A stretch of 64,000 nt of DNA, taken from the NCBI RefSeq assembly GCF_011762125.1, contig NZ_JAASQN010000002.1:62001-126000 (forward strand), read 5' to 3'. Position numbers and translations under genes: made by a program. The stretch comes from Sphingopyxis panaciterrae. Its GTDB lineage: Bacteria > Pseudomonadota > Alphaproteobacteria > Sphingomonadales > Sphingomonadaceae. Below are positions 1 through 64,000 of this stretch, piece after piece (the stretch's first letter is position 1; the number at the start of each line of letters is the position of its first letter). The notes below the pieces were generated by a model, which worked only from the letters and a program-made list of their open reading frames with translations, searched no databases and had not been told where the DNA came from.

Positions 1-774
1 CCGACGCTGCCGGTTCCCGACACGCTGGTCGAACAGGCGGGCAACGAGGCTGGCGACGTCGTCGATCGCGGTGTGCTGGCGCGCGTTCAGACCCCGCAGG
101 CGTTTCATTTGGGGACATTGCGGCGGGCGCATGCCGCGGCGGGCGACGGTGCGGCGACCGACGATGCGCAGCTCGTGCGGCGGCTTGGCGTCGCGGTCAC
201 CGCCGTGGCGGGCGATGCGCGGCTCCACAAACTGACATATGCCGACGATATGGCGATCCTGTCGGGACTATTGGAGAGCAATGTCATGATGCAGACCGCT
301 GTGGGCATGGGCTATGACGTGCATCGGCTGGTCGCGGACAAGCCGCTGTGGATCGGCGGGCTGGAAATCGCGCATAGTCATGGGCTTGAGGGCCACAGCG
401 ATGCCGATGTCGCGCTTCATGCACTGACCGATGCGCTGCTTGGTGCGCTGGGCGAAGGCGATATCGGCGATCATTTCCCGCCCAGCGACCCGCAATGGCG
501 CGGCGCGGCGTCGCATCATTTCCTGTCGTTCGCCGGGACCCGCGTCGCGGCGCGCGGGGGGCGGATCGGCCATATCGACCTGACGATCATCGCGGAAGCG
601 CCACGGATCGGCCCGCATCGCAACGCGATCCGCGAACGCATCGCCGAAATCCTTGCGATTTCCCCAGTGCGGGTTAGTGTGAAGGCGACAACGACCGAGC
701 GGCTGGGCTTCACCGGCCGCCGCGAGGGGATCGCCGCCCAGGCCGTCGCCACCCTGCAACTTCCGGAGAATTGA
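1..774 (+). CDS. ispDF: IspDF bifunctional isoprenoid enzyme (3' part)
   Basis: The frame is open from the first base, so the N-terminus lies outside the window. The visible protein holds the end of an IspD (MEP cytidylyltransferase) domain, with the family motif RVQTPQAFH, followed directly by a complete IspF domain (MECDP synthase) starting at GMGYDVHRL. The IspF metal-binding Asp and His of GYDVH and the HSDADVALHALTDALLG segment are present. The two activities catalyse steps 3 and 5 of the MEP pathway for isopentenyl diphosphate. The IspD-IspF fusion is common in alphaproteobacteria. The stop lies 4 bases before pncC, suggesting cotranscription. Confidence 0.95.
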   Translation, partial: PTLPVPDTLVEQAGNEAGDVVDRGVLARVQTPQAFHLGTLRRAHAAAGDGAATDDAQLVRRLGVAVTAVAGDARLHKLTYADDMAILSGLLESNVMMQTAVGMGYDVHRLVADKPLWIGGLEIAHSHGLEGHSDADVALHALTDALLGALGEGDIGDHFPPSDPQWRGAASHHFLSFAGTRVAARGGRIGHIDLTIIAEAPRIGPHRNAIRERIAEILAISPVRVSVKATTTERLGFTGRREGIAAQAVATLQLPEN

Positions 775-778
775 CCCC

Positions 779-1336
779 GTGCCGTCCGACATTGAAACGC
801 GCCTCGCCGCGCGCGATAAGCTTGCCGCGGCCGTGCTGGCCGGAAATCGCGCCGCCGGCCGCAAGATCGCCGTTGCCGAAAGCTGTACAGGGGGCATGGT
901 CGCCGTCGCGCTGACCGATATCGCCGGCAGTTCCGATGTGTTCAGCGCGGGCTTCGTGACCTATTCGGGCGAAGCCAAGAAGCGCCAGCTCGACGTCAGC
1001 AGCGAGATCCTCGAAACCTTCGGCGAAGTGTCGCTGGCCACCGCCTGGGCGATGGCGGCGGGCGCGCTGGCGAACAGCGACGCCGACGTCGCAGTCGCGA
1101 TCACCGGCATTGCCGGCCCTGGCGGCGGGTCGGAGAAAAAACCGGTTGGTCAGGTGGTCTTCGCCCGTGCCCTCCGCGGCCAGGATCCTGACGATTATTT
1201 CACCCAGCGCGTCCAGTTCGACGGCGGCGACCGCGCCGGCATTCGCCACCACGCCACGCTGTTCGCGCTCGACCTGCTTCAGCCCGAACGCGACTCGCTG
1301 CGGCCGTCGGAGGACATCACCCTCCCCGCCGCGTAA
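779..1336 (+). CDS. pncC: Nicotinamide-nucleotide amidase (CinA C-terminal family)
   Basis: A 185-residue single-domain CinA_C protein. The signature ESCTGG lies around residues 34-39 and includes the catalytic Ser; GFVTYSGEAK and ITGIAGPGGGS are the other family blocks. The family deamidates NMN to NaMN in pyridine nucleotide recycling. It starts with GTG just after ispDF. It lacks the N-terminal MoCF-like domain of full CinA. Its 3' end overlaps the convergent COQ10-like gene by 58 bases. Confidence 0.9.
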   Translation: MPSDIETRLAARDKLAAAVLAGNRAAGRKIAVAESCTGGMVAVALTDIAGSSDVFSAGFVTYSGEAKKRQLDVSSEILETFGEVSLATAWAMAAGALANSDADVAVAITGIAGPGGGSEKKPVGQVVFARALRGQDPDDYFTQRVQFDGGDRAGIRHHATLFALDLLQPERDSLRPSEDITLPAA

Positions 1337-1758
1337 AGCTCGTCGGCGCGGGTTTCGAACGCCGCGATCATCTTGCGCAGCGCCCTGTCGAACATCTGCC
1401 CCGCGAGCGTTTCGAAGACGCGGCTGCGGAACGAGAAATCGACCATGAAATCGACGCGGCAACCGCCGTCACCCTGCGGTTCGAAATGCCATTCGTTGCT
1501 GAGGTGGCGCATCGGGCCGTCGATATAGCTGACCGAGACATCGGTCGGGCGCCGCTTGTGAACGCGGCACGAAAAGCTTTCGCGCAGCCCCTTGAAGCCG
1601 ACGATCATGTCGGCGACCGCCTCTTCCTCGCTTTCGCTGCGGATCCGCAAGGCGATCACCCAAGGCAGGAAATCGGGATAGCGCGCAATGTCGCCGACCA
1701 GCGCGAACATCTGTTCGGCGCTGTACGGCAGGACGCGGCTTTCGTGATGCCTCGGCAA
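1279..1758 (-). CDS. COQ10-like START-domain protein (coenzyme Q binding)
   Basis: A 159-residue protein of the polyketide cyclase/START (COQ10/RatA) family. It opens with the usual MPRHHESRVLPYSAEQMFALVGDI block and has YPDFLPWV and the aromatic helix typical of ubiquinone-binding homologues. In alphaproteobacteria this gene normally sits next to lipA, as here (7 bases apart). The probable start is TTG at 1758, because no ATG or GTG fits before the conserved block. A role in quinone trafficking or respiration is inferred from the family. The last 58 bases overlap pncC on the other strand. Confidence 0.85.
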   Translation of the reverse strand: MPRHHESRVLPYSAEQMFALVGDIARYPDFLPWVIALRIRSESEEEAVADMIVGFKGLRESFSCRVHKRRPTDVSVSYIDGPMRHLSNEWHFEPQGDGGCRVDFMVDFSFRSRVFETLAGQMFDRALRKMIAAFETRADELYAAGRVMSSDGRSESRSG

Positions 1759-1765
1759 ATCCGGG

Positions 1766-2704
1766 TCAACCGGCGGCGGCGGCGCGCGCGAGCTTGGCTT
1801 CGCGCGCCGCGCGCATCCGCTCGAAATCGTCGCCGGCGTGATAGCTCGACCGGGTCAGCGGCGACGAAGCGACCTGAAGGAAACCCTTGGCGCGGGCGAT
1901 CTGGGCATAAGCGTCGAAGGCCTTGGGGGTCACGAATTCGGCGACCTTGGCGTGTTTCGGCGTCGGTTGGAGATATTGGCCCATCGTCATGAAGTCGATG
2001 TCGGCGCTGCGCATATCGTCCATCACCTGATGAACCTCCATCCGCTCTTCACCGAGGCCGAGCATGATGCCCGATTTGGTGAAAATCGACGGATCGCGGC
2101 GCTTGACGCTTTCGAGCAGGCGCAGCGACGCATAATAGCGCGCGCCGGGACGGATCGTCGGATAGAGCCGCGGCACGGTTTCGAGATTGTGGTTATAGAC
2201 GTCGGGCCGCGCGTCGACGATCGCCGCGACCGCGCTTTCGGGCTTGTTGCGAAAGTCGGGGGTCAGGATTTCGATCGTCGTCTGCGGCGTTTCGCGGCGT
2301 AGCGCGTTGATCACCTTGACGAACTGGCTGGCGCCGCCATCGGGCAGATCGTCGCGATCGACCGAGGTGATGACGATATGGCTGAGCCCCATCTTTGCCG
2401 CGGCGATCGCGGTATGCTCGGGTTCGAGCAGGTCGACGGGGCGCGGCATGCCGGTCTTGACGTTGCAGAAGGCGCAGGCGCGGGTGCAGGTATCGCCGAG
2501 GATCATCACCGTCGCGTGCTTTTTCGTCCAGCATTCGCCGATGTTCGGGCATGCCGCCTCTTCACACACCGTGTGCAGGTTCAGCTCGCGCATCAGCTTG
2601 CGCGTTTCGGCGTAGCCGGGGCTGGTCGGCGCCTTGACGCGAATCCAGTCGGGCTTGCGGCTGCGCTGGCTGGGAGTCGATACGGGCTGTGCAGGAGCGT
2701 TCAT
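1766..2704 (-). CDS. lipA: Lipoyl synthase
   Basis: A radical-SAM enzyme that inserts sulfur into octanoyl groups on lipoyl domains. With ATG at 2704 the protein has 312 residues. Both cluster motifs are visible: Cys47, Cys52 and Cys58 ([12 protein letters not shown]) for the auxiliary 4Fe-4S cluster, and Cys73, Cys77 and Cys80 (CTRACAFC) for the SAM cluster. The C-terminal [10 protein letters not shown] block is typical. An in-frame GTG at 2725 with an AGAAGAGG just upstream is an alternative start. It is divergent from the carbonic anhydrase gene and probably cotranscribed with the COQ10-like gene. Confidence 0.95.
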
Positions 2705-2766
2705 TTCGCCCACATAGTCTCGCACGCGCCTCTTCTCAACCTCTGTACCTATGCTAAGGCGCCAGC

Positions 2767-3405
2767 ATGACTCACTTTGCAGATATGATCGAGGGCTACC
2801 GGCGTTTCCGTAACGGCGGCTGGCGGGAACAGCGTGAACGATGGGAGCAACTCGCCGAAGGCCAATCGCCGAAGGTGATGGTGATCGCCTGTTCGGACAG
2901 CCGATCCGAACCGTCGCAGATATTCGACACCAATCCCGGCGAAATCTTCGTCGTCCGCAACGTCGGCGCCCTCGTGCCGCCGTTCGAAACGACGCCGGGG
3001 CGTCACGGCGTTTCGGCCGCGCTTGAATTCGCGGTCCAGTTCCTGAAGGTCGATGAGGTCGTCGTGATGGGTCACGGCATGTGCGGCGGCTGCCACGCCG
3101 CGCTGCATCGGACGATGGAAGGCGCCGAACCCGGGCGCGGCGGTTTCGTCGCCCACTGGATCGCGATGCTCGACGAGGCGAGCGAACAGATACGCGCCGA
3201 ATATCCCGACATCGACACGGCCGATGCGCGGCGTGCGATGGAACTGGCGGCCGTCCGCGTCAGCATCGCGAACCTGCGGACATTTCCCTGTATCCAGGAG
3301 AAAGAAAAGCGTGGAACCCTGAAGCTGCGCGGCGCATTCTTTGCGATCAGCGACGGGGTGCTTCACCTATTGGATGAAACGACGGGGGAGTTCGCGCCCG
3401 CTTAG
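2767..3405 (+). CDS. Beta-class carbonic anhydrase
   Basis: A 212-residue beta-carbonic anhydrase that interconverts CO2 and bicarbonate. Zinc ligands are visible as Cys42 in ACSDSR, with the Asp44/Arg46 dyad, and His103/Cys106 in GHGMCGGC. The length is normal for the family. It is divergent from lipA, with only a short shared promoter region between them. The next gene begins 25 bases after the stop. Confidence 0.93.
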
Positions 3406-3430
3406 AGCATCACGCAAACAGGAGGACGAC

Positions 3431-4009
3431 ATGAGCAAGAATGCAATGTGGCTGACGATAATTTTCCTCGCGGCCATTTTCGGGGCGTTCATGGGACCGT
3501 CGCTGGCGCAGGTCTTTTCGCCGGGCACCTTGCTCATCCTGTCGGTTCTGCTGATCGGCGGCGTCGTCATCTTCTGTTTCTGGGCGCTGTCGAGCAACAA
3601 GGGCGGCGCCAAGGCCGATGACGCGGCGGTCGCCAACGCGCGGACGATGCAGGCGCCGGAGGGCAAGGCGCGCATCTATATCACCCGCCGCGGCTTCGTC
3701 GCCGCCTTGCAAGGGATGAACATCACGCTCGACGATGCGGCGAAAGGCCAGATCAAGTCAGGCCAGATGCTGATGGCCGACGTCGCCCCCGGCACGTACC
3801 GCATCCACGCCGCGACCGCCAAGGCCAGCCTCGCGCGGCCGACCGAATTTGAGATCGAAGTCGGTGCCGGAGGAGTCGTGGTGATCGATGCGATGCTGGA
3901 GATGGGCGCGCTGAAGGGCGATGTGAAGCTGACGCGGCTCGATGCGGCGAAGGCACGCGAGAATGTCCATGCGACGAAGCTGGTGTTGTGGGAAGCGCCG
4001 CCGGCCTGA
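3431..4009 (+). CDS. Predicted membrane protein, unknown function
   Basis: The start at 3431 is chosen because GGAGG lies 6 bases upstream; the product has 192 residues. Two hydrophobic segments (about residues 4-24 and 33-53) anchor the protein. The remaining ~135 residues form a soluble domain beginning with an EGKARIYITRRG stretch and ending in KLVLWEAPPA. The opening resembles DUF2846-like domains (small-molecule- or peptide-exposed beta folds), but I cannot confirm membership. It follows the carbonic anhydrase gene closely and may share its transcript. Confidence 0.75.
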   Translation: MSKNAMWLTIIFLAAIFGAFMGPSLAQVFSPGTLLILSVLLIGGVVIFCFWALSSNKGGAKADDAAVANARTMQAPEGKARIYITRRGFVAALQGMNITLDDAAKGQIKSGQMLMADVAPGTYRIHAATAKASLARPTEFEIEVGAGGVVVIDAMLEMGALKGDVKLTRLDAAKARENVHATKLVLWEAPPA

Positions 4010-4106
4010 AGGCACCGGCAGGACAAATATCGCCCGGCACCGGAGGGGCTTCGTCGAAAAGGGACTATTCGTCGGCGGAGCTTCGGGAACCGTGCGCTCC
4101 TGATCC

Positions 4107-4634
4107 TTATTCGAACGAATAATGGAGCCTCACGCACCTGCGATCGAGCGCATCGGCTGCGATCAGGCGCGGTTTGATCGTCGCGCCGGTCGCGGGAAAA
4201 AGCGGACGTCCTCCGCCGATCAGTTCGGGCATGATGTAGATTTGCATGTCCCGCAGGGCGCCACGCTCGATAAAGCTCATCTGCAACTGCCCGCCCCCCA
4301 GCATCCAGACATCGCCATCATCGAGCAGCCGAAGTTCGGCGATCAGCGCGTCGACATCCTCGCGCGTTTCGAGGGGGCCCTTTGGATGCGGGATCGGCCG
4401 CGAGGTCACGACAAGGACGCGCTTGTCGCCATAGGGCCAGGGAGAGTCGTCGCGGGCCATGAAGTCATAGGTGCCCCGCCCCATGACGACGGTACGAATC
4501 CCGCGCAGAAAGGTCCGGTAATCATGATTGCCCAGATCGAGATCATCATAGGCGAAGAGCCAGTCGAGATTGTCGTCCGCCGTCGCGATATAGCCATCGA
4601 GGCTCGTTGCAATATAGCCGCGGATATCCGCCAT
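4107..4634 (-). CDS. Dihydrofolate reductase/RibD C-terminal family protein
   Basis: A 175-residue member of the RibD_C/DHFR-like fold. It opens with IRGYIATSLDGYIA and carries VMGRGTYDFM, the KRVLVVTSR strand and VWMLGGGQLQ (the NADPH-binding glycine block), then PELIGGGRPLF. This is the small stand-alone 'YwjB/YyaP' type, for which the physiological substrate is usually unknown. It is transcribed divergently from a TetR gene over 45 bases that contain a palindrome, so regulation by that TetR is likely. Confidence 0.88.
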   Translation of the reverse strand: MADIRGYIATSLDGYIATADDNLDWLFAYDDLDLGNHDYRTFLRGIRTVVMGRGTYDFMARDDSPWPYGDKRVLVVTSRPIPHPKGPLETREDVDALIAELRLLDDGDVWMLGGGQLQMSFIERGALRDMQIYIMPELIGGGRPLFPATGATIKPRLIAADALDRRCVRLHYSFE

Positions 4635-4649
4635 CTGTTTTCCCTTGAT

Positions 4650-4673
4650 TAATAAACGAATAAACGTTTATAA
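4650..4673. promoter_or_regulatory. Probable TetR operator between divergent genes
   Basis: The AT-rich gap between the reductase gene and the tetR gene contains a perfect 12-base palindrome, ATAAACGTTTAT (4660-4671). A further ATAAACG half-site lies just before it (4652-4658). Position and symmetry fit a TetR-type operator controlling both genes. Which protein binds is inferred from adjacency. Confidence 0.6.
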
Positions 4674-4679
4674 AAATCC

Positions 4680-5300
4680 ATGGGTCGAAGCAAGCTTCTT
4701 TCGGACGATGCACTACTCGATCGTCTGTTGGCGCAGGTCGAGAAGATCGGGCCGGCCAGCCTGACATTTTCCAAAGCCGCACAGGCCGCGGGATTGTCCG
4801 CCGCCAGCCTTGTCCAACGCTTCGCCACGCGCGATGCGATGGCGGAAGCGGTGTTGTTGCACGCGTGGGACAAGCTGGATGCGGCGACCGCGGCCGCCGA
4901 CGCCGAGGCTCCCGTGAACCCGGCCGGCGCAATCGGGTTGCTCCTGCGGTTGTCGCCGGGCGAAACCGCCGGCTGCGACGTCACCGACGGGCTCCTGCTC
5001 CTACGCGAAGATATTCGGAATCCCGTGCTCGCTGCGCGTGGAGCGGCATGGGGCGCCTGCCTCGCCAAAGCTGTCGGCCGGCGGCTCACCGGCTCGGCGG
5101 CCGATGCCGAGCGGCTGGGCTGGCAGATGGCCAGCGTCTGGCAGGGCGCGATCATCTGGTGGGCTTTCCGGCGCAACGGCGAGTCCGCGACGATGATCCG
5201 GGCCGCGCTGGAGGATTGGTGCCGCAGTGTGGGCGTCCCGAGCGCCCGGCCGTTGATCGCTGCAAACCCGGATACGCGCCCCGATCAGGGAATCGCGTAA
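4680..5300 (+). CDS. TetR family transcriptional regulator
   Basis: A 206-residue regulator. The N-terminus contains the TetR helix-turn-helix, LTFSKAAQAAGLSAASLVQRF, around residues 25-47, followed by a divergent ligand-binding helical domain. It is divergent from the RibD-type reductase gene, with a palindromic operator candidate in the 45-base gap, so autoregulation and control of the reductase are likely. Its 3' end overlaps the convergent thioesterase gene by 16 bases. The ligand cannot be predicted. Confidence 0.87.
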   Translation: MGRSKLLSDDALLDRLLAQVEKIGPASLTFSKAAQAAGLSAASLVQRFATRDAMAEAVLLHAWDKLDAATAAADAEAPVNPAGAIGLLLRLSPGETAGCDVTDGLLLLREDIRNPVLAARGAAWGACLAKAVGRRLTGSAADAERLGWQMASVWQGAIIWWAFRRNGESATMIRAALEDWCRSVGVPSARPLIAANPDTRPDQGIA

Positions 5301-5731
5301 GTCACATTCGCCTGCCCGACGGGCTTGTCGGGGTCGTCGGTCCAGATCCGAATGTCCATCACCGCAAGCCGCTTGCCGAGGCGCAGCATCGTCGCATCGG
5401 CGAATAGCGGCCCGGGGCGGCACGGCCGCAGGAACTGATAATTGAGCGCGCTCGTCACCGCCATCGCGACGGGGCCGATATGCGCGAGGACGAGCGCGTA
5501 GGCCGCCATGTCGGCAAAGCCCATCTGCGTCGGGCCCGAGATCAGTCCGCCGGGGCGGAGCGCCTGTTCATTGGGGTCCAGCCGCGCCCGGATATGACCC
5601 GGCACCGCCGAGACGACATGGCCGCGCGAACCGGGCGCCGAATGGGGGAAAGCCTCTGCCAGGAAGGCATTGAGCGCGTCCGAGTCCAAACGGATCGCGC
5701 CCGACGATATCGGAGCCGCCTCCCCCGCCAT
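5285..5731 (-). CDS. PaaI-like hotdog-fold thioesterase
   Basis: A 148-residue protein with a single hotdog domain: RPGGLISGPTQMGFADMAAYAL is the active-site helix region, followed by SALNYQFLRPCRPG and the closing strands. The PaaI/YbgC superfamily hydrolyses acyl-CoA thioesters; the substrate here is unknown. It starts 4 bases after the ettA stop on the same strand, so it is probably cotranscribed with ettA. Confidence 0.8.
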   Translation of the reverse strand: MAGEAAPISSGAIRLDSDALNAFLAEAFPHSAPGSRGHVVSAVPGHIRARLDPNEQALRPGGLISGPTQMGFADMAAYALVLAHIGPVAMAVTSALNYQFLRPCRPGPLFADATMLRLGKRLAVMDIRIWTDDPDKPVGQANVTYAIP

Positions 5732-5735
5732 CAGA

Positions 5736-7415
<1,680 letters not shown>

Positions 7416-7545
7416 GCGATGAGCTCCGGTATTTGGCTGGGCCGCGCTGGGTCGGCCGGGAGAGATGTTGCGCGCCGGTTAGCGAATAGGGGCCCGCTTG
7501 GCAATCGACGCTTGCCCAGCGCGGCAGCGCCGTTAGGAAGTGCGG

Positions 7546-8949
7546 ATGACAAACACTCCTCGCGCTGCGCGCTTCCTCGCCCTCGCCTCTTCCGCTCTCG
7601 CATTCTGTGGAGCCGCAACCGCATCACCCCAAAGCGCGGTCGAACTGGCACAGCAGGGCGACGACCCCGCTTGGGCGATCACCGAAGGGCTGACGACCGA
7701 GATCGGACCGCGGCAGGCGGCGACCGAAGCCGAAGCTGCGGCCCGGCGCTGGGCACTGGCGCGGCTCGCCGCGATGGGCTTCGCGAATGTCCGCGAGGAA
7801 CAGTTTATGATGCCGACGTGGGTACGCGGCGACGAAGAGGCTTCGTTGACCGGCCCGTTCCAGCCGCAGAAGCTTCATATCGCGGCGCTCGGCAACAGCG
7901 CTTCGACCGGCCCGAAGGGGATCGAGGGTGAAATCGTCTATTTCGCAAGCTATGACGCGCTGCTCGCCGCGCCGGACGCCATGGTGAAGGGCAAGATCGT
8001 CTTCATCGACCATCAGATGAAGGCGGCGCAGGATGGTAGCGGCTATGGCCAATATGGCCGCGCACGTTTTACCGGCCCCAATGCCGCCGCGAAAAAGGGC
8101 GCGATCGCGACAGTGATCCGCTCGATCGGCACCGACAACCATCGTGTCCCGCACACCGGTGGCACGAATTTCGAGAAGGGGGTGAAGCCGATCCCCGCCG
8201 GCGCGCTGTCGAACCCCGATGCCGACCAGCTCGTTCGCCAGTGGCGGCGCGTTACGGCGACGCCGGTGGCGGGCGGCGCCAGCCCCGGAGCGCTGCGCTT
8301 GAAGCTGCTGCTAACCCCACAGAATCTGGGGCAGCAGCATTCGGGCAACATCATTGCCGAAGTGCCCGGCAGCGACCCTGCCGCGAGCCCGGTGATCATC
8401 GCCTGCCATCTCGACAGCTGGGACCTTGCCACCGGCGCGATCGACGATGCCGCGGGCTGCGGCATCATCACCGCCGCGGCCAAGCATGTCATGACCGCGG
8501 GCCAGCCGCGCCGCACGATCCGTCTGCTCTGGGCGGGCGCCGAGGAAGTCGGCGTATTCGGCGGCAAGGCCTATTTCGAAGCACATGGCAAAGAAAAGCA
8601 TGCCGTCGCGATGGAATCCGATTTCGGCGCCGATCGCGTGTGGCGCGTCGACTTCAAGCTGCCCGACAGCGCGAAAAGCCTCGCCGACCGGATCAGCGCC
8701 GCGGTCGCGCCCTTCGGCGTCACGCGCGGCAAATATCCCGCAAGCGGCGGCGCCGATGTCGGCGCGCTGATCGAGGCGGGCGTTCCGGCGGTGGACTTGC
8801 AGCAGGACGGGACGCGCTATTTCGACCTGCACCACACCGCCGACGACACGCTCGACAAGGTCGATCCCGCCCAATTGCGGCAGAATGTCGTGGCCTGGAC
8901 CGCGGTTCTGGCGATTCTTGCAAACAGTAGCGATGCCGAACTGCCGTAA
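7546..8949 (+). CDS. Secreted M28 family zinc metallopeptidase
   Basis: The ATG at 7546 follows a TAGGAAG ribosome binding site and gives 467 residues; a GTG two codons earlier is possible. An N-terminal signal peptide (hydrophobic core about residues 9-26) is followed by a PA-type domain region. The M28 catalytic domain has His288/Asp290 in CHLDSWD, the bridging Asp in GAIDDAAGC (about residue 300), the AEEVGVFGG glutamates and the late HHTADDTLDKVD histidine. M28 enzymes are aminopeptidases or carboxypeptidases acting on exported peptides. Confidence 0.9.
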   Translation: MTNTPRAARFLALASSALAFCGAATASPQSAVELAQQGDDPAWAITEGLTTEIGPRQAATEAEAAARRWALARLAAMGFANVREEQFMMPTWVRGDEEASLTGPFQPQKLHIAALGNSASTGPKGIEGEIVYFASYDALLAAPDAMVKGKIVFIDHQMKAAQDGSGYGQYGRARFTGPNAAAKKGAIATVIRSIGTDNHRVPHTGGTNFEKGVKPIPAGALSNPDADQLVRQWRRVTATPVAGGASPGALRLKLLLTPQNLGQQHSGNIIAEVPGSDPAASPVIIACHLDSWDLATGAIDDAAGCGIITAAAKHVMTAGQPRRTIRLLWAGAEEVGVFGGKAYFEAHGKEKHAVAMESDFGADRVWRVDFKLPDSAKSLADRISAAVAPFGVTRGKYPASGGADVGALIEAGVPAVDLQQDGTRYFDLHHTADDTLDKVDPAQLRQNVVAWTAVLAILANSSDAELP

Positions 8950-9004
8950 TGGTTACAGGGAAATGACAGAATTCCGAGCTGTCCCGGCATCTCAATTATT
9001 TTTG

Positions 9005-9032
9005 TTGACGATTCATGCGGAACGGCTAAATC
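9005..9032 (+). promoter_or_regulatory. Weak candidate promoter for the lipoprotein gene
   Basis: TTGACG (9005-9010) is followed 16 bases later by TAAATC (9027-9032), about 65 bases before the lipoprotein start. The -35 matches the consensus in 5 of 6 positions but the -10 is poor. The 147-base gap after the M28 gene holds nothing else I can recognise. Confidence 0.22.
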
Positions 9033-9096
9033 CCGCGGCTCGCGGTGCGGGAAAGTTTCCCCGACGCGTTAAGGCATTTTAGGGAGCCCACACATC

Positions 9097-9396
9097 ATGA
9101 AGAAGTTTGCTGCTATCGCCGTTGCTGCCAGCATGTTCGCCCTCGCCGCTTGCGGTGAAAAGGCTGCTGAAGAAGCCACCACCGACGCCCCCGCCGCTGA
9201 AGCGGTTGCGGAAGAAGGCGCCGACGCCGCTGCTGCTGGCGCCGATGCCGCTGCCGCTGGTGCCGACGCTGCCGCTGCTGGCGCCGACGCTGCCGCTGCT
9301 CCGGCCGCTGCCGCTCCGGCTGCTGACGCCGCTGCTGCTCCGGCCGCTCCGGCTGCCGACGCCAAGGCTGCTGCTCCGGCTGAAGAAAAGAAGTAA
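9097..9396 (+). CDS. Small alanine-rich lipoprotein
   Basis: A 99-residue protein with a lipoprotein signal (MKKFAAIAVAASMFALAAC), predicting lipidation at Cys19. The mature part is almost entirely Ala, Asp, Glu, Gly and Pro, with repeated GADAAAA units followed by APAA units, and ends in the charged tail EEKK. It is low-complexity, acidic and probably disordered. A strong terminator follows 38 bases later, so it is a monocistronic unit. Function is unknown; an envelope spacer is conceivable. Confidence 0.85.
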   Translation: MKKFAAIAVAASMFALAACGEKAAEEATTDAPAAEAVAEEGADAAAAGADAAAAGADAAAAGADAAAAPAAAAPAADAAAAPAAPAADAKAAAPAEEKK

Positions 9397-9433
9397 GTCG
9401 CAGCCCTTCGGGGCGATGACTGAAACGAAAAAG

Positions 9434-9465
9434 AGCGGTCTTCCTTCGGGAAGGCCGCTTTTTTT
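9434..9465 (+). terminator. Rho-independent terminator after the lipoprotein gene
   Basis: An 11-bp stem AGCGGTCTTCC / GGAAGGCCGCT (one G-U wobble) closes on a TTCG tetraloop and is followed by seven T residues. Confidence 0.9.
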
Positions 9466-9527
9466 GATTCCGGCAGGTCGGCTTGGAACGCGAAACACCG
9501 ACCGCGTGTCCTTTCGGGAGCAAGCAT

Positions 9528-9971
9528 ATGGAGATCGATATGCCCGGCGATAATATTCCCTTTTCGATGGCCGGTCTCGACCACATCGTCCTTCGCGTTT
9601 CGAACCTTCAGACGATGCTGGCATTCTACCACGACGTGCTGGGCTGCACCGATGAGCGAACACAGGCCGAGATCGGCCTGTTTCAGCTTCGCGCGGGGCG
9701 TTCGCTGATCGATCTGGTGACGATCGACGGCAAGCTTGGCGCCGCAGGCGGCGCCGCGGCAGGTGCCGAAGGCCGGAACCTCGACCATTTCGCGCTGGCC
9801 ATTTCCCCCTTTGACGAGTCCGCTATCCGCGCGCATCTTGCCCATCATCATGTCGAGATCGAACAATCGGGGCCGCGTTACGGTGCCGAGGGCGAAGGAT
9901 CGTCGGTTTATTTCCGCGATCCCGAGGGCAATTTGATCGAACTCAAGGGCCCCGGCGAGCAGAGCGTATAG
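9528..9971 (+). CDS. VOC (glyoxalase/bleomycin resistance) family protein
   Basis: The ATG at 9528 is preferred because GGGAG lies 7 bases upstream; the product has 147 residues. It contains one VOC module: GLDHIVLRVSNLQTMLAFYHDVLG, then RNLDHFALAI, and a C-terminal FRDPEGNLIEL with the usual metal-ligand Glu. His in LDHIVL and His in LDHFAL are the other expected ligands. The substrate is unknown. It lies just upstream of tRNA-Pro. Confidence 0.88.
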   Translation: MEIDMPGDNIPFSMAGLDHIVLRVSNLQTMLAFYHDVLGCTDERTQAEIGLFQLRAGRSLIDLVTIDGKLGAAGGAAAGAEGRNLDHFALAISPFDESAIRAHLAHHHVEIEQSGPRYGAEGEGSSVYFRDPEGNLIELKGPGEQSV

Positions 9972-10007
9972 ACTTGCCCCCGCGCCGCGTCTAAGGCGCC
10001 AATCAGT

Positions 10008-10084
<77 letters not shown>

Positions 10085-10162
10085 TTTTTCGCCTTCGCTT
10101 GAATTGCGGCCCGTTCCGCCTTTTCGTGATTAAAGGCGACTTTTCTCCAAAACGGACATTTT

Positions 10163-10178
10163 TGGTCGAGCATTTGCG
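10163..10178 (+). promoter_or_regulatory. Sigma-54-like promoter element upstream of fliQ
   Basis: TGGTCGAGCATTTGCG has the GG-N10-GC spacing and TTGC box of sigma-54 promoters, about 150 bases before fliQ. A similar element (sharing TTTGGTCG) lies upstream of the opposing flgF operon. The rest of the 243-base gap between tRNA-Pro and fliQ holds a palindrome (AAGGGATTTTCCCTT, 10201-10215) and a CtrA-type site. Confidence 0.35.
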
Positions 10179-10278
10179 TAACGCCGACTATTGGTCGAAC
10201 AAGGGATTTTCCCTTTTCGGGCTTTCTCCATTCACCGCCCGCCCATTGACTTTGCGCCGTCGCTGGTCTGACTGAAAC

Positions 10279-10286
10279 ATGGTTAA
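10279..10286 (-). promoter_or_regulatory. CtrA half-site (TTAACCAT) upstream of fliQ
   Basis: ATGGTTAA, the complement of the alphaproteobacterial CtrA octamer TTAACCAT, sits 42 bases before the fliQ start. The wider 13-mer AAACATGGTTAAC is repeated exactly upstream of flgF. Confidence 0.5.
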
Positions 10287-10327
10287 CGCGGGACGAATCG
10301 CGCGTATGGCGAAGTTGCGGGGGGCAA

Positions 10328-10597
10328 GTGGAACAGGGACAGGCGCTCGATTTACTCGATCAGATGCTGTGGAACGCCGTATTGCTCGCCATGCCGGTGT
10401 TGCTCGCGACGCTGGTGGTCGGGCTGATTATTTCGATCTTTCAGGTCGCGACCCAAATTCAGGAAATGACGCTTTCCTATGTGCCGAAAATCCTGACCGC
10501 GGCGTTCCTGCTGATCGCGCTTGGGCCGTGGATGCTCGGACGGCTGACCGACTGGGCACGCGCGCTCTATCTTTCCATCCCCACGCTCGGCCATTAG
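10328..10597 (+). CDS. fliQ: Flagellar export gate protein FliQ
   Basis: An 89-residue protein with two transmembrane helices (about residues 15-38 and 53-75) and the FliQ hallmark LLISIFQVATQIQE-type segment (VGLIISIFQVATQIQEMTL). FliQ is part of the FliPQR export gate in the MS-ring. It starts with GTG. It is the first gene of the plus-strand operon; fliR starts 17 bases after its stop. Confidence 0.95.
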   Translation: MEQGQALDLLDQMLWNAVLLAMPVLLATLVVGLIISIFQVATQIQEMTLSYVPKILTAAFLLIALGPWMLGRLTDWARALYLSIPTLGH

Positions 10598-10614
10598 GCG
10601 CGCGTTTCGCCCTC

Positions 10615-11376
10615 GTGGACGATTTCACCCGCCAGATTCTCGCGATCCTCTGCGTGTCGCTGCGCATCGCGCCCGCCCTCGCCTTTGCGCCGCCCTTCAC
10701 GCTGATGCGGGTGCCGGGGTTGGTGCGGGTGCTGATGGCCCTCGCCTTCGCCGCATGGATGGTCGGCACATGGCCGGACCGGACCGCGTCGCTGGTCGAT
10801 CGCGCCCCCTCGCTCGCGGCGCTGATGATGGGCGAACTGGTGATCGGCATCGCGATCGCGCTGGCGTTGCAGCTCTGCTTCGCGGCGGTGCTGTGGGCCG
10901 GCCAGACGCTCGACATCCAGGCGGGATTCGGGCTGGCGATGGTCGCCGATCCGACCACGCAGGCGCAGATGCCGCTGGCCGGCACGATCCTCGCTTATGC
11001 GACCGCCGCGGTCTTTTTCGCCGGGTCGGGACCGTTCGATCTGCTCGGCCTGTGGGCCGCATCGCTCGACATCGTCCCGCTCGGCGCCGCCCTGCGTCCC
11101 GACCTGGGCGCGATGGCGCAGCTGATGGGCGCCTTGTTCGGGGTGGCGATCGGGCTGGTCGGCATGGTGATGATGACGCTGTTCCTGCTCGACCTCGCCA
11201 TCGCCTTCATGTCGCGCGCACTGCCGCAGATGAATGTGCTGCTGCTGGGCTTCCAGGTGAAGGCGATCGCGATGCTGCTGTGCCTGCCGATCGCGATCGG
11301 GGCATCGGCCGCCCTGTTTCTCCGCCTGATCCGCCTTGCCCTGTCGGGCGCGCTGACGATGCTCGCGGTGTCCTGA
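10615..11376 (+). CDS. fliR: Flagellar export gate protein FliR
   Basis: The reading frame is open further upstream, but conserved FliR sequence begins near GTG at 10615, giving 253 residues. It has about six hydrophobic helices, the GELVIGIAIALALQL segment and the closing MNVLLLGFQVKA block typical of FliR/SctT. It completes the FliPQR gate with FliP, encoded in the opposing operon. flhB starts 3 bases after the stop. Confidence 0.93.
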   Translation: MDDFTRQILAILCVSLRIAPALAFAPPFTLMRVPGLVRVLMALAFAAWMVGTWPDRTASLVDRAPSLAALMMGELVIGIAIALALQLCFAAVLWAGQTLDIQAGFGLAMVADPTTQAQMPLAGTILAYATAAVFFAGSGPFDLLGLWAASLDIVPLGAALRPDLGAMAQLMGALFGVAIGLVGMVMMTLFLLDLAIAFMSRALPQMNVLLLGFQVKAIAMLLCLPIAIGASAALFLRLIRLALSGALTMLAVS

Positions 11377-11379
11377 CCG

Positions 11380-12468
11380 ATGGAGGGGCAGGAACAGAAC
11401 CGGACCGAGGAAGCGACGCCGTTCAAGCTCAAGCGGGCACGCGAAAAGGGCCAGGTCGCGCGCGGCCTGGACCTGGGCTTCGTCGGCAGCCTGATCGCGC
11501 TGATCTTCTTCGCGCTGGCCGCGGGCGCCGGTTTCGCGGTGACGCTCGCGCAGATCATGCGGCGGTCGCTGACCTTGGGCATCGAGCGTGCGGCCGACCC
11601 GTTCGAATTGCTCGCGCTCGGCGGTGCGGCGCTCCGCGAGGGGCTCTATCCGCTGATGCTGCTTGCCATCGCAATCGTCGTCATCCTGATCATCCTCGAC
11701 CTCATTCAGCTACGCGGGCTGATCTTCAGCTTTCAGCCGCTGAAACCCGATTTCACGCGGCTCAATCCGGCCCAGGGGGTCAAGCGCCTCTTTTCGCTGC
11801 GCATGCTCAAGGAAACGCTGAAGAATATCGTCAAGATGGTCTGCTATGCCGCGGTGACCTGGCTGGTGATCGTTGCCGCGATCGAAAGCTTCGGCCGCGG
11901 CATGCCTGGCAGCGGCGCCGTCATCCGCGCGCTGATGGGCAGCGCGGGCCAGATGGTCCTGGCCTTCTTGGGCGTCGCCATCTTCTTCACCGTTATCGAC
12001 CAGCTGATCGTTCGCCGCGAATTCCGCCGTCAGATGCGGATGAGCCGCCGCGAACTGACGCGCGAGATCAAAGACCGCGAGGGCGAACCCCGCATCAAGC
12101 AGAAACGCAAGCAGCTCCGCGCCCAGATGGTCGAACAGGCACGCGGCCTCGCGCGGGTCGCGGGCGCCGACCTGGTGGTCACCAATCCGGACCATTATGC
12201 CGTTGCCCTGCTGTATGATGCGGACAAAATGGATGCGCCAGTCGTCCATGCGCGCGGCCGCAATGTCATTGCCCAACTGATGAAGCGAAAGGCGCGGCTT
12301 TCGAACGTGCCGATCTTCGCCAATCCGCCGCTCGCGCGCGCGCTTTACCACCGGCATGACATCGATCAGGCCATCGGTGCCGACAGCTACCGTGCCGTCG
12401 CGGCCCTCTATATCCGCTTGCGCGAACGTAACGCCGCAGCGGGCGACCCCCAAGGCGATCCCACATGA
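11380..12468 (+). CDS. flhB: Flagellar export switch protein FlhB
   Basis: A 362-residue FlhB/SctU: cytosolic start EQNRTEEATPFKLKRAREKGQVA, four membrane helices to about residue 215, and a cytosolic domain. The autocleavage site normally reading NPTH is NPDH here (Asn269-Pro270-Asp271-His272). The cleaved Asn-Pro bond is kept but Thr is replaced by Asp. The downstream block AVALLYDADKMDAPVVHARG is conserved. FlhB switches export specificity from rod/hook to late substrates together with FliK. The stop overlaps the flhA start (ATGA). Confidence 0.95.
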   Translation: MEGQEQNRTEEATPFKLKRAREKGQVARGLDLGFVGSLIALIFFALAAGAGFAVTLAQIMRRSLTLGIERAADPFELLALGGAALREGLYPLMLLAIAIVVILIILDLIQLRGLIFSFQPLKPDFTRLNPAQGVKRLFSLRMLKETLKNIVKMVCYAAVTWLVIVAAIESFGRGMPGSGAVIRALMGSAGQMVLAFLGVAIFFTVIDQLIVRREFRRQMRMSRRELTREIKDREGEPRIKQKRKQLRAQMVEQARGLARVAGADLVVTNPDHYAVALLYDADKMDAPVVHARGRNVIAQLMKRKARLSNVPIFANPPLARALYHRHDIDQAIGADSYRAVAALYIRLRERNAAAGDPQGDPT

Positions 12469-14495
12469 CAAACTACTTCGGGCGGAACAAGGACCTGTTC
12501 CTCGTCGCCAGCTTCGTCCTGATCCTGATCATCCTGTTCGCGCCGATTCCGCCGGCTTTCCTCGACCTCGCGATCATCATGAACTTCGGGCTGGCGCTGA
12601 CGATCATGCTGCTGACCTTCTATGTCGCGAAACCGGTCGATTTTTCGACCTTCCCTTCGCTGCTGCTCGTCGCGACGCTGTACCGCCTTTCGCTGAACGT
12701 CGCCGCGACGCGGCTCATTCTGACCGGCGGCAACGCCGGCGAGGTGATTGGGTCGATCGGCTCCTTCGCGGTGCAGGGCAATTTTGTCATCGGCCTCGTC
12801 GTCTTCTCGATCCTCGTCGTCGTCCAGTTCATCGTCATCACCTCGGGTGCGCAGCGCGTTTCCGAGGTCGCGGCGCGCTTCACGCTCGACTCGCTCCCCG
12901 GCCAGCAGATGAGCATCGATGCCGACCTCAACATGGGACTGATCGACCAGAATGAAGCCGCGGCGCGGCGCAAGAATCTGGAGAAGGAAGCCTCTTTTTA
13001 CGGCGCGATGGATGGTGCGAGCAAGTTCGTGAAGGGCGATGCGGTCGCGGGCATCATCATCGTCCTGATCAATATCGTCGCGGGGCTGATCGTCGGCGTC
13101 GTCCAGATGGGGATGAACTGGGGGCAGTCGCTCGAACATTTCGCGCTGCTGACGATCGGCGATGGCATCGCGACGCAACTGCCGGCGCTGATCATCTCGA
13201 TCGCGACCGGCATCATCGTCACCCGCTCGGCCTCGGACCGCGAACTCAGCACCGAGATTTTCACGCAATTATCGTCGGTTCCCCGCATTCCGTTGATCGT
13301 TTGCGGCATCCTGCTCGCGCTGATGCTCCTGCCCGGCATGCCGAAATGGCCGATCCTGCTGATCGGCGCGCTGGCGCTCGTCGCCTGGGTCCGTATCCGC
13401 CGCCGGGCGCGAGCCGAAGCCGCGCTGGCGCATGCCGAGAGCGAAGGCGATATCGCCGAAACGGCATTGCCCGGTGAGGCCGCGCCGATCGAGATTCGGC
13501 TAGGCAGCGAACTCGCGACCTTCTGGGGTGAGCGGCGCGCGCTGTTGCTCGACCGGATCGCGACGAGCCGCGCCGCGCACGAAACGGCGTTCGGCATCGT
13601 CTTTCCCCCAGTGCGGCTGACCGACACCGCCGACCTGGGATCGCAGGATTATCGGATCGCGCTGCACGGCACCGCTTATGGCGCGGGCCGTATCGTGCCC
13701 GATCATCTTTTTGCCGTTCGCCCCGGTGAAGGGGGCGCGACGATGGAGGGGATCGAGGCCAGCGACCCCGCCTTCGGCCTGCCCGGTTGGTGGATCGACG
13801 CCGCGCGCGAAGGCGAAGCGCGCGCGAAAGCGTTGACCGTGATCGATCCTGAAACGGTCCTGATGACCCATTTCGCCGAAGTGATGAAGGCCGAGGTCGC
13901 AACGATGCTGACCCGCGCCGTCACCGCGCAGTTGATCGATCGCGCGCGCGAGCGGCAGTCCGGCCTTGTGGAGGAGCTCGTCCCGAACGTCATGACGATT
14001 TCGGACGTCCAGCGCGTATTGCAGAACCTGCTTGCCGAGCGTGTTTCGATCGCGAATATCGAGCTGATCCTCGAAATCCTGGTCGACGTCGCGCGGACCG
14101 AACGCGACCATGTCGCCCTCACCGATCAGGTCCGCCGCCATTTGAGCACGAGCATCTGCAACGGCCTGCGCGGCAATCACAGCCACCTCGCGGTGATCAG
14201 CCTCGACCCGCGCGTCGAAAACCAGATCGCGCAGAGCATCGGCGGGGGGGCAGCGCAGTCGGCGATCGGGCTCGAGCCGAAGCTGGCCGATCAACTGCTT
14301 CGCAAGCTGGGGCCGGCGGCGGAGACGATGTTGCGGCAGGGCCGCTCGCCCGTACTGCTGTGCGCGGCGCAGATCCGGCGTAACCTGCTGCGCCTGACCC
14401 AGCGGACCATTCCGCAGCTGTCGATCCTCGCCATCGAAGAAATTCCGCTGCGAACATCGCTGCAATCGTTTCAGGTCGTGAAGCTCGACAGCTGA
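12465..14495 (+). CDS. flhA: Flagellar export gate component FlhA
   Basis: A 676-residue FlhA/SctV: eight or so membrane helices in the first ~310 residues, including the conserved FHIPEP-type loop region around PFDFSTFPSLLLVATLYRLSLNVA-like sequence, followed by the large cytosolic domain that forms the nonameric ring. The C-terminus keeps the LSILAIEEIP block. It drives proton-coupled export and docks chaperone-substrate complexes. It overlaps flhB by four bases. Length is normal. Confidence 0.95.
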   Translation: MTNYFGRNKDLFLVASFVLILIILFAPIPPAFLDLAIIMNFGLALTIMLLTFYVAKPVDFSTFPSLLLVATLYRLSLNVAATRLILTGGNAGEVIGSIGSFAVQGNFVIGLVVFSILVVVQFIVITSGAQRVSEVAARFTLDSLPGQQMSIDADLNMGLIDQNEAAARRKNLEKEASFYGAMDGASKFVKGDAVAGIIIVLINIVAGLIVGVVQMGMNWGQSLEHFALLTIGDGIATQLPALIISIATGIIVTRSASDRELSTEIFTQLSSVPRIPLIVCGILLALMLLPGMPKWPILLIGALALVAWVRIRRRARAEAALAHAESEGDIAETALPGEAAPIEIRLGSELATFWGERRALLLDRIATSRAAHETAFGIVFPPVRLTDTADLGSQDYRIALHGTAYGAGRIVPDHLFAVRPGEGGATMEGIEASDPAFGLPGWWIDAAREGEARAKALTVIDPETVLMTHFAEVMKAEVATMLTRAVTAQLIDRARERQSGLVEELVPNVMTISDVQRVLQNLLAERVSIANIELILEILVDVARTERDHVALTDQVRRHLSTSICNGLRGNHSHLAVISLDPRVENQIAQSIGGGAAQSAIGLEPKLADQLLRKLGPAAETMLRQGRSPVLLCAAQIRRNLLRLTQRTIPQLSILAIEEIPLRTSLQSFQVVKLDS

Positions 14496-14547
14496 TCGGC
14501 TATCGTCGCCTATCCCCCTCGCCCATTTCAAAGGATTGACCGAAAAG

Positions 14548-15663
14548 ATGAACGCACCGGGACAACAGGATAGCCTCGCGAGGCTTCTCGGCTATCTGGA
14601 AAGCGATCCTGGCAATGCGGCCCTGCTGCGCGATTGCGCCGCCGCGGCGATGGCAGCGGGCGATGCCGCCGTGGCCGACGACTGCTATGCGCGTCTTGAG
14701 CAAATCGCGGGTTTGACCGAAAGTGACGCGTCGGCGGCCGGCCTCGCCGCGATGCAAAGCGGGCAGCAGGCGCGCGCGATCGGGCTGTTCGAGACCTTGG
14801 CAGATGCGCATCCCGGCGATCCCGCGATCCGCTTCAACCTCGCGTGGAGCCTGGCGCTCGACCGGCAATATGATCGTGCTGAAACGCTGCTCGACGACGC
14901 GACGATCGCCGCGCTCCCGCAAGCCGCGATGCTCGACCTGCAATTGCTGCACGAGCGCGGTGACTTCGACGGCGCGGCCGAAAAGCTCCGCCCCTATCTC
15001 GCTGCACATGGCGATTATGCCCCATTGCAGGCCGCGGTGTCGGTCCTCGCCATGGATCTCGACGAAGAGGCGCTGGCGCGACAGACTGCGATCGCCGGCG
15101 GCGACCATCCCGACGCACTGACCACGCTAGGCACGCTGACGCTTGGCGACGGCAATGCTGCGAAAGCCCACGCGCTGCTTGAGCGAGCGATGGCGCAAAA
15201 TGCGGCATCGCCGCGGACGTGGATCGGGCTTGGCCTCGCGAACCTCAACCTGGGAGCAACTGCGGACGCCTTGCAGCAGATCGATCATGGGGCGGCGCTG
15301 TTCGAGGATCATCTCGGCAGCTGGATCGCTGCCGGCTGGGCCCATCTGATCGCCGGCGACCGTGACGTTGCCGCCGCACGCTTCCAAAAGGCGATGGCGC
15401 TCGATGACAATTTTGCCGAATGCCATGGATCGCAAGCGACGATCGAGGCGCTTGCCGGAGATTTCGCGGCAGCCCGGCGCAGCATCGCGGTCGCATTCCG
15501 GCTCGATCGCCAATGCTTTTCCGCCGCCTTCGCCCAGATCCTCGTCGCTTCGGCGGAAGGTGATGCGAGCAAGGCGGACCATATATTGGAACGCGCAATG
15601 GATCAGCCGCTCGGCGATCAGGGCCAGACCTTGCGGGTGTTGCTCGGGCGGATTGCGCGGTGA
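14548..15663 (+). CDS. TPR-repeat protein of the flagellar operon
   Basis: About 371 residues, nearly all tetratricopeptide-like helical repeats (for example LGLANLNLGATADALQQIDHG and GWAHLIAGDRDVAAARFQKAM). No signal peptide or membrane segment is seen, so it is cytosolic. The ATG at 14548 is preferred; an in-frame TTG at 14536 abuts an AAGGA. It is the last gene of the fliQ-fliR-flhB-flhA operon, 52 bases after flhA. TPR proteins often act as chaperones or scaffolds for type III export; that role here is an inference from position. Confidence 0.8.
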   Translation: MNAPGQQDSLARLLGYLESDPGNAALLRDCAAAAMAAGDAAVADDCYARLEQIAGLTESDASAAGLAAMQSGQQARAIGLFETLADAHPGDPAIRFNLAWSLALDRQYDRAETLLDDATIAALPQAAMLDLQLLHERGDFDGAAEKLRPYLAAHGDYAPLQAAVSVLAMDLDEEALARQTAIAGGDHPDALTTLGTLTLGDGNAAKAHALLERAMAQNAASPRTWIGLGLANLNLGATADALQQIDHGAALFEDHLGSWIAAGWAHLIAGDRDVAAARFQKAMALDDNFAECHGSQATIEALAGDFAAARRSIAVAFRLDRQCFSAAFAQILVASAEGDASKADHILERAMDQPLGDQGQTLRVLLGRIAR

Positions 15664-15737
15664 AGACACGTCGAAGATGAGCGCGGCAGTTGACGTGTCG
15701 CGTCTGCTTTTGGCCGGTTGTTGCCGTTCCCCCTTTT

Positions 15738-15832
15738 CGTCACCCCGGGCTTGACCCGGGGTCCCGCTTGATGCCGAAAACCGCTGGCACCTCCAAAAAA
15801 GCGGGATCCCGGATCAAGTCCGGGATGACGAA
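15738..15832. repeat. 95-bp palindromic intergenic repeat, copy 1
   Basis: Two inverted-repeat arms (CCCGGGCTTGACCCGGG and CCCGGATCAAGTCCGGG) flank a GCGGGAT/GTCCCGC-bounded spacer; outer ends are GTCACCCCGG and CGGGATGAC. Near-identical copies occur at 48356-48450 and 53721-53813. It sits between the convergent ends of the two flagellar operons (gap 15664-15903). Confidence 0.85.
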
Positions 15833-15903
15833 GGTGCGTTAAGCAACGTCCCCTCCCCACCCCAAAGCGGGCACCGTTCCGCGAAGCAACCTCACCCGCC
15901 CTT

Positions 15904-16248
15904 TCATTCCCGCAGATCGCGACGCGCTGCACCCAGCAACGCTTTGCCGGCTTCGTCGTTCGCGAGCAGATCGACGACGCGCGAAACAAGTTGCTGGAAT
16001 TTGGGATCGTTAACGAGCCCCTCGCCGAATTCCTCAATCAACAGGCCCTGGATCATCGACCGTTCGACATCCTCGTCGCTCAGTGCATCCATTTGCGCGA
16101 GCGCGCGGATGCGGTGGATGTTCGATCCGTCGTCCGCGGTCTTTCCGCCCACATTCTGCGGTTTTCCGCCTTTTTTGAGTGCAGCTGCCCGCTCCAGCTT
16201 CTGACGAAGCAGGATCATGATATGGTCGGAGGCGGATATCCGCGTCAT
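15904..16248 (-). CDS. Unknown small protein, last gene of the flagellar minus operon
   Basis: A 114-residue, mostly helical and charged cytosolic protein, which I do not recognise. It opens with RISASDHIMILLRQKLERAAALKKG. An acidic central helix region (MDALSDEDVERSMIQGLLIEEFGEGL) and the C-terminal VVDLLANDEAGKALL follow. It lies 18 bases downstream of the TPR gene and is on the same strand, so it belongs to the operon headed by flgF. It could be an export accessory or rod-associated factor, but no motif proves this. Confidence 0.65.
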   Translation of the reverse strand: MTRISASDHIMILLRQKLERAAALKKGGKPQNVGGKTADDGSNIHRIRALAQMDALSDEDVERSMIQGLLIEEFGEGLVNDPKFQQLVSRVVDLLANDEAGKALLGAARRDLRE

Positions 16249-16266
16249 GCGCTGTTCGCTCGCACG

Positions 16267-16830
16267 TCAGTGATGCGTCGTGCCGGGCGACAATTGGCCG
16301 AGCAGGAAAGACGTCGCCGACTCGCCGTCATCGCCGTTTTGCGGCGCTCCACCACCCAGCGCTTTGCGGCATTCGGCAAGGAGCAGCCCGATATCATGGT
16401 TCATCGGCGGGTTGTCACCGTTCAGCGCCATGCCGGCTTCGAATTGCTCGATCGCCGGACCGAATTCGTCGCGGATTAGATGGGTCAGTCCCTCGACAAA
16501 CCGGCGGAGGTAGTTGCCGATCGGCAGCTGAAGCAGCGGCCCCCAGGTCGACAACGCGCGATCGGCTTCACCCGACGTGAGTTCGAAGAAGCCGAGCTGA
16601 TAGCGTGCCAGCGTGTAATCGGGCGCCAGTTCGACCGCCTTTTGCAGCGCTTGATGCGCCTCGATAGCGCGCTGTTTTCCGGCGAGGGTTGAGCCGCGCA
16701 GAAAATGCAATCGCGGGTCTTCGGGAAAAAGGCGGAGCTCCCGGTCGATCTTGTCGAGGTCCCCGCTGTCGTCGCCGCGGATGTCTTCGACCAGCGCGGC
16801 CAGATCCTGGTCGCTGCACAATTTGCTCAT
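16267..16830 (-). CDS. TPR-repeat protein downstream of fliA
   Basis: About 187 residues, with tandem TPR helices (RLHFLRGSTLAGKQRAIEAHQALQ, LARYQLGFFELTSGEADRAL and similar). There is no signal peptide. The start at 16830 has AAGGAA upstream. An ATG at 16845 overlaps the fliA stop as ATGA and would add five residues. Its place after fliA and before the unknown terminal gene suggests a cytosolic helper of the export system, which is an inference. Confidence 0.8.
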   Translation of the reverse strand: MSKLCSDQDLAALVEDIRGDDSGDLDKIDRELRLFPEDPRLHFLRGSTLAGKQRAIEAHQALQKAVELAPDYTLARYQLGFFELTSGEADRALSTWGPLLQLPIGNYLRRFVEGLTHLIRDEFGPAIEQFEAGMALNGDNPPMNHDIGLLLAECRKALGGGAPQNGDDGESATSFLLGQLSPGTTHH

Positions 16831-16841
16831 GTCATTTTCCT

Positions 16842-17588
16842 TCATCCCGCCTTCTCCAGCCGGCCGTGCAGCCGGCCCAAGGCGCGCCCGTGTAACTGCG
16901 AGACGCGGCCGGTCGACAGGTCGAGCGCCGCGGCGATCTGCCGGAAGCTTACGCCATTCAGATAATGCTGCCGAACGATAAAGGCCTCGGTGGCGGGCAA
17001 ATCGTCGATCGCGCCGCGCAACAGCAGTTCGGTCTGCTTCCACGCCAGCGTATCATAAGCGTTCGGCTCGTTGGTGCCGACCTGCTCGACCTCGCCTTGA
17101 CGCCATTCCTCCAGGATCAGGCCGATCGCGAGCGTCGCCGTCAGCCGGGAAAGCTGTTGCAGCGCACTGTCCGCTTCGCCGGACGACGCCGGGATCAGTG
17201 ATTTGAGCCGCTCGCGCTCGGTCCGGCGGCGGTAGCCGGCGTTGGCGATCGCCTCGCTGTATTTTCCCAATCCGTTCGAGATGCTGCCCAGGATTCGCGG
17301 GCGCGCGAACGCCCGGAAAGGAATGGTGCGCAGTGGTTCAAAGCGGTCGATCGCCTGTAACAGCCCCTCATAGGCGAGTTGTTCGACATCTCCGATCTCG
17401 TGATTGTCGCTCCGCCGCGCCAGAAAGCGATCGCGCGCAATGCCGCGGGCGAAGCGGGCGTAGTGCGAGAATATCCGGCCGCGGACCGCCGCAACATTGC
17501 CGAGCGCGTTGCGCCACAGGGCTGCTTCGACCCTTTCCGGCTTGGCGATCATGTCGATCCCACGTTTTTTACGCGGATGCCCCTTCAT
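16842..17588 (-). CDS. fliA: Sigma-28-like flagellar sigma factor (FliA family)
   Basis: A 248-residue sigma-70 family protein. Region 2 is visible as GDVEQLAYEGLLQAIDRFEP and IPFRAFARPRILGSI; the C-terminal region 4 has LPATEAFIVRQHYLNGVSFR and the helix-turn-helix QIAAALDLSTGRVSQLHGRAL. This is the FliA/SigD architecture. It overlaps the fliP stop as ATGA, so it is translationally coupled. No flgM-type anti-sigma gene is visible in the window. Its targets are unknown, since no filament genes lie here. Confidence 0.87.
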   Translation of the reverse strand: MKGHPRKKRGIDMIAKPERVEAALWRNALGNVAAVRGRIFSHYARFARGIARDRFLARRSDNHEIGDVEQLAYEGLLQAIDRFEPLRTIPFRAFARPRILGSISNGLGKYSEAIANAGYRRRTERERLKSLIPASSGEADSALQQLSRLTATLAIGLILEEWRQGEVEQVGTNEPNAYDTLAWKQTELLLRGAIDDLPATEAFIVRQHYLNGVSFRQIAAALDLSTGRVSQLHGRALGRLHGRLEKAG

Positions 17589-18316
17589 CTGAAGCTACCG
17601 GCAAGCCCCTGTATCACGAGGCTCCATCCGTCGATGAGGAGAAACATCAATATCTTGATCGGCAGCGAGATGGTCGTTGGCGGCACCATCATCATCCCGA
17701 GCGACAGCAGGATGCTGGACACCACCAGGTCGATCAGCAGAAACGGGAGCAAAATCACGAAACCGATGCTGAACGCGACGCGCAATTCGTTGAGCATGAA
17801 GGCCGGGATCAGCTTCGGCATCTCGACCTCCTCCGCCTTCGCCGGCAGCGGGGTATTCGACAGCGAATAAATGGTCGCAATATCCTTCTCGCGGGTCTGG
17901 CGAAGCATGAAGATTTTGAGCGGCGCCGATCCGGCGTCCATCGCCTCGGTCACGTTCGACTTGCCATCGAGCAGGGGCTGAAGCCCGGCCGCGCTCACCT
18001 GGCCCAGCACCGGGCCCATGGTGAAGATCGTCATGAACAGCGCCAGGCTGGTCAGCACCGCATTGGGCGGAGTCTGCGGCATGGCGAAGGCATGGCGTAC
18101 CATGGCGAGGACCACGATGATCCGCAGGAAACTGGTCGTGCAAATCAGCAGCGTTGGCAGAAACGCCATCAGGGTCAGGACGAGCACAGTCCGGACGACC
18201 CCGCTGCTTCCCGATTGCGGGATATTCGGGACGATGTCGGTCACAGCCCAGGCAATATCCGAAACCCCCAACCCCGCCAGCACGATCAGCGACAGCCCCA
18301 AGCGACGCCCGGTCAT
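17585..18316 (-). CDS. fliP: Flagellar export gate protein FliP
   Basis: A 243-residue FliP with cleavable signal (hydrophobic residues about 6-24) and four later membrane helices. The hallmark blocks are FLPTLLICTTSFLRIIVVLAMVRHA, PLKIFMLRQTREKD and PAFMLNELRVAFSIGFVILLPFLLIDLVVSS. FliP pentamers with FliQ and FliR form the export gate. fliO precedes it with an ATGA overlap; fliA follows with another. Confidence 0.96.
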   Translation of the reverse strand: MTGRRLGLSLIVLAGLGVSDIAWAVTDIVPNIPQSGSSGVVRTVLVLTLMAFLPTLLICTTSFLRIIVVLAMVRHAFAMPQTPPNAVLTSLALFMTIFTMGPVLGQVSAAGLQPLLDGKSNVTEAMDAGSAPLKIFMLRQTREKDIATIYSLSNTPLPAKAEEVEMPKLIPAFMLNELRVAFSIGFVILLPFLLIDLVVSSILLSLGMMMVPPTTISLPIKILMFLLIDGWSLVIQGLAGSFR

Positions 18317-18690
18317 CGCTCGGCCTCTCCGGAATCCGGCGAACGCAGCGGCGAGCGGTCGAGCAGGGTCGATCCACCAGCTCCGACCGCGACCAGGTAG
18401 CGCTCGCCATCATAATCGAAGATACAAAGGTCGACCGACATGTTGACCCGGCGCGTTTCGACGATTTCGATGGCGCGTGCGCCGGCGCCGAGACCGCGCG
18501 GAAGGAACGAGCCTATTCCAGCGTTCACCCGCCCCGCGCGAACCCGCCGCAGCGCGAGGATGAGCAGCACCGCGATCCCGATGCACAGCAACCAGGCACC
18601 GAACACCCTCCACAAGGAAATGCCGGCACCAAGCGCCCCGTCATCGGGCGCCGTCGCGCCCTTGAGCATCAGCAGCACAATCACATTCAT
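18313..18690 (-). CDS. fliO: FliO-like flagellar assembly protein
   Basis: With ATG at 18690 the product has 125 residues. It has one membrane helix (VFGAWLLCIGIAVLLILAL) after a short periplasmic segment, then a small cytosolic domain with VDLCIFDYDGERYLVAVGAGGSTLLD, the usual FliO pattern. FliO is weakly conserved, so the call relies on topology, size and position directly before fliP (ATGA overlap). It assists FliP assembly. Confidence 0.8.
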   Translation of the reverse strand: MNVIVLLMLKGATAPDDGALGAGISLWRVFGAWLLCIGIAVLLILALRRVRAGRVNAGIGSFLPRGLGAGARAIEIVETRRVNMSVDLCIFDYDGERYLVAVGAGGSTLLDRSPLRSPDSGEAER

Positions 18691-18712
18691 CGCGATGGAG
18701 CGCCCTTTGCCA

Positions 18713-18982
18713 TCACGCGCCGATGCGCGTGATGCGGACGCCAAAGCTTTCGCCCACCGCGACAATCTCGCCCACGCCGATCGCGCGGCCGTTCACGCGC
18801 AATTCGACCGGATCAGCCAGCGAAGCCGCGAGCTGGACGACCTCGTCTTTGGCCAGCGCACGCAATTCGCCGATCGTCATCGATGTAGCGCCGAGCACGG
18901 CCTCGATTTCAACCGAAACATGATCGAGCGCAAGCGAAGCGTCCTGCTTCCTGTCGCTCTCAGCCATTTGCATTTTCGTCAT
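18713..18982 (-). CDS. fliN: Flagellar C-ring protein FliN
   Basis: An 89-residue SpoA-domain protein: LDHVSVEIEAVLGATSMTIGELRALAKDEVVQLAASLADPVEL then VNGRAIGVGEIVAVGESFGVRITRI. This is the minimal FliN length. It forms the base of the C-ring or, with FliH, the export docking platform. It follows the FliM-like gene by 3 bases and precedes fliO. Confidence 0.92.
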   Translation of the reverse strand: MTKMQMAESDRKQDASLALDHVSVEIEAVLGATSMTIGELRALAKDEVVQLAASLADPVELRVNGRAIGVGEIVAVGESFGVRITRIGA

Positions 18983-18985
18983 CGA

Positions 18986-19768
18986 CTATGTCGTCCTAAT
19001 TGGGGAGAAGAATGTATCATTGTCGGCAGCCGCGATCCGGACAGCCCCGTGCGCCGCCACCTTTCCTTCGACAAGCAAGTCGCAACCGGCATCGCGGCTG
19101 GATTGGAGGACGACGACATCGCCGACGGCAAGCCCGCGCACGTCCGCATAAGCCAGGGTTGCGCGTCCGAGTAGCGCCGCGCACGCAATGCGCGCATCGG
19201 CGACCGCATCGACGCGGCCGGTCAAGCGGGCATCGTCCTTCGAGCCCTTCATGTCTTGCTTGACGAACGCGATCACAACGGTGGGATCAGCGAGGACGCG
19301 GATCACGTCATGTCCGGCATCATCCTCGATCGAAAGGCAAAAAAGCGATGCGGAGCGACCGCCTTCCGGTTGAGGTTTGGGAATATTCAGTTCAACCACC
19401 AAAGGCGCGAGCCGATCGTCGAGGTCGGCGAGAACATGGCTGGCGGCGGACCGCAAAAGCCGCCGGTCATTAGCATGTTGATGGTCGCGCAAGCTGGAAA
19501 TGGCAATCAGGGCGTGGCCAATGATATCGAGCACGTCGACCCGGCATTGAACCGATATGCACGACGACAGCGGCCGCGGCAGGGACCAGCCTTCATTCCC
19601 CTCACCCGCCGGCAACGGCCAACGCACCCACCGCGGCGCCGCGCGCAGCGCCGGCGCATGAAACCAGTGCCGGACCCAGCCGCCGATCGTCGCGCCGATC
19701 GCGCTGGCGGCTTGCGACGACGTCATTGCCCCTTCAGGCAGCCATGGCCGTGCAACCGCCATCATCAT
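18986..19768 (-). CDS. Divergent FliM-like/SctQ-like SpoA-domain protein
   Basis: A 260-residue protein. Its last ~75 residues form a SpoA domain (RLTGRVDAVADARIACAALLG ... GLAVGDVVVLQSSRDAGCDLLVEGKVAAHGAVRI). The N-terminal two thirds lacks the FliM EIDALLS-type CheY-binding motif and the GGxG motif of the FliM middle domain that contacts FliG. It lies between flgE and fliN, the usual fliM neighbourhood, and starts with ATG overlapping the flgE stop. I read it as a reduced FliM or a SctQ-like platform protein. Confidence 0.75.
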   Translation of the reverse strand: MMMAVARPWLPEGAMTSSQAASAIGATIGGWVRHWFHAPALRAAPRWVRWPLPAGEGNEGWSLPRPLSSCISVQCRVDVLDIIGHALIAISSLRDHQHANDRRLLRSAASHVLADLDDRLAPLVVELNIPKPQPEGGRSASLFCLSIEDDAGHDVIRVLADPTVVIAFVKQDMKGSKDDARLTGRVDAVADARIACAALLGRATLAYADVRGLAVGDVVVLQSSRDAGCDLLVEGKVAAHGAVRIAAADNDTFFSPIRTT

Positions 19769-20943
19769 CCCTGGCCCCGAATTCCGAACAATTGCTGGAT
19801 CATATCGTTCGATACGCTGATGATCTGCGACGAAGCCTGGAAGCCGCGCTGGATGAGAATGAGATCGCCGAATTGCCCCGACAGGTCGACGTTCGATGCC
19901 TCAAGGCGCTTCGACAAAATGCTGCCGACGCGCGTATCGCTGACCGCCAGATATTGCTGCCGACCATAGCCGTCGGAGACGAAAAGGCCGTTACTTCGCT
20001 GTTCAAGGCGTTGCGGATCGCGGAAATCGGCGATCGCCACCGCGCCGAGTTCCTGCTTCTTCTCATTCGTATAGGTGATTTCCAGCTTGCCGTCCTGATT
20101 GACCGCAAGCTTCGCGATCGTCCCTGCCGGGTTACCGGTGACTTCGGCCGTCCGCAGCGTCGAAACGCTGCCCGAGGAATAGGAGACGACGTTCGACGAA
20201 AAGTCGAAGGTCACGTTGAGGCCATTGGCGCTGTCTTCAAACAACAGCGTCGACGTCGTCGGATCGATCATGCTGCCGACGAATTTCAACGTTTTGGACC
20301 CGATATCGCGATTCTTGCCATCGGTGACCTTCACCGTCCAGACGTCGGACACTGTTTCGGTCCGGGAGAAGGCGATCTTCCACACGCTTTCGGTGCCGCG
20401 CGCATTATAAACCTTCACGTCGGGGATCGTGTAGCTTGTCGCCGTGTTCGACAGATTGTCGGCGAATTTGATCCGGTTGGTCGCCGCCGGCGCACTGGTC
20501 CGCGAAGCATCGATATTGAGGCTGACGGGGCGGCTGCTGTCGTCGAGCACCGCCAAGCGATAATCGGTGCCCGACAGGGTGATGAAGCCTTCATCGTTGA
20601 CGGCGAAGCTGCCAGTGCGGGTATAATAATATTGGTCGCCATCCTGGAGCACGAAAAAGCCGTTGCCGTCGATCGCGAGGTCGAGATCGCGGTCGGTCTG
20701 ACGCAGTTCGCCCTGGCTGAAATTGATCGTCGGTGCGTTGAGGCCGACACCATGACCGCCGCCGCCGAAACCATAGCCATATTCCAGACCGCCCTGGCTT
20801 CCCGTCCCGTAAATATCGGAAAAGGTCACGTTGGCCGATTTGAAACCCGTCGTGTTGAGGTTGCTGACATTGTTGCTGACGGCCTTGAGCCCGTTCGAAT
20901 AGGCGGTCAGACCGCTAAGCCCGATGTAGATGGCGCCGAACAT
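19765..20943 (-). CDS. flgE: Flagellar hook protein FlgE
   Basis: The start at 20943 is preferred (GGGAGG upstream, MFGAIYIGLSGLTAYSNGLK is the usual opening), giving 392 residues. N-terminal rod-type motif KAVSNNVSNLNTTGFK, the D0/D1 helices and DLAIDGNGFFVLQDGD are present. The C-terminal SNVDLSGQFGDLILIQRGFQASSQIISVSNDMIQQL is the coiled-coil D0 end. It builds the extracellular hook. flgD lies upstream in the same operon. Confidence 0.95.
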   Translation of the reverse strand: MFGAIYIGLSGLTAYSNGLKAVSNNVSNLNTTGFKSANVTFSDIYGTGSQGGLEYGYGFGGGGHGVGLNAPTINFSQGELRQTDRDLDLAIDGNGFFVLQDGDQYYYTRTGSFAVNDEGFITLSGTDYRLAVLDDSSRPVSLNIDASRTSAPAATNRIKFADNLSNTATSYTIPDVKVYNARGTESVWKIAFSRTETVSDVWTVKVTDGKNRDIGSKTLKFVGSMIDPTTSTLLFEDSANGLNVTFDFSSNVVSYSSGSVSTLRTAEVTGNPAGTIAKLAVNQDGKLEITYTNEKKQELGAVAIADFRDPQRLEQRSNGLFVSDGYGRQQYLAVSDTRVGSILSKRLEASNVDLSGQFGDLILIQRGFQASSQIISVSNDMIQQLFGIRGQG

Positions 20944-20944
20944 C

Positions 20945-21382
20945 TCAATCATCCTCCCTGATTTGCGTCACCGAACTGAGCGGAATATTGCTGACCGTCT
21001 GCTCATTCTCGAGTTCGAGCGTCAGATTGGGTAGCCCATCGGCGAAGGCGACCGCGATTACCTTGCCGCTGATGACCGATGCACCCGCCGGAATATCGAC
21101 CTGCTTGCCGAGCAGGCTCGCCGCTTGCGACGTGGCTTGCGCCGACACGAGCGCCTTCAGATTGTCGTTCGTCGTTTGCGCCTGCTGGATCTGCGAAAAC
21201 TGGGCGAGCTGCGAGACGAACTGGAAATTGTCCATCGGCTTCAGCGGATCCTGATAGGTCAGCTGCGTCAGCACGATCTTGAGCAGCGATTCAAAGCTGA
21301 GCCCGAACGCGTCTGTCGCATTTCCCTTGCCGCTCGCCGCGCCGGGCGCGGGACCTCCGATCGGATCAACCCCCTGCATCAT
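20945..21382 (-). CDS. flgD: Hook-cap protein FlgD (short form)
   Basis: A 145-residue FlgD. The conserved N-terminal block is clear: FESLLKIVLTQLTYQDPLKPMDNFQFVSQLAQFSQIQQ. Typical FlgD proteins have about 220-230 residues with Tudor and Fn3-like domains. Only a short C-terminal extension remains here (about 60 residues), so the cap domain is reduced. It overlaps the fliK stop as ATGA. Confidence 0.93.
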   Translation of the reverse strand: MMQGVDPIGGPAPGAASGKGNATDAFGLSFESLLKIVLTQLTYQDPLKPMDNFQFVSQLAQFSQIQQAQTTNDNLKALVSAQATSQAASLLGKQVDIPAGASVISGKVIAVAFADGLPNLTLELENEQTVSNIPLSSVTQIREDD

Positions 21383-22137
21383 CCGTTCGTGCCTCCGTCA
21401 AATTCGATCGATCGTTTCGAAATCGCGACGCCGTGGCCGCGCAACAGTCTGATGATGCGCGTCGTCACCTCGCCGCGCTCCTGCGCGTCGAGCCGCGCGC
21501 CGCGGACCAGCACGCGCAGGCTTGCGGCGTCAGCGGCAAGATGGATTTTGACGCCGTCGCCAAGGTCGAACGTCGTTGGCACTGCGCCACGGGTCATGCC
21601 GCTCTGCTTGCTCGGTCCGACGGGGGCGCCAGCCATGATCCCGTCACCCAGCGCGCGGCGGTGCGCCTGCGGGGCGGCGGGCAACGGAGTAACGCCCGGG
21701 TCCGTTGCACCGGCTGTGCGGTACGCAGCGAGACGCTCTCCCGCTCCTGCGCCCGTTACAGCCGGGCGTTGGCCCGGGGTTTCCGGTTGCAACACCCCTC
21801 GGCGCACCCTCGACGCTTCTGCGGCCGCGCCGTCATCCGCAACCGGGGCGATATCATCCGATTTCGCGAGGCGCTGACCGGCATCGCCGCTGCGACCGGT
21901 TTCGCCTTTCGCTGCCACCGACGCCGGCGCGACCAGCGGCCTCGCAGCAAAACTGACCGCCTCTTCCGCTCCATTATCCTGCTGACGATAGGTCAGCGGC
22001 GACGCGGCGCCCGCGCTGCCCAGCATAGCTGCAAACCCGCCTTTGCCCTGCTTGCCTCCCCTCTGCCCAGTTGGGCGCGGAGCATCCTTTGGCTGCGACG
22101 GAGTTGGCGCGGATTGGCCCGAGGCGGCGATGGTCAT
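21379..22137 (-). CDS. fliK: FliK-like hook-length control protein
   Basis: A 252-residue protein. The first ~170 residues are Ala/Gly/Pro-rich and probably disordered. The C-terminal ~70 residues (VKIHLAADAASLRVLVRGARLDAQERGEVTTRIIRLLRGHG) resemble the FliK_C switch domain. Most FliK proteins exceed 375 residues, so this is short. The position between fliJ and flgD supports the call. It would read hook length and trigger the FlhB specificity switch. Confidence 0.75.
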   Translation of the reverse strand: MTIAASGQSAPTPSQPKDAPRPTGQRGGKQGKGGFAAMLGSAGAASPLTYRQQDNGAEEAVSFAARPLVAPASVAAKGETGRSGDAGQRLAKSDDIAPVADDGAAAEASRVRRGVLQPETPGQRPAVTGAGAGERLAAYRTAGATDPGVTPLPAAPQAHRRALGDGIMAGAPVGPSKQSGMTRGAVPTTFDLGDGVKIHLAADAASLRVLVRGARLDAQERGEVTTRIIRLLRGHGVAISKRSIEFDGGTNG

Positions 22138-22583
22138 GACCCTCGCTCCCGCTCGGCAGCAAGCGCCAGGGCATCGATCGCAGCCCTATCTTCCCTGATT
22201 TGCGCCAATTTGCGTTCGACGTTGCGGCGCTGCCGCTCGATCGCCGACAGCCGTGACCGTTGCTGATGCCAGCCCGTCCGCTTATCCCTTTCGGCCTGCC
22301 GCGCCAGATCTTCGATTTCGCGGCGCTCCGTGACTTTCTTTTCGGCAATCATGATCGCATGGGCGGCGCGCCGCAACGCATCGGGATCGAACGATATTGC
22401 GCTTAGAATGCCGTCGAACTCGGTTTCGGACAGTTGCAGCTCGCGCACGCTTGCGCACGTGCGTTCGCCGGCTATACGAAGCCCATCCATCGCGTCAGCA
22501 AGCGAAAGTCGTGCGTCTGCGAGTTGAAGACGCTGGACGGTATCAAGCTGTGTCAGCTTGCCCAGTGTGCGCCGCCTATCCAT
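22134..22583 (-). CDS. fliJ: FliJ-like export stalk protein
   Basis: A 149-residue, almost entirely helical protein rich in Arg, Glu and Ala (LTQLDTVQRLQLADARLSLADAMDGL; RRNVERKLAQIREDRAAIDALAL), predicted as an antiparallel coiled coil. This is the FliJ/SctO architecture. The start at 22583 overlaps the end of fliI by 8 bases. FliJ fits the central stalk of the FliI hexamer and links it to FlhA. Confidence 0.82.
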   Translation of the reverse strand: MDRRRTLGKLTQLDTVQRLQLADARLSLADAMDGLRIAGERTCASVRELQLSETEFDGILSAISFDPDALRRAAHAIMIAEKKVTERREIEDLARQAERDKRTGWHQQRSRLSAIERQRRNVERKLAQIREDRAAIDALALAAERERGS

Positions 22584-23895
22584 GCGTCGGTCCGTCGACC
22601 AACAGTGCGCGCAATTGCCGCGTAGCAGCGCCAGGATCGGCATGTTCGGAAGCCGGCTGCCGCAAAAATTCGTTCAGCAACGGTATTATCTCGATTGCCC
22701 GGTCGATCGCCGCGCTGCTCCCTTTGCGGTAGATGCCGCTCTCGACCATCGTCCGCGCTTCCGCATATTCGGCAAGGATCGTCTGTACTTGGCGTGAGAG
22801 ATCGAGCGCGTCCCCATCAAGCAGATGCGAAGCAAGGCGACTGACGCTGCTGCCCACGTCGATTGCCGGAAAATGCACCTTTTCGGCGAGACGCCGCGAC
22901 AGGATGACATGGCCGTCAAGCAGCGACTTCATCAATTCCACGATCGGATCGTCGACGTCGTCGGTTTCGCTCAACACGGTGAAAATCGCGGTAATGGCGC
23001 CCCCGCCACGGATCGCTCCGCACCGTTCGACGATCTTCGGCAGGGCGGAAAAGACATTGGGGGTCAGCGCACGCAGCGTGGGCGGCTCGCCCGCTGCAAG
23101 GCCCACTTCGCGGAGCGCCAGCGCGAGGCGCGTGACGCTGTCGATGAACAGCACGACGTGCCGGCCCTTGCCGCGCCAATGTTCGGCCATGGCAAGCGCC
23201 TGTTCGACCGCACGCACACGCATCGATGCGCTTTCATCCGACGTCGCGGCGACGATCGTCGTCGCCGCTCCCGCTGGCTTGTCGCGATGCCCCGACCACA
23301 GCGCCTCAACTTCGCGCCCGCGTTCGCCGACGAGGCACAGGATGACATGATCGCATTCGATCTGCCGTGACAGTTGTTCGACGAGGCTGGTCTTGCCGAC
23401 CCCGCTGGCGGCGAAAATGCCGATCCGCTGCCCTTCGCCAATCGGAAGCAGCATGTCGATGGCGCGAAGGCCAGTCGTGATGCGCCGGTCGGGCGTCACC
23501 CGGTCAAGCGCCGCCGCCAGCACCGACCGGCGCTCGATCGATTCCACATCGGCCGGATCGGCCTGCCCGTCGATTGGCCGGCCAAGCGCGTCGAGCGCAC
23601 GATTTGCGAGGCCATCCCCGACGATGAAGCGCGAAAAGCGCTGCGAGGCAACGACCCGTCCGCCCAGCGAGACCGCCGAACTCGCCGCGAGCGGCATCAG
23701 AATGAGGCGTTCGGGTTCGACCACCACCACTTCGGCCAGCACATCATCCCCGGTAGCTGTTTCGATTTCGCAATAGTCGCCCAGCCGCGACAATGGGCCG
23801 TCCGCTTCGATCCGCGCGCCCGAAAGGCGGGTCACCCGGCCGCGATATTCGGCGAAATCCTGCGCGGCGATGTTGCGGAGCAAAGCCGAAGTCAT
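22576..23895 (-). CDS. fliI: Flagellar export ATPase FliI
   Basis: A 439-residue F1-beta-like ATPase. Walker A reads AASGVGKTS and Walker B HVVLFIDSVTRLA; GERGREVE and the QVQTILAEYAEARTMVESGIYRKG C-terminal block are typical of FliI/SctN. It energises and orders export together with FliH and FliJ, whose genes flank it. Length is normal. Confidence 0.96.
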   Translation of the reverse strand: MTSALLRNIAAQDFAEYRGRVTRLSGARIEADGPLSRLGDYCEIETATGDDVLAEVVVVEPERLILMPLAASSAVSLGGRVVASQRFSRFIVGDGLANRALDALGRPIDGQADPADVESIERRSVLAAALDRVTPDRRITTGLRAIDMLLPIGEGQRIGIFAASGVGKTSLVEQLSRQIECDHVILCLVGERGREVEALWSGHRDKPAGAATTIVAATSDESASMRVRAVEQALAMAEHWRGKGRHVVLFIDSVTRLALALREVGLAAGEPPTLRALTPNVFSALPKIVERCGAIRGGGAITAIFTVLSETDDVDDPIVELMKSLLDGHVILSRRLAEKVHFPAIDVGSSVSRLASHLLDGDALDLSRQVQTILAEYAEARTMVESGIYRKGSSAAIDRAIEIIPLLNEFLRQPASEHADPGAATRQLRALLVDGPTHG

Positions 23896-24575
23896 GGCGC
23901 CTTCCCGCTCATCAATTGCCGGTCGAGGAAAGCGAGCAAATTGCGTCCCTGCATCACGGGACCGACCTCCATCTCGCCCAGCCGCAATTCAAACACGCAT
24001 TCGCCGCTGGCCAACCCCGGATCGGCGACGATTGTCACGCGACCCTTATCGGAGGCGATTCCGGCGATACTCTCCTCGTTCGGAAAGTCCTTCGCGCTCA
24101 CGCGGATGCCGAGCAGAAGATCGCGATCGATCTGCGCGCGGCGGACGCCAATAATATCCGCCACCATGGCTCGCCACTGCTCCTGATCGGCAAAGATCTG
24201 CCCCAACGCAGATCGGGTGATCGCCAGCGAAAGAGTGAACGATGCCTGCAACGCCTCGCTCATCGTCGCCTCCGCCCGCGTCGCCGCTTTGGCGAGCGTT
24301 TCGCGCAACAGCCCGTTCCGTCTCACGCCTTCGGCGACACCCTCGGCATGCGCTCCAGCTCGGATTTTTTCGATATCGGCGGCATGCTGCCGGCGAAGTG
24401 CTGCCAGGTCGTCGCGAGCCTCGCTCAGCGCCGTTTCGAGCTGAGGCGTGCAGTCGTCCGTTTCGGGAGGCAGCGCGGCGGACGAGGCCGGAGCTAGCAC
24501 GACGCCGGGCGACGTGCCGAGCGAGCGGACCAGCAAGAGGCCACTCGGATCATCGCCTTTGATCAGCGCGGTCAC
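23892..24575 (-). CDS. fliH: FliH-like export ATPase regulator
   Basis: A FliH/SctL-type protein: a Gln/Ala/Arg-rich helical central part (LSEARDDLAALRRQHAADIEKIRAGAHAEG) followed by the V-ATPase-E-like C-terminal domain (GRVTIVADPGLASGECVFEL). The GTG at 24575 overlaps the upstream stop as GTGA and has AAGGA upstream, giving 227 residues; ATGs at 24596 and 24605 are alternatives. FliH dimers bind FliI and tether it to FliN. Confidence 0.82.
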   Translation of the reverse strand: MTALIKGDDPSGLLLVRSLGTSPGVVLAPASSAALPPETDDCTPQLETALSEARDDLAALRRQHAADIEKIRAGAHAEGVAEGVRRNGLLRETLAKAATRAEATMSEALQASFTLSLAITRSALGQIFADQEQWRAMVADIIGVRRAQIDRDLLLGIRVSAKDFPNEESIAGIASDKGRVTIVADPGLASGECVFELRLGEMEVGPVMQGRNLLAFLDRQLMSGKAP

Positions 24576-24955
24576 AGATTCATGTCCTTCAGCCATTGCC
24601 GCCACCGCCTTCCGATCTGGCCCCGCCAGCTCTCTTCCTTTGCGCCGCCGTCGCGAATTTGATGCGCTGACGCGAGGAGCAGTTCGGCGGCGGCGAGAGT
24701 CATTCGCAGTTCGGCCGGCGGTGCCTCTGTTTGCCCCTCGAGTTCATGTAAAAGCTGCGAGAGCGGCGACGAAAACATCGCCCAATTTTTCATCCCTATG
24801 TCTGTTGGTGAAGGCGCTTGCGCCGCGCGATTCCTGACATCGATCATCGCCATCAGGCCGCGGCGCTGGTCGTCATCCAGCCGTGCAAGAATAGCCTTGC
24901 GATCCGAACGCGACAGGCTGTGCCATCGCTGGAGCGTCGGCGATGCGTCACTCAT
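24572..24955 (-). CDS. Unknown 127-residue protein in the fliG position
   Basis: It sits between fliF and fliH, overlapping both, exactly where fliG (about 330 residues) is expected. It is short and helical: HSLSRSDRKAILARLDDDQRRGL, then LSQLLHELEGQTEAPPAELRMTLAAAELLLASAHQIRDG, and a basic end WRGQIGRRWRQWLKDMNL. None of the FliG armadillo repeats or its charged torque helix is visible. It is probably cytosolic. It may replace part of FliG as an adaptor between FliF and the C-ring or export platform, which is an inference from position. Confidence 0.75.
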   Translation of the reverse strand: MSDASPTLQRWHSLSRSDRKAILARLDDDQRRGLMAMIDVRNRAAQAPSPTDIGMKNWAMFSSPLSQLLHELEGQTEAPPAELRMTLAAAELLLASAHQIRDGGAKEESWRGQIGRRWRQWLKDMNL

Positions 24956-26180
24956 TGCGCTCGGCCCGAAACGCGTCGAGTTCCTCGCTCAGCACGGTAG
25001 CGAAATGCTGTCGCTCATCATCGCTCAACGATCCGCGCTGGCGCCAGACGAGCCACAGGACCACCGCAATCAAACCCGTCAAAAGCCACAGCCAGCGGTT
25101 CGCCAGCAGGCCATGCGGCAACGCGAAGGACGACGCGGGCTCGCTCGCTCTTTCGCGCGATGTCCGGTCCCAGTCGATCGCCGGCTGGGCGGCCGAGGCC
25201 ATGGGGGTGGCGCGGGGGCGGACGACACCGGTCTGGAACGTCACGCTGTCGCCCGCGCCGAGATCGAGTGCCAGATCCTCGACAATGCGCGTCGAAATGT
25301 CGTTCTGATCGGCCGGCGGCAGTGCATCGATCGTGCGGACGATGATCTGCATGTGCGATGTTGAACCGGTTTTCGCGTCATTCTCAGACGCCGATGTCAT
25401 GGCGGCGCTTCCGGCGCGCGCCGAAACGATCAACTCGAACGGGTGGCCGCGCATCAATTCCTCGATCGCATTGCTCGCCTTGATCTGCGAATATTGCTCG
25501 AAAGCCGCGCGTTCGGTAAGCCCCGAACCGAGGGCCATGGCGGACGGTGCCGCGCTGAGTGTCATGCCCGCATCGTCCAGAACGACCACTTGTTCGGGCG
25601 AAAGATCAGTCACGGAAGCGGCGACAAGTTGTTGCAGTCCCTGCACGCGGCTGGGCGCCAACGGGCGACCGTCGGTCGTCTGGACGGTGATCGCGGCCGA
25701 TGGATGCGCTTGTTCGTTACGGAAGATGCTGCGCTCGGGAAGAGCGAGATGGACGCGCGCGAACCGGACACCCTCCATCGCCATGATCGTCCGTGTCAGC
25801 TCGCCTTGCAGCGCGCGCAGATAATTCATCTTCTGCGAAAACTCGGACAAGCCGATGTCCGAATCGTCGAACAGTTCGAATCCGACCTCACCCCCCGCCA
25901 GTACATTCGCGGCAGCGACCGCGACCCGCGCCGACGCGACCGCGTCGCGGTCGACGAGCACGCTATGCCCATCGTCGGCCAGCTTGTACGCGATACCTTG
26001 CTTGTCGAGTTCGGCGGTCACCGCCGACGTATCGGATTCACGCAGGTTTTCGAAAAGGACCGAATAGTCCTTGGCCAAAAACAGATAATAAGACAGCAGA
26101 AGCAGTAGGACCAGCACCGCGAAACTAATCGCTCCGAAACGGAAAACACGCTGCGATTCAGATTTTTGGACGTCGACCAT
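24948..26180 (-). CDS. fliF: MS-ring protein FliF (compact form)
   Basis: A 410-residue FliF; usual length is 530-580. TM1 is near residues 14-34 and TM2 near 357-379, with about 30 cytosolic residues after it. The ring-building motifs of the first half are clear (YSVLFENLRESDTSAVTAEL, GFELFDDSDIGLSEFSQKMNYLRALQGELTRTI, ARVHLALPERSIF). The RBM3/beta-collar part is strongly shortened, giving a layout closer to SctJ. It starts the export-core half of the operon; fliE precedes it by 9 bases. Confidence 0.93.
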   Translation of the reverse strand: MVDVQKSESQRVFRFGAISFAVLVLLLLLSYYLFLAKDYSVLFENLRESDTSAVTAELDKQGIAYKLADDGHSVLVDRDAVASARVAVAAANVLAGGEVGFELFDDSDIGLSEFSQKMNYLRALQGELTRTIMAMEGVRFARVHLALPERSIFRNEQAHPSAAITVQTTDGRPLAPSRVQGLQQLVAASVTDLSPEQVVVLDDAGMTLSAAPSAMALGSGLTERAAFEQYSQIKASNAIEELMRGHPFELIVSARAGSAAMTSASENDAKTGSTSHMQIIVRTIDALPPADQNDISTRIVEDLALDLGAGDSVTFQTGVVRPRATPMASAAQPAIDWDRTSRERASEPASSFALPHGLLANRWLWLLTGLIAVVLWLVWRQRGSLSDDERQHFATVLSEELDAFRAERNE

Positions 26181-26189
26181 GGTGTATCG

Positions 26190-26510
26190 TCAAAGCTGCA
26201 TGTTCATGAGTTCGCGGTACCCTTCGACCAACCGCGCGCGCACCTGCATTGCCATTTCCACCGCCAGCCGCGCCTCTTCGAGCGCGATCGTGACCTGGTG
26301 CAACGGGAGCGTGTCATCGACGGTGAACTGACGAACCAAGGCCTCCGAGCGTGCGAGCTTGGCATCGACGGCCTGTAGCCCACCGGTCAGGAGCGATTCG
26401 AATGTGGCTGGTGTCGTCGCGGCCTTTGCCGGCGCCGCTCCAAATGCGCCCGCCGCAGGGTCGATCGATATCGACACCGATGCCGGTGAAATCGGCAGCA
26501 CCGCGGTCAT
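26190..26510 (-). CDS. fliE: MS-ring/rod adaptor FliE
   Basis: A 106-residue FliE: low-complexity N-terminus followed by FESLLTGGLQAVDAKLARSEALV and the diagnostic C-terminal LHQVTIALEEARLAVEMAMQVRARLVEGYRELM. FliE connects FliF to the proximal rod. It overlaps the flgC stop as ATGA. Confidence 0.93.
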   Translation of the reverse strand: MTAVLPISPASVSISIDPAAGAFGAAPAKAATTPATFESLLTGGLQAVDAKLARSEALVRQFTVDDTLPLHQVTIALEEARLAVEMAMQVRARLVEGYRELMNMQL

Positions 26511-26959
26511 GACTGGCGGCCGATCTGGAGTGCCGCACTATACATTTGAAGCGCCGCCGACATCGCCACCATATTCGCTTCATAGGCGCGGCTCGTCTTG
26601 ACCATCAGCGTCATTTCTTCGGCTTGGCTGATCGCCGGATAGGTCACATATCCTGTCTCATCGGCGTCGGGGTGGCGGGGATCATAAACCTCGCGCACGC
26701 CGCCGGTGACCTCGGCGATTTCATAGACGGCGACCCCCTGCGGCGCCCGATCGGACCGCATCGCGCCCTGTCGCGGTGCCAGTCCCTGATCGACGAGACG
26801 GTTGAATCCGGTTGCGGGGCCCGACACCAGCTTGCGCGGCAGATAGCCGGCCGGGCCAGTGCGGCTGGTGTTCATACTGGCGATATTCTGCGCAATGACC
26901 TGCAACCGCTGCCATTCGACGTCCATACCGCTCATGCTGATGGCGAAAGCATCCATCAC
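26507..26959 (-). CDS. flgC: Rod protein FlgC
   Basis: A 150-residue proximal rod protein. The N-terminal motif QRLQVIAQNIASMNTSRTGPAGYLPRK and C-terminal YPAISQAEEMTLMVKTSRAYEANMVAMSAALQMYSAAL identify FlgC. It overlaps flgB and fliE as ATGA on both sides, so synthesis is tightly coupled. Confidence 0.94.
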   Translation of the reverse strand: MMDAFAISMSGMDVEWQRLQVIAQNIASMNTSRTGPAGYLPRKLVSGPATGFNRLVDQGLAPRQGAMRSDRAPQGVAVYEIAEVTGGVREVYDPRHPDADETGYVTYPAISQAEEMTLMVKTSRAYEANMVAMSAALQMYSAALQIGRQS

Positions 26960-27303
26960 TGGCCTCCCCGGATCGCTGTGCGCTCGATTTGCATCTGGCG
27001 GCCGAGGATATCGATCAACGCGGCATAGCGCGTCGACGTTCGCGCCGCCTCTGCCATTTCCATGTCGAGCCGCACCGCACGATCGCCAAGTTCGTCGGAC
27101 AGCGGCATGATCTTCGCCGGGCTGTCGTTGATCGCTTTCAGGCCCTGCGACGCTGCTGCACGCAATTCCTGTTCGAACGCGACCCCGCGCGGTTGAAAAC
27201 CGATAGAATTGCTGTTGGCGATATTCTCGGCGATTACTGCGGCGCGCAAATGCAGGCCGTCGAGGGCTTTGGAGATTAACGAGGCGGATATCGGATCCAT
27301 CAC
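26956..27303 (-). CDS. flgB: Rod protein FlgB
   Basis: A 115-residue proximal rod protein with the N-terminal AAVIAENIANSNSIGFQPRGVAFEQEL motif and C-terminal RLDMEMAEAARTSTRYAALIDILGRQM. Size and order before flgC-fliE are standard. It follows flgI by 6 bases. Confidence 0.93.
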   Translation of the reverse strand: MMDPISASLISKALDGLHLRAAVIAENIANSNSIGFQPRGVAFEQELRAAASQGLKAINDSPAKIMPLSDELGDRAVRLDMEMAEAARTSTRYAALIDILGRQMQIERTAIRGGQ

Positions 27304-27309
27304 ATTATC

Positions 27310-28434
27310 CTATTGAACGATGATTTCGGCATGGAGGGCACCTGCGGCCTTCATGGCCTGCAGGATGCTGATCGTGCGCCGTGTATCGACACGCGCGCGC
27401 GACAATCCCTCGACGAGCGCCGCTACGCTGCTGTCGGGAAAGCGCATCGCATGGTCGTTGCCGCCCTGGTCGACCTCCAGCTTGGTGTTGCTGACGATCA
27501 GGCTTTGCACGTCGGAGGCGAAGCCGCCGATGAACGATGGCTGCGATGCATAATTTTCGGTCGTCACCGCGACTTTGATATCGCCCTGCGACACGACGAC
27601 ACTCGATACACGCACGTCGCCCCCGGCAACGATGGTCCCGGTCCGTTCGTTGATCACGATACGCTGCGGCCGGTCGGGCGCGACCGCGAGAGCCTCGATC
27701 GAGGCGACGAACGCCGCGAGCCCGGCCCGGTTGCCGCCGAAATGGATGACGACCTCATCGGCGTTGCGGACGTTTGCTGTCCCCGATCCCATCGTCGCGT
27801 TGATCCGCGTCGCGATCCGCTCCGCGGTGGTGAAGCTGGGGTCGGTCAGCAGGAAGCTGATCTCGCCGCGGTCATTCAGCACCGACGCGTCAACCGCAGT
27901 TTCGACCGTCGCGCCGCCGGGCACCATTCCGGATGTGGGATAATTGCGTTGCTGCCGGTTGGCATTCGCCTCGAAATCAAAGCCGCCGACGGTGAGCGGT
28001 CCCTGCGCCAGCGCATAGGGGCGCTGGTCGGGGCCGAGCAGCGGCGTCATGAGCAAGGTTCCGCCGGCGAGCGAACGCGCATCGCCGATCGACGAGATAG
28101 TGACGTCGATCCGGTCGCCAGGATTGGCCGATGCGGGCAGCATCGCGGTCACGATCACCACCGCAACGTTGCGGCTGCTGATCTGCTCCTCGGTCACGAC
28201 GGTGCCGAGCCGCGCCAGCACGTTACGCAACGCCTGCCGCGTCACGTCACTGCGCCGCGTGTCCCCCGAACCGGCAAGACCGGTAACGAGGCCATAGCCG
28301 ATGAGCGCATTCTGGCGCCAGCCGCTGAAGCGCCCGAGCGCGGTGAGTTGCACCTCGCCCGGCGCAGCCATCGCGGTGGGCGCGTGCGAAAGCGCCATCA
28401 GCATCGCGGCAAGGAGGATCACGATCTTTCGCAT
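27310..28434 (-). CDS. flgI: P-ring protein FlgI
   Basis: The ATG at 28434 gives 374 residues with a signal peptide (MRKIVILLAAMLMALSHA). Family blocks include RQNALIGYGLVTGLAGSGD, VAVVIVTAMLPASANPGDRIDVTISSIGDARSLAGGTLLMTPL and the C-terminal VDTRRTISILQAMKAAGALHAEIIV. It builds the peptidoglycan-level ring around the rod. The start lies 1 base after the flgH stop. Confidence 0.95.
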   Translation of the reverse strand: MRKIVILLAAMLMALSHAPTAMAAPGEVQLTALGRFSGWRQNALIGYGLVTGLAGSGDTRRSDVTRQALRNVLARLGTVVTEEQISSRNVAVVIVTAMLPASANPGDRIDVTISSIGDARSLAGGTLLMTPLLGPDQRPYALAQGPLTVGGFDFEANANRQQRNYPTSGMVPGGATVETAVDASVLNDRGEISFLLTDPSFTTAERIATRINATMGSGTANVRNADEVVIHFGGNRAGLAAFVASIEALAVAPDRPQRIVINERTGTIVAGGDVRVSSVVVSQGDIKVAVTTENYASQPSFIGGFASDVQSLIVSNTKLEVDQGGNDHAMRFPDSSVAALVEGLSRARVDTRRTISILQAMKAAGALHAEIIVQ

Positions 28435-28435
28435 C

Positions 28436-29038
28436 TCAACCGATCCCGAGGAAGCCGAAGATGCGGTTGAGCAGGCCTGGTTTGGCGCTGCGGCTGACAA
28501 AGCCCTTGCCGTCGAAACTGATCTGGGCGTCGGCGATCCGCGAGGAGACCACGCTGTTGTCGCTCATGATGTCGACGGGGCGGATGCGGCCGCGGATCCG
28601 GATATTCCGATTCTCGCCGTTGATCAGCATATTATGCTGCCCTTCGATCATCATGTCGCCATTGGTGGCCATGCCGGTGACCTGCGCGGTGATCCGCGCG
28701 ACGAGCTGTTCGGACCGCGAGACTTCGCCGGTGCCAGTGAAGCCGCCCCCGAAGTCGAGGCTGCCATGTTCGTCGATCGATCCGGCGCTGAGCCCACCCT
28801 GAACCTGCGTTTTCTTGCTCGAGCGGTTCGTCACGCGGTTCGACGCGCTGGCGTTCTCGAAGATAACGATCGTGACGGCGTCGCCGACGCCGGCGGCCTT
28901 GATATCGGACGCGATCGCCGGAAATCCCCCGCCCTTGTAAAGATCCTCCGCCGCCCCCGGCATCGCCGCCAGCAACAGCGACATGGCCGCCAGCACCGCT
29001 CCCGATCGCCAGCGCCTTTCAGCTCGCATCGTCGCCAT
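28436..29038 (-). CDS. flgH: L-ring protein FlgH without lipobox
   Basis: The start at 29038 follows GGAGG by 6 bases and gives 200 residues. Recognisable FlgH blocks are GVGDAVTIVIFENASASNRVTNR, GSLDFGGGFTGTGEVSRSEQL and the C-terminal SRIADAQISFDGKGFVS. FlgH is normally an outer-membrane lipoprotein. Here the signal region (GAVLAAMSLLLAAMPGAAEDLYK) contains no cysteine, so export by signal peptidase I is predicted and lipid anchoring is lost. It overlaps flgA by 20 bases. Confidence 0.9.
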   Translation of the reverse strand: MATMRAERRWRSGAVLAAMSLLLAAMPGAAEDLYKGGGFPAIASDIKAAGVGDAVTIVIFENASASNRVTNRSSKKTQVQGGLSAGSIDEHGSLDFGGGFTGTGEVSRSEQLVARITAQVTGMATNGDMMIEGQHNMLINGENRNIRIRGRIRPVDIMSDNSVVSSRIADAQISFDGKGFVSRSAKPGLLNRIFGFLGIG

Positions 29039-29705
29039 TCCCTTCCTCCGCCGGTAGGGGCGCCGCGACGACGCGTCCGTCGGACAGCGCAACGAAAGCG
29101 TTGCGACCTGGACGCCCTGCCTGGACGAGGCGCGCCGAGCGCTCGACCGTCACCGGGCCGACACGCGTCCGAAGGGTCATTTCGCTTCCGCGCCGATGCG
29201 GTAGTTTAAGGGGCAGCAAGACCGGCCCGAGATAGGCTCCGGCAGGCAATGCCACGCGCGCCGCGGGCGCCCCGGCATCCTCGCTGTACGATAACAGCAC
29301 CCGACGCTTCATATGGTCGCACGGTACGACGCTGGCCTGCGCCCGATCGACGGGATCACCGACACCGATGGGTTGATTGAGCGCGAGACAAGGGGCGCGG
29401 CGGTTGCCGTTCACCGATCGCGCAAATTCGACGCGGACATCGTGCTGGGTTCGGGGAGCGATCCGAAACACCGGCAGTCGACGATGGAGCAATCGCTTCT
29501 GGTCGTCCAGCGTCAGGACGATGCTCCTTACGCCGTGGGGCGCCTTCAAAAGCCGGAAGTCGCCACCTGCGGCCGCCGGAATGTCGCCCGGCGCAGCGAG
29601 ATGCGCAAGCGTCAGATAGTCGCCGTCGACATGGAGAAGCGTGGCGCCGGCAGCCGGGGTTGCGGGGATAAGCGTTGCTGCCTGAAGCAGCAGGACAGAA
29701 AGCAT
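29019..29705 (-). CDS. flgA: P-ring assembly chaperone FlgA
   Basis: A 228-residue protein with an N-terminal signal peptide and a C-terminal SAF/ChapFlgA domain (LNQPIGVGDPVDRAQAS, RVALPAGAYLGPVLL, TLRTRVGPVTVERSARLVQAGRPGRNAFVALSDGRVVAAPL). FlgA assists periplasmic assembly of FlgI, whose gene is two places downstream. The start lies 5 bases after the flgG stop. Confidence 0.87.
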   Translation of the reverse strand: MLSVLLLQAATLIPATPAAGATLLHVDGDYLTLAHLAAPGDIPAAAGGDFRLLKAPHGVRSIVLTLDDQKRLLHRRLPVFRIAPRTQHDVRVEFARSVNGNRRAPCLALNQPIGVGDPVDRAQASVVPCDHMKRRVLLSYSEDAGAPAARVALPAGAYLGPVLLPLKLPHRRGSEMTLRTRVGPVTVERSARLVQAGRPGRNAFVALSDGRVVAAPLPAEEGNGDDAS

Positions 29706-29710
29706 CGCCG

Positions 29711-30484
29711 TTACCGCTTCAGGCTGTTCGTGATTCCGGCGAGTTGGTCGGCTGCCTGGACGATCTGCGCGCTCGCGGCGAACGCGCGCTGGACGGTGAG
29801 CAGGTCGACCATTTCCTCGGTCAGCTGCACATTCGAATTTTCGACGCGTTCCTGCGCGAACAGCCCCGCGCCATCCTCGCCCGGCCGCGCGTCGATCAAC
29901 CGCGCATCGTCGGCGGGCCGGTAAAGACCGCGGTCAAGGCGTTCGACATCGCCTTCGGTCGCGACGCGGACCAGCGCGATCTGTCCCAGTTCGGCGCCCT
30001 TGGTTTCGGGAAGGTCGGCCTTTACAACCCCTTCCGCCGTGATCGTCAAATTGGTCGCGTCGTCGGGAACCACAATGTTCGCCCGCAGCGCATGGCCGCT
30101 GTCGCTCGCGAGCATGCCGTCCTCAAGCAGCTTGAGCCGGCCGCCGCGCCACAACAGCAGTTGGCCGTCGGGGCCAAGCAGCTCGATGAATCCTGCGCCG
30201 TCGATCGCAAGGTCGAGACGGTTCCCGGTGGTGCGGATTTCGCCCTGCTGGAACAGCATCTCCTGCGGCGAAAAGCGCACTCCGCCTGCCGGGAGCATCT
30301 CCTGCGCGGCGAGCAGCGCGGTCTGGCTGACCGGCTGGATTTGCCGCCCCATCACTTCCGAAAAAGTCGTGTCGACGCGCTTGTACGTCGGCGTGTTCAC
30401 ATTAGCCACATTGTTGGCGATCGTATCGAGTGCGCGCTGCTGCGCGCGCAGCGCGACCGCGCCGATATCCATTGCCCCGTTCAT
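29711..30484 (-). CDS. flgG: Distal rod protein FlgG
   Basis: A 257-residue flagellar rod/hook family protein. The N-terminus has ALDTIANNVANVNTPTYKRVDTTFSEVM; RLDLAIDGAGFIEL follows, and the C-terminus ENSNVQLTEEMVDLLTVQRAFAASAQIVQAADQL is typical. FlgG and FlgF are similar; order (second after flgF) and the longer length favour FlgG. The start overlaps the flgF stop as ATGA; ATG at 30472 is an alternative. Confidence 0.88.
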   Translation of the reverse strand: MNGAMDIGAVALRAQQRALDTIANNVANVNTPTYKRVDTTFSEVMGRQIQPVSQTALLAAQEMLPAGGVRFSPQEMLFQQGEIRTTGNRLDLAIDGAGFIELLGPDGQLLLWRGGRLKLLEDGMLASDSGHALRANIVVPDDATNLTITAEGVVKADLPETKGAELGQIALVRVATEGDVERLDRGLYRPADDARLIDARPGEDGAGLFAQERVENSNVQLTEEMVDLLTVQRAFAASAQIVQAADQLAGITNSLKR

Positions 30485-31191
30485 CGTCCCGCCCTCGCAA
30501 AAGTCGTAATCGCCTGTCCGATAAGCTGGTCATAGGTCCGTACCAACTGCGCTGCCCCCTCGGCCTGCCGCGTGTTCGCCATGAGCGCGACCATTTCGTC
30601 GCTCAGCACCACGTTCGACGATTCGAGCATTCCCTGCCGGATTTCGAACGCGCCCTCGTCGATTTCGGCCGGTTCGCCCGCGAGGGGCAAGAGACCGCCC
30701 CCCGCCCGCCCCGACGCGCCGCCCGGCGCCGCATATACGCCGATCCGGCCGACCGCGGCCCCCTGGTCGAGCAGAGTGCCGTCGCTTAAAATTTCCACCG
30801 CATCGCTTTCGACCGCCGCGTCAACGCCACCGGCGAACTGCAACACAAGCCCCTCCGCATTCCGCAGCACCCCTTCGGGACCGCGCGAAAAGCGGCCCGA
30901 CCGGGTCAGGAAATATTGATCGCCCCGGCGAATCAGAAAATACCCATCGCCCGAAATCGCAATATCAAGTGAGTTTCCGGTGTTCTTCAACGTTCCTTGT
31001 GAAACATCGCTACCGAACATCTGAATCGGACCAAGTATAATTCCGCGATTCGCACTCGATTTTTCTACGAAATTGGAGATAATTCGCTTGAATCCGGGCG
31101 TAGATGTATTTGCTATATTATTCGATATAGTGCCGAGCCGCTTCTCGGTATTCGACAGAATAGAAGCCGCTGCGTCGATCAAGTTGCCCAA
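30481..31191 (-). CDS. flgF: Rod protein FlgF
   Basis: A 236-residue rod protein with the N-terminal KRLGTISNNIANTSTPGFKR motif, NSLDIAISGDGYFLIRRGDQYFLTRSGRF and the C-terminal SSNVVLSDEMVALMANTRQAEGAAQLVRTYDQL. It is the first gene of the 23-gene minus-strand operon. Its first ~55 codons use A/T-ending codons (ATA, AAT, ACA) much more than the rest of the operon. A CtrA-type site and a sigma-54-like element lie upstream. Confidence 0.88.
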   Translation of the reverse strand: MGNLIDAAASILSNTEKRLGTISNNIANTSTPGFKRIISNFVEKSSANRGIILGPIQMFGSDVSQGTLKNTGNSLDIAISGDGYFLIRRGDQYFLTRSGRFSRGPEGVLRNAEGLVLQFAGGVDAAVESDAVEILSDGTLLDQGAAVGRIGVYAAPGGASGRAGGGLLPLAGEPAEIDEGAFEIRQGMLESSNVVLSDEMVALMANTRQAEGAAQLVRTYDQLIGQAITTFARAGR

Positions 31192-31208
31192 AGTTCCGCC
31201 CCCAAAAC

Positions 31209-31216
31209 ATGGTTAA
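31209..31216 (+). promoter_or_regulatory. CtrA half-site upstream of flgF
   Basis: ATGGTTAA (complement TTAACCAT) lies 18 bases before the flgF start. The surrounding 13-mer AAACATGGTTAAC (31205-31217) is identical to that upstream of fliQ (10275-10287). Confidence 0.5.
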
Positions 31217-31354
31217 CAGATCGTCCGCCGACTTGCTCCCGTCAAGAGCGACAATGCGATATCGCGACGAACCGAGCGGTTAAGCGACAAGAACCGTATC
31301 CATTTCGGACTGACTGTGTCGACATTGTCGTAGATGGCCACCCCGATCGCAATC

Positions 31355-31369
31355 GCATCGCGGCGACCA
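31355..31369 (-). promoter_or_regulatory. Sigma-54-like promoter element upstream of flgF
   Basis: On the minus strand TGGTCGCCGCGATGC keeps GG-N10-GC spacing, about 165 bases before flgF. It shares TTTGGTCG with the fliQ upstream element. The rest of the 31192-31392 gap shows no gene. Confidence 0.3.
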
Positions 31370-31392
31370 AAATCTGCTCGAACATGAATACG

Positions 31393-31493
31393 GAATTACG
31401 ATGACAGTTTAGAATTACGTTGGAATTATGGGGTGGGGCAGCAGTTTTTCTCGGGCCTTAGCGACGGAATTTAGGGGTTAAGTAAACTGTCAC
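31393..31493. repeat. GTGACAG/GAATTACG repeat block, left flank of the Rhs remnant
   Basis: GAATTACG occurs at 31393 and 31412 and GAATTATG at 31423, with ATGACAGTTTA between the first two. The inverted partner TAAACTGTCAC lies at 31483-31493. A block with the same words in the opposite orientation lies at 34071-34138. It may be a REP-like doublet of the kind linked to REP-associated tyrosine transposases, but no transposase is present. Confidence 0.6.
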
Positions 31494-33775
31494 TGCAATC
31501 CTTTCGTCGCCATTCTTGTGATTGTCGGACGGTTGAGCGACGATGCTGCCCAAGGCATAGCCCGACCCGACGCCATAGTCATAGCCCGTCCGCGAGGTGA
31601 AGACGTCGCTGCCCTTCTTCGTCGAGCTATAGTCTTCGAGCAACTGGCTCTTCGCATCATACCAGGCGTCCCGGCTGTACACGACCGTCCTCTCCTATCG
31701 CGCAGCGGCTTAGCAAGATTGCCCGTCGCCGTACCCGCCGTCGATGCCGAGCCGATCGCCGCCGGCGTGCTCCCCGTGCCTTCAGCCGAATAATAGTTGG
31801 CGATATGGGCATAGATCCAGTCGCCACCCTCCTTCGTCGCCGTCTTTTCCGCCAGCACCAGCCCCCGCGCGTCATAGACGATGTCGTAGCGGTTGCAGAC
31901 CGTCGTCCCGCTCGCGTCCTTCTCGACCTGCCCGGTGATATTGCCCGCAATGTCGAAGCTGGTCGTCGCCCGCGTCACCCCGCCGATGACGACTGTGGTG
32001 ACGAGCCCGGCATTGTTGTAAATATAAATTTCCTGCGCTGCCGAACCCGTTTGCGCCGACTGGCGCTGATTCCCCTGATCATAGGTGAGATCGGTGCCGC
32101 TCGTCCCGCGAACGATCACCCCGCCGCTCAAGATGCCCTTGCTCGTGACAACCCGGTTCAGGCTGTCGTAGCGATACCATTGATCGACGCTGCTGGTCGT
32201 CGCCGAAAGCGTCCCGCCTGCCTGCATCGCCCGATAGACGGTGCCGATCTTGCGGACGTTGCCGGTCGCGTCATAATCCCAGCGCTTGTCGACATTGTCG
32301 GCGCCCGAAGCGGCAAGGTCGCGATAGCGGATCATGCGGCCCAATGCATCATAGGTCGCGATGCCATTGCTGCGCAGTTCGCTGCCCGACTCATAGATTG
32401 GCGGATATGGATTAGGCTCCTGCGGGTTGCTGTGATCCCAGCCGCCCGGCGTGAACTTGCCCCATTCGTGGAACAGGCGCTCGCTTATCTGGTTGCCCGC
32501 CGCATCATAGCTATAGGTGGTGGTATCGCGCTTAAAGGTCGTGTTGGTAGCAGCAATGCCGCTGACGATCGATGCGATTTGGCCGGTATTGAAGTAGGAA
32601 TAGGTCTTGCGGCGTTGCGCCGTGCCAAAGACATCCTGGCTGTTTTCGGTGATCAGGCGCCCGCTAATATCATAGATATAGTCGAAATCCTGCCCGCCGG
32701 CATCGATCCGATCAACGGTACGGCCGAAGGTGTCAGCCTTTTCAACGGTGGCGAAAATATAATCAGACGTCGACGTGCGATCGGCATTGGTGCTGGCGGT
32801 AGTGGCCCAGCCGCCGGTGATGACGCCCATGCCGGCCGCGGCGATCGTCGCGTCCCAGGCGTAGCTGGTCGTCGTCGTGTCGCCGCCGAAGCTGCGCGTC
32901 GCGGTGACGCGGCCCTGGACGTCGTAGTCGGTGGTTTCCTTGTCGCCGCTGCCGAGGTAATTATTCCAATGCTGCGTGCGCTGGCCGAGGCTGTCATAGC
33001 CGTAATAGTCGGTCAGCCCGCCCGCATGGTTGACCTGGACGACGCGGTCCAGCCGGTCGAACAGCTGCGTCGTCGTGCGGCCGACTTCGTCGATCAGGGT
33101 GCGTGCCATGCCGTGGATGTCATATTGGGTCCGCTTGACCCCGCCGTCGGCGTGGGTTTCGGCGGTGACCAGCGCGGCGCTGCCGTTATAGCCAGTGCCG
33201 GCGAGCAAGGCCAGTCGGGTGAGATTGCCCTTGTCGGCGAGTTTGCTCGCGCCGTTGCTGCTCGTCCCGCCCGCGGCATAGTCGCCATTGGCGTCGCACC
33301 AGGCGACCAGGCGGCCCGCCTTGTCGTAATAATAATCGGTCGCCGGCTTGATCCACTGCGTCGCGCCATTTTCATAGGTGACCTCTACCGTCGGCCCCTC
33401 CTTGCGGGTCAGCTTGCCGATATTGTTGTAGGCGTAGCTGGTCAGCCCGCCGCGGGCATCGCTTTCGGTCAGCACATCGCCGAACGCGTTGTAGCGGCGG
33501 CTGGTGGTCAGCCGCTGGCTGTCGCTCGTACCGGTGAGCTGGCGCCCTTCCTCGACGACAGCCGTCGCCAGACCACGCTTGTCGTAGACCGTGTAGGTCG
33601 CGTTCACCTTTGCACCATTGGTGGCGCTCGCTATCTCGGCGAACGCCTGGTCGAACGTCTTGTTCTTCAGGTCGTAACCCGCGCTGGTGATCGCCAGCGT
33701 CTGGTTGCCATTCTTGTCATAGCCGAAAAGCTTCCACACGCCGTCGCCGCCATTCGTCGCCGAGAGGCGGCTGGC
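31458..33775 (-). pseudogene. Truncated, frameshifted copy of the Rhs/YD-repeat core
   Basis: About 750 codons of YD-repeat sequence (for example LFGYDKNGNQTLAITSAGYD, YDIHGMARTLIDEVGRTT) match residues of roughly 2235-2910 of the large Rhs protein; DNA near 33600-33750 is almost identical to 41340-41455. The copy has no N-terminus: an in-frame TAA lies just upstream at about 33775. The frame shifts near 31690, so the last ~75 codons (SRDAWYDAKSQLLEDYSS ... GYALGSIVAQPSDN) are in another frame. The end runs into the flanking repeat. It carries no toxin tip. Confidence 0.85.
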
Positions 33776-34070
33776 TTACGTTGTCTAATTTGCCACCATC
33801 AATGACTTACGCAATCAGTTTGCCCCCCCTTCCGATAGCACGACAGTTTGGCGAGAGCCTCGCAAGTTTATCCCAAAGGTCACGCCACATACCCCTCGTT
33901 TTCGGCTCCTGATGGGGTCGCCTCGCGAAAGCCTGTCCTGAGCCTGTCGAAGGGCTGTGCCCCGGGCGCGTGACCAAGCACGCGGGAGCAAAGCGAGGAT
34001 GAAAGAGAGGCAGAGTGCAGCATCGCGAGGAGGCTAAAGCAGCGCGGTTTTGTAGGACAGCGGTTTTTGC
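33776..34070. other. Gene-free interval beside the Rhs remnant
   Basis: No credible gene is present. The interval holds a common sphingomonad repeat word at 33931-33954 and otherwise unrecognised sequence between the broken end of the Rhs copy and the right-flank repeat. Confidence 0.6.
33931..33954. repeat. Short dispersed repeat (CCTGTC...GTCGAAGGG type)
   Basis: GCCTGTCCTGAGCCTGTCG followed by AAGGG is a motif I know as highly repeated in intergenic regions of sphingomonads. Only this copy is evident in the window. Confidence 0.4.
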
Positions 34071-34138
34071 GGTGACAGCTTTTTAGGGGTTTTTGCACCT
34101 CTCGCCGTAATTCCCCGTAATTCCTGTCACCGTAATTC
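34071..34138. repeat. GTGACAG/GAATTACG repeat block, right flank of the Rhs remnant
   Basis: GGTGACAG at 34071-34078 is inverted as CTGTCACC at 34124-34131. CGTAATTC occurs at 34106, 34116 and 34131. Read on the minus strand this gives GAATTACG-GTGACAG-GAATTACG-GG-GAATTACG, the same word order as the left block read on the plus strand. The last copy runs into the stop codon of the adjacent immunity gene. Confidence 0.6.
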
Positions 34139-34781
34139 AGGCAGCTTGCTGAATATAGTCATACACTTGTTGGTAACGTCGCCGTGCGCCAAGTGCTCCG
34201 AGCCGCTTTTCCATCAAAGCCTGAGCATAATCTTTCCGATTGCAAACAAGAGCAGCTGCGACAACGCGCATCCGATGAGCACGGTCCGCCACCATGCGAC
34301 CATCGCCCCGTTCATCAGCGGCAACTATATCCTCGGGTGTCACATAGACATCTAAAAAAGGTATTGTCCAACGATCGATGAACATTTTGATGCCTTCAAT
34401 GATATCCGGCACCGAATCCGACTGATATACATACCAGCGCGCTTTTTCAGCCTTCTGGGAAGTGAACTCAATTGGTTGGTTTGACAACCCTTTCGTCACG
34501 CCTTCCAGCAGGCCGAGATTATCACCTATCATATCTTGTAGGACGCTATCGACCGCTGGCACCTCTACTTCCATTATCGGATAAACAGCTGCGGCAGCGC
34601 TGGGGTTGTCTTTGGGATGCACTTGGACGGTCACATCAATAATTTGCTTTGAGCCTTGCAGGTGCCGCTTATAGACAAGGCTTTTGGCATGGCGTGAAAA
34701 ACCATGCTCGATCATGTATGGGTCAAGCATCATTTCCATGCTCGCAATCAGGCAAGCCTTGATTTCGTCCTTCATGTTCAT
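34137..34781 (-). CDS. Probable immunity protein of displaced toxin cassette 1
   Basis: A 214-residue cytosolic protein. I do not recognise a named family with certainty; the N-terminal MMLDPYMIEHGFSRHAKSLVYKR followed by DVTVQVHPKDNP and VYPIMEVEVP resembles DUF4304-like immunity proteins. The start overlaps the stop of the REase-like toxin fragment as ATGA, the classic toxin-immunity arrangement. Base composition is visibly more AT-rich than the flagellar or Rhs core sequence, as is common for exchanged immunity genes. Confidence 0.7.
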   Translation of the reverse strand: MNMKDEIKACLIASMEMMLDPYMIEHGFSRHAKSLVYKRHLQGSKQIIDVTVQVHPKDNPSAAAAVYPIMEVEVPAVDSVLQDMIGDNLGLLEGVTKGLSNQPIEFTSQKAEKARWYVYQSDSVPDIIEGIKMFIDRWTIPFLDVYVTPEDIVAADERGDGRMVADRAHRMRVVAAALVCNRKDYAQALMEKRLGALGARRRYQQVYDYIQQAA

Positions 34782-35458
34782 TGCCCGGTCGCCTTTATCA
34801 ATATCGAGCGCTGCACTGTGATTCCCCTGCTTTGACCGACGCCAATCGCGACATTATTAGCTTTCGAATTCAATGTTGAATCAAAAATCCGCTGTGGTGC
34901 CGTCAGTGTAGAAGTTCCCGATTTGACCTCGAGACCACTTACCCGATCGCGAGGCGAGATTGCAATCCCGTCGTAATACCGCAATTGACCAGAAGCGTCA
35001 CGAACGGCAACATTACCGGTACGGACACTCCAACCAGGCTTCGCCGCGATAGCGTCCCATACACCGACTTCCGCGCCGCCGCCCGCGCGACCAGTTCCGA
35101 GAGGGCTTGCGAACTTGCCGTCTAAAGTGCGCCAGCCATTATTCCAGACGACCGTTGATCCGCTTTCTGCGGCCCCGACCACGCCCGGGACGCCGCGCAG
35201 GGCGACCTTGGCAGCGGCGCTGCCGCCGACCAGTCCCAACGCCAGTTCGCCGCTCGCCACGTTCCACTGCGTAGCGTCCATGGCGCGCAGGTTCGCCGCT
35301 GCTTGCTGGACCATATGACCACCACGGCTGTCCGGGATCAGCGCCGCATCGGTCAATGCCGCCGCACCGCCCATGACGCTGCCAACCACGCCGCCTGCGG
35401 TATCCAGCGGATTGGCGACGGCCCCGGGGAGCGCGCCCACCATGTCGAGCGCGCCCAA
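34778..35458 (-). CDS. Displaced Rhs C-terminal tip with PD-(D/E)XK-like toxin
   Basis: The first ~100 residues (LDMVGALPGAVANPLDTAGGV ...) are near identical to the pre-toxin part of the large Rhs protein. After VVGAAE the sequence changes to a new ~125-residue tip. The tip contains RYYDGIAISPRDRVSGLEVKSG, whose Asp and Glu-x-Lys fit a restriction-endonuclease-fold toxin. The open frame continues upstream to about 35516 with no good start; TTG at 35458 is a possible initiator. It is most likely a silent, recombinable cassette rather than an independent toxin. Its immunity gene follows with an ATGA overlap. Confidence 0.72.
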   Translation of the reverse strand: MGALDMVGALPGAVANPLDTAGGVVGSVMGGAAALTDAALIPDSRGGHMVQQAAANLRAMDATQWNVASGELALGLVGGSAAAKVALRGVPGVVGAAESGSTVVWNNGWRTLDGKFASPLGTGRAGGGAEVGVWDAIAAKPGWSVRTGNVAVRDASGQLRYYDGIAISPRDRVSGLEVKSGTSTLTAPQRIFDSTLNSKANNVAIGVGQSRGITVQRSILIKATGQ

Positions 35459-35499
35459 GGCGATGCCGGCGCCAAAGTCGATCGCGGCGATCGATGCCC
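35164..35499. repeat. 336-bp direct repeat, copy in cassette 1
   Basis: This block is nearly identical to 37225-37560 in the main Rhs gene (constant offset 2061 bases). It encodes the pre-toxin region up to VGAAE. Homology stops abruptly at both ends. Confidence 0.9.
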
Positions 35500-35589
35500 T
35501 GCCCCACCCAACCGGCCTGCGATAAAGTCAGTCGCGCCTTCTGCGGCAACAATGCTGTCCGGCAGACGCCATGCGCCCGCTAGGCATGT

Positions 35590-36057
35590 TCATTCAGAAG
35601 CAGCGACTGTCACCGGCACGGTCTTGCTCAAGAACTGCGGGCTAACCGAGTTGATACGGTCACACATCTCGCGCACTGCTTCCTTGACCGGGGGGGGAGC
35701 GGTGCGCAGTTGTTTTATCATCTCGGATTGAGCTGATGGGCCGTTCAGCACCCTCATCAAGACAATCGAAGCCCAGCGTGGCGATGATAACACAAGGCCG
35801 GGGAAGACAGAGAGCAGGGCGTGAATATAGACGCCATCCTCGCATGCTTCGGCAGCGTGGATGAGAGAAAACATTCCCTCATCGTATTCCGCGCTGTCCG
35901 ACAGCAGAGATAGCAGATCGCCCGGAATCTGTTCATCACCTTCCGCCAAAAGCTCATGGACGGCGATGTCGATTACAGCTGGACGCGCCCCACCCGTTTC
36001 GATCTCGCGTCGCAAGTCGGCGAGGCAATGCTTATAGTTACCGCTCATCGCTCTCAC
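35590..36057 (-). CDS. Imm30-like immunity protein of displaced cassette 2
   Basis: A 155-residue cytosolic helical protein. EYDEGMFSLIHAAEACEDGVYIHALLSVFPGL followed by SPRWASIVLMRVLNGP matches the pattern I associate with the Imm30 family. The start overlaps the stop of the HHxPS toxin fragment as ATGA. The 35500-35589 stretch after it holds no gene. Lower GC than the surroundings suggests acquisition with its toxin. Confidence 0.72.
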   Translation of the reverse strand: MRAMSGNYKHCLADLRREIETGGARPAVIDIAVHELLAEGDEQIPGDLLSLLSDSAEYDEGMFSLIHAAEACEDGVYIHALLSVFPGLVLSSPRWASIVLMRVLNGPSAQSEMIKQLRTAPPPVKEAVREMCDRINSVSPQFLSKTVPVTVAASE

Positions 36058-36446
36058 TTCACTAAGATAGTTACATGGTTGACTTTGTTCATCCGTATTA
36101 CCTCTTGCAGGCTAGACCGGATTTGAGGGGTGTAAAGCCCTTCGGCCCGGTAAATCTGACGTGCATCCCATATACCCGCTGCCAGCGCTTCACGAGGCGT
36201 CATAGCAATGTCCGCCTTGGTTAAATAGGTGAACGTAGCCCTATGCCGACCGCCGACACCAGGATGGGGATGCTCCATATTGATGGCGATACCGTTCCCT
36301 CGCGAGACACCCTCGAGTTCCATTCGAGCGCTGGAAGGAATGTGATGTGGCGTGATGTCGTCGCCTTTAGTGCCTGATGCGATTAGATCGTCGTAAGTTC
36401 CAACCATGCCCTCGCCAGGAAGTAGCCTGGGCCCGCCGCCAACCAC
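36054..36446 (-). CDS. Displaced toxin tip, HHxPS nuclease-like
   Basis: A 130-residue toxin fragment with YDDLIASGTKGDDITPHHIPSSARM, then GNGIAINMEHPHPGVGGRHRATF. The His-His-x-Pro-Ser and later His residues suggest an HNH/EndoVII-like (SHH-type) metallonuclease toxin. The frame is open back to the stop of the previous immunity gene and reads AAEKTVVGGGP, so it begins at the same AAE junction as the other Rhs tips. GTG at 36446 is only a possible start. It lacks any delivery region, so it looks like a stored cassette. The Imm30-like gene follows. Confidence 0.7.
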   Translation of the reverse strand: MVGGGPRLLPGEGMVGTYDDLIASGTKGDDITPHHIPSSARMELEGVSRGNGIAINMEHPHPGVGGRHRATFTYLTKADIAMTPREALAAGIWDARQIYRAEGLYTPQIRSSLQEVIRMNKVNHVTILVK

Positions 36447-36470
36447 AGTTTTCTCTGCGGCGAAAGACGA

Positions 36471-36866
36471 TCAAGCTTCTGCGAGAAGCTCTTGCATCCG
36501 ACCATACTTCAGCGCGTATTTCTCACCTGCATGAACCAAAGCGATAAGCGCCGCTTTACGATACACCGCTGCCATCTCGTCTTCGGATGCGTTCAGAAGC
36601 CGATGCGTGTCGACCTCAATTGCGAGCGGCAAATCCCCATGCTTGTGATTGATTTTTTCATAGTGAGGTTCGGTCTCATCGACCAAGCCATAGCGTACGA
36701 GCAATCCAACCCAGCCGAAGGGCGCGTTCTCGAGATAGCCGGACTGAATCATTTCCTTCTCAAGCTCATCCCGAACGCGAGTGGCGGCAGCGCCATTTTG
36801 CTTGGCCGGTATTTTTGCCATGGTGAGAGCCACACCGCCAATCACTAGTTTCCGATTATGCGCCAT
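36471..36866 (-). CDS. Immunity protein for the GIY-YIG Rhs toxin (Imm39-like)
   Basis: A 131-residue protein 11 bases downstream of the giant Rhs gene. VIGGVALTMAKIPAKQNG, APFGWVGLLVRYGLVDETEPHYEKINHKHGDLPLAIEVDTHRLL and LVHAGEKYALKYG resemble the Imm39 family as I remember it. Its position directly after the toxin tip makes it the probable cognate antidote. Family assignment is tentative; the immunity role is well supported by context. Confidence 0.72.
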   Translation of the reverse strand: MAHNRKLVIGGVALTMAKIPAKQNGAAATRVRDELEKEMIQSGYLENAPFGWVGLLVRYGLVDETEPHYEKINHKHGDLPLAIEVDTHRLLNASEDEMAAVYRKAALIALVHAGEKYALKYGRMQELLAEA

Positions 36867-36877
36867 TTATGCCGTCC

Positions 36878-39800
36878 TTATCGATCAAGTGGATTGCCCG
36901 GGGGGCGCTTGCCATAAAGGCGTTCGTACGTCTGGATAAAGCGTGTTTCATAGGCCCTTGCATCAGCCTTGCTAGTGAAATTTTTACGGATTTCAGTTGT
37001 GTAAAATTCTCCCGTTTCGCGCTGAAGAGCTCGCGCTTGCTGTTCCGCACGAATGGATGCTCCGTCGCGAACCCTTACACCCTGAGCTGACTCCCCGACC
37101 TTGTGAAGTGACCCGTCGGGCCCTCGAATAATATAGACATGCGTATCGCCAACATAGTCGAGCGAGTTTTTATGGGGCCTAACTGGGCCTATGGGAGCGT
37201 CGTAAATGATGCGCGAGCCCGTTGTTTCTGCGGCACCGACGACGCCCGGGGCGCCGCGCAGGGCGACCTTGGCAGCGGCGCTGCCGCCGACCAGTCCCAA
37301 CGCCAGTTCGCCGCTCGCCACGTTCCATTGGGTAGTGTCCATGGCGCGCAGGTTCGCCGCTGCCTGCTGGACCATATGACCACCACGGCTGTCCGGGATC
37401 AGCGCCGCGTCGGTCAATGCCGCCGCACCGCCCATGACGCTGCCGACCACGCCGCCTGCGGTATCCAGCGGATTGGCGACGGCCCCGGGGAGCGCGCCCG
37501 CCATGTCGAGCGCGCCCAAGGCGATGCCGGCGCCAAAGTCGATCGCGGCGATCGATGCCCATTGTCCGGGCGCGGCCCGGGACTTCAGCGCGCGGCTGAA
37601 CCCGATATAATCCTGCCGCAATCCGCTGACCTGTTGGCCGGCCCAGTTGCTGAACCCGCGGGCATCTTCGCCGATGCGGCCGCTGACCACATAATCGGCG
37701 GCAATCGCCGTCGCCACCAGTTGCGGCGGCGTGAGTGCGCGGACGAGGCGGCTTTCTCGATACAGGCCGACGAACGAGGATTTGAGATTGTCATAGGAAG
37801 CGCTGACGTCGAACTCCAGCTTCTCAAAAAAGCTCATTCGCCGTCCATTGGCGACAATCGCCGGATCGATCTCGGGATCACCGGCAATCGGGATGCCGCC
37901 GTCAAATATGATATTGTTCTGCGCGAGCCGGGTCAGACGCGAGCCGGAGGCCGTCACGCTCGCCAGTCCCGCTACTGTGCTTTCGTAGAGCGTATTGCCA
38001 ATCACATCCGGCAGCGCACGCATCAGGCTGTCGCCGAAGCTGTCGCCGCTGATCGCGCTACGTGTCGCGGCGGCGGCAATCGCCGTCGCTGCATTAGAAG
38101 CCGCTCCCTGGGCCAGACGATCCAGGCTGGAAAGCGGCGCATGGAAGTCGGCGCCCCCATAGGACCATCGGCCGTCCATTGCGGTGCGCATCCCGTAACC
38201 CGTCGCCGCGCCGATACCCGCTGCCGCGACGCCTGCGAAGTCGAACTTGCTCTGCAAGCCTGTGGCGACGCCGATACCCTGGGTCAGGGCACTGCTGAGC
38301 GCCCCGCGGAGCACAGCGCTCCCGAAACCACCGCTGGCCGCCTTGCTGATGTTGGTGATCTTGTCGGAGACGCTGCCCGCTGCACCGGCTGCTTTACCAA
38401 GCTCGCTCAGTCCGCCGCCGATGCCGCCTGCGATCGCGGCCATGCCGACGCTCTTCCAGCTGAACCCGCTTTGCGCGCCGATCGCGATGCCGACGCCTTG
38501 CGACGCCGCAGAGGCGACCGCACCCGCCGCCGCACCGCCCGCGATCGCGCCGCCAAGCGCGCCCAGCGCACCCTGCGCCGCCTGGATCATCTGCGGCCCG
38601 AGCCATGCCGCGACCCCGATGGCGATGGCGGCGACCAATATCTGCCCGAGCATCCCGCATTTGGGCTTCTTGGGCGGCTTGGGGGTGGTCGGCGACAGGT
38701 CGCCGAGCGCGTCGGTGGGGTCGTAGGGTTTGAACGTGTCGGCGCTGTGGCTATTGCGCGTGACGCCGACCGGGATGGTCAGGCTCTGCCCTTCGGTGAG
38801 CGCGCTGTTGGCGCCCATGCCGTTCGCCGCGGCGAGCTTGTACCAGAGGTTCGCGTCGCCCCACAGCTGCGCCGCGATGCTGGCCAGCGTGTCGCCCGCG
38901 CGCACCGTATAGGCGCCGCCCGCGCTCCCCTGATAGCCGCTGTTGTAGGGATCGTAGCTTCCGGCGAAGTTCGCATAGGCGGCATTGCCCGTCTTGGTCC
39001 CATTGCGGAACAGCCCCGCGGTGCTCGAACTCGTCGCCGGGCGCACCGCGGCGCGATCGGCGATCGACTGGCTGTAGGAGACGTCGGCGGTGCCATTGTT
39101 CCCCGCCATCCCCATCTGCTGGCCGGCGAAGCGGTAGAAGACCTCGTGCGGCGCCGCTTCCGATGGCGCGCCCGTCCGGCTCTCGTCGCGGCGGATGATC
39201 TGGCCATTTTCGTCGAGCGTATAGACGACGTCCTTCGCCACCCCGTCATCAACGTCGGCTCCGGTCATCTGGCCGAACCCGTTCAGCAGCAGATCGGTCT
39301 GGTAAATGGGATTGCTGCCCGACCCCGTGTCATAGTCATAGGTGACGAGATCCTGCACCGCCCCGTCGTACCAGGCGTAAGCGGTCGTCGTCAGCGTCCC
39401 CGGCTGGCTCGTCCAGCTTGAGCTTCCGGGCGCCAGCTTCGTGTTCACCGCCGACTGGGTGACCACGCTGCCCAGCGCATAGCCCGTGCCCGAACCATAG
39501 CCGTAGGTCGTCACCGAACGGAAGGTGTCCCACGCCCCCGCCGCCACCTGCTCGCGCGCGCTCGATACATCGTCCGACGTCACCTGGCCCTTCGCGTTGT
39601 AGACAATGCTGCGCGAGTAGCTCACCCCGGTGTAGGTGCCGCCGCCCAGCCCGCCATAGTCCTGCTGCTGCGTCAGACGCCCCATAAGGTCGTAGCTCAG
39701 CGATGACTTGAGCTGCGCCGCCGCCCCGTCGATCGCCTTGTTGACGCTCGTCAGCCGTCCGGCGTCGTCATAGGCGTAGCTTTCGACATGCGTCTCATTA

Positions 39801-42800
39801 TGGTTGAGATAGATAATCTTCGGGCCGTCGTCGGCGATCGCCTCGCGCCAGTGATAGGTCGTCGTCACGCTCTGCCGCTGACCCGCCTGGTCATAGGCGA
39901 TGTCCTGGCTCCGTGCCGAGCCCGCCGCCCCCTGGTCCTCCTCGATCTTGCGCCGCACGATTGTGGTGCCCGCAGCGCCCGCGGTGCCCGACAGCATCCC
40001 CCGATCGGTCACCAGACGGTTCAAGCTGTCGTAGCGGTACCAGTAATCGGTGCTCGTCATCGTCCCCGAGGCGATGCCGGTGGCGCCGATCGTCTGATAT
40101 TCGCTGTGCGTCATACGGATATTACCATTGGCGTCATAGCTGTTGGTGGTGGATGCGGCGGGCGACTTGGCGGTGCCGGCTTCGTTCCAGCCGGTGAGGC
40201 GGCCGAGCGCGTCGTAGGTCGCGCTCTGGTTCTTGATCGTGACGACGCCGACCTTGAGCTGTTCGGTGAGGCGGTTGCCGGCCTTGTCATAGGTGTAGGT
40301 CGCGGTGCCGTTCGGGCCGCTGTTGGTGGCGATCAGGGCGCTGTTGTAATAAGTGAAGGTCGCGGTGTTGCCGTCCATCACGCTCGACGTCTGGCGTCCG
40401 GCGGCGTCATAGGCCCAGGTCGTGATATGGTTGCCAAGGTCGCTCTTCCACGTCGCGCGGCCGAAGATGTCGCTCTTTTCATTAAGGATGCGGCCATTGG
40501 CCATCGTCGTATTTTCGGCCCAGCCGCCGGTGATGACGCCCATGCCGGCGGCGGCGATGGTCGCGTCCCAGGTGTAGGTCGTCGAGGTCGTGTCGCCGCC
40601 GAAGCTGCGCGTCGCGGTGACGCGGCCCTGGGTGTCGTAGTCGATGGTTTCGACGTCGCCCGCCATTTCGGGCGCATTGTTCCAATGCCGGATACGCTGG
40701 CCAAGACTGTCATAGGCATAATAGTCAAGGAGCCCGCCCGGACGATATTCTACCGTGACGAGACCCCGGGCATCGAAGTCGCGGTGGCTCCATCGATTGA
40801 CCTCGTCGATCGTGATGCGCGCGTCGCCGCGGATGTCATATTTGATGTATCTGGTGCCGCCGTCGGCGTGGGTTTCGCTGGTGACCAGCGCTTCGCTGCC
40901 GTTGTAGCCGCTGCCCGCGAGCAGCGTCAGCCGGGTGAGATTGCCCTTGTCGGCGAGCTTGCTCGCGCCGCCCCCGCTCGTCCCGCCCGCGGCGTATTCG
41001 CCATTGGCGTCGCGCCAGGCGACCAGGCGGCCCGCCCGGTCGTAATAATAGTCGGTCGCGGGCTTGATCCACTGCGTGCCGCCATTTTCGTAAGTGACCT
41101 CGACCGTCGGTCCCTCCTTGCGGGTCAGCTTGCCGATATTGTTGTAAGTGTAGCTGGTGAGCCCGCCGCGGGCATCGGTTTCGGTCAGCACGTCGCCAAA
41201 CGCGTTGTAGCTGCGGCTGGTGGTCAGCCGCTGGCTGTCGCTGGTCCCGGTGAGCTGGCGCCCTTCCTCGACGACATCCGTCGCCATACCCCGCTTGTCG
41301 TAGACGGTGTAGGTCGCGTTGACCTTTGCACCGTTGGTGGCGCTCGCTATCTCGGCGAACGCCTGGTCGAACGTCTTGTTCTTCAGGTCGTAACCCGCGC
41401 TGGTGATCGCCAGCGTCTGGTTGCCATTCTTGTCATAGCCGAAAAGCTTCCACACGCCGTCGCCGGCGTTGGTCGCCGTGAGCCGGCCCGCGAGGTCATA
41501 TTTATTCTGCGTCTGCAACAGGCCGTTGATCCCCGTGCTGCTGACCTCGCCGAACGCATTATATTCGGTGGTCGCGATATCGCCCTTGGCCCAGGCCGAA
41601 CCGTTCCATGCCGCCACCGACTGTTCGATCGTGCGGCCGAGCGCATCGACCTTGGTCAGAACGGCGTTGAGCATGTTCGTCCCGGCGGAATTCGCGCGAT
41701 TATATTCGTCGCGGATCAGCGTGCCGTTCCGGTCGTAGCTGTAGGTGTGAACGACGCCCGTGGCATCGGTCATCGATGCAAGCAAGCCGCCCGCGCCATA
41801 GGTGTAACGTGTTTCGGTGGCCGCGGTATCGGCTTGCCCCTTCTGCCAAGTATAGGTGAGGTCGCCAAGGCCGGTATAGCGATAGTCGACGGTTGGGGTC
41901 ACGACCACATCGTTGTAATTGGTTGCGAAGGCAGCGCGCTCTTCGTTGAGCAAGCGCCCGCCGGCGTCATAGGTGTAATAGATACTTTCATCACCGACCT
42001 GTCCGCGCGCCGCGCCGTCGGTCGCTTCATTCTTCTGAACCACCTGGCCGAGGCCGTTGTAGACCCACGAGACGGTGACCGACTGCGGTGCCGTTACTCC
42101 GCCGCTGCCATCGTGCACCGCGACACCTGCGCGCGTTTCGGTCAGCCGGTTGCCGTTCTTGTCATAGGTGTAGGTGGTCGTGCGGTCGGCGGTATTGGAC
42201 GCCACCGGCTGGGCGCCCGAGATGGCGCTGAGCGACGGTTCGAGCAGGGCCAAGCCGCCGGCCCCCGCGCCCGATGAGAAGCCATAGAGTTCGTACATCA
42301 TGCTGACCGCGCCTGTCGGAACATCGATCACGCCGGTCATCTTTGTCCCGAAGGCCTGGTTACCATAAAGCGTCGCGGCGTTAACCGCTCCGATATACGC
42401 ACCGCTGGCATCGAAGAAATGCATGGTCAACTCGACCCGGCCGATCGACCCCTCCCCCTGGACGCTCGCCTCGATCGCCAATTTCTCGCCGGCGGTGACA
42501 GGAATCATATGTCCGATATCGCTGCGCAGCGACACAACCTGCTCGGCGGCCGTCGCGTTGACATTGATCTTGATCCCATCCTGACCATACCATGGCCCTG
42601 TGAACGGCGCGCCCTGTGCAATCCCGTTCGGATCGTAGCCGATGCCCCAGCCGTCCGTTCCGTTGAACCTGGGGTTGAAGAGACGATTGCCATTAGTCGC
42701 GTAACGCTTTTCGGTGAGGACATTGCCTTCGGCGTCGTAGGTCCAGGCGGTCAGATATTTTTCGGTGTCGAGCTGGTGCGTCTTGCGGCCGAGCCGGTCG

Positions 42801-45800
42801 TAGCGGCTGAACGTCGCATTGCCGTTGGCGTCGATCGCCTTCACGACATTGCCTATGGCGTCATATTCATAGGTCGTGGCGATCGTCGTCGTTACCCCGG
42901 TCCAGACGTCGCCCGCATAGCCGCCGATCACATAGCTGCCCGTTTTCGCGCCGGCGACGCTGCTGGTCAGCAGGCGGTTCAGATTGTCATAGGTGAAGCT
43001 GGTAGCGCGCGACGCGCCATTGGCGGGGGGCGGCGTGCCGCCGTCGGTCGCCGGCACCGTCACCTTGGTTTCATAGACCCGCGTTTCGGTGACATTGCCG
43101 TTCTTGTCATAGACGTAGCGGGTGTAGGTGCCCGCGGCATCGATCGCCACCGTCTTGCGGCCGAGGTCGTCGTAATAATAGACGTTGCGGCCGCCCGCCG
43201 CGTCGGTGACGCTCGTCACATTGCCCGCCGCGTCATAGGCGATCGTCTCGGTCGGCACGAAGTTCGTCGTCACCGTCACATGATCGCTCTGGTCGAGCAC
43301 CGAGCGCGCCTGACCACTGGTCCTGGTCAGCCGGTTCAGCCCGTCATATTCATAGGTCGTCGTGCGCGCCTCGGTCAGCCCCGCCGCCTCCACCATCTGC
43401 GTCCGGTTGCCGCGCGCGTCATAACTGTATGTGTTGGTGACGGTCGCCGCCTGCACATTGCCATTGCTGGTATAGGAGGCGAACGGCAGCGTCTCCGTCA
43501 GCAGCAGGCCGCGCTTGTCGTAGGTGTAGGTCGTCGTGCCGCCCGCAACCTTCGCCGCATCCTTCGATTTCGCCGTTACGCTCGTCCGGTTGCCATAGGC
43601 GTCATAGCCATAGCTTTCGAAGAAGCCCTCGGCGTCAGTCGTCTTCGTTACCAGACCGCGCTTGTCATATTGAAAGGCGGTGATCGCCCCGGCGCGGGTC
43701 ACCGACAGGAGGTCGCCGGTGGCGTTATACGCCGACGTCGTCGCAATATTCTCGGCATCGATCCTGGTCAGAACAAGCCCGCGCTTGTCATACACATATT
43801 GAGTCACCGTATCGCTCGCGTGCGCCGCGACCGTCGGGAGCGTGGTGGTACTGACCGCGCTCGCAGTCCGGTTATAGCGCCGCGTGAGGCTCGCCACCTC
43901 GCCGAACGCGGTGTAGCTTGTTTCGGTCACATAGCTTTCGGTGTCGCGCACCAGCGTCACCTGGCCAAGGTCGTCGTAATAATAATAGGTCGATTTGCCC
44001 GTCGTTTGACCGCGCGGATCGGTCATTTTCACGACGTCGCCAAAGCCGTTATATTCGTAGGAGGTCGTGCCCGCGGCGTTGACCGCGGTCAGCAGCAGCC
44101 CGCGCTCGTCATAGCTGTAGGTGGTGACCTTGCTGCGCGCGTCGGTCATGCTCACCCGGTTGCCAAGACCATCATAGGCATAGCTGACCGTCGACGCCTC
44201 GGCGGCGCCATAGCCGCGCGTTTCGGATAGCACCCGCCCCGCGCCGTCATAGGCATAGCGTGTCTCGCTTTCCACCGCCGTGCCCCACGCCGCGTAAACC
44301 GAGGTCAGATTGCCGTTCGCCGCCCAGACGTTGCGCGTCTGATACCCCTCGCCATCGGTGACATATTCGATGCGCCCCGCCGCATCATAGCTGTAGCTGG
44401 TCACGACCGCGGTGCCCGCGGCATTGGCCAGCGTGTCGATCTGGGCGATTGTCGTCGTGTCAGCCGCCGTCACCTTGTTCGGCGGCCGCCGCTCGGCGAT
44501 CATCCGCCCTTCGGCGTCATAGTCGAAGCGCGTGACATAACCCTCGGCATCGACCGTAAAGCGCAGGTCGCCGCTCGCCGCATACCAGCTGCGCGCGACC
44601 CGGTTGCCGGCGTTCGCTGCCTGGCCCATCGCCCAGCTGTCCATGGTCACCAGATCGGCGACCGCGCGCGTCGTGGCATAGGTGATCGTCCTGATCACAT
44701 GGCCCGCGACGTCATAGGCGTAACCGGTGACCGTGCCGATGGCGCCGACCGTATAAGCAACCTGTCCCTTGGCGTTGTAAACATTCGAACCGAGACGGTC
44801 ATTCGCGCTATTAGCGATGCCCGTCAGCAGCACCTTGATATTGTCGTAAGTGAAGTCGCTCGTCGCCGCCGCGATCGGCGCGGCATGAACGATCGTCGAT
44901 ACCAGCTTGCCGGCCGCATTATAGGCAAAGCTCGACACATGCCCCGTGTTGTCGACCGTGTAGCGCAGCAATCCCTGGGCATCGTAGACATAGCGCATAT
45001 GCCGGTTCGCCGCGGCGGTCGCGCCGCCGGCGTTGGTGCGCAGCGCCGCGAACGTCCCCGCCGCCCACAGCGACGACGACGTCTTCGCCACATAGGCGAT
45101 CGCGTCGATCTTTTGTCCCGCCGCGTCGTAGACGATCTCGCTGAGATAGCCCTCGCCGTCGAGCGTCCCGATCAACTGCCCGTCCGCATCGTAGAAGCTG
45201 CGGCTCACCGCATCGCGCGCCGCATCGAGCACCGGCAGCAGCGTCGCCGTCGGCGGCGTCGCCTTGAGCGTCGTCAGCTGCCCCGCGGTCAGCTTGTAAA
45301 AATAGCTCACCGTCTTGATCAGCCGGTCCGAGCCGTCATAGCTGAATACCGCCACCCCGCCGGTGCCGTCGATCGACTCGATCAGCCGGCCGCCAGCGTC
45401 ATAGACCGACCAGCTCCAAATGTCCGAAGCGGTCGCGCCCGGACGATAACCGGCAGTTTCGGCGATCCCGCCCGCTGTCGCCAGATCGCCCATCTTCGTC
45501 GCATCGAGCTTCGTCGCATAGGCAATCGTCGTCGCCAAACGGGCCGCCGCGTCATAGCGATATTCGATCACACCCCCATCCGCCGCAATGTCCGCCGTCT
45601 TCCGACCCGCATTGTCATAAAGAATGAAGCTGTTGTTTCCCGTCGCATCCGTCGCGGCGCGCAGGCGCCCGTTCTTGTCATAGAGATAGCTTGTTTCACT
45701 GGCGGGCGATTTGGTCATGCTCGGCGCCGCGGCGATGATCGCATTGCCCTGAATCGATCCGTTGGGATAATCAGGATAGAAGCGCGTTGCCACGCCCTGC

Positions 45801-48160
45801 GCCTGCGTGAAGCGCCGCTGGACTTCGATGACCGTCGGCTCGGTCGCCGATAGCCCGGTAACGAAGAAAAAACCTTCAGAATTCCAGGCCTTTTCAATGA
45901 CACCGGGTCCCGACACGATCCGCGCGCTGCCGAGATCAATATCGGCATTGCCCCACCCGGTGGCGCTGCCATAAATACCGAAAGCCAACGATGTCGACGT
46001 CGCGGTTCCCTGGAAGGTGACGGTCGACGTCACGACCTCGTTCGCCGCGACCGAGATGCCGGGCGAAATGACCTGTTGCGACTGGCCGCTCGCCGCGCCC
46101 GCGACAGTATAGCTGAAGGCGGGCTGGCCGTTGATCGTTCCCGCCGCAGCCGACGCGATACCGCCCAAGACCCAATTGCCGAGCGTCTGCGCATTGGCGT
46201 AATTTGTCGTGCCCGCGTTCTGGAAATTCTGGCTCTCGATCTCGCCGATCAGATCGCCCGCCTTATTGTAGATGCGCGTCTGTGTCTTTCCGGTCGAAAG
46301 CTGGATGAGTGTCGTCGTGTTCGCGTCATCGAAGCGATAGGTGGTCACGCCCCCCGCAAGATCGGTCGAGCCGACGAGCCGGCCGAGCCCGTCATAGACG
46401 AAGGTCTCGGCATTTTCGCCCTGATCATAACGGCTGAGCAGCCGCCCCGACTGGTCATATGTAAAGGTGCCGACCGACGTTCCGTCGCTGCCCACCGCAT
46501 TGGTCCAGGCGCTCGACGCCCCGTAGCCGCGGGCAAGTGTGATTTGACCGCGCCCATTGAAGGTCAAATGCTGGATCATCACGCTGGTCCGCGCGGTTCC
46601 CGCCGGACCGGCGGCAGCGTCCCGCCACAGGTCCATCTGCGCCTCGGTCGGCGCGTCGGATGCCGCGAGGCCGGTCAGGTCATAGTGAGATTCCGGGAAG
46701 GCATTCTGCCAGTACATCTGGCCAAAGACGTTGTAATAATATTGGACGACCTCACCCTCGGCGCTGATTACATAGCGCAGGTGGTTCTCGATATCATAGA
46801 CGTAGCGCGTCGTATGGCTCACCGCCGCACCGCCCGTATCCGACCCGGTGCGCGTCTCGGTCAGCAGTTCATTCTTCGTGCCATAAGTGCGCGTGACGAG
46901 ATTGTTGTTGGCATCCTTGCTGGTAAGCATGTTGCCGTTGCCGTCATAGGTGTAGACGGTCACCTTGCCCGCGCTGTCGGTGACGCTGGTGAGGTTGCCC
47001 GAGCCATCATAACCGAACTGGACATTCTGCGCCGTCGCGGTGGTGGTCGCCGGCGGTGCGGTGATCTTGGTCAGCTGCGCCGCTGCATCATAGTCGAGCC
47101 GCGTCGTCTGCCCGTCGGGTCCGGCGATCATCGTATAGCCCGTGCCATAGGTCAGCGTCGTCACCCGCGTGTCGCCCGCCGCGACCGCCTGGGTCAGCGT
47201 CTTGACGCGGCCCGACGTATCATAGGTGATGGCGAGGCTCGACCCGTCGGTCTGGGTGATCGAGGCGATGCGGTCGCTGGTGCCGTCATAGGTGTAATTC
47301 GTCACATAGGTCTTGCCGTCGGCGACGCTGTTGTCGCCGGGGCTGAGGTCGACCGTCACCGTGATCAGCCGGTTCGACGCGTCATAGGCATAGCGCGTGC
47401 GCGTCAGCATCGCCGGGACGTCATCGGCGGCCGTCGATGGATCACCATAATCGGTATAATAGGTCTCAAGCCCGATCAGATTGTCGGGCTTCAGACTGTC
47501 CCATATATATTTGACATAGCTTTGTTCGGGAACGCCGGTGGCGGCATTGCCCGCGCCATGGTTCGCGGTCGTCACCCGGTCGAGCTTGTCGGTCGCCGCC
47601 ACATAGGTGAAGGACAGTTTATAACCGTCGGTGTCCTTCTGCTCCTTGATGCGGAACACCGCCGCGTCGGCGACCGACGCCTCATAGGTCTCGGTCCACT
47701 GGCTCGACCCGTCGGTCCATATCCACGTCGCCCCCGACTTGACCAGCCGGTCGTGCGCCCCGTCGCCGTCGGTGGTGACATAGGCCGACTTCGCCGCATC
47801 CCATGCATAGACGATCACCGAACCATCGCCGCCCTGCCGGCTCACCGTGCTGCCGGCCGTGTTCAGCGTCCCCGTCAGTCCGAACACCCGCCGCATCGTC
47901 GATTGCTGCCACTGGTCGCCATTGTCGCCGTCGGACATCTGCGCCAGGCTGTTGTACGTCCGCGAGATCGAGGCATCAGGGCCGCGGCCGACCAGAAACT
48001 CGTCCTCGCGTGCGATCAGCAAATTGCCCGTCGCCGCATTGACCGAAACGCTCTCACCGCTCCGCCCCTGCGTCCCCGACCCGAGCAGACCCGTCCCCCC
48101 AAGGGCCGACCCCGATCCCCGCGCAAAACCCGAGCCCGATCCCACAAATATCGATACCAT
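36878..48160 (-). CDS. Giant Rhs/YD-repeat polymorphic toxin with LysM and GIY-YIG tip
   Basis: With ATG at 48160 (GGGGA upstream) the protein has about 3760 residues. The N-terminus (VSVNAATGNLLIAREDEFLVGRG) lacks a classical signal peptide. From about residue 90 to 3050 it is made of YD repeats (YDxxGRL-type units), expected to form a large cocoon shell. A LysM domain (YTVRAGDTLASIAAQLWGD) lies at about 3084-3130, then a Gly/Ala-rich hydrophobic region. The pre-toxin region ends at VGAAE (about 3643). The tip has a GIY-YIG nuclease pattern: THVYIIRGPDGSLHKVGES, a central Arg and Glu in DARAYETRFIQTYERLYG. It probably acts in contact-dependent competition; no VgrG or other secretion partner is nearby. 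Confidence 0.92.
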   Translation of the reverse strand: MVSIFVGSGSGFARGSGSALGGTGLLGSGTQGRSGESVSVNAATGNLLIAREDEFLVGRGPDASISRTYNSLAQMSDGDNGDQWQQSTMRRVFGLTGTLNTAGSTVSRQGGDGSVIVYAWDAAKSAYVTTDGDGAHDRLVKSGATWIWTDGSSQWTETYEASVADAAVFRIKEQKDTDGYKLSFTYVAATDKLDRVTTANHGAGNAATGVPEQSYVKYIWDSLKPDNLIGLETYYTDYGDPSTAADDVPAMLTRTRYAYDASNRLITVTVDLSPGDNSVADGKTYVTNYTYDGTSDRIASITQTDGSSLAITYDTSGRVKTLTQAVAAGDTRVTTLTYGTGYTMIAGPDGQTTRLDYDAAAQLTKITAPPATTTATAQNVQFGYDGSGNLTSVTDSAGKVTVYTYDGNGNMLTSKDANNNLVTRTYGTKNELLTETRTGSDTGGAAVSHTTRYVYDIENHLRYVISAEGEVVQYYYNVFGQMYWQNAFPESHYDLTGLAASDAPTEAQMDLWRDAAAGPAGTARTSVMIQHLTFNGRGQITLARGYGASSAWTNAVGSDGTSVGTFTYDQSGRLLSRYDQGENAETFVYDGLGRLVGSTDLAGGVTTYRFDDANTTTLIQLSTGKTQTRIYNKAGDLIGEIESQNFQNAGTTNYANAQTLGNWVLGGIASAAAGTINGQPAFSYTVAGAASGQSQQVISPGISVAANEVVTSTVTFQGTATSTSLAFGIYGSATGWGNADIDLGSARIVSGPGVIEKAWNSEGFFFVTGLSATEPTVIEVQRRFTQAQGVATRFYPDYPNGSIQGNAIIAAAPSMTKSPASETSYLYDKNGRLRAATDATGNNSFILYDNAGRKTADIAADGGVIEYRYDAAARLATTIAYATKLDATKMGDLATAGGIAETAGYRPGATASDIWSWSVYDAGGRLIESIDGTGGVAVFSYDGSDRLIKTVSYFYKLTAGQLTTLKATPPTATLLPVLDAARDAVSRSFYDADGQLIGTLDGEGYLSEIVYDAAGQKIDAIAYVAKTSSSLWAAGTFAALRTNAGGATAAANRHMRYVYDAQGLLRYTVDNTGHVSSFAYNAAGKLVSTIVHAAPIAAATSDFTYDNIKVLLTGIANSANDRLGSNVYNAKGQVAYTVGAIGTVTGYAYDVAGHVIRTITYATTRAVADLVTMDSWAMGQAANAGNRVARSWYAASGDLRFTVDAEGYVTRFDYDAEGRMIAERRPPNKVTAADTTTIAQIDTLANAAGTAVVTSYSYDAAGRIEYVTDGEGYQTRNVWAANGNLTSVYAAWGTAVESETRYAYDGAGRVLSETRGYGAAEASTVSYAYDGLGNRVSMTDARSKVTTYSYDERGLLLTAVNAAGTTSYEYNGFGDVVKMTDPRGQTTGKSTYYYYDDLGQVTLVRDTESYVTETSYTAFGEVASLTRRYNRTASAVSTTTLPTVAAHASDTVTQYVYDKRGLVLTRIDAENIATTSAYNATGDLLSVTRAGAITAFQYDKRGLVTKTTDAEGFFESYGYDAYGNRTSVTAKSKDAAKVAGGTTTYTYDKRGLLLTETLPFASYTSNGNVQAATVTNTYSYDARGNRTQMVEAAGLTEARTTTYEYDGLNRLTRTSGQARSVLDQSDHVTVTTNFVPTETIAYDAAGNVTSVTDAAGGRNVYYYDDLGRKTVAIDAAGTYTRYVYDKNGNVTETRVYETKVTVPATDGGTPPPANGASRATSFTYDNLNRLLTSSVAGAKTGSYVIGGYAGDVWTGVTTTIATTYEYDAIGNVVKAIDANGNATFSRYDRLGRKTHQLDTEKYLTAWTYDAEGNVLTEKRYATNGNRLFNPRFNGTDGWGIGYDPNGIAQGAPFTGPWYGQDGIKINVNATAAEQVVSLRSDIGHMIPVTAGEKLAIEASVQGEGSIGRVELTMHFFDASGAYIGAVNAATLYGNQAFGTKMTGVIDVPTGAVSMMYELYGFSSGAGAGGLALLEPSLSAISGAQPVASNTADRTTTYTYDKNGNRLTETRAGVAVHDGSGGVTAPQSVTVSWVYNGLGQVVQKNEATDGAARGQVGDESIYYTYDAGGRLLNEERAAFATNYNDVVVTPTVDYRYTGLGDLTYTWQKGQADTAATETRYTYGAGGLLASMTDATGVVHTYSYDRNGTLIRDEYNRANSAGTNMLNAVLTKVDALGRTIEQSVAAWNGSAWAKGDIATTEYNAFGEVSSTGINGLLQTQNKYDLAGRLTATNAGDGVWKLFGYDKNGNQTLAITSAGYDLKNKTFDQAFAEIASATNGAKVNATYTVYDKRGMATDVVEEGRQLTGTSDSQRLTTSRSYNAFGDVLTETDARGGLTSYTYNNIGKLTRKEGPTVEVTYENGGTQWIKPATDYYYDRAGRLVAWRDANGEYAAGGTSGGGASKLADKGNLTRLTLLAGSGYNGSEALVTSETHADGGTRYIKYDIRGDARITIDEVNRWSHRDFDARGLVTVEYRPGGLLDYYAYDSLGQRIRHWNNAPEMAGDVETIDYDTQGRVTATRSFGGDTTSTTYTWDATIAAAGMGVITGGWAENTTMANGRILNEKSDIFGRATWKSDLGNHITTWAYDAAGRQTSSVMDGNTATFTYYNSALIATNSGPNGTATYTYDKAGNRLTEQLKVGVVTIKNQSATYDALGRLTGWNEAGTAKSPAASTTNSYDANGNIRMTHSEYQTIGATGIASGTMTSTDYWYRYDSLNRLVTDRGMLSGTAGAAGTTIVRRKIEEDQGAAGSARSQDIAYDQAGQRQSVTTTYHWREAIADDGPKIIYLNHNETHVESYAYDDAGRLTSVNKAIDGAAAQLKSSLSYDLMGRLTQQQDYGGLGGGTYTGVSYSRSIVYNAKGQVTSDDVSSAREQVAAGAWDTFRSVTTYGYGSGTGYALGSVVTQSAVNTKLAPGSSSWTSQPGTLTTTAYAWYDGAVQDLVTYDYDTGSGSNPIYQTDLLLNGFGQMTGADVDDGVAKDVVYTLDENGQIIRRDESRTGAPSEAAPHEVFYRFAGQQMGMAGNNGTADVSYSQSIADRAAVRPATSSSTAGLFRNGTKTGNAAYANFAGSYDPYNSGYQGSAGGAYTVRAGDTLASIAAQLWGDANLWYKLAAANGMGANSALTEGQSLTIPVGVTRNSHSADTFKPYDPTDALGDLSPTTPKPPKKPKCGMLGQILVAAIAIGVAAWLGPQMIQAAQGALGALGGAIAGGAAAGAVASAASQGVGIAIGAQSGFSWKSVGMAAIAGGIGGGLSELGKAAGAAGSVSDKITNISKAASGGFGSAVLRGALSSALTQGIGVATGLQSKFDFAGVAAAGIGAATGYGMRTAMDGRWSYGGADFHAPLSSLDRLAQGAASNAATAIAAAATRSAISGDSFGDSLMRALPDVIGNTLYESTVAGLASVTASGSRLTRLAQNNIIFDGGIPIAGDPEIDPAIVANGRRMSFFEKLEFDVSASYDNLKSSFVGLYRESRLVRALTPPQLVATAIAADYVVSGRIGEDARGFSNWAGQQVSGLRQDYIGFSRALKSRAAPGQWASIAAIDFGAGIALGALDMAGALPGAVANPLDTAGGVVGSVMGGAAALTDAALIPDSRGGHMVQQAAANLRAMDTTQWNVASGELALGLVGGSAAAKVALRGAPGVVGAAETTGSRIIYDAPIGPVRPHKNSLDYVGDTHVYIIRGPDGSLHKVGESAQGVRVRDGASIRAEQQARALQRETGEFYTTEIRKNFTSKADARAYETRFIQTYERLYGKRPPGNPLDR
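37225..37560. repeat. 336-bp direct repeat, copy in the main Rhs gene
   Basis: Encodes the pre-toxin segment immediately before the GIY-YIG tip and is nearly identical to 35164-35499. Recombination between the two would replace the GIY-YIG tip and remove cassette 2. Confidence 0.9.
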
Positions 48161-48282
48161 CGACACATCCCCGCAACAGACTTTATCGCGGCGGCGGCTC
48201 CTGCCCGGTCTCAACCCGACGTGAAACACCCCGCTAGATACTGATCCAACGGGTTCGGGAGATGTTTAGGGTCTTTTTGACA

Positions 48283-48288
48283 ATTATA
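48283..48288 (-). promoter_or_regulatory. Possible -10 box of the Rhs gene
   Basis: A perfect TATAAT on the minus strand lies about 123 bases before the Rhs start, in an AT-rich patch. No convincing -35 is seen at 16-18 bases upstream. The 48161-48355 gap holds no gene. Confidence 0.25.
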
Positions 48289-48355
48289 TCGATTGCATAG
48301 CCGGCGGAGAGATGTCCGCTATGGGGTGGAGAGCGGCCGTTGCTTCGCCCATCCT

Positions 48356-48450
48356 CGTCATCCGGGCTTGACCCGGGATCCCGCTTCTCTTGGGGAGCAC
48401 CGGCAGTTTCGGCATCAAGCGGGACCCCGGATCAAGTCCGGGGTGACGAA
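48356..48450. repeat. 95-bp palindromic intergenic repeat, copy 2
   Basis: Same structure as 15738-15832 with arms CCGGGCTTGACCCGG and CCCCGGATCAAGTCCGGGG. It lies between the Rhs promoter region and the end of the M20 peptidase gene. The flanking TCCGCTTCCGGCCG word also occurs near copy 3. Confidence 0.85.
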
Positions 48451-48552
48451 AAAGGGAATGTCCGCTTCCGGCCGAAAAGGGTCAATCCATCTTGAGCTTG
48501 CCAAGCGCTTGCAAAGGACAAGCCGTTTTTTCGGATGCGAGGCCGGGTCGCC

Positions 48553-50028
48553 CTACCCCGCCGAGGTCGCGATCAGCCGCGCATAGAAATCGATCATCCG
48601 CCGGAAACTGTCGACCGCCATATGTTCGTTGGTACCGTGGATCATCGCGGTTTCCTTGAGTGTGAAATGCATCGGCATGAAGCGGTACACATCGTCCGAA
48701 ATTGGCTCCATGCTGCGGCTGTCGGTCGCCGCGACGACAAGGAATGGCGAAAGGACGGCGTCGGGCGCGTCGGCGCGCGCGGCGGCGGCGATATATTTCC
48801 AGCCGGGCGACTCGGTCGATGAAACACGCGACGGTTCGTTCGGCGGCTTGACCCAAGCGAGGTCGACCGGCGCGTCGCCGACCGCGGCCTTGGCGCGCGC
48901 CATGACGTCGGCAGAGCTGTTCCACGGGGCGATGCGATAGTTGATCAGCGCGTTGGCCGACTGCGGCAGCACATTTTCCTTCGGACTGCCTTCGAGCATC
49001 GTCGGGGCGATGGTCGTATGGAATGCCGCGGCCGAGGTGGGCGAGGAACCCGCCTGCCGCTTGAGCAGCGATCCGAACAGCCACTGGTTGGCCACCGCCA
49101 TCTTCGTCGTGCCGCCTTTTCGTTCGGCGAGCACGTCGATCATCGCGGCGCCGGGGCCGCGCATCTCGATGGGGAACGCCTTTTCGGTGATCGCGAGAAC
49201 CGCCCGCGCGAGCGTCGTGACGCCCGTTTCGGCAGGCGGCATCGAGCTGTGCCCCCCCGGCGCGTTTGCCGTCACCTTGAGCGTCGCATAGCCTTTTTCG
49301 GCGACCCCGATGAGAATCGCCGGCCCGTCGATCACCGGCGCATCGCGCAACACGACGCTGCCTTCGTCGATCGTGAACAGGGCGCGGACGCCATCGGCCT
49401 TCAGTTTCGCCGCCGCGGCCACCGCGCCCGATCCGCCCGCTTCCTCATCGTGCCCCGACACCAGATAGATGCCGCGCTTTGGTTTGAAACCCTGGCCCGC
49501 CAGCGCCTCGAGCGCTTCGAACAGTCCGATGAGCGAACCCTTGTCGTCGACCGTCCCGCGCCCCCACACCGCCTGTTCGGCGATCGTCCCGGCAAAGGGC
49601 GGATATTTCCAGTCGGCTTCGGTGCCGCCGGTCACCGGCACGACATCCTGATGCGCCATCACGATGATCGGTTTGGCCGCCGGGTCGCTGCCCGGCCAAT
49701 GATAGATGAGCGTCCGGTTGGGCAGGATCGTGCGCGCCATCACGCGATGCACGGCGGGATAGGTTTTGGCGAGCCACGCGTGCAGCCGGTCCCATTCGGC
49801 AACCTCGTTATCGGCCGGGTTCTGATGCGAAACCGTCCGGATCTGCGCCGCGGCGCTGAGATGCGCCACCGCGGCGTCGAGGTCATAGGGCGGCGCGGCG
49901 GCGAGACGGATGTCGCTGCCATCGGCGATATCCCTGGGCTCGAAGCTCGCGGTTCGCACCGCAACCGTGCCTGCAACAAGGGCAAGCGCCGCCAGCCCGC
50001 CCAGGACGATCGTCCGCCGTTTCGCCAT
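48553..50028 (-). CDS. M20 family metallopeptidase (PM20D1-like)
   Basis: The start at 50028 follows GGAGAGGGG and gives 491 residues with an N-terminal membrane anchor or signal (TIVLGGLAALALVAGTVAV). Metal and catalytic motifs are MAHQDVVPV (His, Asp), GRGTVDDKGSLIG (Asp), SGHDEEAGGSG (Glu-Glu) and MIHGTNEHMAV (His). This is the extended PM20D1/carboxypeptidase S type. The likely location is the periplasm. Confidence 0.9.
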   Translation of the reverse strand: MAKRRTIVLGGLAALALVAGTVAVRTASFEPRDIADGSDIRLAAAPPYDLDAAVAHLSAAAQIRTVSHQNPADNEVAEWDRLHAWLAKTYPAVHRVMARTILPNRTLIYHWPGSDPAAKPIIVMAHQDVVPVTGGTEADWKYPPFAGTIAEQAVWGRGTVDDKGSLIGLFEALEALAGQGFKPKRGIYLVSGHDEEAGGSGAVAAAAKLKADGVRALFTIDEGSVVLRDAPVIDGPAILIGVAEKGYATLKVTANAPGGHSSMPPAETGVTTLARAVLAITEKAFPIEMRGPGAAMIDVLAERKGGTTKMAVANQWLFGSLLKRQAGSSPTSAAAFHTTIAPTMLEGSPKENVLPQSANALINYRIAPWNSSADVMARAKAAVGDAPVDLAWVKPPNEPSRVSSTESPGWKYIAAAARADAPDAVLSPFLVVAATDSRSMEPISDDVYRFMPMHFTLKETAMIHGTNEHMAVDSFRRMIDFYARLIATSAG

Positions 50029-50127
50029 ATTCCCCTCTCCTTCTGCCGTCCGCCAATGGACCGCGATCAGTTGCAATATGCAAGGGAAATGCCGCAACAA
50101 TGGCAGGAAAATGGCGGGGCAGGAGAA

Positions 50128-50203
50128 TGGTGGGCCCGGCAGGACTCGAACCCGCAACCTAGCCGTTATGAGCGGCCAGCTCTAACCGTTGAGCTACAGG
50201 CCC
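50128..50203 (-). tRNA. tRNA with CAU anticodon, probably tRNA-Ile2
   Basis: A 76-base cloverleaf: acceptor GGGCCTG/CGGGCCC, D-arm AGCTCAACGGTTAGAGCT, loop CTCATAA with CAT at 50168-50170, T-loop GGTTCGAGTCC and encoded ACCA. The body resembles lysidine-modified tRNA-Ile2 more than elongator or initiator Met; the distinction is tentative. Confidence 0.9.
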
Positions 50204-50270
50204 CTCCATTGCCCGGCGGGGTGTGCGGGCGATAGCGGACGCACCGGCGGATTGGCAAGCGCCAAGGCGC

Positions 50271-51314
50271 TCAGACCGCCTTGCGCTCCGCAATCGCCAG
50301 TATCTCTGCCGCCGTCGTCGGTTCGACGCCGCGCCGTGCCAGATGGTCCAGCAGCACGTCCCACCAGCGATAGAAACGGACGAGGTCGGCATCACTGCGG
50401 ACATACGGCGTGTTGCCCGGCTGCAGCGACGGCGAATGGAAGGAGAAGTTGAGTACCGGAATTCCCCGATTGAGCGCGATATCGACCGCGCGGCAGGCGC
50501 GCTCGGCGGGAATGCCTTCCGGCGTCAGCGCAATACGTTCGACCAGCCCGAGCCGTGCCAGCGCCGCGCCGGCGTGCGTGCCCTTGCGCGCGACGCGATG
50601 ATAAAGGCGGCTGCCCGCCCGTCCGAACAGCCCGCCGAACACCGTCGTCACCGGAACTTCGAGGATATCGCCCCGCCCCGTGCGCACCCACCAGGGCAAC
50701 AACGGCGCCTCGCGATAATCGGGGCCGTGCCCGGCGCGGTAATCGAACCCCGCGCGAACCGAGGTATCGCACCGGAAGCCGAGTTCGGCGAGCATCACCG
50801 CGCTTTCGGGGCCAAGCCCGTAGCGGCCGGCGCGATAGACGATCGGCCGGACACCGAAACGATCGCCGATCGCATCGCGCAGTGCCGTCATTTTCGCGCG
50901 CTGGAGTTCGACGGGCAGGTTGCCGGTATAGCTGTTGCGCTCGCTCACTTCTTCTTCGTGCGGCGGCGTGACCCAAGGATGGAGCTGCGCGCCGATCTCG
51001 CAGCGGCCTTCGGCGTTCGCCGCACCCAGGATCGCGACGGCGCGGTCGTCGGCAACGATCGGCCAGTCGACGAGATAGATCGGCCGCACCGCCGCCCGGT
51101 CAAAATAGGCTTGGCATTCGGCCAGCGCGGGAACCGAATCGAGGCCATAGCCGGTGCGCGCGAACGGCGCCGTCCAGTCGAAATCCTCTTCGGTATCGAT
51201 CGTCACCCAGAAACGCGGCCGTTCGCCGCGGTCGAGCCCGATCAGTTTCGGTCCCACCGGATATGCCAGAAGATTGCCCGCAGGCTGCACCGCATTTCCC
51301 CCCGCCGGCCCCAC
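50271..51314 (-). CDS. Polysaccharide deacetylase family protein
   Basis: A 347-residue NodB-fold protein. WVTIDTEEDFDW supplies the first Asp pair, HPWVTPP the metal histidines and RAGRYGLG the catalytic-face arginine; LNFSFHSPSL is the last His motif. It resembles the WalW-type deacetylases of sphingomonads, which act on surface glycans. There is no signal peptide. It starts with GTG 10 bases after the histidine kinase gene and is probably cotranscribed with it. Confidence 0.82.
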   Translation of the reverse strand: MGPAGGNAVQPAGNLLAYPVGPKLIGLDRGERPRFWVTIDTEEDFDWTAPFARTGYGLDSVPALAECQAYFDRAAVRPIYLVDWPIVADDRAVAILGAANAEGRCEIGAQLHPWVTPPHEEEVSERNSYTGNLPVELQRAKMTALRDAIGDRFGVRPIVYRAGRYGLGPESAVMLAELGFRCDTSVRAGFDYRAGHGPDYREAPLLPWWVRTGRGDILEVPVTTVFGGLFGRAGSRLYHRVARKGTHAGAALARLGLVERIALTPEGIPAERACRAVDIALNRGIPVLNFSFHSPSLQPGNTPYVRSDADLVRFYRWWDVLLDHLARRGVEPTTAAEILAIAERKAV

Positions 51315-51324
51315 CCGGCCTGCG

Positions 51325-53010
51325 CTATTCGCTTTGCTGGGCGTCCAGCCCGGTATCGGTGCTTGGGTTGGCCGAGGGCAGGTGCAAGGTCAAGGCGTTA
51401 TGCCCGATATCGAGTCTTCCGCCCGCGCCGCGCGCGAGACTGTCGACCAGACGGAGCGAAAAGCCGAGGCTGAGGATCGCCGCCCCCGGCGCCTCACCTT
51501 CGGGGCTGAAGCCCGGATCGAGCAGGTTTGCCGCCGTCGCGAAGCGAATCGAGGCCGGACGCACGATGCGCAATTGCAGCATGTCGTCGTGCGCGGCTTC
51601 TGCGACGAGTTGCCCGACCATGATCGCCCCCGGTTCGGATACATCGACCAGCGCGGTCAGCAGCCGCCCGATCATCCGCCGTGCGTTCGCGTCATGGCCA
51701 CGCGCCAGGAAGGATCCGCCGACGCGCGAGATGCTGAGATCGATCCGCTGTTCGGCGAGCAACGCGGCCAGATCGCCTTCGACCTGCGCCACGATCGCCG
51801 CGACATCGACGGTTTCGTGAGCCAGTTCGCGCGGCGGACTGTCGCCGGCACGCGCCGCGGTCTCCAGATCGTCGATGATCGCCTGGACCGACGCCGCGTC
51901 GGCGACGATCGTCTCCGCCATCGCGCGATAGGGGCCGCTGACCGGGCCGAACATCTGTCCCGAAATGATCTGCGCGAAGCCGGAGATCGCATTGAGCGGA
52001 CTGCGCAGTTCATGGATCAGCTGGCGAATCGAGTCGCCCGAATCCGCCGCGGCGGGCTGGCCATAGGGGGTTTCGTTGCGGTACGGCCGGCGCGCGCTGC
52101 CGCGATAGCCGCGAAACTGTCCCGTCGCCGGATCGAACCAGGGCAAGGCCGAAAAACGCCATTCGCCGGCATCGGCGGGTGAACCGTCGAGGATCATCCG
52201 CGCGTTGATCATCTCGGCACGCTGGCGGAATGCGCCCGCCGCGACACCATCGGTACCGGGCTCGCCACCGAACGCCGCCTCGGCAATCGACAGCCCGATC
52301 GCGCTGCCGCGCGTGACTCCGTCGACCCAGTGAATGACGCCGTCGGGGCCGGTTTCGAACAGAAAATTCGCGCGCGGCGTCCGGGGCGCCGCGGACTGCC
52401 CGCGAGTCGACTGGAATTTGTCGATACGCCGGACCAGTTCGCTGATCTGGTTCGATCCCGTATCATTGGCCGGAACCGCCGCTTCGGCGCTTTCGGCCCC
52501 TGTTTCGGCCCCGGGTTCGATCATGGTTTCGACGGGCAGCGGCGGCACCGTTTCGGCGGCAATCATCATCGGCTGCGGCAAGGCCATCGAGCCGCTGCCC
52601 AGGCTCGCGAGCGCGCGGCGGACATTGGCCGGAAGATCGTCGCGGCCGGCGAGGATCGAACGCGCCATCGCCCCCGTAGCCGGGAGCAGCGCCAGCCAGT
52701 CGGCTTCCGAAAGCCGGGCGCTGCCCAGCATCACGGCCGACACCGCCGGGACGTCATTGGCATAAAGCGCAACGAGCGGCGCAAAGCGGCCGTGCCGCGC
52801 GATCGCCCGCGCGCAGTCGCGCCGGACATTTTCGGGGACCTGGGGCCGAAGCACGGCGAGCGCATGCAGGCTGCGGCGAATATCGCCATCAACCAGTTGA
52901 TTGCCGCGCTGCGCCAGAATATCGGAGAGCTGACGCCACGCGGCGATGCTCGCCCGGCGGTCCCCGGGCGCCTGACGCAAGATGGTCGTAATCATCGAGT
53001 CAGCAGTCAC
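51325..53010 (-). CDS. Histidine kinase with degenerate ATPase domain
   Basis: A 561-residue soluble protein. The N-terminal ~200 residues are helical and unassigned; a PAS-like segment (ANFLFETGPDGVIHWVDGVTRG) follows. The HisKA dimerisation helix has the H-box LIHELRSPLNAISGFAQI with phospho-acceptor His333. The C-terminal region keeps a GFSLRLVDSLARGAGGRLDIG-like G2 box but lacks a clear N-box Asn and DxGxG G1 motif, so ATP binding may be lost. Start is GTG at 53010 or ATG at 52995. A CtrA octamer lies upstream, suggesting a cell-cycle role. Confidence 0.85.
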   Translation of the reverse strand: MTADSMITTILRQAPGDRRASIAAWRQLSDILAQRGNQLVDGDIRRSLHALAVLRPQVPENVRRDCARAIARHGRFAPLVALYANDVPAVSAVMLGSARLSEADWLALLPATGAMARSILAGRDDLPANVRRALASLGSGSMALPQPMMIAAETVPPLPVETMIEPGAETGAESAEAAVPANDTGSNQISELVRRIDKFQSTRGQSAAPRTPRANFLFETGPDGVIHWVDGVTRGSAIGLSIAEAAFGGEPGTDGVAAGAFRQRAEMINARMILDGSPADAGEWRFSALPWFDPATGQFRGYRGSARRPYRNETPYGQPAAADSGDSIRQLIHELRSPLNAISGFAQIISGQMFGPVSGPYRAMAETIVADAASVQAIIDDLETAARAGDSPPRELAHETVDVAAIVAQVEGDLAALLAEQRIDLSISRVGGSFLARGHDANARRMIGRLLTALVDVSEPGAIMVGQLVAEAAHDDMLQLRIVRPASIRFATAANLLDPGFSPEGEAPGAAILSLGFSLRLVDSLARGAGGRLDIGHNALTLHLPSANPSTDTGLDAQQSE

Positions 53011-53088
53011 GCGAAGCCGGCCCCACCCTCATATCGTTGTTAGCATATGCTTACCGGCTAGCGTGAATCGGCCGGTCATGAAAGCACC

Positions 53089-53096
53089 TTAACCAT
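53089..53096 (+). promoter_or_regulatory. CtrA half-site between the kinase and Lrp genes
   Basis: An exact TTAACCAT octamer, 79 bases before the histidine kinase start and 82 before the Lrp gene. Confidence 0.45.
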
Positions 53097-53177
53097 CCGC
53101 GTCGCATTGTGGGACAATTGCATTCGCCTGAAATATTATTATGGTCATGGCCTTGCTAGGAAAGCGGAAGTTACAAA

Positions 53178-53651
53178 ATGGCGAGCCAAAAATTCGATCA
53201 GATCGATTTGCAGATATTGGGCGAGCTGCAGAAAAACGGGCGAATGACGAATGTCGAACTGGCGCAGATGGTCGGCCTGACCGCGCCGCCGTGCCTGCGC
53301 CGCGTCCGTGCGCTCGAGGAATCGGGGGTCATCCGATCCTATCATGCCGACCTCGATGCGGCGAAGCTGGGTTATGGCATCACGGTGTTCGCGATGGTCA
53401 GCCTGCGCAGCCAGGCCGAATCCGACCTGAAGGCGTTCGAGGATTATGTCGGCGGCCTCGCCGAGGTGCGCGAATGCTACATGCTGAATGGCGAGATCGA
53501 CTTTCTGCTGAAGGTGGTCGCGCGCGATCTGCAAAGCTTCCAGTCGTTCCTGACCGCGCATCTGACCTCGGCACCCAATGTCACGAGCGTGAAGACGTCG
53601 CTGACCATCCGCACCGCGAAACAGCTCGCCGGGATTCCCGTCGAGGATTAG
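53178..53651 (+). CDS. Lrp/AsnC family transcriptional regulator
   Basis: A 157-residue regulator. The N-terminal winged helix reads ILGELQKNGRMTNVELAQMVGLTAPPCLRRVRALEESGVI; the C-terminal RAM domain (YGITVFAMVSLRSQ ... VRECYMLNGEIDFLLKVVARDLQSFQSFL) binds amino acids. The start has GGAAG upstream. It is divergent from the histidine kinase gene. The target genes are unknown. Confidence 0.93.
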   Translation: MASQKFDQIDLQILGELQKNGRMTNVELAQMVGLTAPPCLRRVRALEESGVIRSYHADLDAAKLGYGITVFAMVSLRSQAESDLKAFEDYVGGLAEVRECYMLNGEIDFLLKVVARDLQSFQSFLTAHLTSAPNVTSVKTSLTIRTAKQLAGIPVED

Positions 53652-53720
53652 GGCTTCAGCCTGTCAAGTGCGGGTCGTTCGGATATGTCCGTTTCCGGCC
53701 GGAAGTGCAGTTCCGTTCCT

Positions 53721-53813
53721 CGTCACCCCGGACTTGATCCGGGGTCCCGCTTGGCGTCACAAACGGCTCGTTCCTCAAAAAAGCGGGATCCCGGGTCAAG
53801 CCCGGGATGACGA
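53721..53813. repeat. 93-bp palindromic intergenic repeat, copy 3
   Basis: Arms GTCACCCCGGACTTGATCC and CCCGGGTCAAGCCCGGGATG flank a GCGGGATC spacer, as in the other two copies. It sits between the lrp stop and the terminator of the TPR gene. Confidence 0.85.
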
Positions 53814-53882
53814 GGAAAGAGCGGGAAGCGGCCAGTTGCGGCTGGAAGTGACGTTTGATTTCCTATCCGTGTCATCCCCGCC

Positions 53883-53919
53883 AAAAAAAGGGCGCCGCTC
53901 CCACCGGGAAGCGGCGCCC
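53883..53919 (-). terminator. Rho-independent terminator of the periplasmic TPR gene
   Basis: On the minus strand GGGCGCCGCT pairs with AGCGGCGCCC around a short loop and is followed by seven T residues, 19 bases after the gene's stop. Confidence 0.9.
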
Positions 53920-53937
53920 GTTAATCCGAGTGATGCG

Positions 53938-55215
53938 TCAGCCGCCCGTCGCAGGGGCGGCGCCATTGCCAAGCTTGATCACCCACAGGTCGGCAAGCCG
54001 CTTGCGGGGACCGGCAATCTGCGCGAAGCTCGCCTTGGCGGAGGCCGCGTCGCCGGCGAGAGCCTGTGCCACGCCCATGCGATAGGTCCACAATTCCTTG
54101 TCGCCGCCCGCCGCCAGCGCCGCCTTGTAGAGCGGCACGGCGTCCGCATAACGGCCATAGCTGACAAGGGTATCGCCGGTTGCGCCGGCGACCTTCGGAT
54201 TCGACAGGGTCGTCGGCTTCTGGGCGTAAGCGGTAAGGGTCGATTCCTCGTCGCCGGCGCGCTCGCCCTGCGTCTTTGCGATCGCATCGAACGTCGCGTC
54301 GGGGGTCGGGATCACCTTGCTCGCCTTGCCCTCGGCGACCAGCGCGACAACCTCGCCGGGCAGCGCCGCTTCGGTGGCCAGCGCCGCATATTCCGAATAT
54401 TCGGGCCGCTGGAGCATCGATTTGGTGGCACGCATCAGCCGCAGCGTATCGAGCGCGATCTCCTTGTTCTCGCCCGTCTGCTGGAGCAGGATGAACAGCG
54501 TCTGGCGCCATACCTGCGGCTCGCCATAGTCGCGCATGCGCAGCGTCATCATGTCGAGCATTTCGTTGGTCCGCTTGGCGGTCTGAAGCGCCTTGATCGG
54601 GCGAACATAAAGTTCGTCCGAGGGACGCTGACCGGCGGCGCGGCTTGCCTCGATGCTTGCCTTGGCCATCGCGATGCCCTGATCGACCTGCCCTTGCTGC
54701 AGATAGCTGTCCATCAAGAGCACCGACAATTGGGGCTCGGTCGAGCCCGCGGCCTTCGCCGCTTCGAGGCGCTTGACCGCCTTGGCATAATCCTTTGCGC
54801 CATAGGCGAAGTTGCCCGAGAAGAAATTATAGACCGCGACGCTTTCGGGCGGGGTGATGCCCGAATCGATCATCGCGTCGAGTCCCTGCGCCTGCATCGC
54901 CTGATCCTTGTTCAGAATCCCGAGCTGGAGCTGGTAATAAGCCAGCCAATAGCGATCTTCATTGGTGCTCGCGCCGCCCTGCCCCTCGGCCAGCGCCGCC
55001 TGCAGCGCCGCCGCATCCTTGGCGGTGTTGGCATCCATCATCTTCTTGACCGCGGGCTGGAATCCCTTGCTGACGCTGATCGTCGTGCCCTTGGCCGCTT
55101 CTTCCTTCTTGTCCTTCTTTTCTTTCGCACCGGCGGGCGCGGCCGAAATCATCAGTGCGCTGCCCAGCACAGCGGCCATCGCCGTCACCGGCATCGAGCG
55201 AAAACGCTTCACCAT
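53938..55215 (-). CDS. Exported TPR-like repeat protein
   Basis: A 425-residue protein with a signal peptide (VTAMAAVLGSALMISAAPAGA) and a Lys-rich linker (KEKKDKKEEAAKG). Helical TPR-like repeats fill the rest, for example AVYNFFSGNFAYGAKDYAKAVKRLEAA, LLMDSYLQQGQVDQGIAMAKA and LVSYGRYADAVPLYKAAL. It is probably periplasmic. GAGGAGAG precedes the start. It is monocistronic with its own terminator. Function unknown. Confidence 0.85.
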   Translation of the reverse strand: MVKRFRSMPVTAMAAVLGSALMISAAPAGAKEKKDKKEEAAKGTTISVSKGFQPAVKKMMDANTAKDAAALQAALAEGQGGASTNEDRYWLAYYQLQLGILNKDQAMQAQGLDAMIDSGITPPESVAVYNFFSGNFAYGAKDYAKAVKRLEAAKAAGSTEPQLSVLLMDSYLQQGQVDQGIAMAKASIEASRAAGQRPSDELYVRPIKALQTAKRTNEMLDMMTLRMRDYGEPQVWRQTLFILLQQTGENKEIALDTLRLMRATKSMLQRPEYSEYAALATEAALPGEVVALVAEGKASKVIPTPDATFDAIAKTQGERAGDEESTLTAYAQKPTTLSNPKVAGATGDTLVSYGRYADAVPLYKAALAAGGDKELWTYRMGVAQALAGDAASAKASFAQIAGPRKRLADLWVIKLGNGAAPATGG

Positions 55216-55422
55216 CGAAATCTCTCCTCAAACAGGCGGCCGCCTTGCCTCAGCACACAAATGGGCTCGGCCGCGGTTCGGTAACGCGGCTAAACCCGTC
55301 GCGTTGCCAAGGCAAGACGGCCGGGATCGATATTTATGATAGGAAGGCGCGACTGAACGGGGATTGAACCCGGATCGGCGCAGAACAGGGTCAGGGCCCT
55401 GAGGGTCGGGGCCCCAAGCCGA

Positions 55423-55716
55423 TCAGAGTTCGTCGATCGCCCGGTTGATCTGGCGCAGCACGGCAGGGTCACCCGGCGCGCCGGCCATCGCGGCCTCGGA
55501 GAGCTGAATCAGCGGAATGATGCCGAACGTCGCGGCCAGCCCTTTCAGGCGCAGCGCCGCGGCGTGCCAGTTCGCGTCGCAGCGCGCGCGGCGCATCAGA
55601 TCCGAAAGTTCGCGCGCGCTGCCGGTGAAGGCATTGCGCAAATCGATCGCGATCGCCGCATCGTCGCCGACGGCGGAGCTGAGATACCGGTCGAGGGGGC
55701 CACTATCGAAAGACAT
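55423..55716 (-). CDS. Hpt-like four-helix protein lacking the histidine
   Basis: With ATG at 55716 the product has 97 residues. The segment NWHAAALRLKGLAATFGIIPLIQLSEAAM aligns with the Hpt signature (AHxLKGxAxxxGxxxL), but Arg replaces the phospho-acceptor His. It could be a phosphotransfer decoy or a structural binder. It is divergent from the coiled-coil membrane protein gene, 68 bases apart. The 55216-55422 gap holds the TPR promoter region and a 12-base palindrome TCAGGGCCCTGA near 55391. Confidence 0.6.
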   Translation of the reverse strand: MSFDSGPLDRYLSSAVGDDAAIAIDLRNAFTGSARELSDLMRRARCDANWHAAALRLKGLAATFGIIPLIQLSEAAMAGAPGDPAVLRQINRAIDEL

Positions 55717-55784
55717 TCCACAGGCTTGGCAGCTTGTCGTTAAGTTTCCGTTTCGTGAAGCGTATTTGGTGCTAAGATGGGGGG

Positions 55785-58154
55785 ATGACGGGGGAAAAGA
55801 AAATAGTCGGATTGTGGCGGGATTCTGCGGCAAACCAGGAAACGGACGGCAAGGTCCAGGATCAGGCCGCGGCGCCCGAAGCGACGCCAGCGCCCGGAAC
55901 CGAGGTGCCTGCCGAACGGGATTGGCTCGATATGTCGCCGCTTACCGATGCCGACACGACCGGCGAAGAATATGACGCAGGCGTCGATGCGCCCCGGCGG
56001 CGCGATCGCTTTGCCCCCGCCCTCCTCCTGCTTCTCGGCGCAGGCTGGACGTTGTTCGCGCTTCACGGTGCGACGGGCGGTTTTACCGCCGCGCCCGCCG
56101 CCGGCAGCTGGCCGATGCTGATCGCGACGATTTCGATGCCGCTGACGCTGCTCGCCATTTTGTGGATGGTGCTGCTGCGGTCGAGCCGTTCCGAACAGGC
56201 GCGTTTCGCGCGCGTCGCGACCGCTTTGCGCAACGAGAATATGCTGCTCGGCCAGTCGATGCATTCGCTGGGCCTGCACCTTGCCGATGCACAAAGGCAA
56301 CTCGCCGAGCAGGCAAAGATCGTCCAGCAACTCGGCCTCGACACGGTCGCGCGGCTGCACGACAGCAGCGACCGGCTCGCCAGCAATGCGTCGGTGATCG
56401 CCAACGCGCACGACCAGCTCGCCCGGTCAGGCGACGTCGCGATGCAGCGGATGGACGGGCTGCTTGCCGGCCTGCCGCGGATCGATGATGTCGCGCAGCG
56501 CCTCGCTGTCAATTTCCGTGAAGCCGGGCTCGTCGCGCATCAACAGGGTGCGAACCTCGAAGCACGGCTCGCCGCGCTGGGCGAGGAAGCGGCGAAGACG
56601 GCGCAGACCGGCGATGCCGCCACCGCCAGCGTGCTCGAGGCGATGGTCGCGTTGCAGGGACAGGCGAAAGAGACCGAATCGGACCTGCTCGCCGCGTCGG
56701 CCCAGGTCGCCGGCGCGCAAGGGGCCGCGCTCGCCCAGATCACCAGGGTCGCGGCATCGGCCCGCGACGACATGACCGCGACCGTCAGCGCGGTGACGGG
56801 TCAGATGGACCAGAGCTGGCAGCAGTTCCGCGATGGCGTCGATGCCGCCGCCGCGCAGCTGGACGCGAAACTCGCCGCGGCGCGCGAGGCGGGCGAAGCG
56901 ATCGGAACCCAGCTGACGGCGCATGGCGAAGCGAGCGAGACGCTTGCGGCGCGGATCGCCGCGCATGTCACCGATGTCGAACGGCAGCTCGCCGGGCTCG
57001 ATACCAGCGTCGCGAACCGGACCGCCGTCATCGGCCGCGCGATCGACGATACCAAGGCCCAGCTCACCGCCTTCTCCGACCAGGTGACGAGCGGCAACGC
57101 ATCGGCGCAACAGCTCGTCAGCCATGCCGAATCGCTGCTGCTCGCGCTCGATGCGGTGACGCGTGAACTCGACGAATCGCTGCCGCTGGCGCTGGGCCGG
57201 ATGACCGCACACGGCAGGACGGCGGAGACCGCTTTGTCGCAGCTGCGTCCGATGCTCGACGCGTCCGAACTCGTCGCGCAATCGACGCTGTCGCACGTCA
57301 ATGCGGTGCAGGCGACACTCAGGACGAACGAAGACCAGATGGCGAGCCATGCCGAGAAGCAGCGGATGCTCGTCGACCGCGTCAACACGTCGCTTGCCGA
57401 AGCCGACGCGGCGCTGGCGAAGCTTCGCGAAGGCGCCGACGAATTCGCCGAACAGGGCGGCGCGCGGATGATCGCGACCTTGGCAGAGGTGCGCGGGACC
57501 GCCGATTCGGCGGCAGAGCAGGCCCGAGAGACACTCGACCGGCTGATCGCGGGCGCCCGCGAAGCCATGCAGGCGACCGCGAGCGAGACGATCGATGCCG
57601 CCTTCAAGACCGAGATCATGACGCAGCTGGGCGCGATCGAGGACGCATCGCAGCGCGCCGTCGCCGCGGCCAACGGCGCCGCCGACCGGCTGATGCGCCA
57701 GTTGATCACGATCATGGACACCAGCGCGAGCGTCGAACAACGCGCGCTCGAAGCCGAGCAGGCGATCGCCGCTTCGGACCGCGATTCGCTCGCGAAACAG
57801 GTCGGGGTCCTGACCGAAGCGCTGAAATCGACCGCGATCGATGTCACCAAGATCCTGTCGAGCGAAGTCAGCGACGCCGCATGGGATGCCTATCTCAAGG
57901 GTGATCGCGGCGTCTTCGCGCGCCGCGCGGTCAAGCTGGTCGAGAATAGCGAAGCGAAGGAAATCCTGCGCGTCTACCAGAATGACGACAATTTCCATGC
58001 CGCGGTGAACCAGTTCATCCACGATTTCGAAGCAATGCTGCGCCTGCTGATCGGCGCGCGCGACGGGTCGGCGATCAGCGTGACCTTGCTGTCGTCCGAC
58101 ATCGGCAAGCTTTACGTCGCGATGGCGCAGGCGATCGACCGCCTGCGGGGTTGA
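55785..58154 (+). CDS. Large coiled-coil membrane protein, TipN-like
   Basis: A 789-residue protein: an acidic cytosolic N-terminus, two membrane helices (about residues 76-96 and 107-129), a ~560-residue alanine-rich coiled coil, and a conserved C-terminal helical domain (VSDAAWDAYLKGDRGVFARR, VNQFIHDFEAMLRLLIGARDG, LLSSDIGKLYVAMAQAIDRL). This architecture matches Caulobacter TipN, a new-pole landmark that positions the flagellum. The identification is from architecture and memory of the C-terminal block, so tentative. Confidence 0.65.
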   Translation: MTGEKKIVGLWRDSAANQETDGKVQDQAAAPEATPAPGTEVPAERDWLDMSPLTDADTTGEEYDAGVDAPRRRDRFAPALLLLLGAGWTLFALHGATGGFTAAPAAGSWPMLIATISMPLTLLAILWMVLLRSSRSEQARFARVATALRNENMLLGQSMHSLGLHLADAQRQLAEQAKIVQQLGLDTVARLHDSSDRLASNASVIANAHDQLARSGDVAMQRMDGLLAGLPRIDDVAQRLAVNFREAGLVAHQQGANLEARLAALGEEAAKTAQTGDAATASVLEAMVALQGQAKETESDLLAASAQVAGAQGAALAQITRVAASARDDMTATVSAVTGQMDQSWQQFRDGVDAAAAQLDAKLAAAREAGEAIGTQLTAHGEASETLAARIAAHVTDVERQLAGLDTSVANRTAVIGRAIDDTKAQLTAFSDQVTSGNASAQQLVSHAESLLLALDAVTRELDESLPLALGRMTAHGRTAETALSQLRPMLDASELVAQSTLSHVNAVQATLRTNEDQMASHAEKQRMLVDRVNTSLAEADAALAKLREGADEFAEQGGARMIATLAEVRGTADSAAEQARETLDRLIAGAREAMQATASETIDAAFKTEIMTQLGAIEDASQRAVAAANGAADRLMRQLITIMDTSASVEQRALEAEQAIAASDRDSLAKQVGVLTEALKSTAIDVTKILSSEVSDAAWDAYLKGDRGVFARRAVKLVENSEAKEILRVYQNDDNFHAAVNQFIHDFEAMLRLLIGARDGSAISVTLLSSDIGKLYVAMAQAIDRLRG

Positions 58155-58386
58155 ACGCGTCGCGCGTCGAGCGGAGTCTGTCATCTCGGCGAAGGCAGCG
58201 ATGCCGTTGGTGGTAATTTCCGACCGGCTTCGGTCCGGCAGGAAGCGACAACGGGATTTTTTCTGGTCCCGGCCAGACACGTCCGCTAGATAGACCGGGA
58301 AAGATCTTGCGATGAAGCTGCGCCTGGCAGCGTAGGCTTCCTGGCCGACGTTTACCGTGCAGAAACATCGATATGGAGATCCGAGC

Positions 58387-59229
58387 ATGCCCGACAAAGA
58401 TCCCGCCGCACCGGTCGATGTCACAAAGGACTGGCAAGCAACCCAGGGCCAGACATCGTCAGCCAAGCGTCTTCGAATTTTTGCCCTGCTCGCATGGATC
58501 GTCGCCATCGGCGGCGAGGTTGCTGGCATCGTCTTGCTGTACCAGCACAAGTTCGACCACGGAAACCTCGGGCTGCTGATTGGCCTTCTGATCGGGATCG
58601 CAGTCTTTGCGATTGCCGGCAGCTTGATGTGGAAGGCGGCCAACAAGCACGATCCGGCGCGTGCGTCGGAAAAGTTCCGGTTCTTTGTCCAGAACCAGCT
58701 TGGGGCGATCATCGCCATGGTCGCCTTCCTCCCGCTGGTTCTCCTGATCTTCATGGACAAGGACATGGATCCGAAGAACAAGAAGATTGCCGGGAGCGTC
58801 GGGGCCGTCCTGGCTGTCGTCGCGACCCTGATCGGTGTGAGCTATAACCCGCCGTCGGTGGAGCAATATACTCAGGACATGAACCAGTGCGCAGCGCAGA
58901 TCAAAGGCGGCCAGCCGACAACAGCCTGTTCGCCCGAGGTGGCCGCTCAGGCGCAGGACATCGCCCGTGACTCGAGCGCCGTGGCAGATGCGACGAAGAA
59001 CGCCGAAAACCCGGCTGGCCAGGATGTCGTATATTGGATCGCGCCGGAAAACGGCGCCAAGAAATCGGAGACCCCGCATGTCTTTCATCTTTGCGCGAAT
59101 GTGAGTCCGCTGAATGGCAAGACCGTGAATCAAGGCTCCGTGACCGAAGCTTATGCGGAGAATGCCAGCCGTATCACCAAGCAGATCGAGATGGAGCAGG
59201 CACAGTGCGGGTTCGCAAAATCGCAGTGA
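58387..59229 (+). CDS. Predicted multi-span membrane protein, unknown function
   Basis: The ATG at 58387 with GGAG upstream gives 280 residues. Four hydrophobic segments occur at about residues 32-52, 62-84, 105-123 and 136-155, then a ~120-residue soluble tail containing Cys residues (NQCAAQIKGG, TACSPEVA, HLCANVSP, AQCGF). The tail is probably periplasmic, where the cysteines could form disulfides. I do not recognise the family. The 58155-58386 gap shows no gene. Confidence 0.75.
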   Translation: MPDKDPAAPVDVTKDWQATQGQTSSAKRLRIFALLAWIVAIGGEVAGIVLLYQHKFDHGNLGLLIGLLIGIAVFAIAGSLMWKAANKHDPARASEKFRFFVQNQLGAIIAMVAFLPLVLLIFMDKDMDPKNKKIAGSVGAVLAVVATLIGVSYNPPSVEQYTQDMNQCAAQIKGGQPTTACSPEVAAQAQDIARDSSAVADATKNAENPAGQDVVYWIAPENGAKKSETPHVFHLCANVSPLNGKTVNQGSVTEAYAENASRITKQIEMEQAQCGFAKSQ

Positions 59230-59250
59230 ACCCGCCCGACACCAAAGCTC

Positions 59251-59313
59251 AAATTACTGTTTCTTGGGAATTATAACGTGGGCGCCCCCCGAAACGCCGG
59301 AGTGACAGTTTAG
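59251..59313. repeat. Third GTGACAG/GAATTA repeat locus
   Basis: AATTACTGTTTCTTGGGAATTATAACG (59252-59278, shown in parts: AATTACTGTT and GGAATTATAACG) is followed by GTGACAGTTTAG at 59302-59313. The same words occur in the two blocks around the Rhs remnant. It abuts the stop of the DUF1467 gene. Confidence 0.45.
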
Positions 59314-59316
59314 CCT

Positions 59317-59577
59317 TCAGGCCCGCCCGCTGAGTTTGTCGGGGTCGGCCCAGCCGTTCACATAGGCAATATAGTAGATCACGAACCCGATCGTCGCGAC
59401 GATCGTCATCTGCAGCAATATGCGTCCCGGACGAAAGCTCGCCGGCGCCCCGGGCTCTTGCCCGCGTACCAGCGGCGTGGCGTCATCGCTCGCGCGGCGG
59501 CCGTGAAAGGGCAGCACGAAGAAGGCGCTGAACGCCCAGAAAAGCAGGTAGATGGCAAGCGCCGAGGTCCATTTCAT
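59317..59577 (-). CDS. DUF1467 family membrane protein
   Basis: An 86-residue protein with ATG at 59577: MKWTSALAIYLLFWAFSAFFVLPF is the DUF1467 opening, followed by APASFRPGRILLQMTIVATIGFVIYYIAYVNGW. Two membrane helices. It is the last gene of the nuoN-birA-coaX-rnj operon, 14 bases after rnj. Function unknown in the family. Confidence 0.88.
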   Translation of the reverse strand: MKWTSALAIYLLFWAFSAFFVLPFHGRRASDDATPLVRGQEPGAPASFRPGRILLQMTIVATIGFVIYYIAYVNGWADPDKLSGRA

Positions 59578-59591
59578 CTTCGCTGGTCCGT

Positions 59592-61226
59592 TCAGATGGT
59601 GACAAGCATCACGTCGACAACGGGCTTCTTGCCCGTCCAGTCGGTCGCAATACGACGCACGCCAAGGCGGATCGCCTCGCGCAGCTTTTCCTCGTCGCGC
59701 GCGGGACCGGTGGCGGCCTGTTCGGCGGCTTCGCACATCTCGTCGATAAAGGCTTCGCGCTCATCCTCGACCGGAACGCCGCGATAGCTGATCGCGGCCT
59801 GCGTAAAGCGCTTGCCGGCAAAGATGGCTGCAACCGTGATATGGCCATGAAGCGACAGTTTGCGCCTCTCGTTGATCGTCTCGCCATCGGCAGGCAGAAT
59901 CACGTCGCCGTCGAGGATCAGGCGGCCGGAATGAACGCGCTCGACGATCTTCGCCGGTCCGGGCGCAAGGCGGACGAGGTCACCATTTTCCTGGATCAGG
60001 GCGTCGGGGACGCCGCGTTCGAGCGCAAAGCGCGCCTGTTCGTGCATGTGGCGAATTTCGCCATGCACGGGCACCACCAGCTTTGGTCGCAGCCAGCCGT
60101 AAAGCGCGGCGAGTTCGGGCTGCCCCGGATGGCCGCTGACGTGGATATGCGCCTGTTTCTCGGTGACGGTCAGGATGTCCTTCGCCGCCAGCTGGTTCAT
60201 GATCCGCCCGATCGCGACCTCATTGCCGGGGATCTGCTTGGACGAGAAAACGACGGTATCGCCCGCTTCCAGCTTGATCTGATGCCCGTCGGCCGCCATG
60301 CGCGCCAGCGCCGCGCGTGGTTCGCCCTGCCCTCCGGTCGCGATCACCATGACCTTGTTGCGCGGCAGCCGCATCGCCTCGTCGAAATCGACCGTCGGCG
60401 GAAAATCCTTGAGGTAGCCGACCGAACGCGCGACGCCGAGGATGCGGTCGAGCGAACGCCCCGCGACGCACAGCGTGCGTCCCGTCGCCTTCGCTACCTC
60501 GCCCAGCGTCTTCAGCCGCGCCGCGTTGGACGCGAAAGTCGTAACGATCACCCTGCCCTTTGCCGCGCCGACCGCCGTCCGCAAGCCATCGAACAACCCG
60601 CCCTCGCTGCCCGAAGCCTCGGGATTGAAGGCATTGGTCGAATCGCCGACGAGCACATCGATGCCTTCGTCGCCGAGCTTTGTGAGCGCCGCCGCCGACG
60701 ATGGGGTACCGAGCACCGGATCGTCGTCCAGTTTCCAGTCGCCGGTGTGAAAGACGCGGCCATAAGGGGTGTCGATCACCGCCGCGCTCATCTCCAGGAT
60801 CGAGTGCGCGAGCGGCAGGAAACGGATACCAAAGGGGCCGAGTTGGAACGTCGCGTCGATGTCGACGACATGAACCTTGACCTGCTTTTCCAGCCCTTCT
60901 TCGATCAGCTTGCCGGCGATCAGTCCCGCGGTGAAACGGTTGGCATAGAGCGGCACACCGAGTTCGGCGGCAAGATAGGGCAAGGCGCCGATATGATCCT
61001 CATGCCCGTGGGTCAGCACGATGCCGAGCAGGTCCTTCTTGCGATCCTCGATGAATTCCAGGTCGGGCATGATGATATCGATGCCCGGATAATCATGGGT
61101 GCCAAAGGTCACGCCAAGGTCGAGCATGATCCATTTGCCGTCGCAGCCATAGAGATTGGCATTCATGCCGATCTCGCCCGACCCGCCGAGCGCGAGGAAG
61201 AGCAGTTCCTTGCCGGGAACGGTCAT
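59592..61226 (-). CDS. rnj: Ribonuclease J
   Basis: A 544-residue metallo-beta-lactamase/beta-CASP RNase. The zinc motif THGHEDHIG lies at residues 72-80; GDSTNAF, the ATGGQGEP block and ISGHPGQPE-like [11 protein letters not shown] follow. RNase J combines 5'-3' exonuclease and endonuclease activity in RNA maturation and decay. The start overlaps the coaX stop as ATGA. Confidence 0.95.
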
Positions 61227-62020
61227 GCGCCAGTTCCCCGCTGGTTATAGAGGTGCATCAGGCCGTTCAGCGTCAGGTCGGGTTCGATGCGGTCGAACAA
61301 TTGCCCCTGTTCCTGGAACAGGGTCGCGAGGCCGCCGGTCGCAATGACCGTCAGCGGTTTGCCGATTTCATTCTTCATGCGCCCTATTAGGCCTTCCATC
61401 ATGGATACATAGCCCCAATAGACGCCGATCAGCATCTGGCTTTCGGTGGTGCGGCCGATGACGCTGTTCGTCGCCGGCGCCTCGATCGCGATGCGCGGCA
61501 ACTTTGCGGCCGCGGCAACGAGCGCTTCGAGCGAGAGATTGACACCCGGGGCGATGATGCCGCCGAGATAGGCGCCGTCAGGGCCGATATGATCGAGCGT
61601 CGTCGCGGTGCCGAAGCTGATGACGAGCTTGTCCTTGCCGGGTTCGACGGCCTGCGCCGAAATCGCGTTGACCGCGCGGTCGGCGCCGACCGATTGCGGT
61701 TCGTCGACCTTGAGCGCGATGCCCCAGGTCACCGGCTCACGCCCCGCGACGAGCGCGTCGACGCCGAAATATTTGACCGCGAGCAGTTGCAGATTGTGGA
61801 GCGCCCGCGGCACCACGGTCGAGATGATCACCGCGGAGACCCCCGCGCGGTCATAGCCCTCGATCCGCATCAACTGGTCGAGCCACACCATATATTCGTC
61901 GGCGGTGCGGCGGTCGTCGGTCGCGATGCGCCAGCGGGTGAGCGGCTGCCCCGCGTCTGCTTCGGGGTCGAAGAGCGCGAATTTGGCGTTGGTGTTGCCG
62001 ACATCGATCGCGAGCAGCAT
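61223..62020 (-). CDS. coaX: Type III pantothenate kinase
   Basis: A 265-residue CoaX. The phosphate-binding motif [17 protein letters not shown] is at the N-terminus; [11 protein letters not shown] and [25 protein letters not shown] are family blocks. It catalyses the first step of CoA synthesis. It starts 1 base after the birA stop and overlaps rnj. Confidence 0.95.
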
Positions 62021-62021
62021 C

Positions 62022-62750
62022 CTAATTCCCCTCTTCGACCGGACGCCGCAACTCGACGTCGCCCGCGTGGACAAGCATGGTCTCCCCACCCTCGCGGCGC
62101 AAGCGCAGCGCGCCGTCGGGGGCGAGGCCGTCGAAAAAGCCGTCGATACCCTGTTCGGATACGCGAAGCGGTGTGCCGGCGGGGTGCGCTTGCGACAGCC
62201 AGGCGCGGATGATCGATCCGATGCCTTCCTGTCGCCAGGTCCACAGCGCGTCGATCATCGCGATCGCAAGCGCCTCGGCAAAGCGATCGCGGTCGATCGC
62301 GGCACCGTTGGCGGCCAATGTCGCGGTCGGACGGTCGGGCAGTTCGGGGGCGGCGACCAAATTGACCCCCATCCCGATCACCACGGCGTTGCCCGTCCGC
62401 TCCATCAAGATGCCCGCGCATTTGGCGCCGCCCACGAGCAGGTCGTTCGGCCATTTGAGCTGGGCATCGAGACCGGGGGCCAGCGCCGCGACCGCCTTCG
62501 CGAGCGCGACCCCGGCGACGAGCGCGAGCGTCGCGGCTGATGGATCGGCGGCGGTCAGGTGGACGACGGTCGAGCCCATGAAATTGCCCTGCCCGTCGTT
62601 CCAGCCGCGCCCGAGGCGCCCGCGCCCGGCGGTCTGGCGGTCGGCGACTAGCCAATGGCTCTCGCCGACATGCTCGCCGCTGGCCAGCCGCGCCAGCAGG
62701 TCGGCGTTGGTCGAACCTGTCCGCGCTACCCGCTCTATCGGCGGTATCAG
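62022..62750 (-). CDS. birA: Biotin-[acetyl-CoA-carboxylase] ligase
   Basis: About 242 residues, catalytic domain only (no N-terminal DNA-binding domain). Motifs are TGSTNADLL, the adenylation loop [18 protein letters not shown] and AKCAGILME. Conserved sequence begins right at the nuoN stop, where no ATG, GTG or TTG is available. CTG at 62750 overlaps the nuoN stop as CTGA and is the best initiator; GTG at 62825 inside nuoN is an alternative. Confidence 0.9.
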
Positions 62751-64000
62751 AACAGCACCGACGCGGCGCTCGCCGAAGCGATCGCGAGCATGGGAATGAA
62801 CAGGTAGCCGATCACCGACAGCCACAGCGCGCTTACGGTGACGAGCGTGCCTTCGACAGCGTTGCCGCCGCCCGTCACCTCGACGTCCGACTTGTCGTCG
62901 AAATACATCGTCTTGATGATCGCGATATAATAGAAAGCACCAATCACCGAGGCGACGATACCCGCGACCGCGAGCGGCACGAGGTTCGCGTTCACCGCGG
63001 CTTCGAACACCAGATATTTCGGCCAGAAGCCGAACAGCGGCGGGATGCCGGCAAGGCTGAACAGGAACACCGCCATCGCCGCCGCAAGGCCGGGGCGACG
63101 CTGCGACAAGCCGGCAAGCGCTGCTATGCTTTCGACCTGGTTGCCCGCCGGATCGCGCAGTTGCAGGACGACGAGGAATGCGCCGAGCGTCGTCACCATA
63201 TAGACGAGCAGATAGGTCAGCACCGCTTCGACCCCCTGCTGCGTTCCGGCAGCGAGGCCGACGAGCATGAAGCCGACGTTGTTGATCGACGAATAGGCGA
63301 GCAGGCGCTTGATATTCTTCTGCCCGATCGCGCCGACCGCGCCGAGGATGATCGATGCGAGCGACAGGAAGATGATGATCTGCTGCCACGCGCCGACCGC
63401 GGGGCCCATCGCGTCGATGACGACGCGTGTCATCAGCGCCATTGCCGCCACTTTGGGCGCGCTGGCGAAGAAGGTCGTGACCGGGGTCGGCGCGCCTTCA
63501 TAAACGTCAGGGGTCCACATATGGAACGGCACGGCGCTGATCTTGAAGCCGAGCCCTGCGAGCACGAAAACGATACCGAAGATCAGCCCGATATTCATCT
63601 CGCCGCCCATCCGCGCCGCGATGCCCGCGAAATCGGTTGTACCGGTAAAGCCGTAGAGCAGCGAGATGCCGTAGAGCAGCATGCCCGAGGCGAGCGCACC
63701 GAGGACGAAATATTTGAGGCCGGCTTCGCTCGACCGCTCGTCGGTGCGCATGAAGCTCGCGAGGACATAGGCGGCAAGGCTGTTGAGCTCGAGGCCGACA
63801 TAGAGCGTCATCAGGTCGCGCGACGACGCCATGATGCCCATGCCGAGCGCCGCGAACAGGATCAACACCGGATATTCGGCGCGCATGCCACCGGTGAAGA
63901 AGCGCGGCGCAACGAGGATGCAGACAAAGCTCGCCGCATAGATCAGCAGCTTCGCAAAGCCGCCGAAACCATCGACCGACAAAGTACCCGAGAAGACGGT
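62747..64000 (-). CDS. nuoN: NADH-quinone oxidoreductase subunit N (partial)
   Basis: The frame stays open to the right edge, so the N-terminus is missing; about 417 residues are visible. Multiple membrane helices of the proton-pumping antiporter family, with LYVGLELNSLAAYVLASF, KYFVLGALASGMLLYGISLLYG, KISAVPFHMWTPDVYEGAPTPVTTF and AYSSINNVGFMLVGL. It is a proton-channel subunit of complex I. It heads the visible nuoN-birA-coaX-rnj-DUF1467 string. Confidence 0.96.
   Translation of the reverse strand, partial: TVFSGTLSVDGFGGFAKLLIYAASFVCILVAPRFFTGGMRAEYPVLILFAALGMGIMASSRDLMTLYVGLELNSLAAYVLASFMRTDERSSEAGLKYFVLGALASGMLLYGISLLYGFTGTTDFAGIAARMGGEMNIGLIFGIVFVLAGLGFKISAVPFHMWTPDVYEGAPTPVTTFFASAPKVAAMALMTRVVIDAMGPAVGAWQQIIIFLSLASIILGAVGAIGQKNIKRLLAYSSINNVGFMLVGLAAGTQQGVEAVLTYLLVYMVTTLGAFLVVLQLRDPAGNQVESIAALAGLSQRRPGLAAAMAVFLFSLAGIPPLFGFWPKYLVFEAAVNANLVPLAVAGIVASVIGAFYYIAIIKTMYFDDKSDVEVTGGGNAVEGTLVTVSALWLSVIGYLFIPMLAIASASAASVLF

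Follow-up and report, generated by a model that had tools for sequence, protein, structure and literature searches.

A motorless flagellar-type secretion locus accompanied by a giant Rhs toxin gene in Sphingopyxis panaciterrae

Introduction

We report a locus from Sphingopyxis panaciterrae that is probably a dedicated, motorless flagellar type III secretion system (T3SS), for which giant Rhs toxins would serve as the late substrate in place of flagellin; both the function of the machine and the export of the toxins are read from sequence. The locus lies in a window of 64,000 nucleotides (contig NZ_JAASQN010000002.1, positions 62,001 to 126,000), which is the whole stretch analysed and whose own numbering is used throughout. 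Because this motorless pump accompanies giant Rhs genes in very different bacteria, our results suggest that bacteria turned the flagellum into a toxin-export device. They bear on two open questions: the kinship of flagellum and injectisome, and whether a hook-basal body could by itself serve to export toxins. If the reading is correct, it describes a second flagellum-to-weapon conversion besides the injectisome, widespread and sometimes plasmid-borne, and an export route for a group of giant Rhs toxins.

Results and discussion

Gene content of the locus

A scan of open reading frames (ORFs) with Pfam and NCBIfam models places two convergent operons between positions 10328 and 31191, as an earlier note on this DNA had read them (Table 1). 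The plus-strand operon is fliQ-fliR-flhB-flhA-TPR (10328-15663), and the minus-strand operon begins with flgF and ends with the gene for a 114-aa protein, X1 (31191-15904); export-gate, ATPase, MS-ring, rod, hook and LP-ring classes are all represented. FlhA, FlhB, FliR, FliQ, FliP, FliI, FliF, FliE, FlgC, FlgD, FlgE, FlgF, FlgG, FlgH, FlgI, FliN and the C-terminal SpoA domain of a FliM-like protein are backed by these models, so that the gene list of the earlier note is borne out, with weak matches for FliO, FliH and FlgB, and FliJ, FliK and FlgA assigned by position only. The same gene order is found at loci in other genomes, and the window locus is therefore not a chance assembly; FliQ is 59-96% identical in seven of seven same-type Sphingomonadaceae loci, and TPR protein 1 (TPR1) is found in all seven of the other Sphingomonadaceae loci.

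Several features of the individual proteins deserve mention. The fliR ORF opens at 10279. The autocleavage position of FlhB reads N-P-D-H, and N-P-x-H is present in 25 of 25 rows of the FlhB alignment (the canonical FlhB of the genome included, and two loci counted twice), while the P-loop of FliI is AASGVGKT. FliF is recognised in its N-terminal half only (NCBIfam match positions 27-222 of 555), and a middle domain of the FliM/CheC type is predicted for the FliM-like protein. Two TPR proteins are encoded, and each adjoins an Rhs gene in some other loci; X1 has no Pfam match. The sigma factor of the minus operon is 19% identical to the other FliA-like protein of the genome.

Set beside a motile flagellum, the locus has the flagellar export gate and ATPase together with rod, hook and LP rings (FlgB weakly matched), and it is without a torque-domain FliG for the machine, a flagellin filament and MotA/MotB. 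The absences listed in the earlier note were found again, since no ORF scanned at the locus belongs to the fliG, motA/motB, flagellin (fliC), fliD, fliS, flgK, flgL, flgJ, fliL, flgM or flgN families. The usual fliG position is occupied by an unannotated gene, X2. A family set for X2, drawn from 16 of 20 sources, aligns to FliG by HMM-HMM comparison (hhalign) with P 0.001, yet with a probability of 8.7%; the best PDB profile match is FliG (E 0.0096). Pfam gives nothing firm (FliG_N at E 0.16 for one of 16 members, with unrelated families better), and a Foldseek fold search returned no match below E 3.7. These weak matches point to X2 as a possible FliG-like stub or remnant, which, together with the likely Rhs cargo, the FliA-like sigma factor and the promoter pattern described below, adds to the picture drawn in the earlier note.

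Table 1. Coordinates of the genes and other features of the locus and of the adjoining Rhs region
Feature	Position	Strand	Evidence
fliQ, 89 aa	10328..10597	+	Pfam Bac_export_3, E 2.4e-27
fliR, matched part	10639..11376	+	Pfam Bac_export_1, E 3.6e-40; ORF residues 121-351
flhB	11380..12468	+	Pfam, E 4.4e-91
flhA, 676 aa, clade marker	12465..14495	+	Pfam FHIPEP, E 3.4e-226; trees
TPR1, 375 aa, candidate chaperone	14536..15663	+	TPR families
X1, conserved 114-aa protein	15904..16248	-	aligned in 9 loci
TPR protein 2, candidate chaperone (ORF; start uncertain)	16267..17043	-	TPR families
FliA/sigma-28-like sigma factor	16842..17588	-	NCBIfam FliA_WhiG, E 2.6e-20, under cut-off; Sigma70_r2 and _r4
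fliP	17585..18316	-	Pfam, E 4e-69; NCBIfam fliP over cut-off
fliO-like	18313..18765	-	Pfam FliO, E 0.038; position
fliN-like SpoA protein, 89 aa	18713..18982	-	Pfam FliMN_C, E 2.7e-19
fliM-like, 260 aa	18986..19768	-	C-terminal SpoA domain (HMM)
flgE-like hook protein	19765..20952	-	Pfam; NCBIfam FlgEFG subfamily, E 1.3e-67
flgD (hook cap)	20945..21382	-	Pfam, E 5e-17
fliK-like	21379..22137	-	position only; no Pfam match
fliJ-like	22134..22643	-	position only; no Pfam match
fliI ATPase	22576..23895	-	Pfam ATP-synt_ab, E 6.8e-72; T3SS_ATPase_C
fliH-like	23892..24605	-	Pfam FliH, E 0.034; position
X2, 127 aa, possible FliG-like stub, between fliF and fliH	24572..24955	-	weak HMM-HMM and PDB profile matches
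fliF, 410 aa	24948..26180	-	NCBIfam fliF over cut-off
fliE	26190..26510	-	Pfam, E 2.8e-19
flgC	26507..26959	-	Pfam Flg_bbr_C; position
flgB	26956..27303	-	Pfam Flg_bb_rod, E 0.012; position
flgI (P ring)	27310..28500	-	Pfam, E 1.5e-108
flgH (L ring)	28436..29092	-	Pfam, E 2.8e-41
flgA-like	29019..29705	-	position only; no Pfam match
flgG	29711..30484	-	HMM matches
flgF, first gene of minus operon	30481..31191	-	HMM match
Orphan Rhs fragment	31490..33739	-	Pfam RHS_repeat
Orphan Rhs tip cassette (Rhs stem copy, then different tip)	34802..35461	-	300-bp repeat at 97%; translations
Imm30-family immunity protein	35590..36057	-	Pfam Imm30, E 9.6e-12
Giant Rhs polymorphic toxin, likely cargo	36878..48160	-	RHS_repeat, E 1.1e-107; Tox-URI2 tip; N-terminal alignments; co-occurrence
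Sigma-28-like promoter pattern TAAAC-N15-TGGA	48245..48268	-	108 bp before Rhs start codon

Phylogeny and the flagellum of the same genome

The window locus is not part of the flagellum of this genome. A separate flagellar set on contigs C9 and C10 includes an flhA, an flhB, fliE-fliR and rod/hook genes distinct from those of the window, and it contains the one FliG of the genome (FliG_C). Flagellin_N is matched twice in the genome, the second time within a flgL-like ORF, and C10 has motA/motB-like genes that were recognised by eye only. In the FlhA tree the window protein falls in a clade of its own with support 100/100, whose hosts are Sphingomonadales, Caulobacter, relatives of Burkholderia, Lysobacter, Legionella and Pseudoalteromonas; some copies are plasmid-borne. 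Fifty-one same-type FlhA proteins, 16 of them reused in a second tree, form this one clade across the alpha-, beta- and gammaproteobacteria.

The single FliG, the flagellin matches and the motA/motB-like genes elsewhere in the genome would suit a second working flagellum that borrows these parts from the primary set. This is scarcely credible: in six of the 38 machine-bearing genomes neither FliG nor flagellin is matched (two of the six have a stated completeness, 99% and 100%), and these already contradict it; the recognition of FliF in its N-terminal half only also speaks against it, as do the hook-filament junction genes not seen at the locus. The suggestion in the earlier note that missing parts might lie elsewhere thus finds no support, those parts belonging to the second flagellar set, whereas its other reading, a non-motile rod-hook secretion machine, gains from gene content, distribution and phylogeny alike. 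Of the 38 carriers, 32 also have a FliG.

A true non-flagellar injectisome (NF-T3SS), misnamed flagellar, is also very improbable, even though some scores lean that way. The FliN-like protein is slightly closer to SctQ (74.6 bits) than to FliN (65.5 bits), both under the NCBIfam cut-off; FlhB is nearly equidistant between flagellar and injectisome models (274 vs 270 bits); TPR1 weakly matches SctY (31 bits, cut-off 70); and a grouping of the clade with SctV is not rejected (p-AU 0.179), although the best tree parts the two. On the other hand FlhA (NCBIfam FlhA 713 bits vs SctV 547 bits, both under cut-off), FliP, FliF and FlgI score higher as flagellar proteins, the ORFs scanned at the locus include no secretin (SctC), and fliE, flgB, flgC, flgF, flgG, flgE, flgH and flgI are all there. 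By the definition excerpted from PMC3459982, an NF-T3SS is without the flagellar rod genes fliE, flgB and flgC; at the window locus fliE and flgC are matched, and flgB weakly.

The Rhs genes and their association with the machine

The Rhs genes at 31490-48229 probably belong to the same unit. The largest of these, whose ORF opens at 48229 and whose conserved ATG is at 48160, has RHS/YD repeats and a Tox-URI2 C-terminal domain, and is accompanied by an Imm30 gene and a second, orphan tip, as befits an Rhs polymorphic toxin, with putative cognate pairing. Its N-terminal stretch is conserved, and inspection by eye found no Sec-like start. Two stretches of the orphan Rhs fragment repeat the main gene at 84% and 91%.

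Machine FlhA occurs in seven of 396 Sphingomonadales genomes and the Rhs N-terminus in seven of 396, and these are the identical seven, spanning five of 84 genera. Conversely, the Rhs N-terminus led to 63 genomes, of which 52 contain machine FlhA or a fragment of it at a contig edge, against a baseline of 4 in 378 genomes of a phylum sample sorted by the FlhA tree; as four of the 63 were also present in earlier samples, the tests are not wholly independent. The 11 genomes with no machine FlhA count against Rhs export. They comprise seven metagenome-assembled genomes (one with six machine genes beside Rhs, another with X1 and TPR1), Chromobacterium piscinae, C. aquaticum, Pseudoalteromonas sp. 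S16_S37 and Legionella shakespearei. Among 72,556 plasmids three have machine FlhA (48-50% identity, placed in the clade by tree) and all three are among the six matched by the Rhs N-terminus; the other three of the six, without machine FlhA, again speak against Rhs export.

Physical linkage is variable. An Rhs gene or piece lies within 6 kb of machine genes in six of eight Sphingomonadaceae loci, and Rhs is likewise close in Paraburkholderia metrosideri, in genome G1056, on a conjugative Burkholderia ubonensis plasmid and in one genome of the Lysobacter genus sample; near flhA of genome G413 only the fliQ-TPR half was found. At least two machine genes were found in 17 of 74 Rhs loci (stretches of up to 10 kb per side), which argues against tight linkage as a general rule.

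Since chance alone would yield 2.6 matches to the sigma-28-like promoter pattern across the window, its support comes from a comparison of 67 loci. The pattern, derived from the same Rhs upstream sequences after a first look, precedes 27 of the 67 Rhs starts (shuffles: mean 1.4, maximum 5, n=50); as controls, the reverse strand gave 3 and coding sequence 0 of 64. The 40 upstream regions without it weigh against Rhs export, and in the window it was not found before fliQ or flgF.

These distributions also bear on a degenerate or retained flagellum, in which motor and filament were lost, the remainder is a relic or has minor side roles, and the Rhs genes are hitch-hikers. The missing parts do overlap losses reported for Lysobacter (fliC, fliD, flgK, flgL, fliG, motA and motB, in excerpts of PMC9927559), and excerpts of PMC6993521 describe Rhs cargo at secondary flagellar loci such as flag-2 of one Escherichia fergusonii strain. 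We nevertheless consider such a relic unlikely: relics predict neither the seven-of-seven pairing with one Rhs N-terminus nor a common promoter pattern, most carriers have FliG as well, and the single FlhA clade with a single gene set over three proteobacterial classes points to one old system and not to many separate losses.

Proposed mechanism

In the secretion machine that we favour, FlhA, FlhB, FliP, FliQ, FliR and FliO would form the export gate within a shortened FliF ring, energised by FliI, FliH and FliJ, while FliE, the rod proteins, FlgI, FlgH and a FlgD-capped FlgE hook would make a channel across both membranes; the gene content is observed, and the structure is deduced from the known families. 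X2 could be a short adaptor that hangs FliM/FliN on FliF in place of a torque-bearing FliG, perhaps leaving the C-ring as a static loading platform. Lacking a dedicated stator, FliG and flagellin, the machine would not rotate. Completion of the hook would trigger the FlhB/FliK switch of substrate class, after which the FliA-like sigma factor of the operon would turn on a 'late' gene that is a giant Rhs toxin and not flagellin. The Rhs protein may then be threaded out N-terminus first, perhaps with the help of the TPR proteins; once outside, it would fold about the toxin tip at its C terminus and act against bacteria nearby.

In a variant of Rhs export, the protein would be neither released nor injected but would remain attached to the tip of the hook, serving as a surface toxin or adhesin on a stalk. 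The locus has no filament genes beyond FlgE and FlgD, and the cargo is very large, with open frames of ~3300-4900 aa and a protein of 12,948 aa encoded by Undibacterium pUYM01; we regard this variant as possible, if rather doubtful. A wider proposal, offered tentatively and rated by us as less likely than not, is a third lineage of the flagellum/injectisome kind, a hook-basal body with a FliG-like-stub C-ring that would have parted from the sampled flagella too early for the tree to set it among them, and that pushes giant Rhs proteins through its hook into or onto neighbours and moves between classes and on plasmids.

Comparison with known systems

The window machine shares with the bacterial flagellum the export gate, ATPase, MS ring, rod, hook, LP rings and FliM/FliN, and presumably sigma-28-like late control; it differs in having no torque FliG, stator or filament at its locus, and in the Rhs protein proposed in flagellin's place. 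With the NF-T3SS/injectisome, as excerpted from PMC3459982, it has in common a flagellum-related origin and non-motile secretion, but unlike the injectisome it keeps the flagellar rod, hook and LP rings and has no needle/secretin. Rhs toxins that are T6SS-delivered or surface-exposed (excerpts of PMC10433427) likewise have a YD-repeat body and a C-terminal toxin, whereas the window Rhs has its own conserved N-terminus and accompanies a motorless flagellar machine.

FliO-bearing 'nonflagellar T3SS' operons listed for Caulobacterales, Sphingomonadales, Burkholderiales and Xanthomonadales (PMC12403147) may include the present system, as the hosts overlap and fliO again lies in a non-motility operon; in the excerpts of that source the operons are only listed, with no rod, hook or LP genes named, all three of which the window machine has, and Rhs is unmentioned for them.

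Lysobacter enzymogenes OH11, which has no flagellum, secretes foreign flagellin through its flagellar export genes in an flhB- and fliI-dependent manner (PMC7277350), and the export genes retained in Lysobacter are portrayed as remnants that contribute to twitching and to antifungal activity (PMC7277350, PMC9927559). As excerpted from these two papers, the retained system resembles the window machine in having export genes without those for FliG, stator, junction and filament, and it is reported to be active in secretion (PMC7277350); it differs in the reported loss of flgB, fliE and fliM, of which diverged copies are present at the window locus, and in that the OH11 export genes are said to form no operon, whereas those of the window lie in operons. 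The excerpted accounts do not mention Rhs. OH11 was not identified among the 20 genomes of a genus sample around Lysobacter sp. yr284, eight of which have FlhA of the clade, and the Lysobacter genes may belong to the same system; if so, it could explain why some non-motile bacteria, certain Lysobacter among them, keep 'flagellar' genes.

Gene content of the locus

The genome under study (4.84 Mb, listed completeness 100%) carries the window on contig C2, at positions 62001-126000, and within it the genes of the flagellar-type secretion machine form two convergent operons. Profile searches of the locus ORFs back the export gate, ATPase, MS ring, rod, hook, hook cap, LP rings and SpoA proteins; FliO, FliH and FlgB match their profiles weakly, and position is what gives FliJ, FliK and FlgA their names. 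None of the fliG, stator, filament, junction, flgJ, fliL, flgM or flgN families was seen among the scanned locus ORFs, which bears out the claim of the earlier note that the locus is devoid of fliG, stator and filament genes.

Additional genes of the locus encode a FliA-like sigma factor, two TPR proteins and two small proteins, X1 (114 aa) and X2 (127 aa). X2 lies between fliF and fliH, the usual place of fliG; in injectisomes the corresponding position is occupied by sctK. A Foldseek search with X2 returned no match better than E 3.7, and the identification of X1 with FlgM, FlgN, FliS, FlgJ, FliE or a FliA-like protein is unsupported (hhalign P 0.097-0.82 against proteins of the same genome). 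In the VIA-align list for the model of the FliM-like protein, SctQ-type proteins are present only as SpoA fragments. The tRNA-Pro gene adjoining fliQ was rejected as an island site: the 18 relative stretches scanned lack a tRNA at the corresponding position.

Features of the window and of the separate flagellar set
Feature	Position	Strand	Remark
tRNA-Pro	10008-10084		adjoins fliQ
Convergent operon 1	10328-15663	+	
TPR1 (TPR protein)	14536-15663	+	
Convergent operon 2	31191-15904	-	
X1	15904-16248	-	
X2	24572-24955	-	
Rhs genes	31490-48229		adjoin the locus
214-aa protein	34137-34781		between Rhs cassettes
fliS, fliD, flhB, fliR, fliQ, fliP, fliO, fliN, fliM, fliL, fliJ, fliI, fliH, fliG, fliF, fliE, fliC	C9:157-14927		named by eye
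motB, motA, flgL, flgK, flgJ, flgI to flgA, flgM, flgN, flhA, fliA-like	C10:289-16587		named by eye

A separate flagellar set in the same genome

A genome-wide search for FliG_C gave a single match, on contig C9; read by eye, C9 also has a fliC-like gene, and contig C10 has motA/motB-like genes. Support by tblastn is additionally available for flhB, fliQ, fliP, fliN, fliI, fliF and fliE on C9 and for flhA, flgD, flgI, flgH and flgG on C10. The FlhA of the window shares only 37% identity with that of C10. Given this separate set, the locus stands as a second set for export, rod, hook and rings, and not as the cell's own flagellum.

Matches to FliG were found in 32 of the 38 machine-bearing genomes searched and matches to flagellin likewise in 32, the same six genomes lacking both: G177, G222, G1135, G1127, G1152 and G1146, the last two being Lysobacter sp. 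yr284 and ISL-50. Completeness figures cover two of these (99% for G177, 100% for G222). It seems, therefore, that the machine exists without an ordinary flagellum, and in genomes where none appears possible. On account of both the separate set and these six genomes, a flagellum whose missing parts lie elsewhere, which had been offered as an alternative, was rejected.

Phylogeny and distribution of the machine

The 51 machine rows of a 95-row FlhA tree form one clade (SH-aLRT 100), as do the 16 of those rows included in a careful 38-row tree (100/100), which gives the machine FlhA a clade of its own that may lie within the flagella or next to them. A long branch separates this clade from the five SctV rows, and the 38-row set does not reject an alternative tree in which the machine clade groups with SctV, opposite the remaining flagellar rows (p-AU 0.179). 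The locus being a relic of a single genome is ruled out by a clade that is both monophyletic and widespread. Another long branch leads to a divergent flhA of a 97-kb Photobacterium toruni plasmid (L244), where its neighbours are flgA and a fliM/fliN gene.

One of 35 congeners carries the locus (G032, Sphingopyxis sp. HIX, FlhA identity 88%). FlhA of the same type occurs in 7 of 396 Sphingomonadales genomes (own 100%, others 58-66%) and, in a class sample of 385 genomes, in our own genome only. Seven genomes of a phylum sample of 378 exceeded the cut-off, of which our own and three others were left after tree sorting; G1035, G837 and G895 fall among ordinary flagellar FlhA in the tree. In a genus sample centred on Lysobacter sp. 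yr284, 8 of 20 genomes have machine FlhA; G1192 and G1189 have a near-complete locus, and in G1146 it runs as far as the contig end. Gene order is maintained in the Sphingomonadaceae loci, in G1079, G1107 and G1056, and on plasmids of Burkholderia ubonensis (typed conjugative) and Undibacterium sp. YM2.

Several single loci deserve mention. In G413 (L051, L052) only the genes from fliQ to TPR1 were found beside flhA, no second operon being located, and that genome has four Rhs N-termini. On the Undibacterium plasmid flgI is annotated as two neighbouring ORFs (L232:20338-21470), the machine FlhA matches of four Legionella genomes (G1185, G1183, G1181, G1179) are each listed with one internal TAA, and Aquabacterium sp. 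A7-Y (G1138) has five FlhA/SctV-family matches in a single genome.

Association with Rhs genes

The main Rhs ORF beside the locus encodes 3783 aa with RHS repeats and a Tox-URI2 tip; an Imm30 gene is found among the window's Rhs genes, as is an orphan cassette in which a copy of the Rhs stem is followed by a different tip. The 214-aa protein encoded between the cassettes has a lower third-position GC and no Pfam match, and is possibly the product of the orphan tip's immunity gene. The Rhs proteins associated with the machine have a common N-terminus, M-[VT]-[AS]-I-[FV]-x-G-x-G-x-G-[LF]..., at which no Sec-like signal is visible by eye.

A search for this N-terminus in the same 396 Sphingomonadales genomes found seven, exactly the seven with machine FlhA; under independence the chance of this coincidence is 3.5e-15 by genome or 3.2e-8 by genus (5 of 84), values that are too small because of kinship among the genomes. 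Six of eight Sphingomonadaceae loci (G000, our own genome, and G032, G413, G287, G326 and G222) have an Rhs gene or piece no more than 6 kb from the machine; in G177 and G366 the machine contig stops where the locus does, with the Rhs N-terminus on a separate contig.

A wider search with the Rhs N-terminus, covering the 84,980 species of the genome_contigs collection, used one ten-residue pattern, by which relatives differing there are missed, and yielded 79 loci from the best 80 of 94 relatives. We searched 63 genomes, one Rhs locus each out of the 79, for machine FlhA; four of them (G032, G222, G1079, G177) duplicate genomes of earlier samples. Machine FlhA is present in 52 of the 63 (41/49 and 11/14) if a contig-edge piece (G1168) and a partial copy (G1127) are included. 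Machine copies score at least 578 bits (the edge piece 426) and other FlhA/SctV copies at most 477; the tree covers 30 of the first batch's 40 full hits and the 11 of the second, less duplicates, the other ten of the first batch being assigned by score alone. The 11 genomes in which it was not found are seven MAGs, two Chromobacterium, one Pseudoalteromonas and one Legionella; among them, the MAG of L144 has six machine genes beside its Rhs gene and that of L122 has X1 and TPR1.

Machine FlhA occurs on three of 72,556 plasmids (48-50% identity), all of which are among the six plasmids where the Rhs N-terminus was matched over 75-77% of the query. The other three comprise one of Undibacterium sp. 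KW1 and two of Eleftheria terrae (NZ_CP106952, NZ_CP106953), the latter with no machine FlhA listed on the same plasmid. An RHS-repeat control in 216 genomes, with a cut-off too strict for a 38-residue repeat, gave four hits, three machine genomes and G230 (a 1499-aa frame), and decides nothing on the frequency of Rhs without the machine.

Of 74 Rhs loci whose upstream DNA sufficed, only 17 have at least two machine genes in the fetched stretch, a count that speaks against tight Rhs-machine linkage. A TPR homologue lies within 2.6 kb in 19 of the 74. In L133, L137, L151, L122, L143 and L152 a homologue of the machine's TPR proteins is this close to where the Rhs gene starts, with fewer than two other machine genes found in the fetched locus, as would be expected for a cargo chaperone.

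The machine's cargo may not be Rhs alone. On the Undibacterium sp. YM2 plasmid pUYM01 (L232, record 129783-168629), the machine is adjoined by a 38.8-kb gene annotated as a tandem-95 repeat protein (12,948 aa), which holds a weak match to the Rhs N-terminal query (28.6%, E 6e-9).

A putative late-gene promoter

CTAAAC-N15-CGGAT is common among the 250-bp stretches upstream of 67 Rhs starts, a set that includes related loci. In a blind count of spaced four-letter pairs the top pair occurred in 20 of the 67, the top counts of five shuffles being 5-7. The form TAAA[ACT]-N14-16-[CT]GGA is present in 27 of the 67, a count that reuses the sequences from which the pattern was drawn, as compared with a mean of 1.4 and at most 5 for 50 Markov shuffles, 3 for the reverse strand and 0 of 64 for stretches within coding sequence; the gap is 15 bases at 24 of 28 sites. 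The layout is that of the sigma-28 consensus, TAAAG-N15-CCGAT. In the window one site is found 108 bp upstream of the Rhs start and one further match at 63501, with 2.6 expected by chance; the pattern was not found before fliQ or flgF there, and a looser form was likewise not found upstream of the canonical fliC. With a FliA-like factor encoded in the machine operon, the simplest interpretation is that Rhs would replace flagellin as the late gene.

Relation to previous work

One paper reportedly deals with how the flagellar type III system of a predatory Lysobacter has diverged in function. In the non-flagellated Lysobacter enzymogenes OH11, flagellar export genes secrete a foreign flagellin in an flhB- and fliI-dependent manner (PMC7277350). 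Lysobacter genomes are reported without fliC, fliD, flgK, flgL, flgB, fliE, fliG, fliM and motA/B (PMC7277350, PMC9927559), losses that overlap largely but incompletely with those of the window locus, which keeps diverged flgB, fliE and fliM.

The OH11 export genes are said to form no operon (PMC7277350, PMC9927559), which speaks slightly for a relic (a degenerate or retained flagellum), still unlikely, and slightly against a motorless flagellar-type system exporting Rhs toxins as a late substrate, which is the best reading and a probable one. We infer the passage of Rhs through the machine, its delivery by the hook and its target.

To judge by the literature matches listed, with most subscription journals outside coverage, the pairing with Rhs, the pattern of the putative late promoter, the machine's single clade and its copies on plasmids all seem novel: no report among those matches links Rhs to flagellar-type secretion, and the word 'rhs' is absent from PMC7277350, PMC9927559 and PMC12403147. 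The last of these lists FliO genes in 'nonflagellar T3SS' operons for orders that match the distribution of the machine (PMC12403147).
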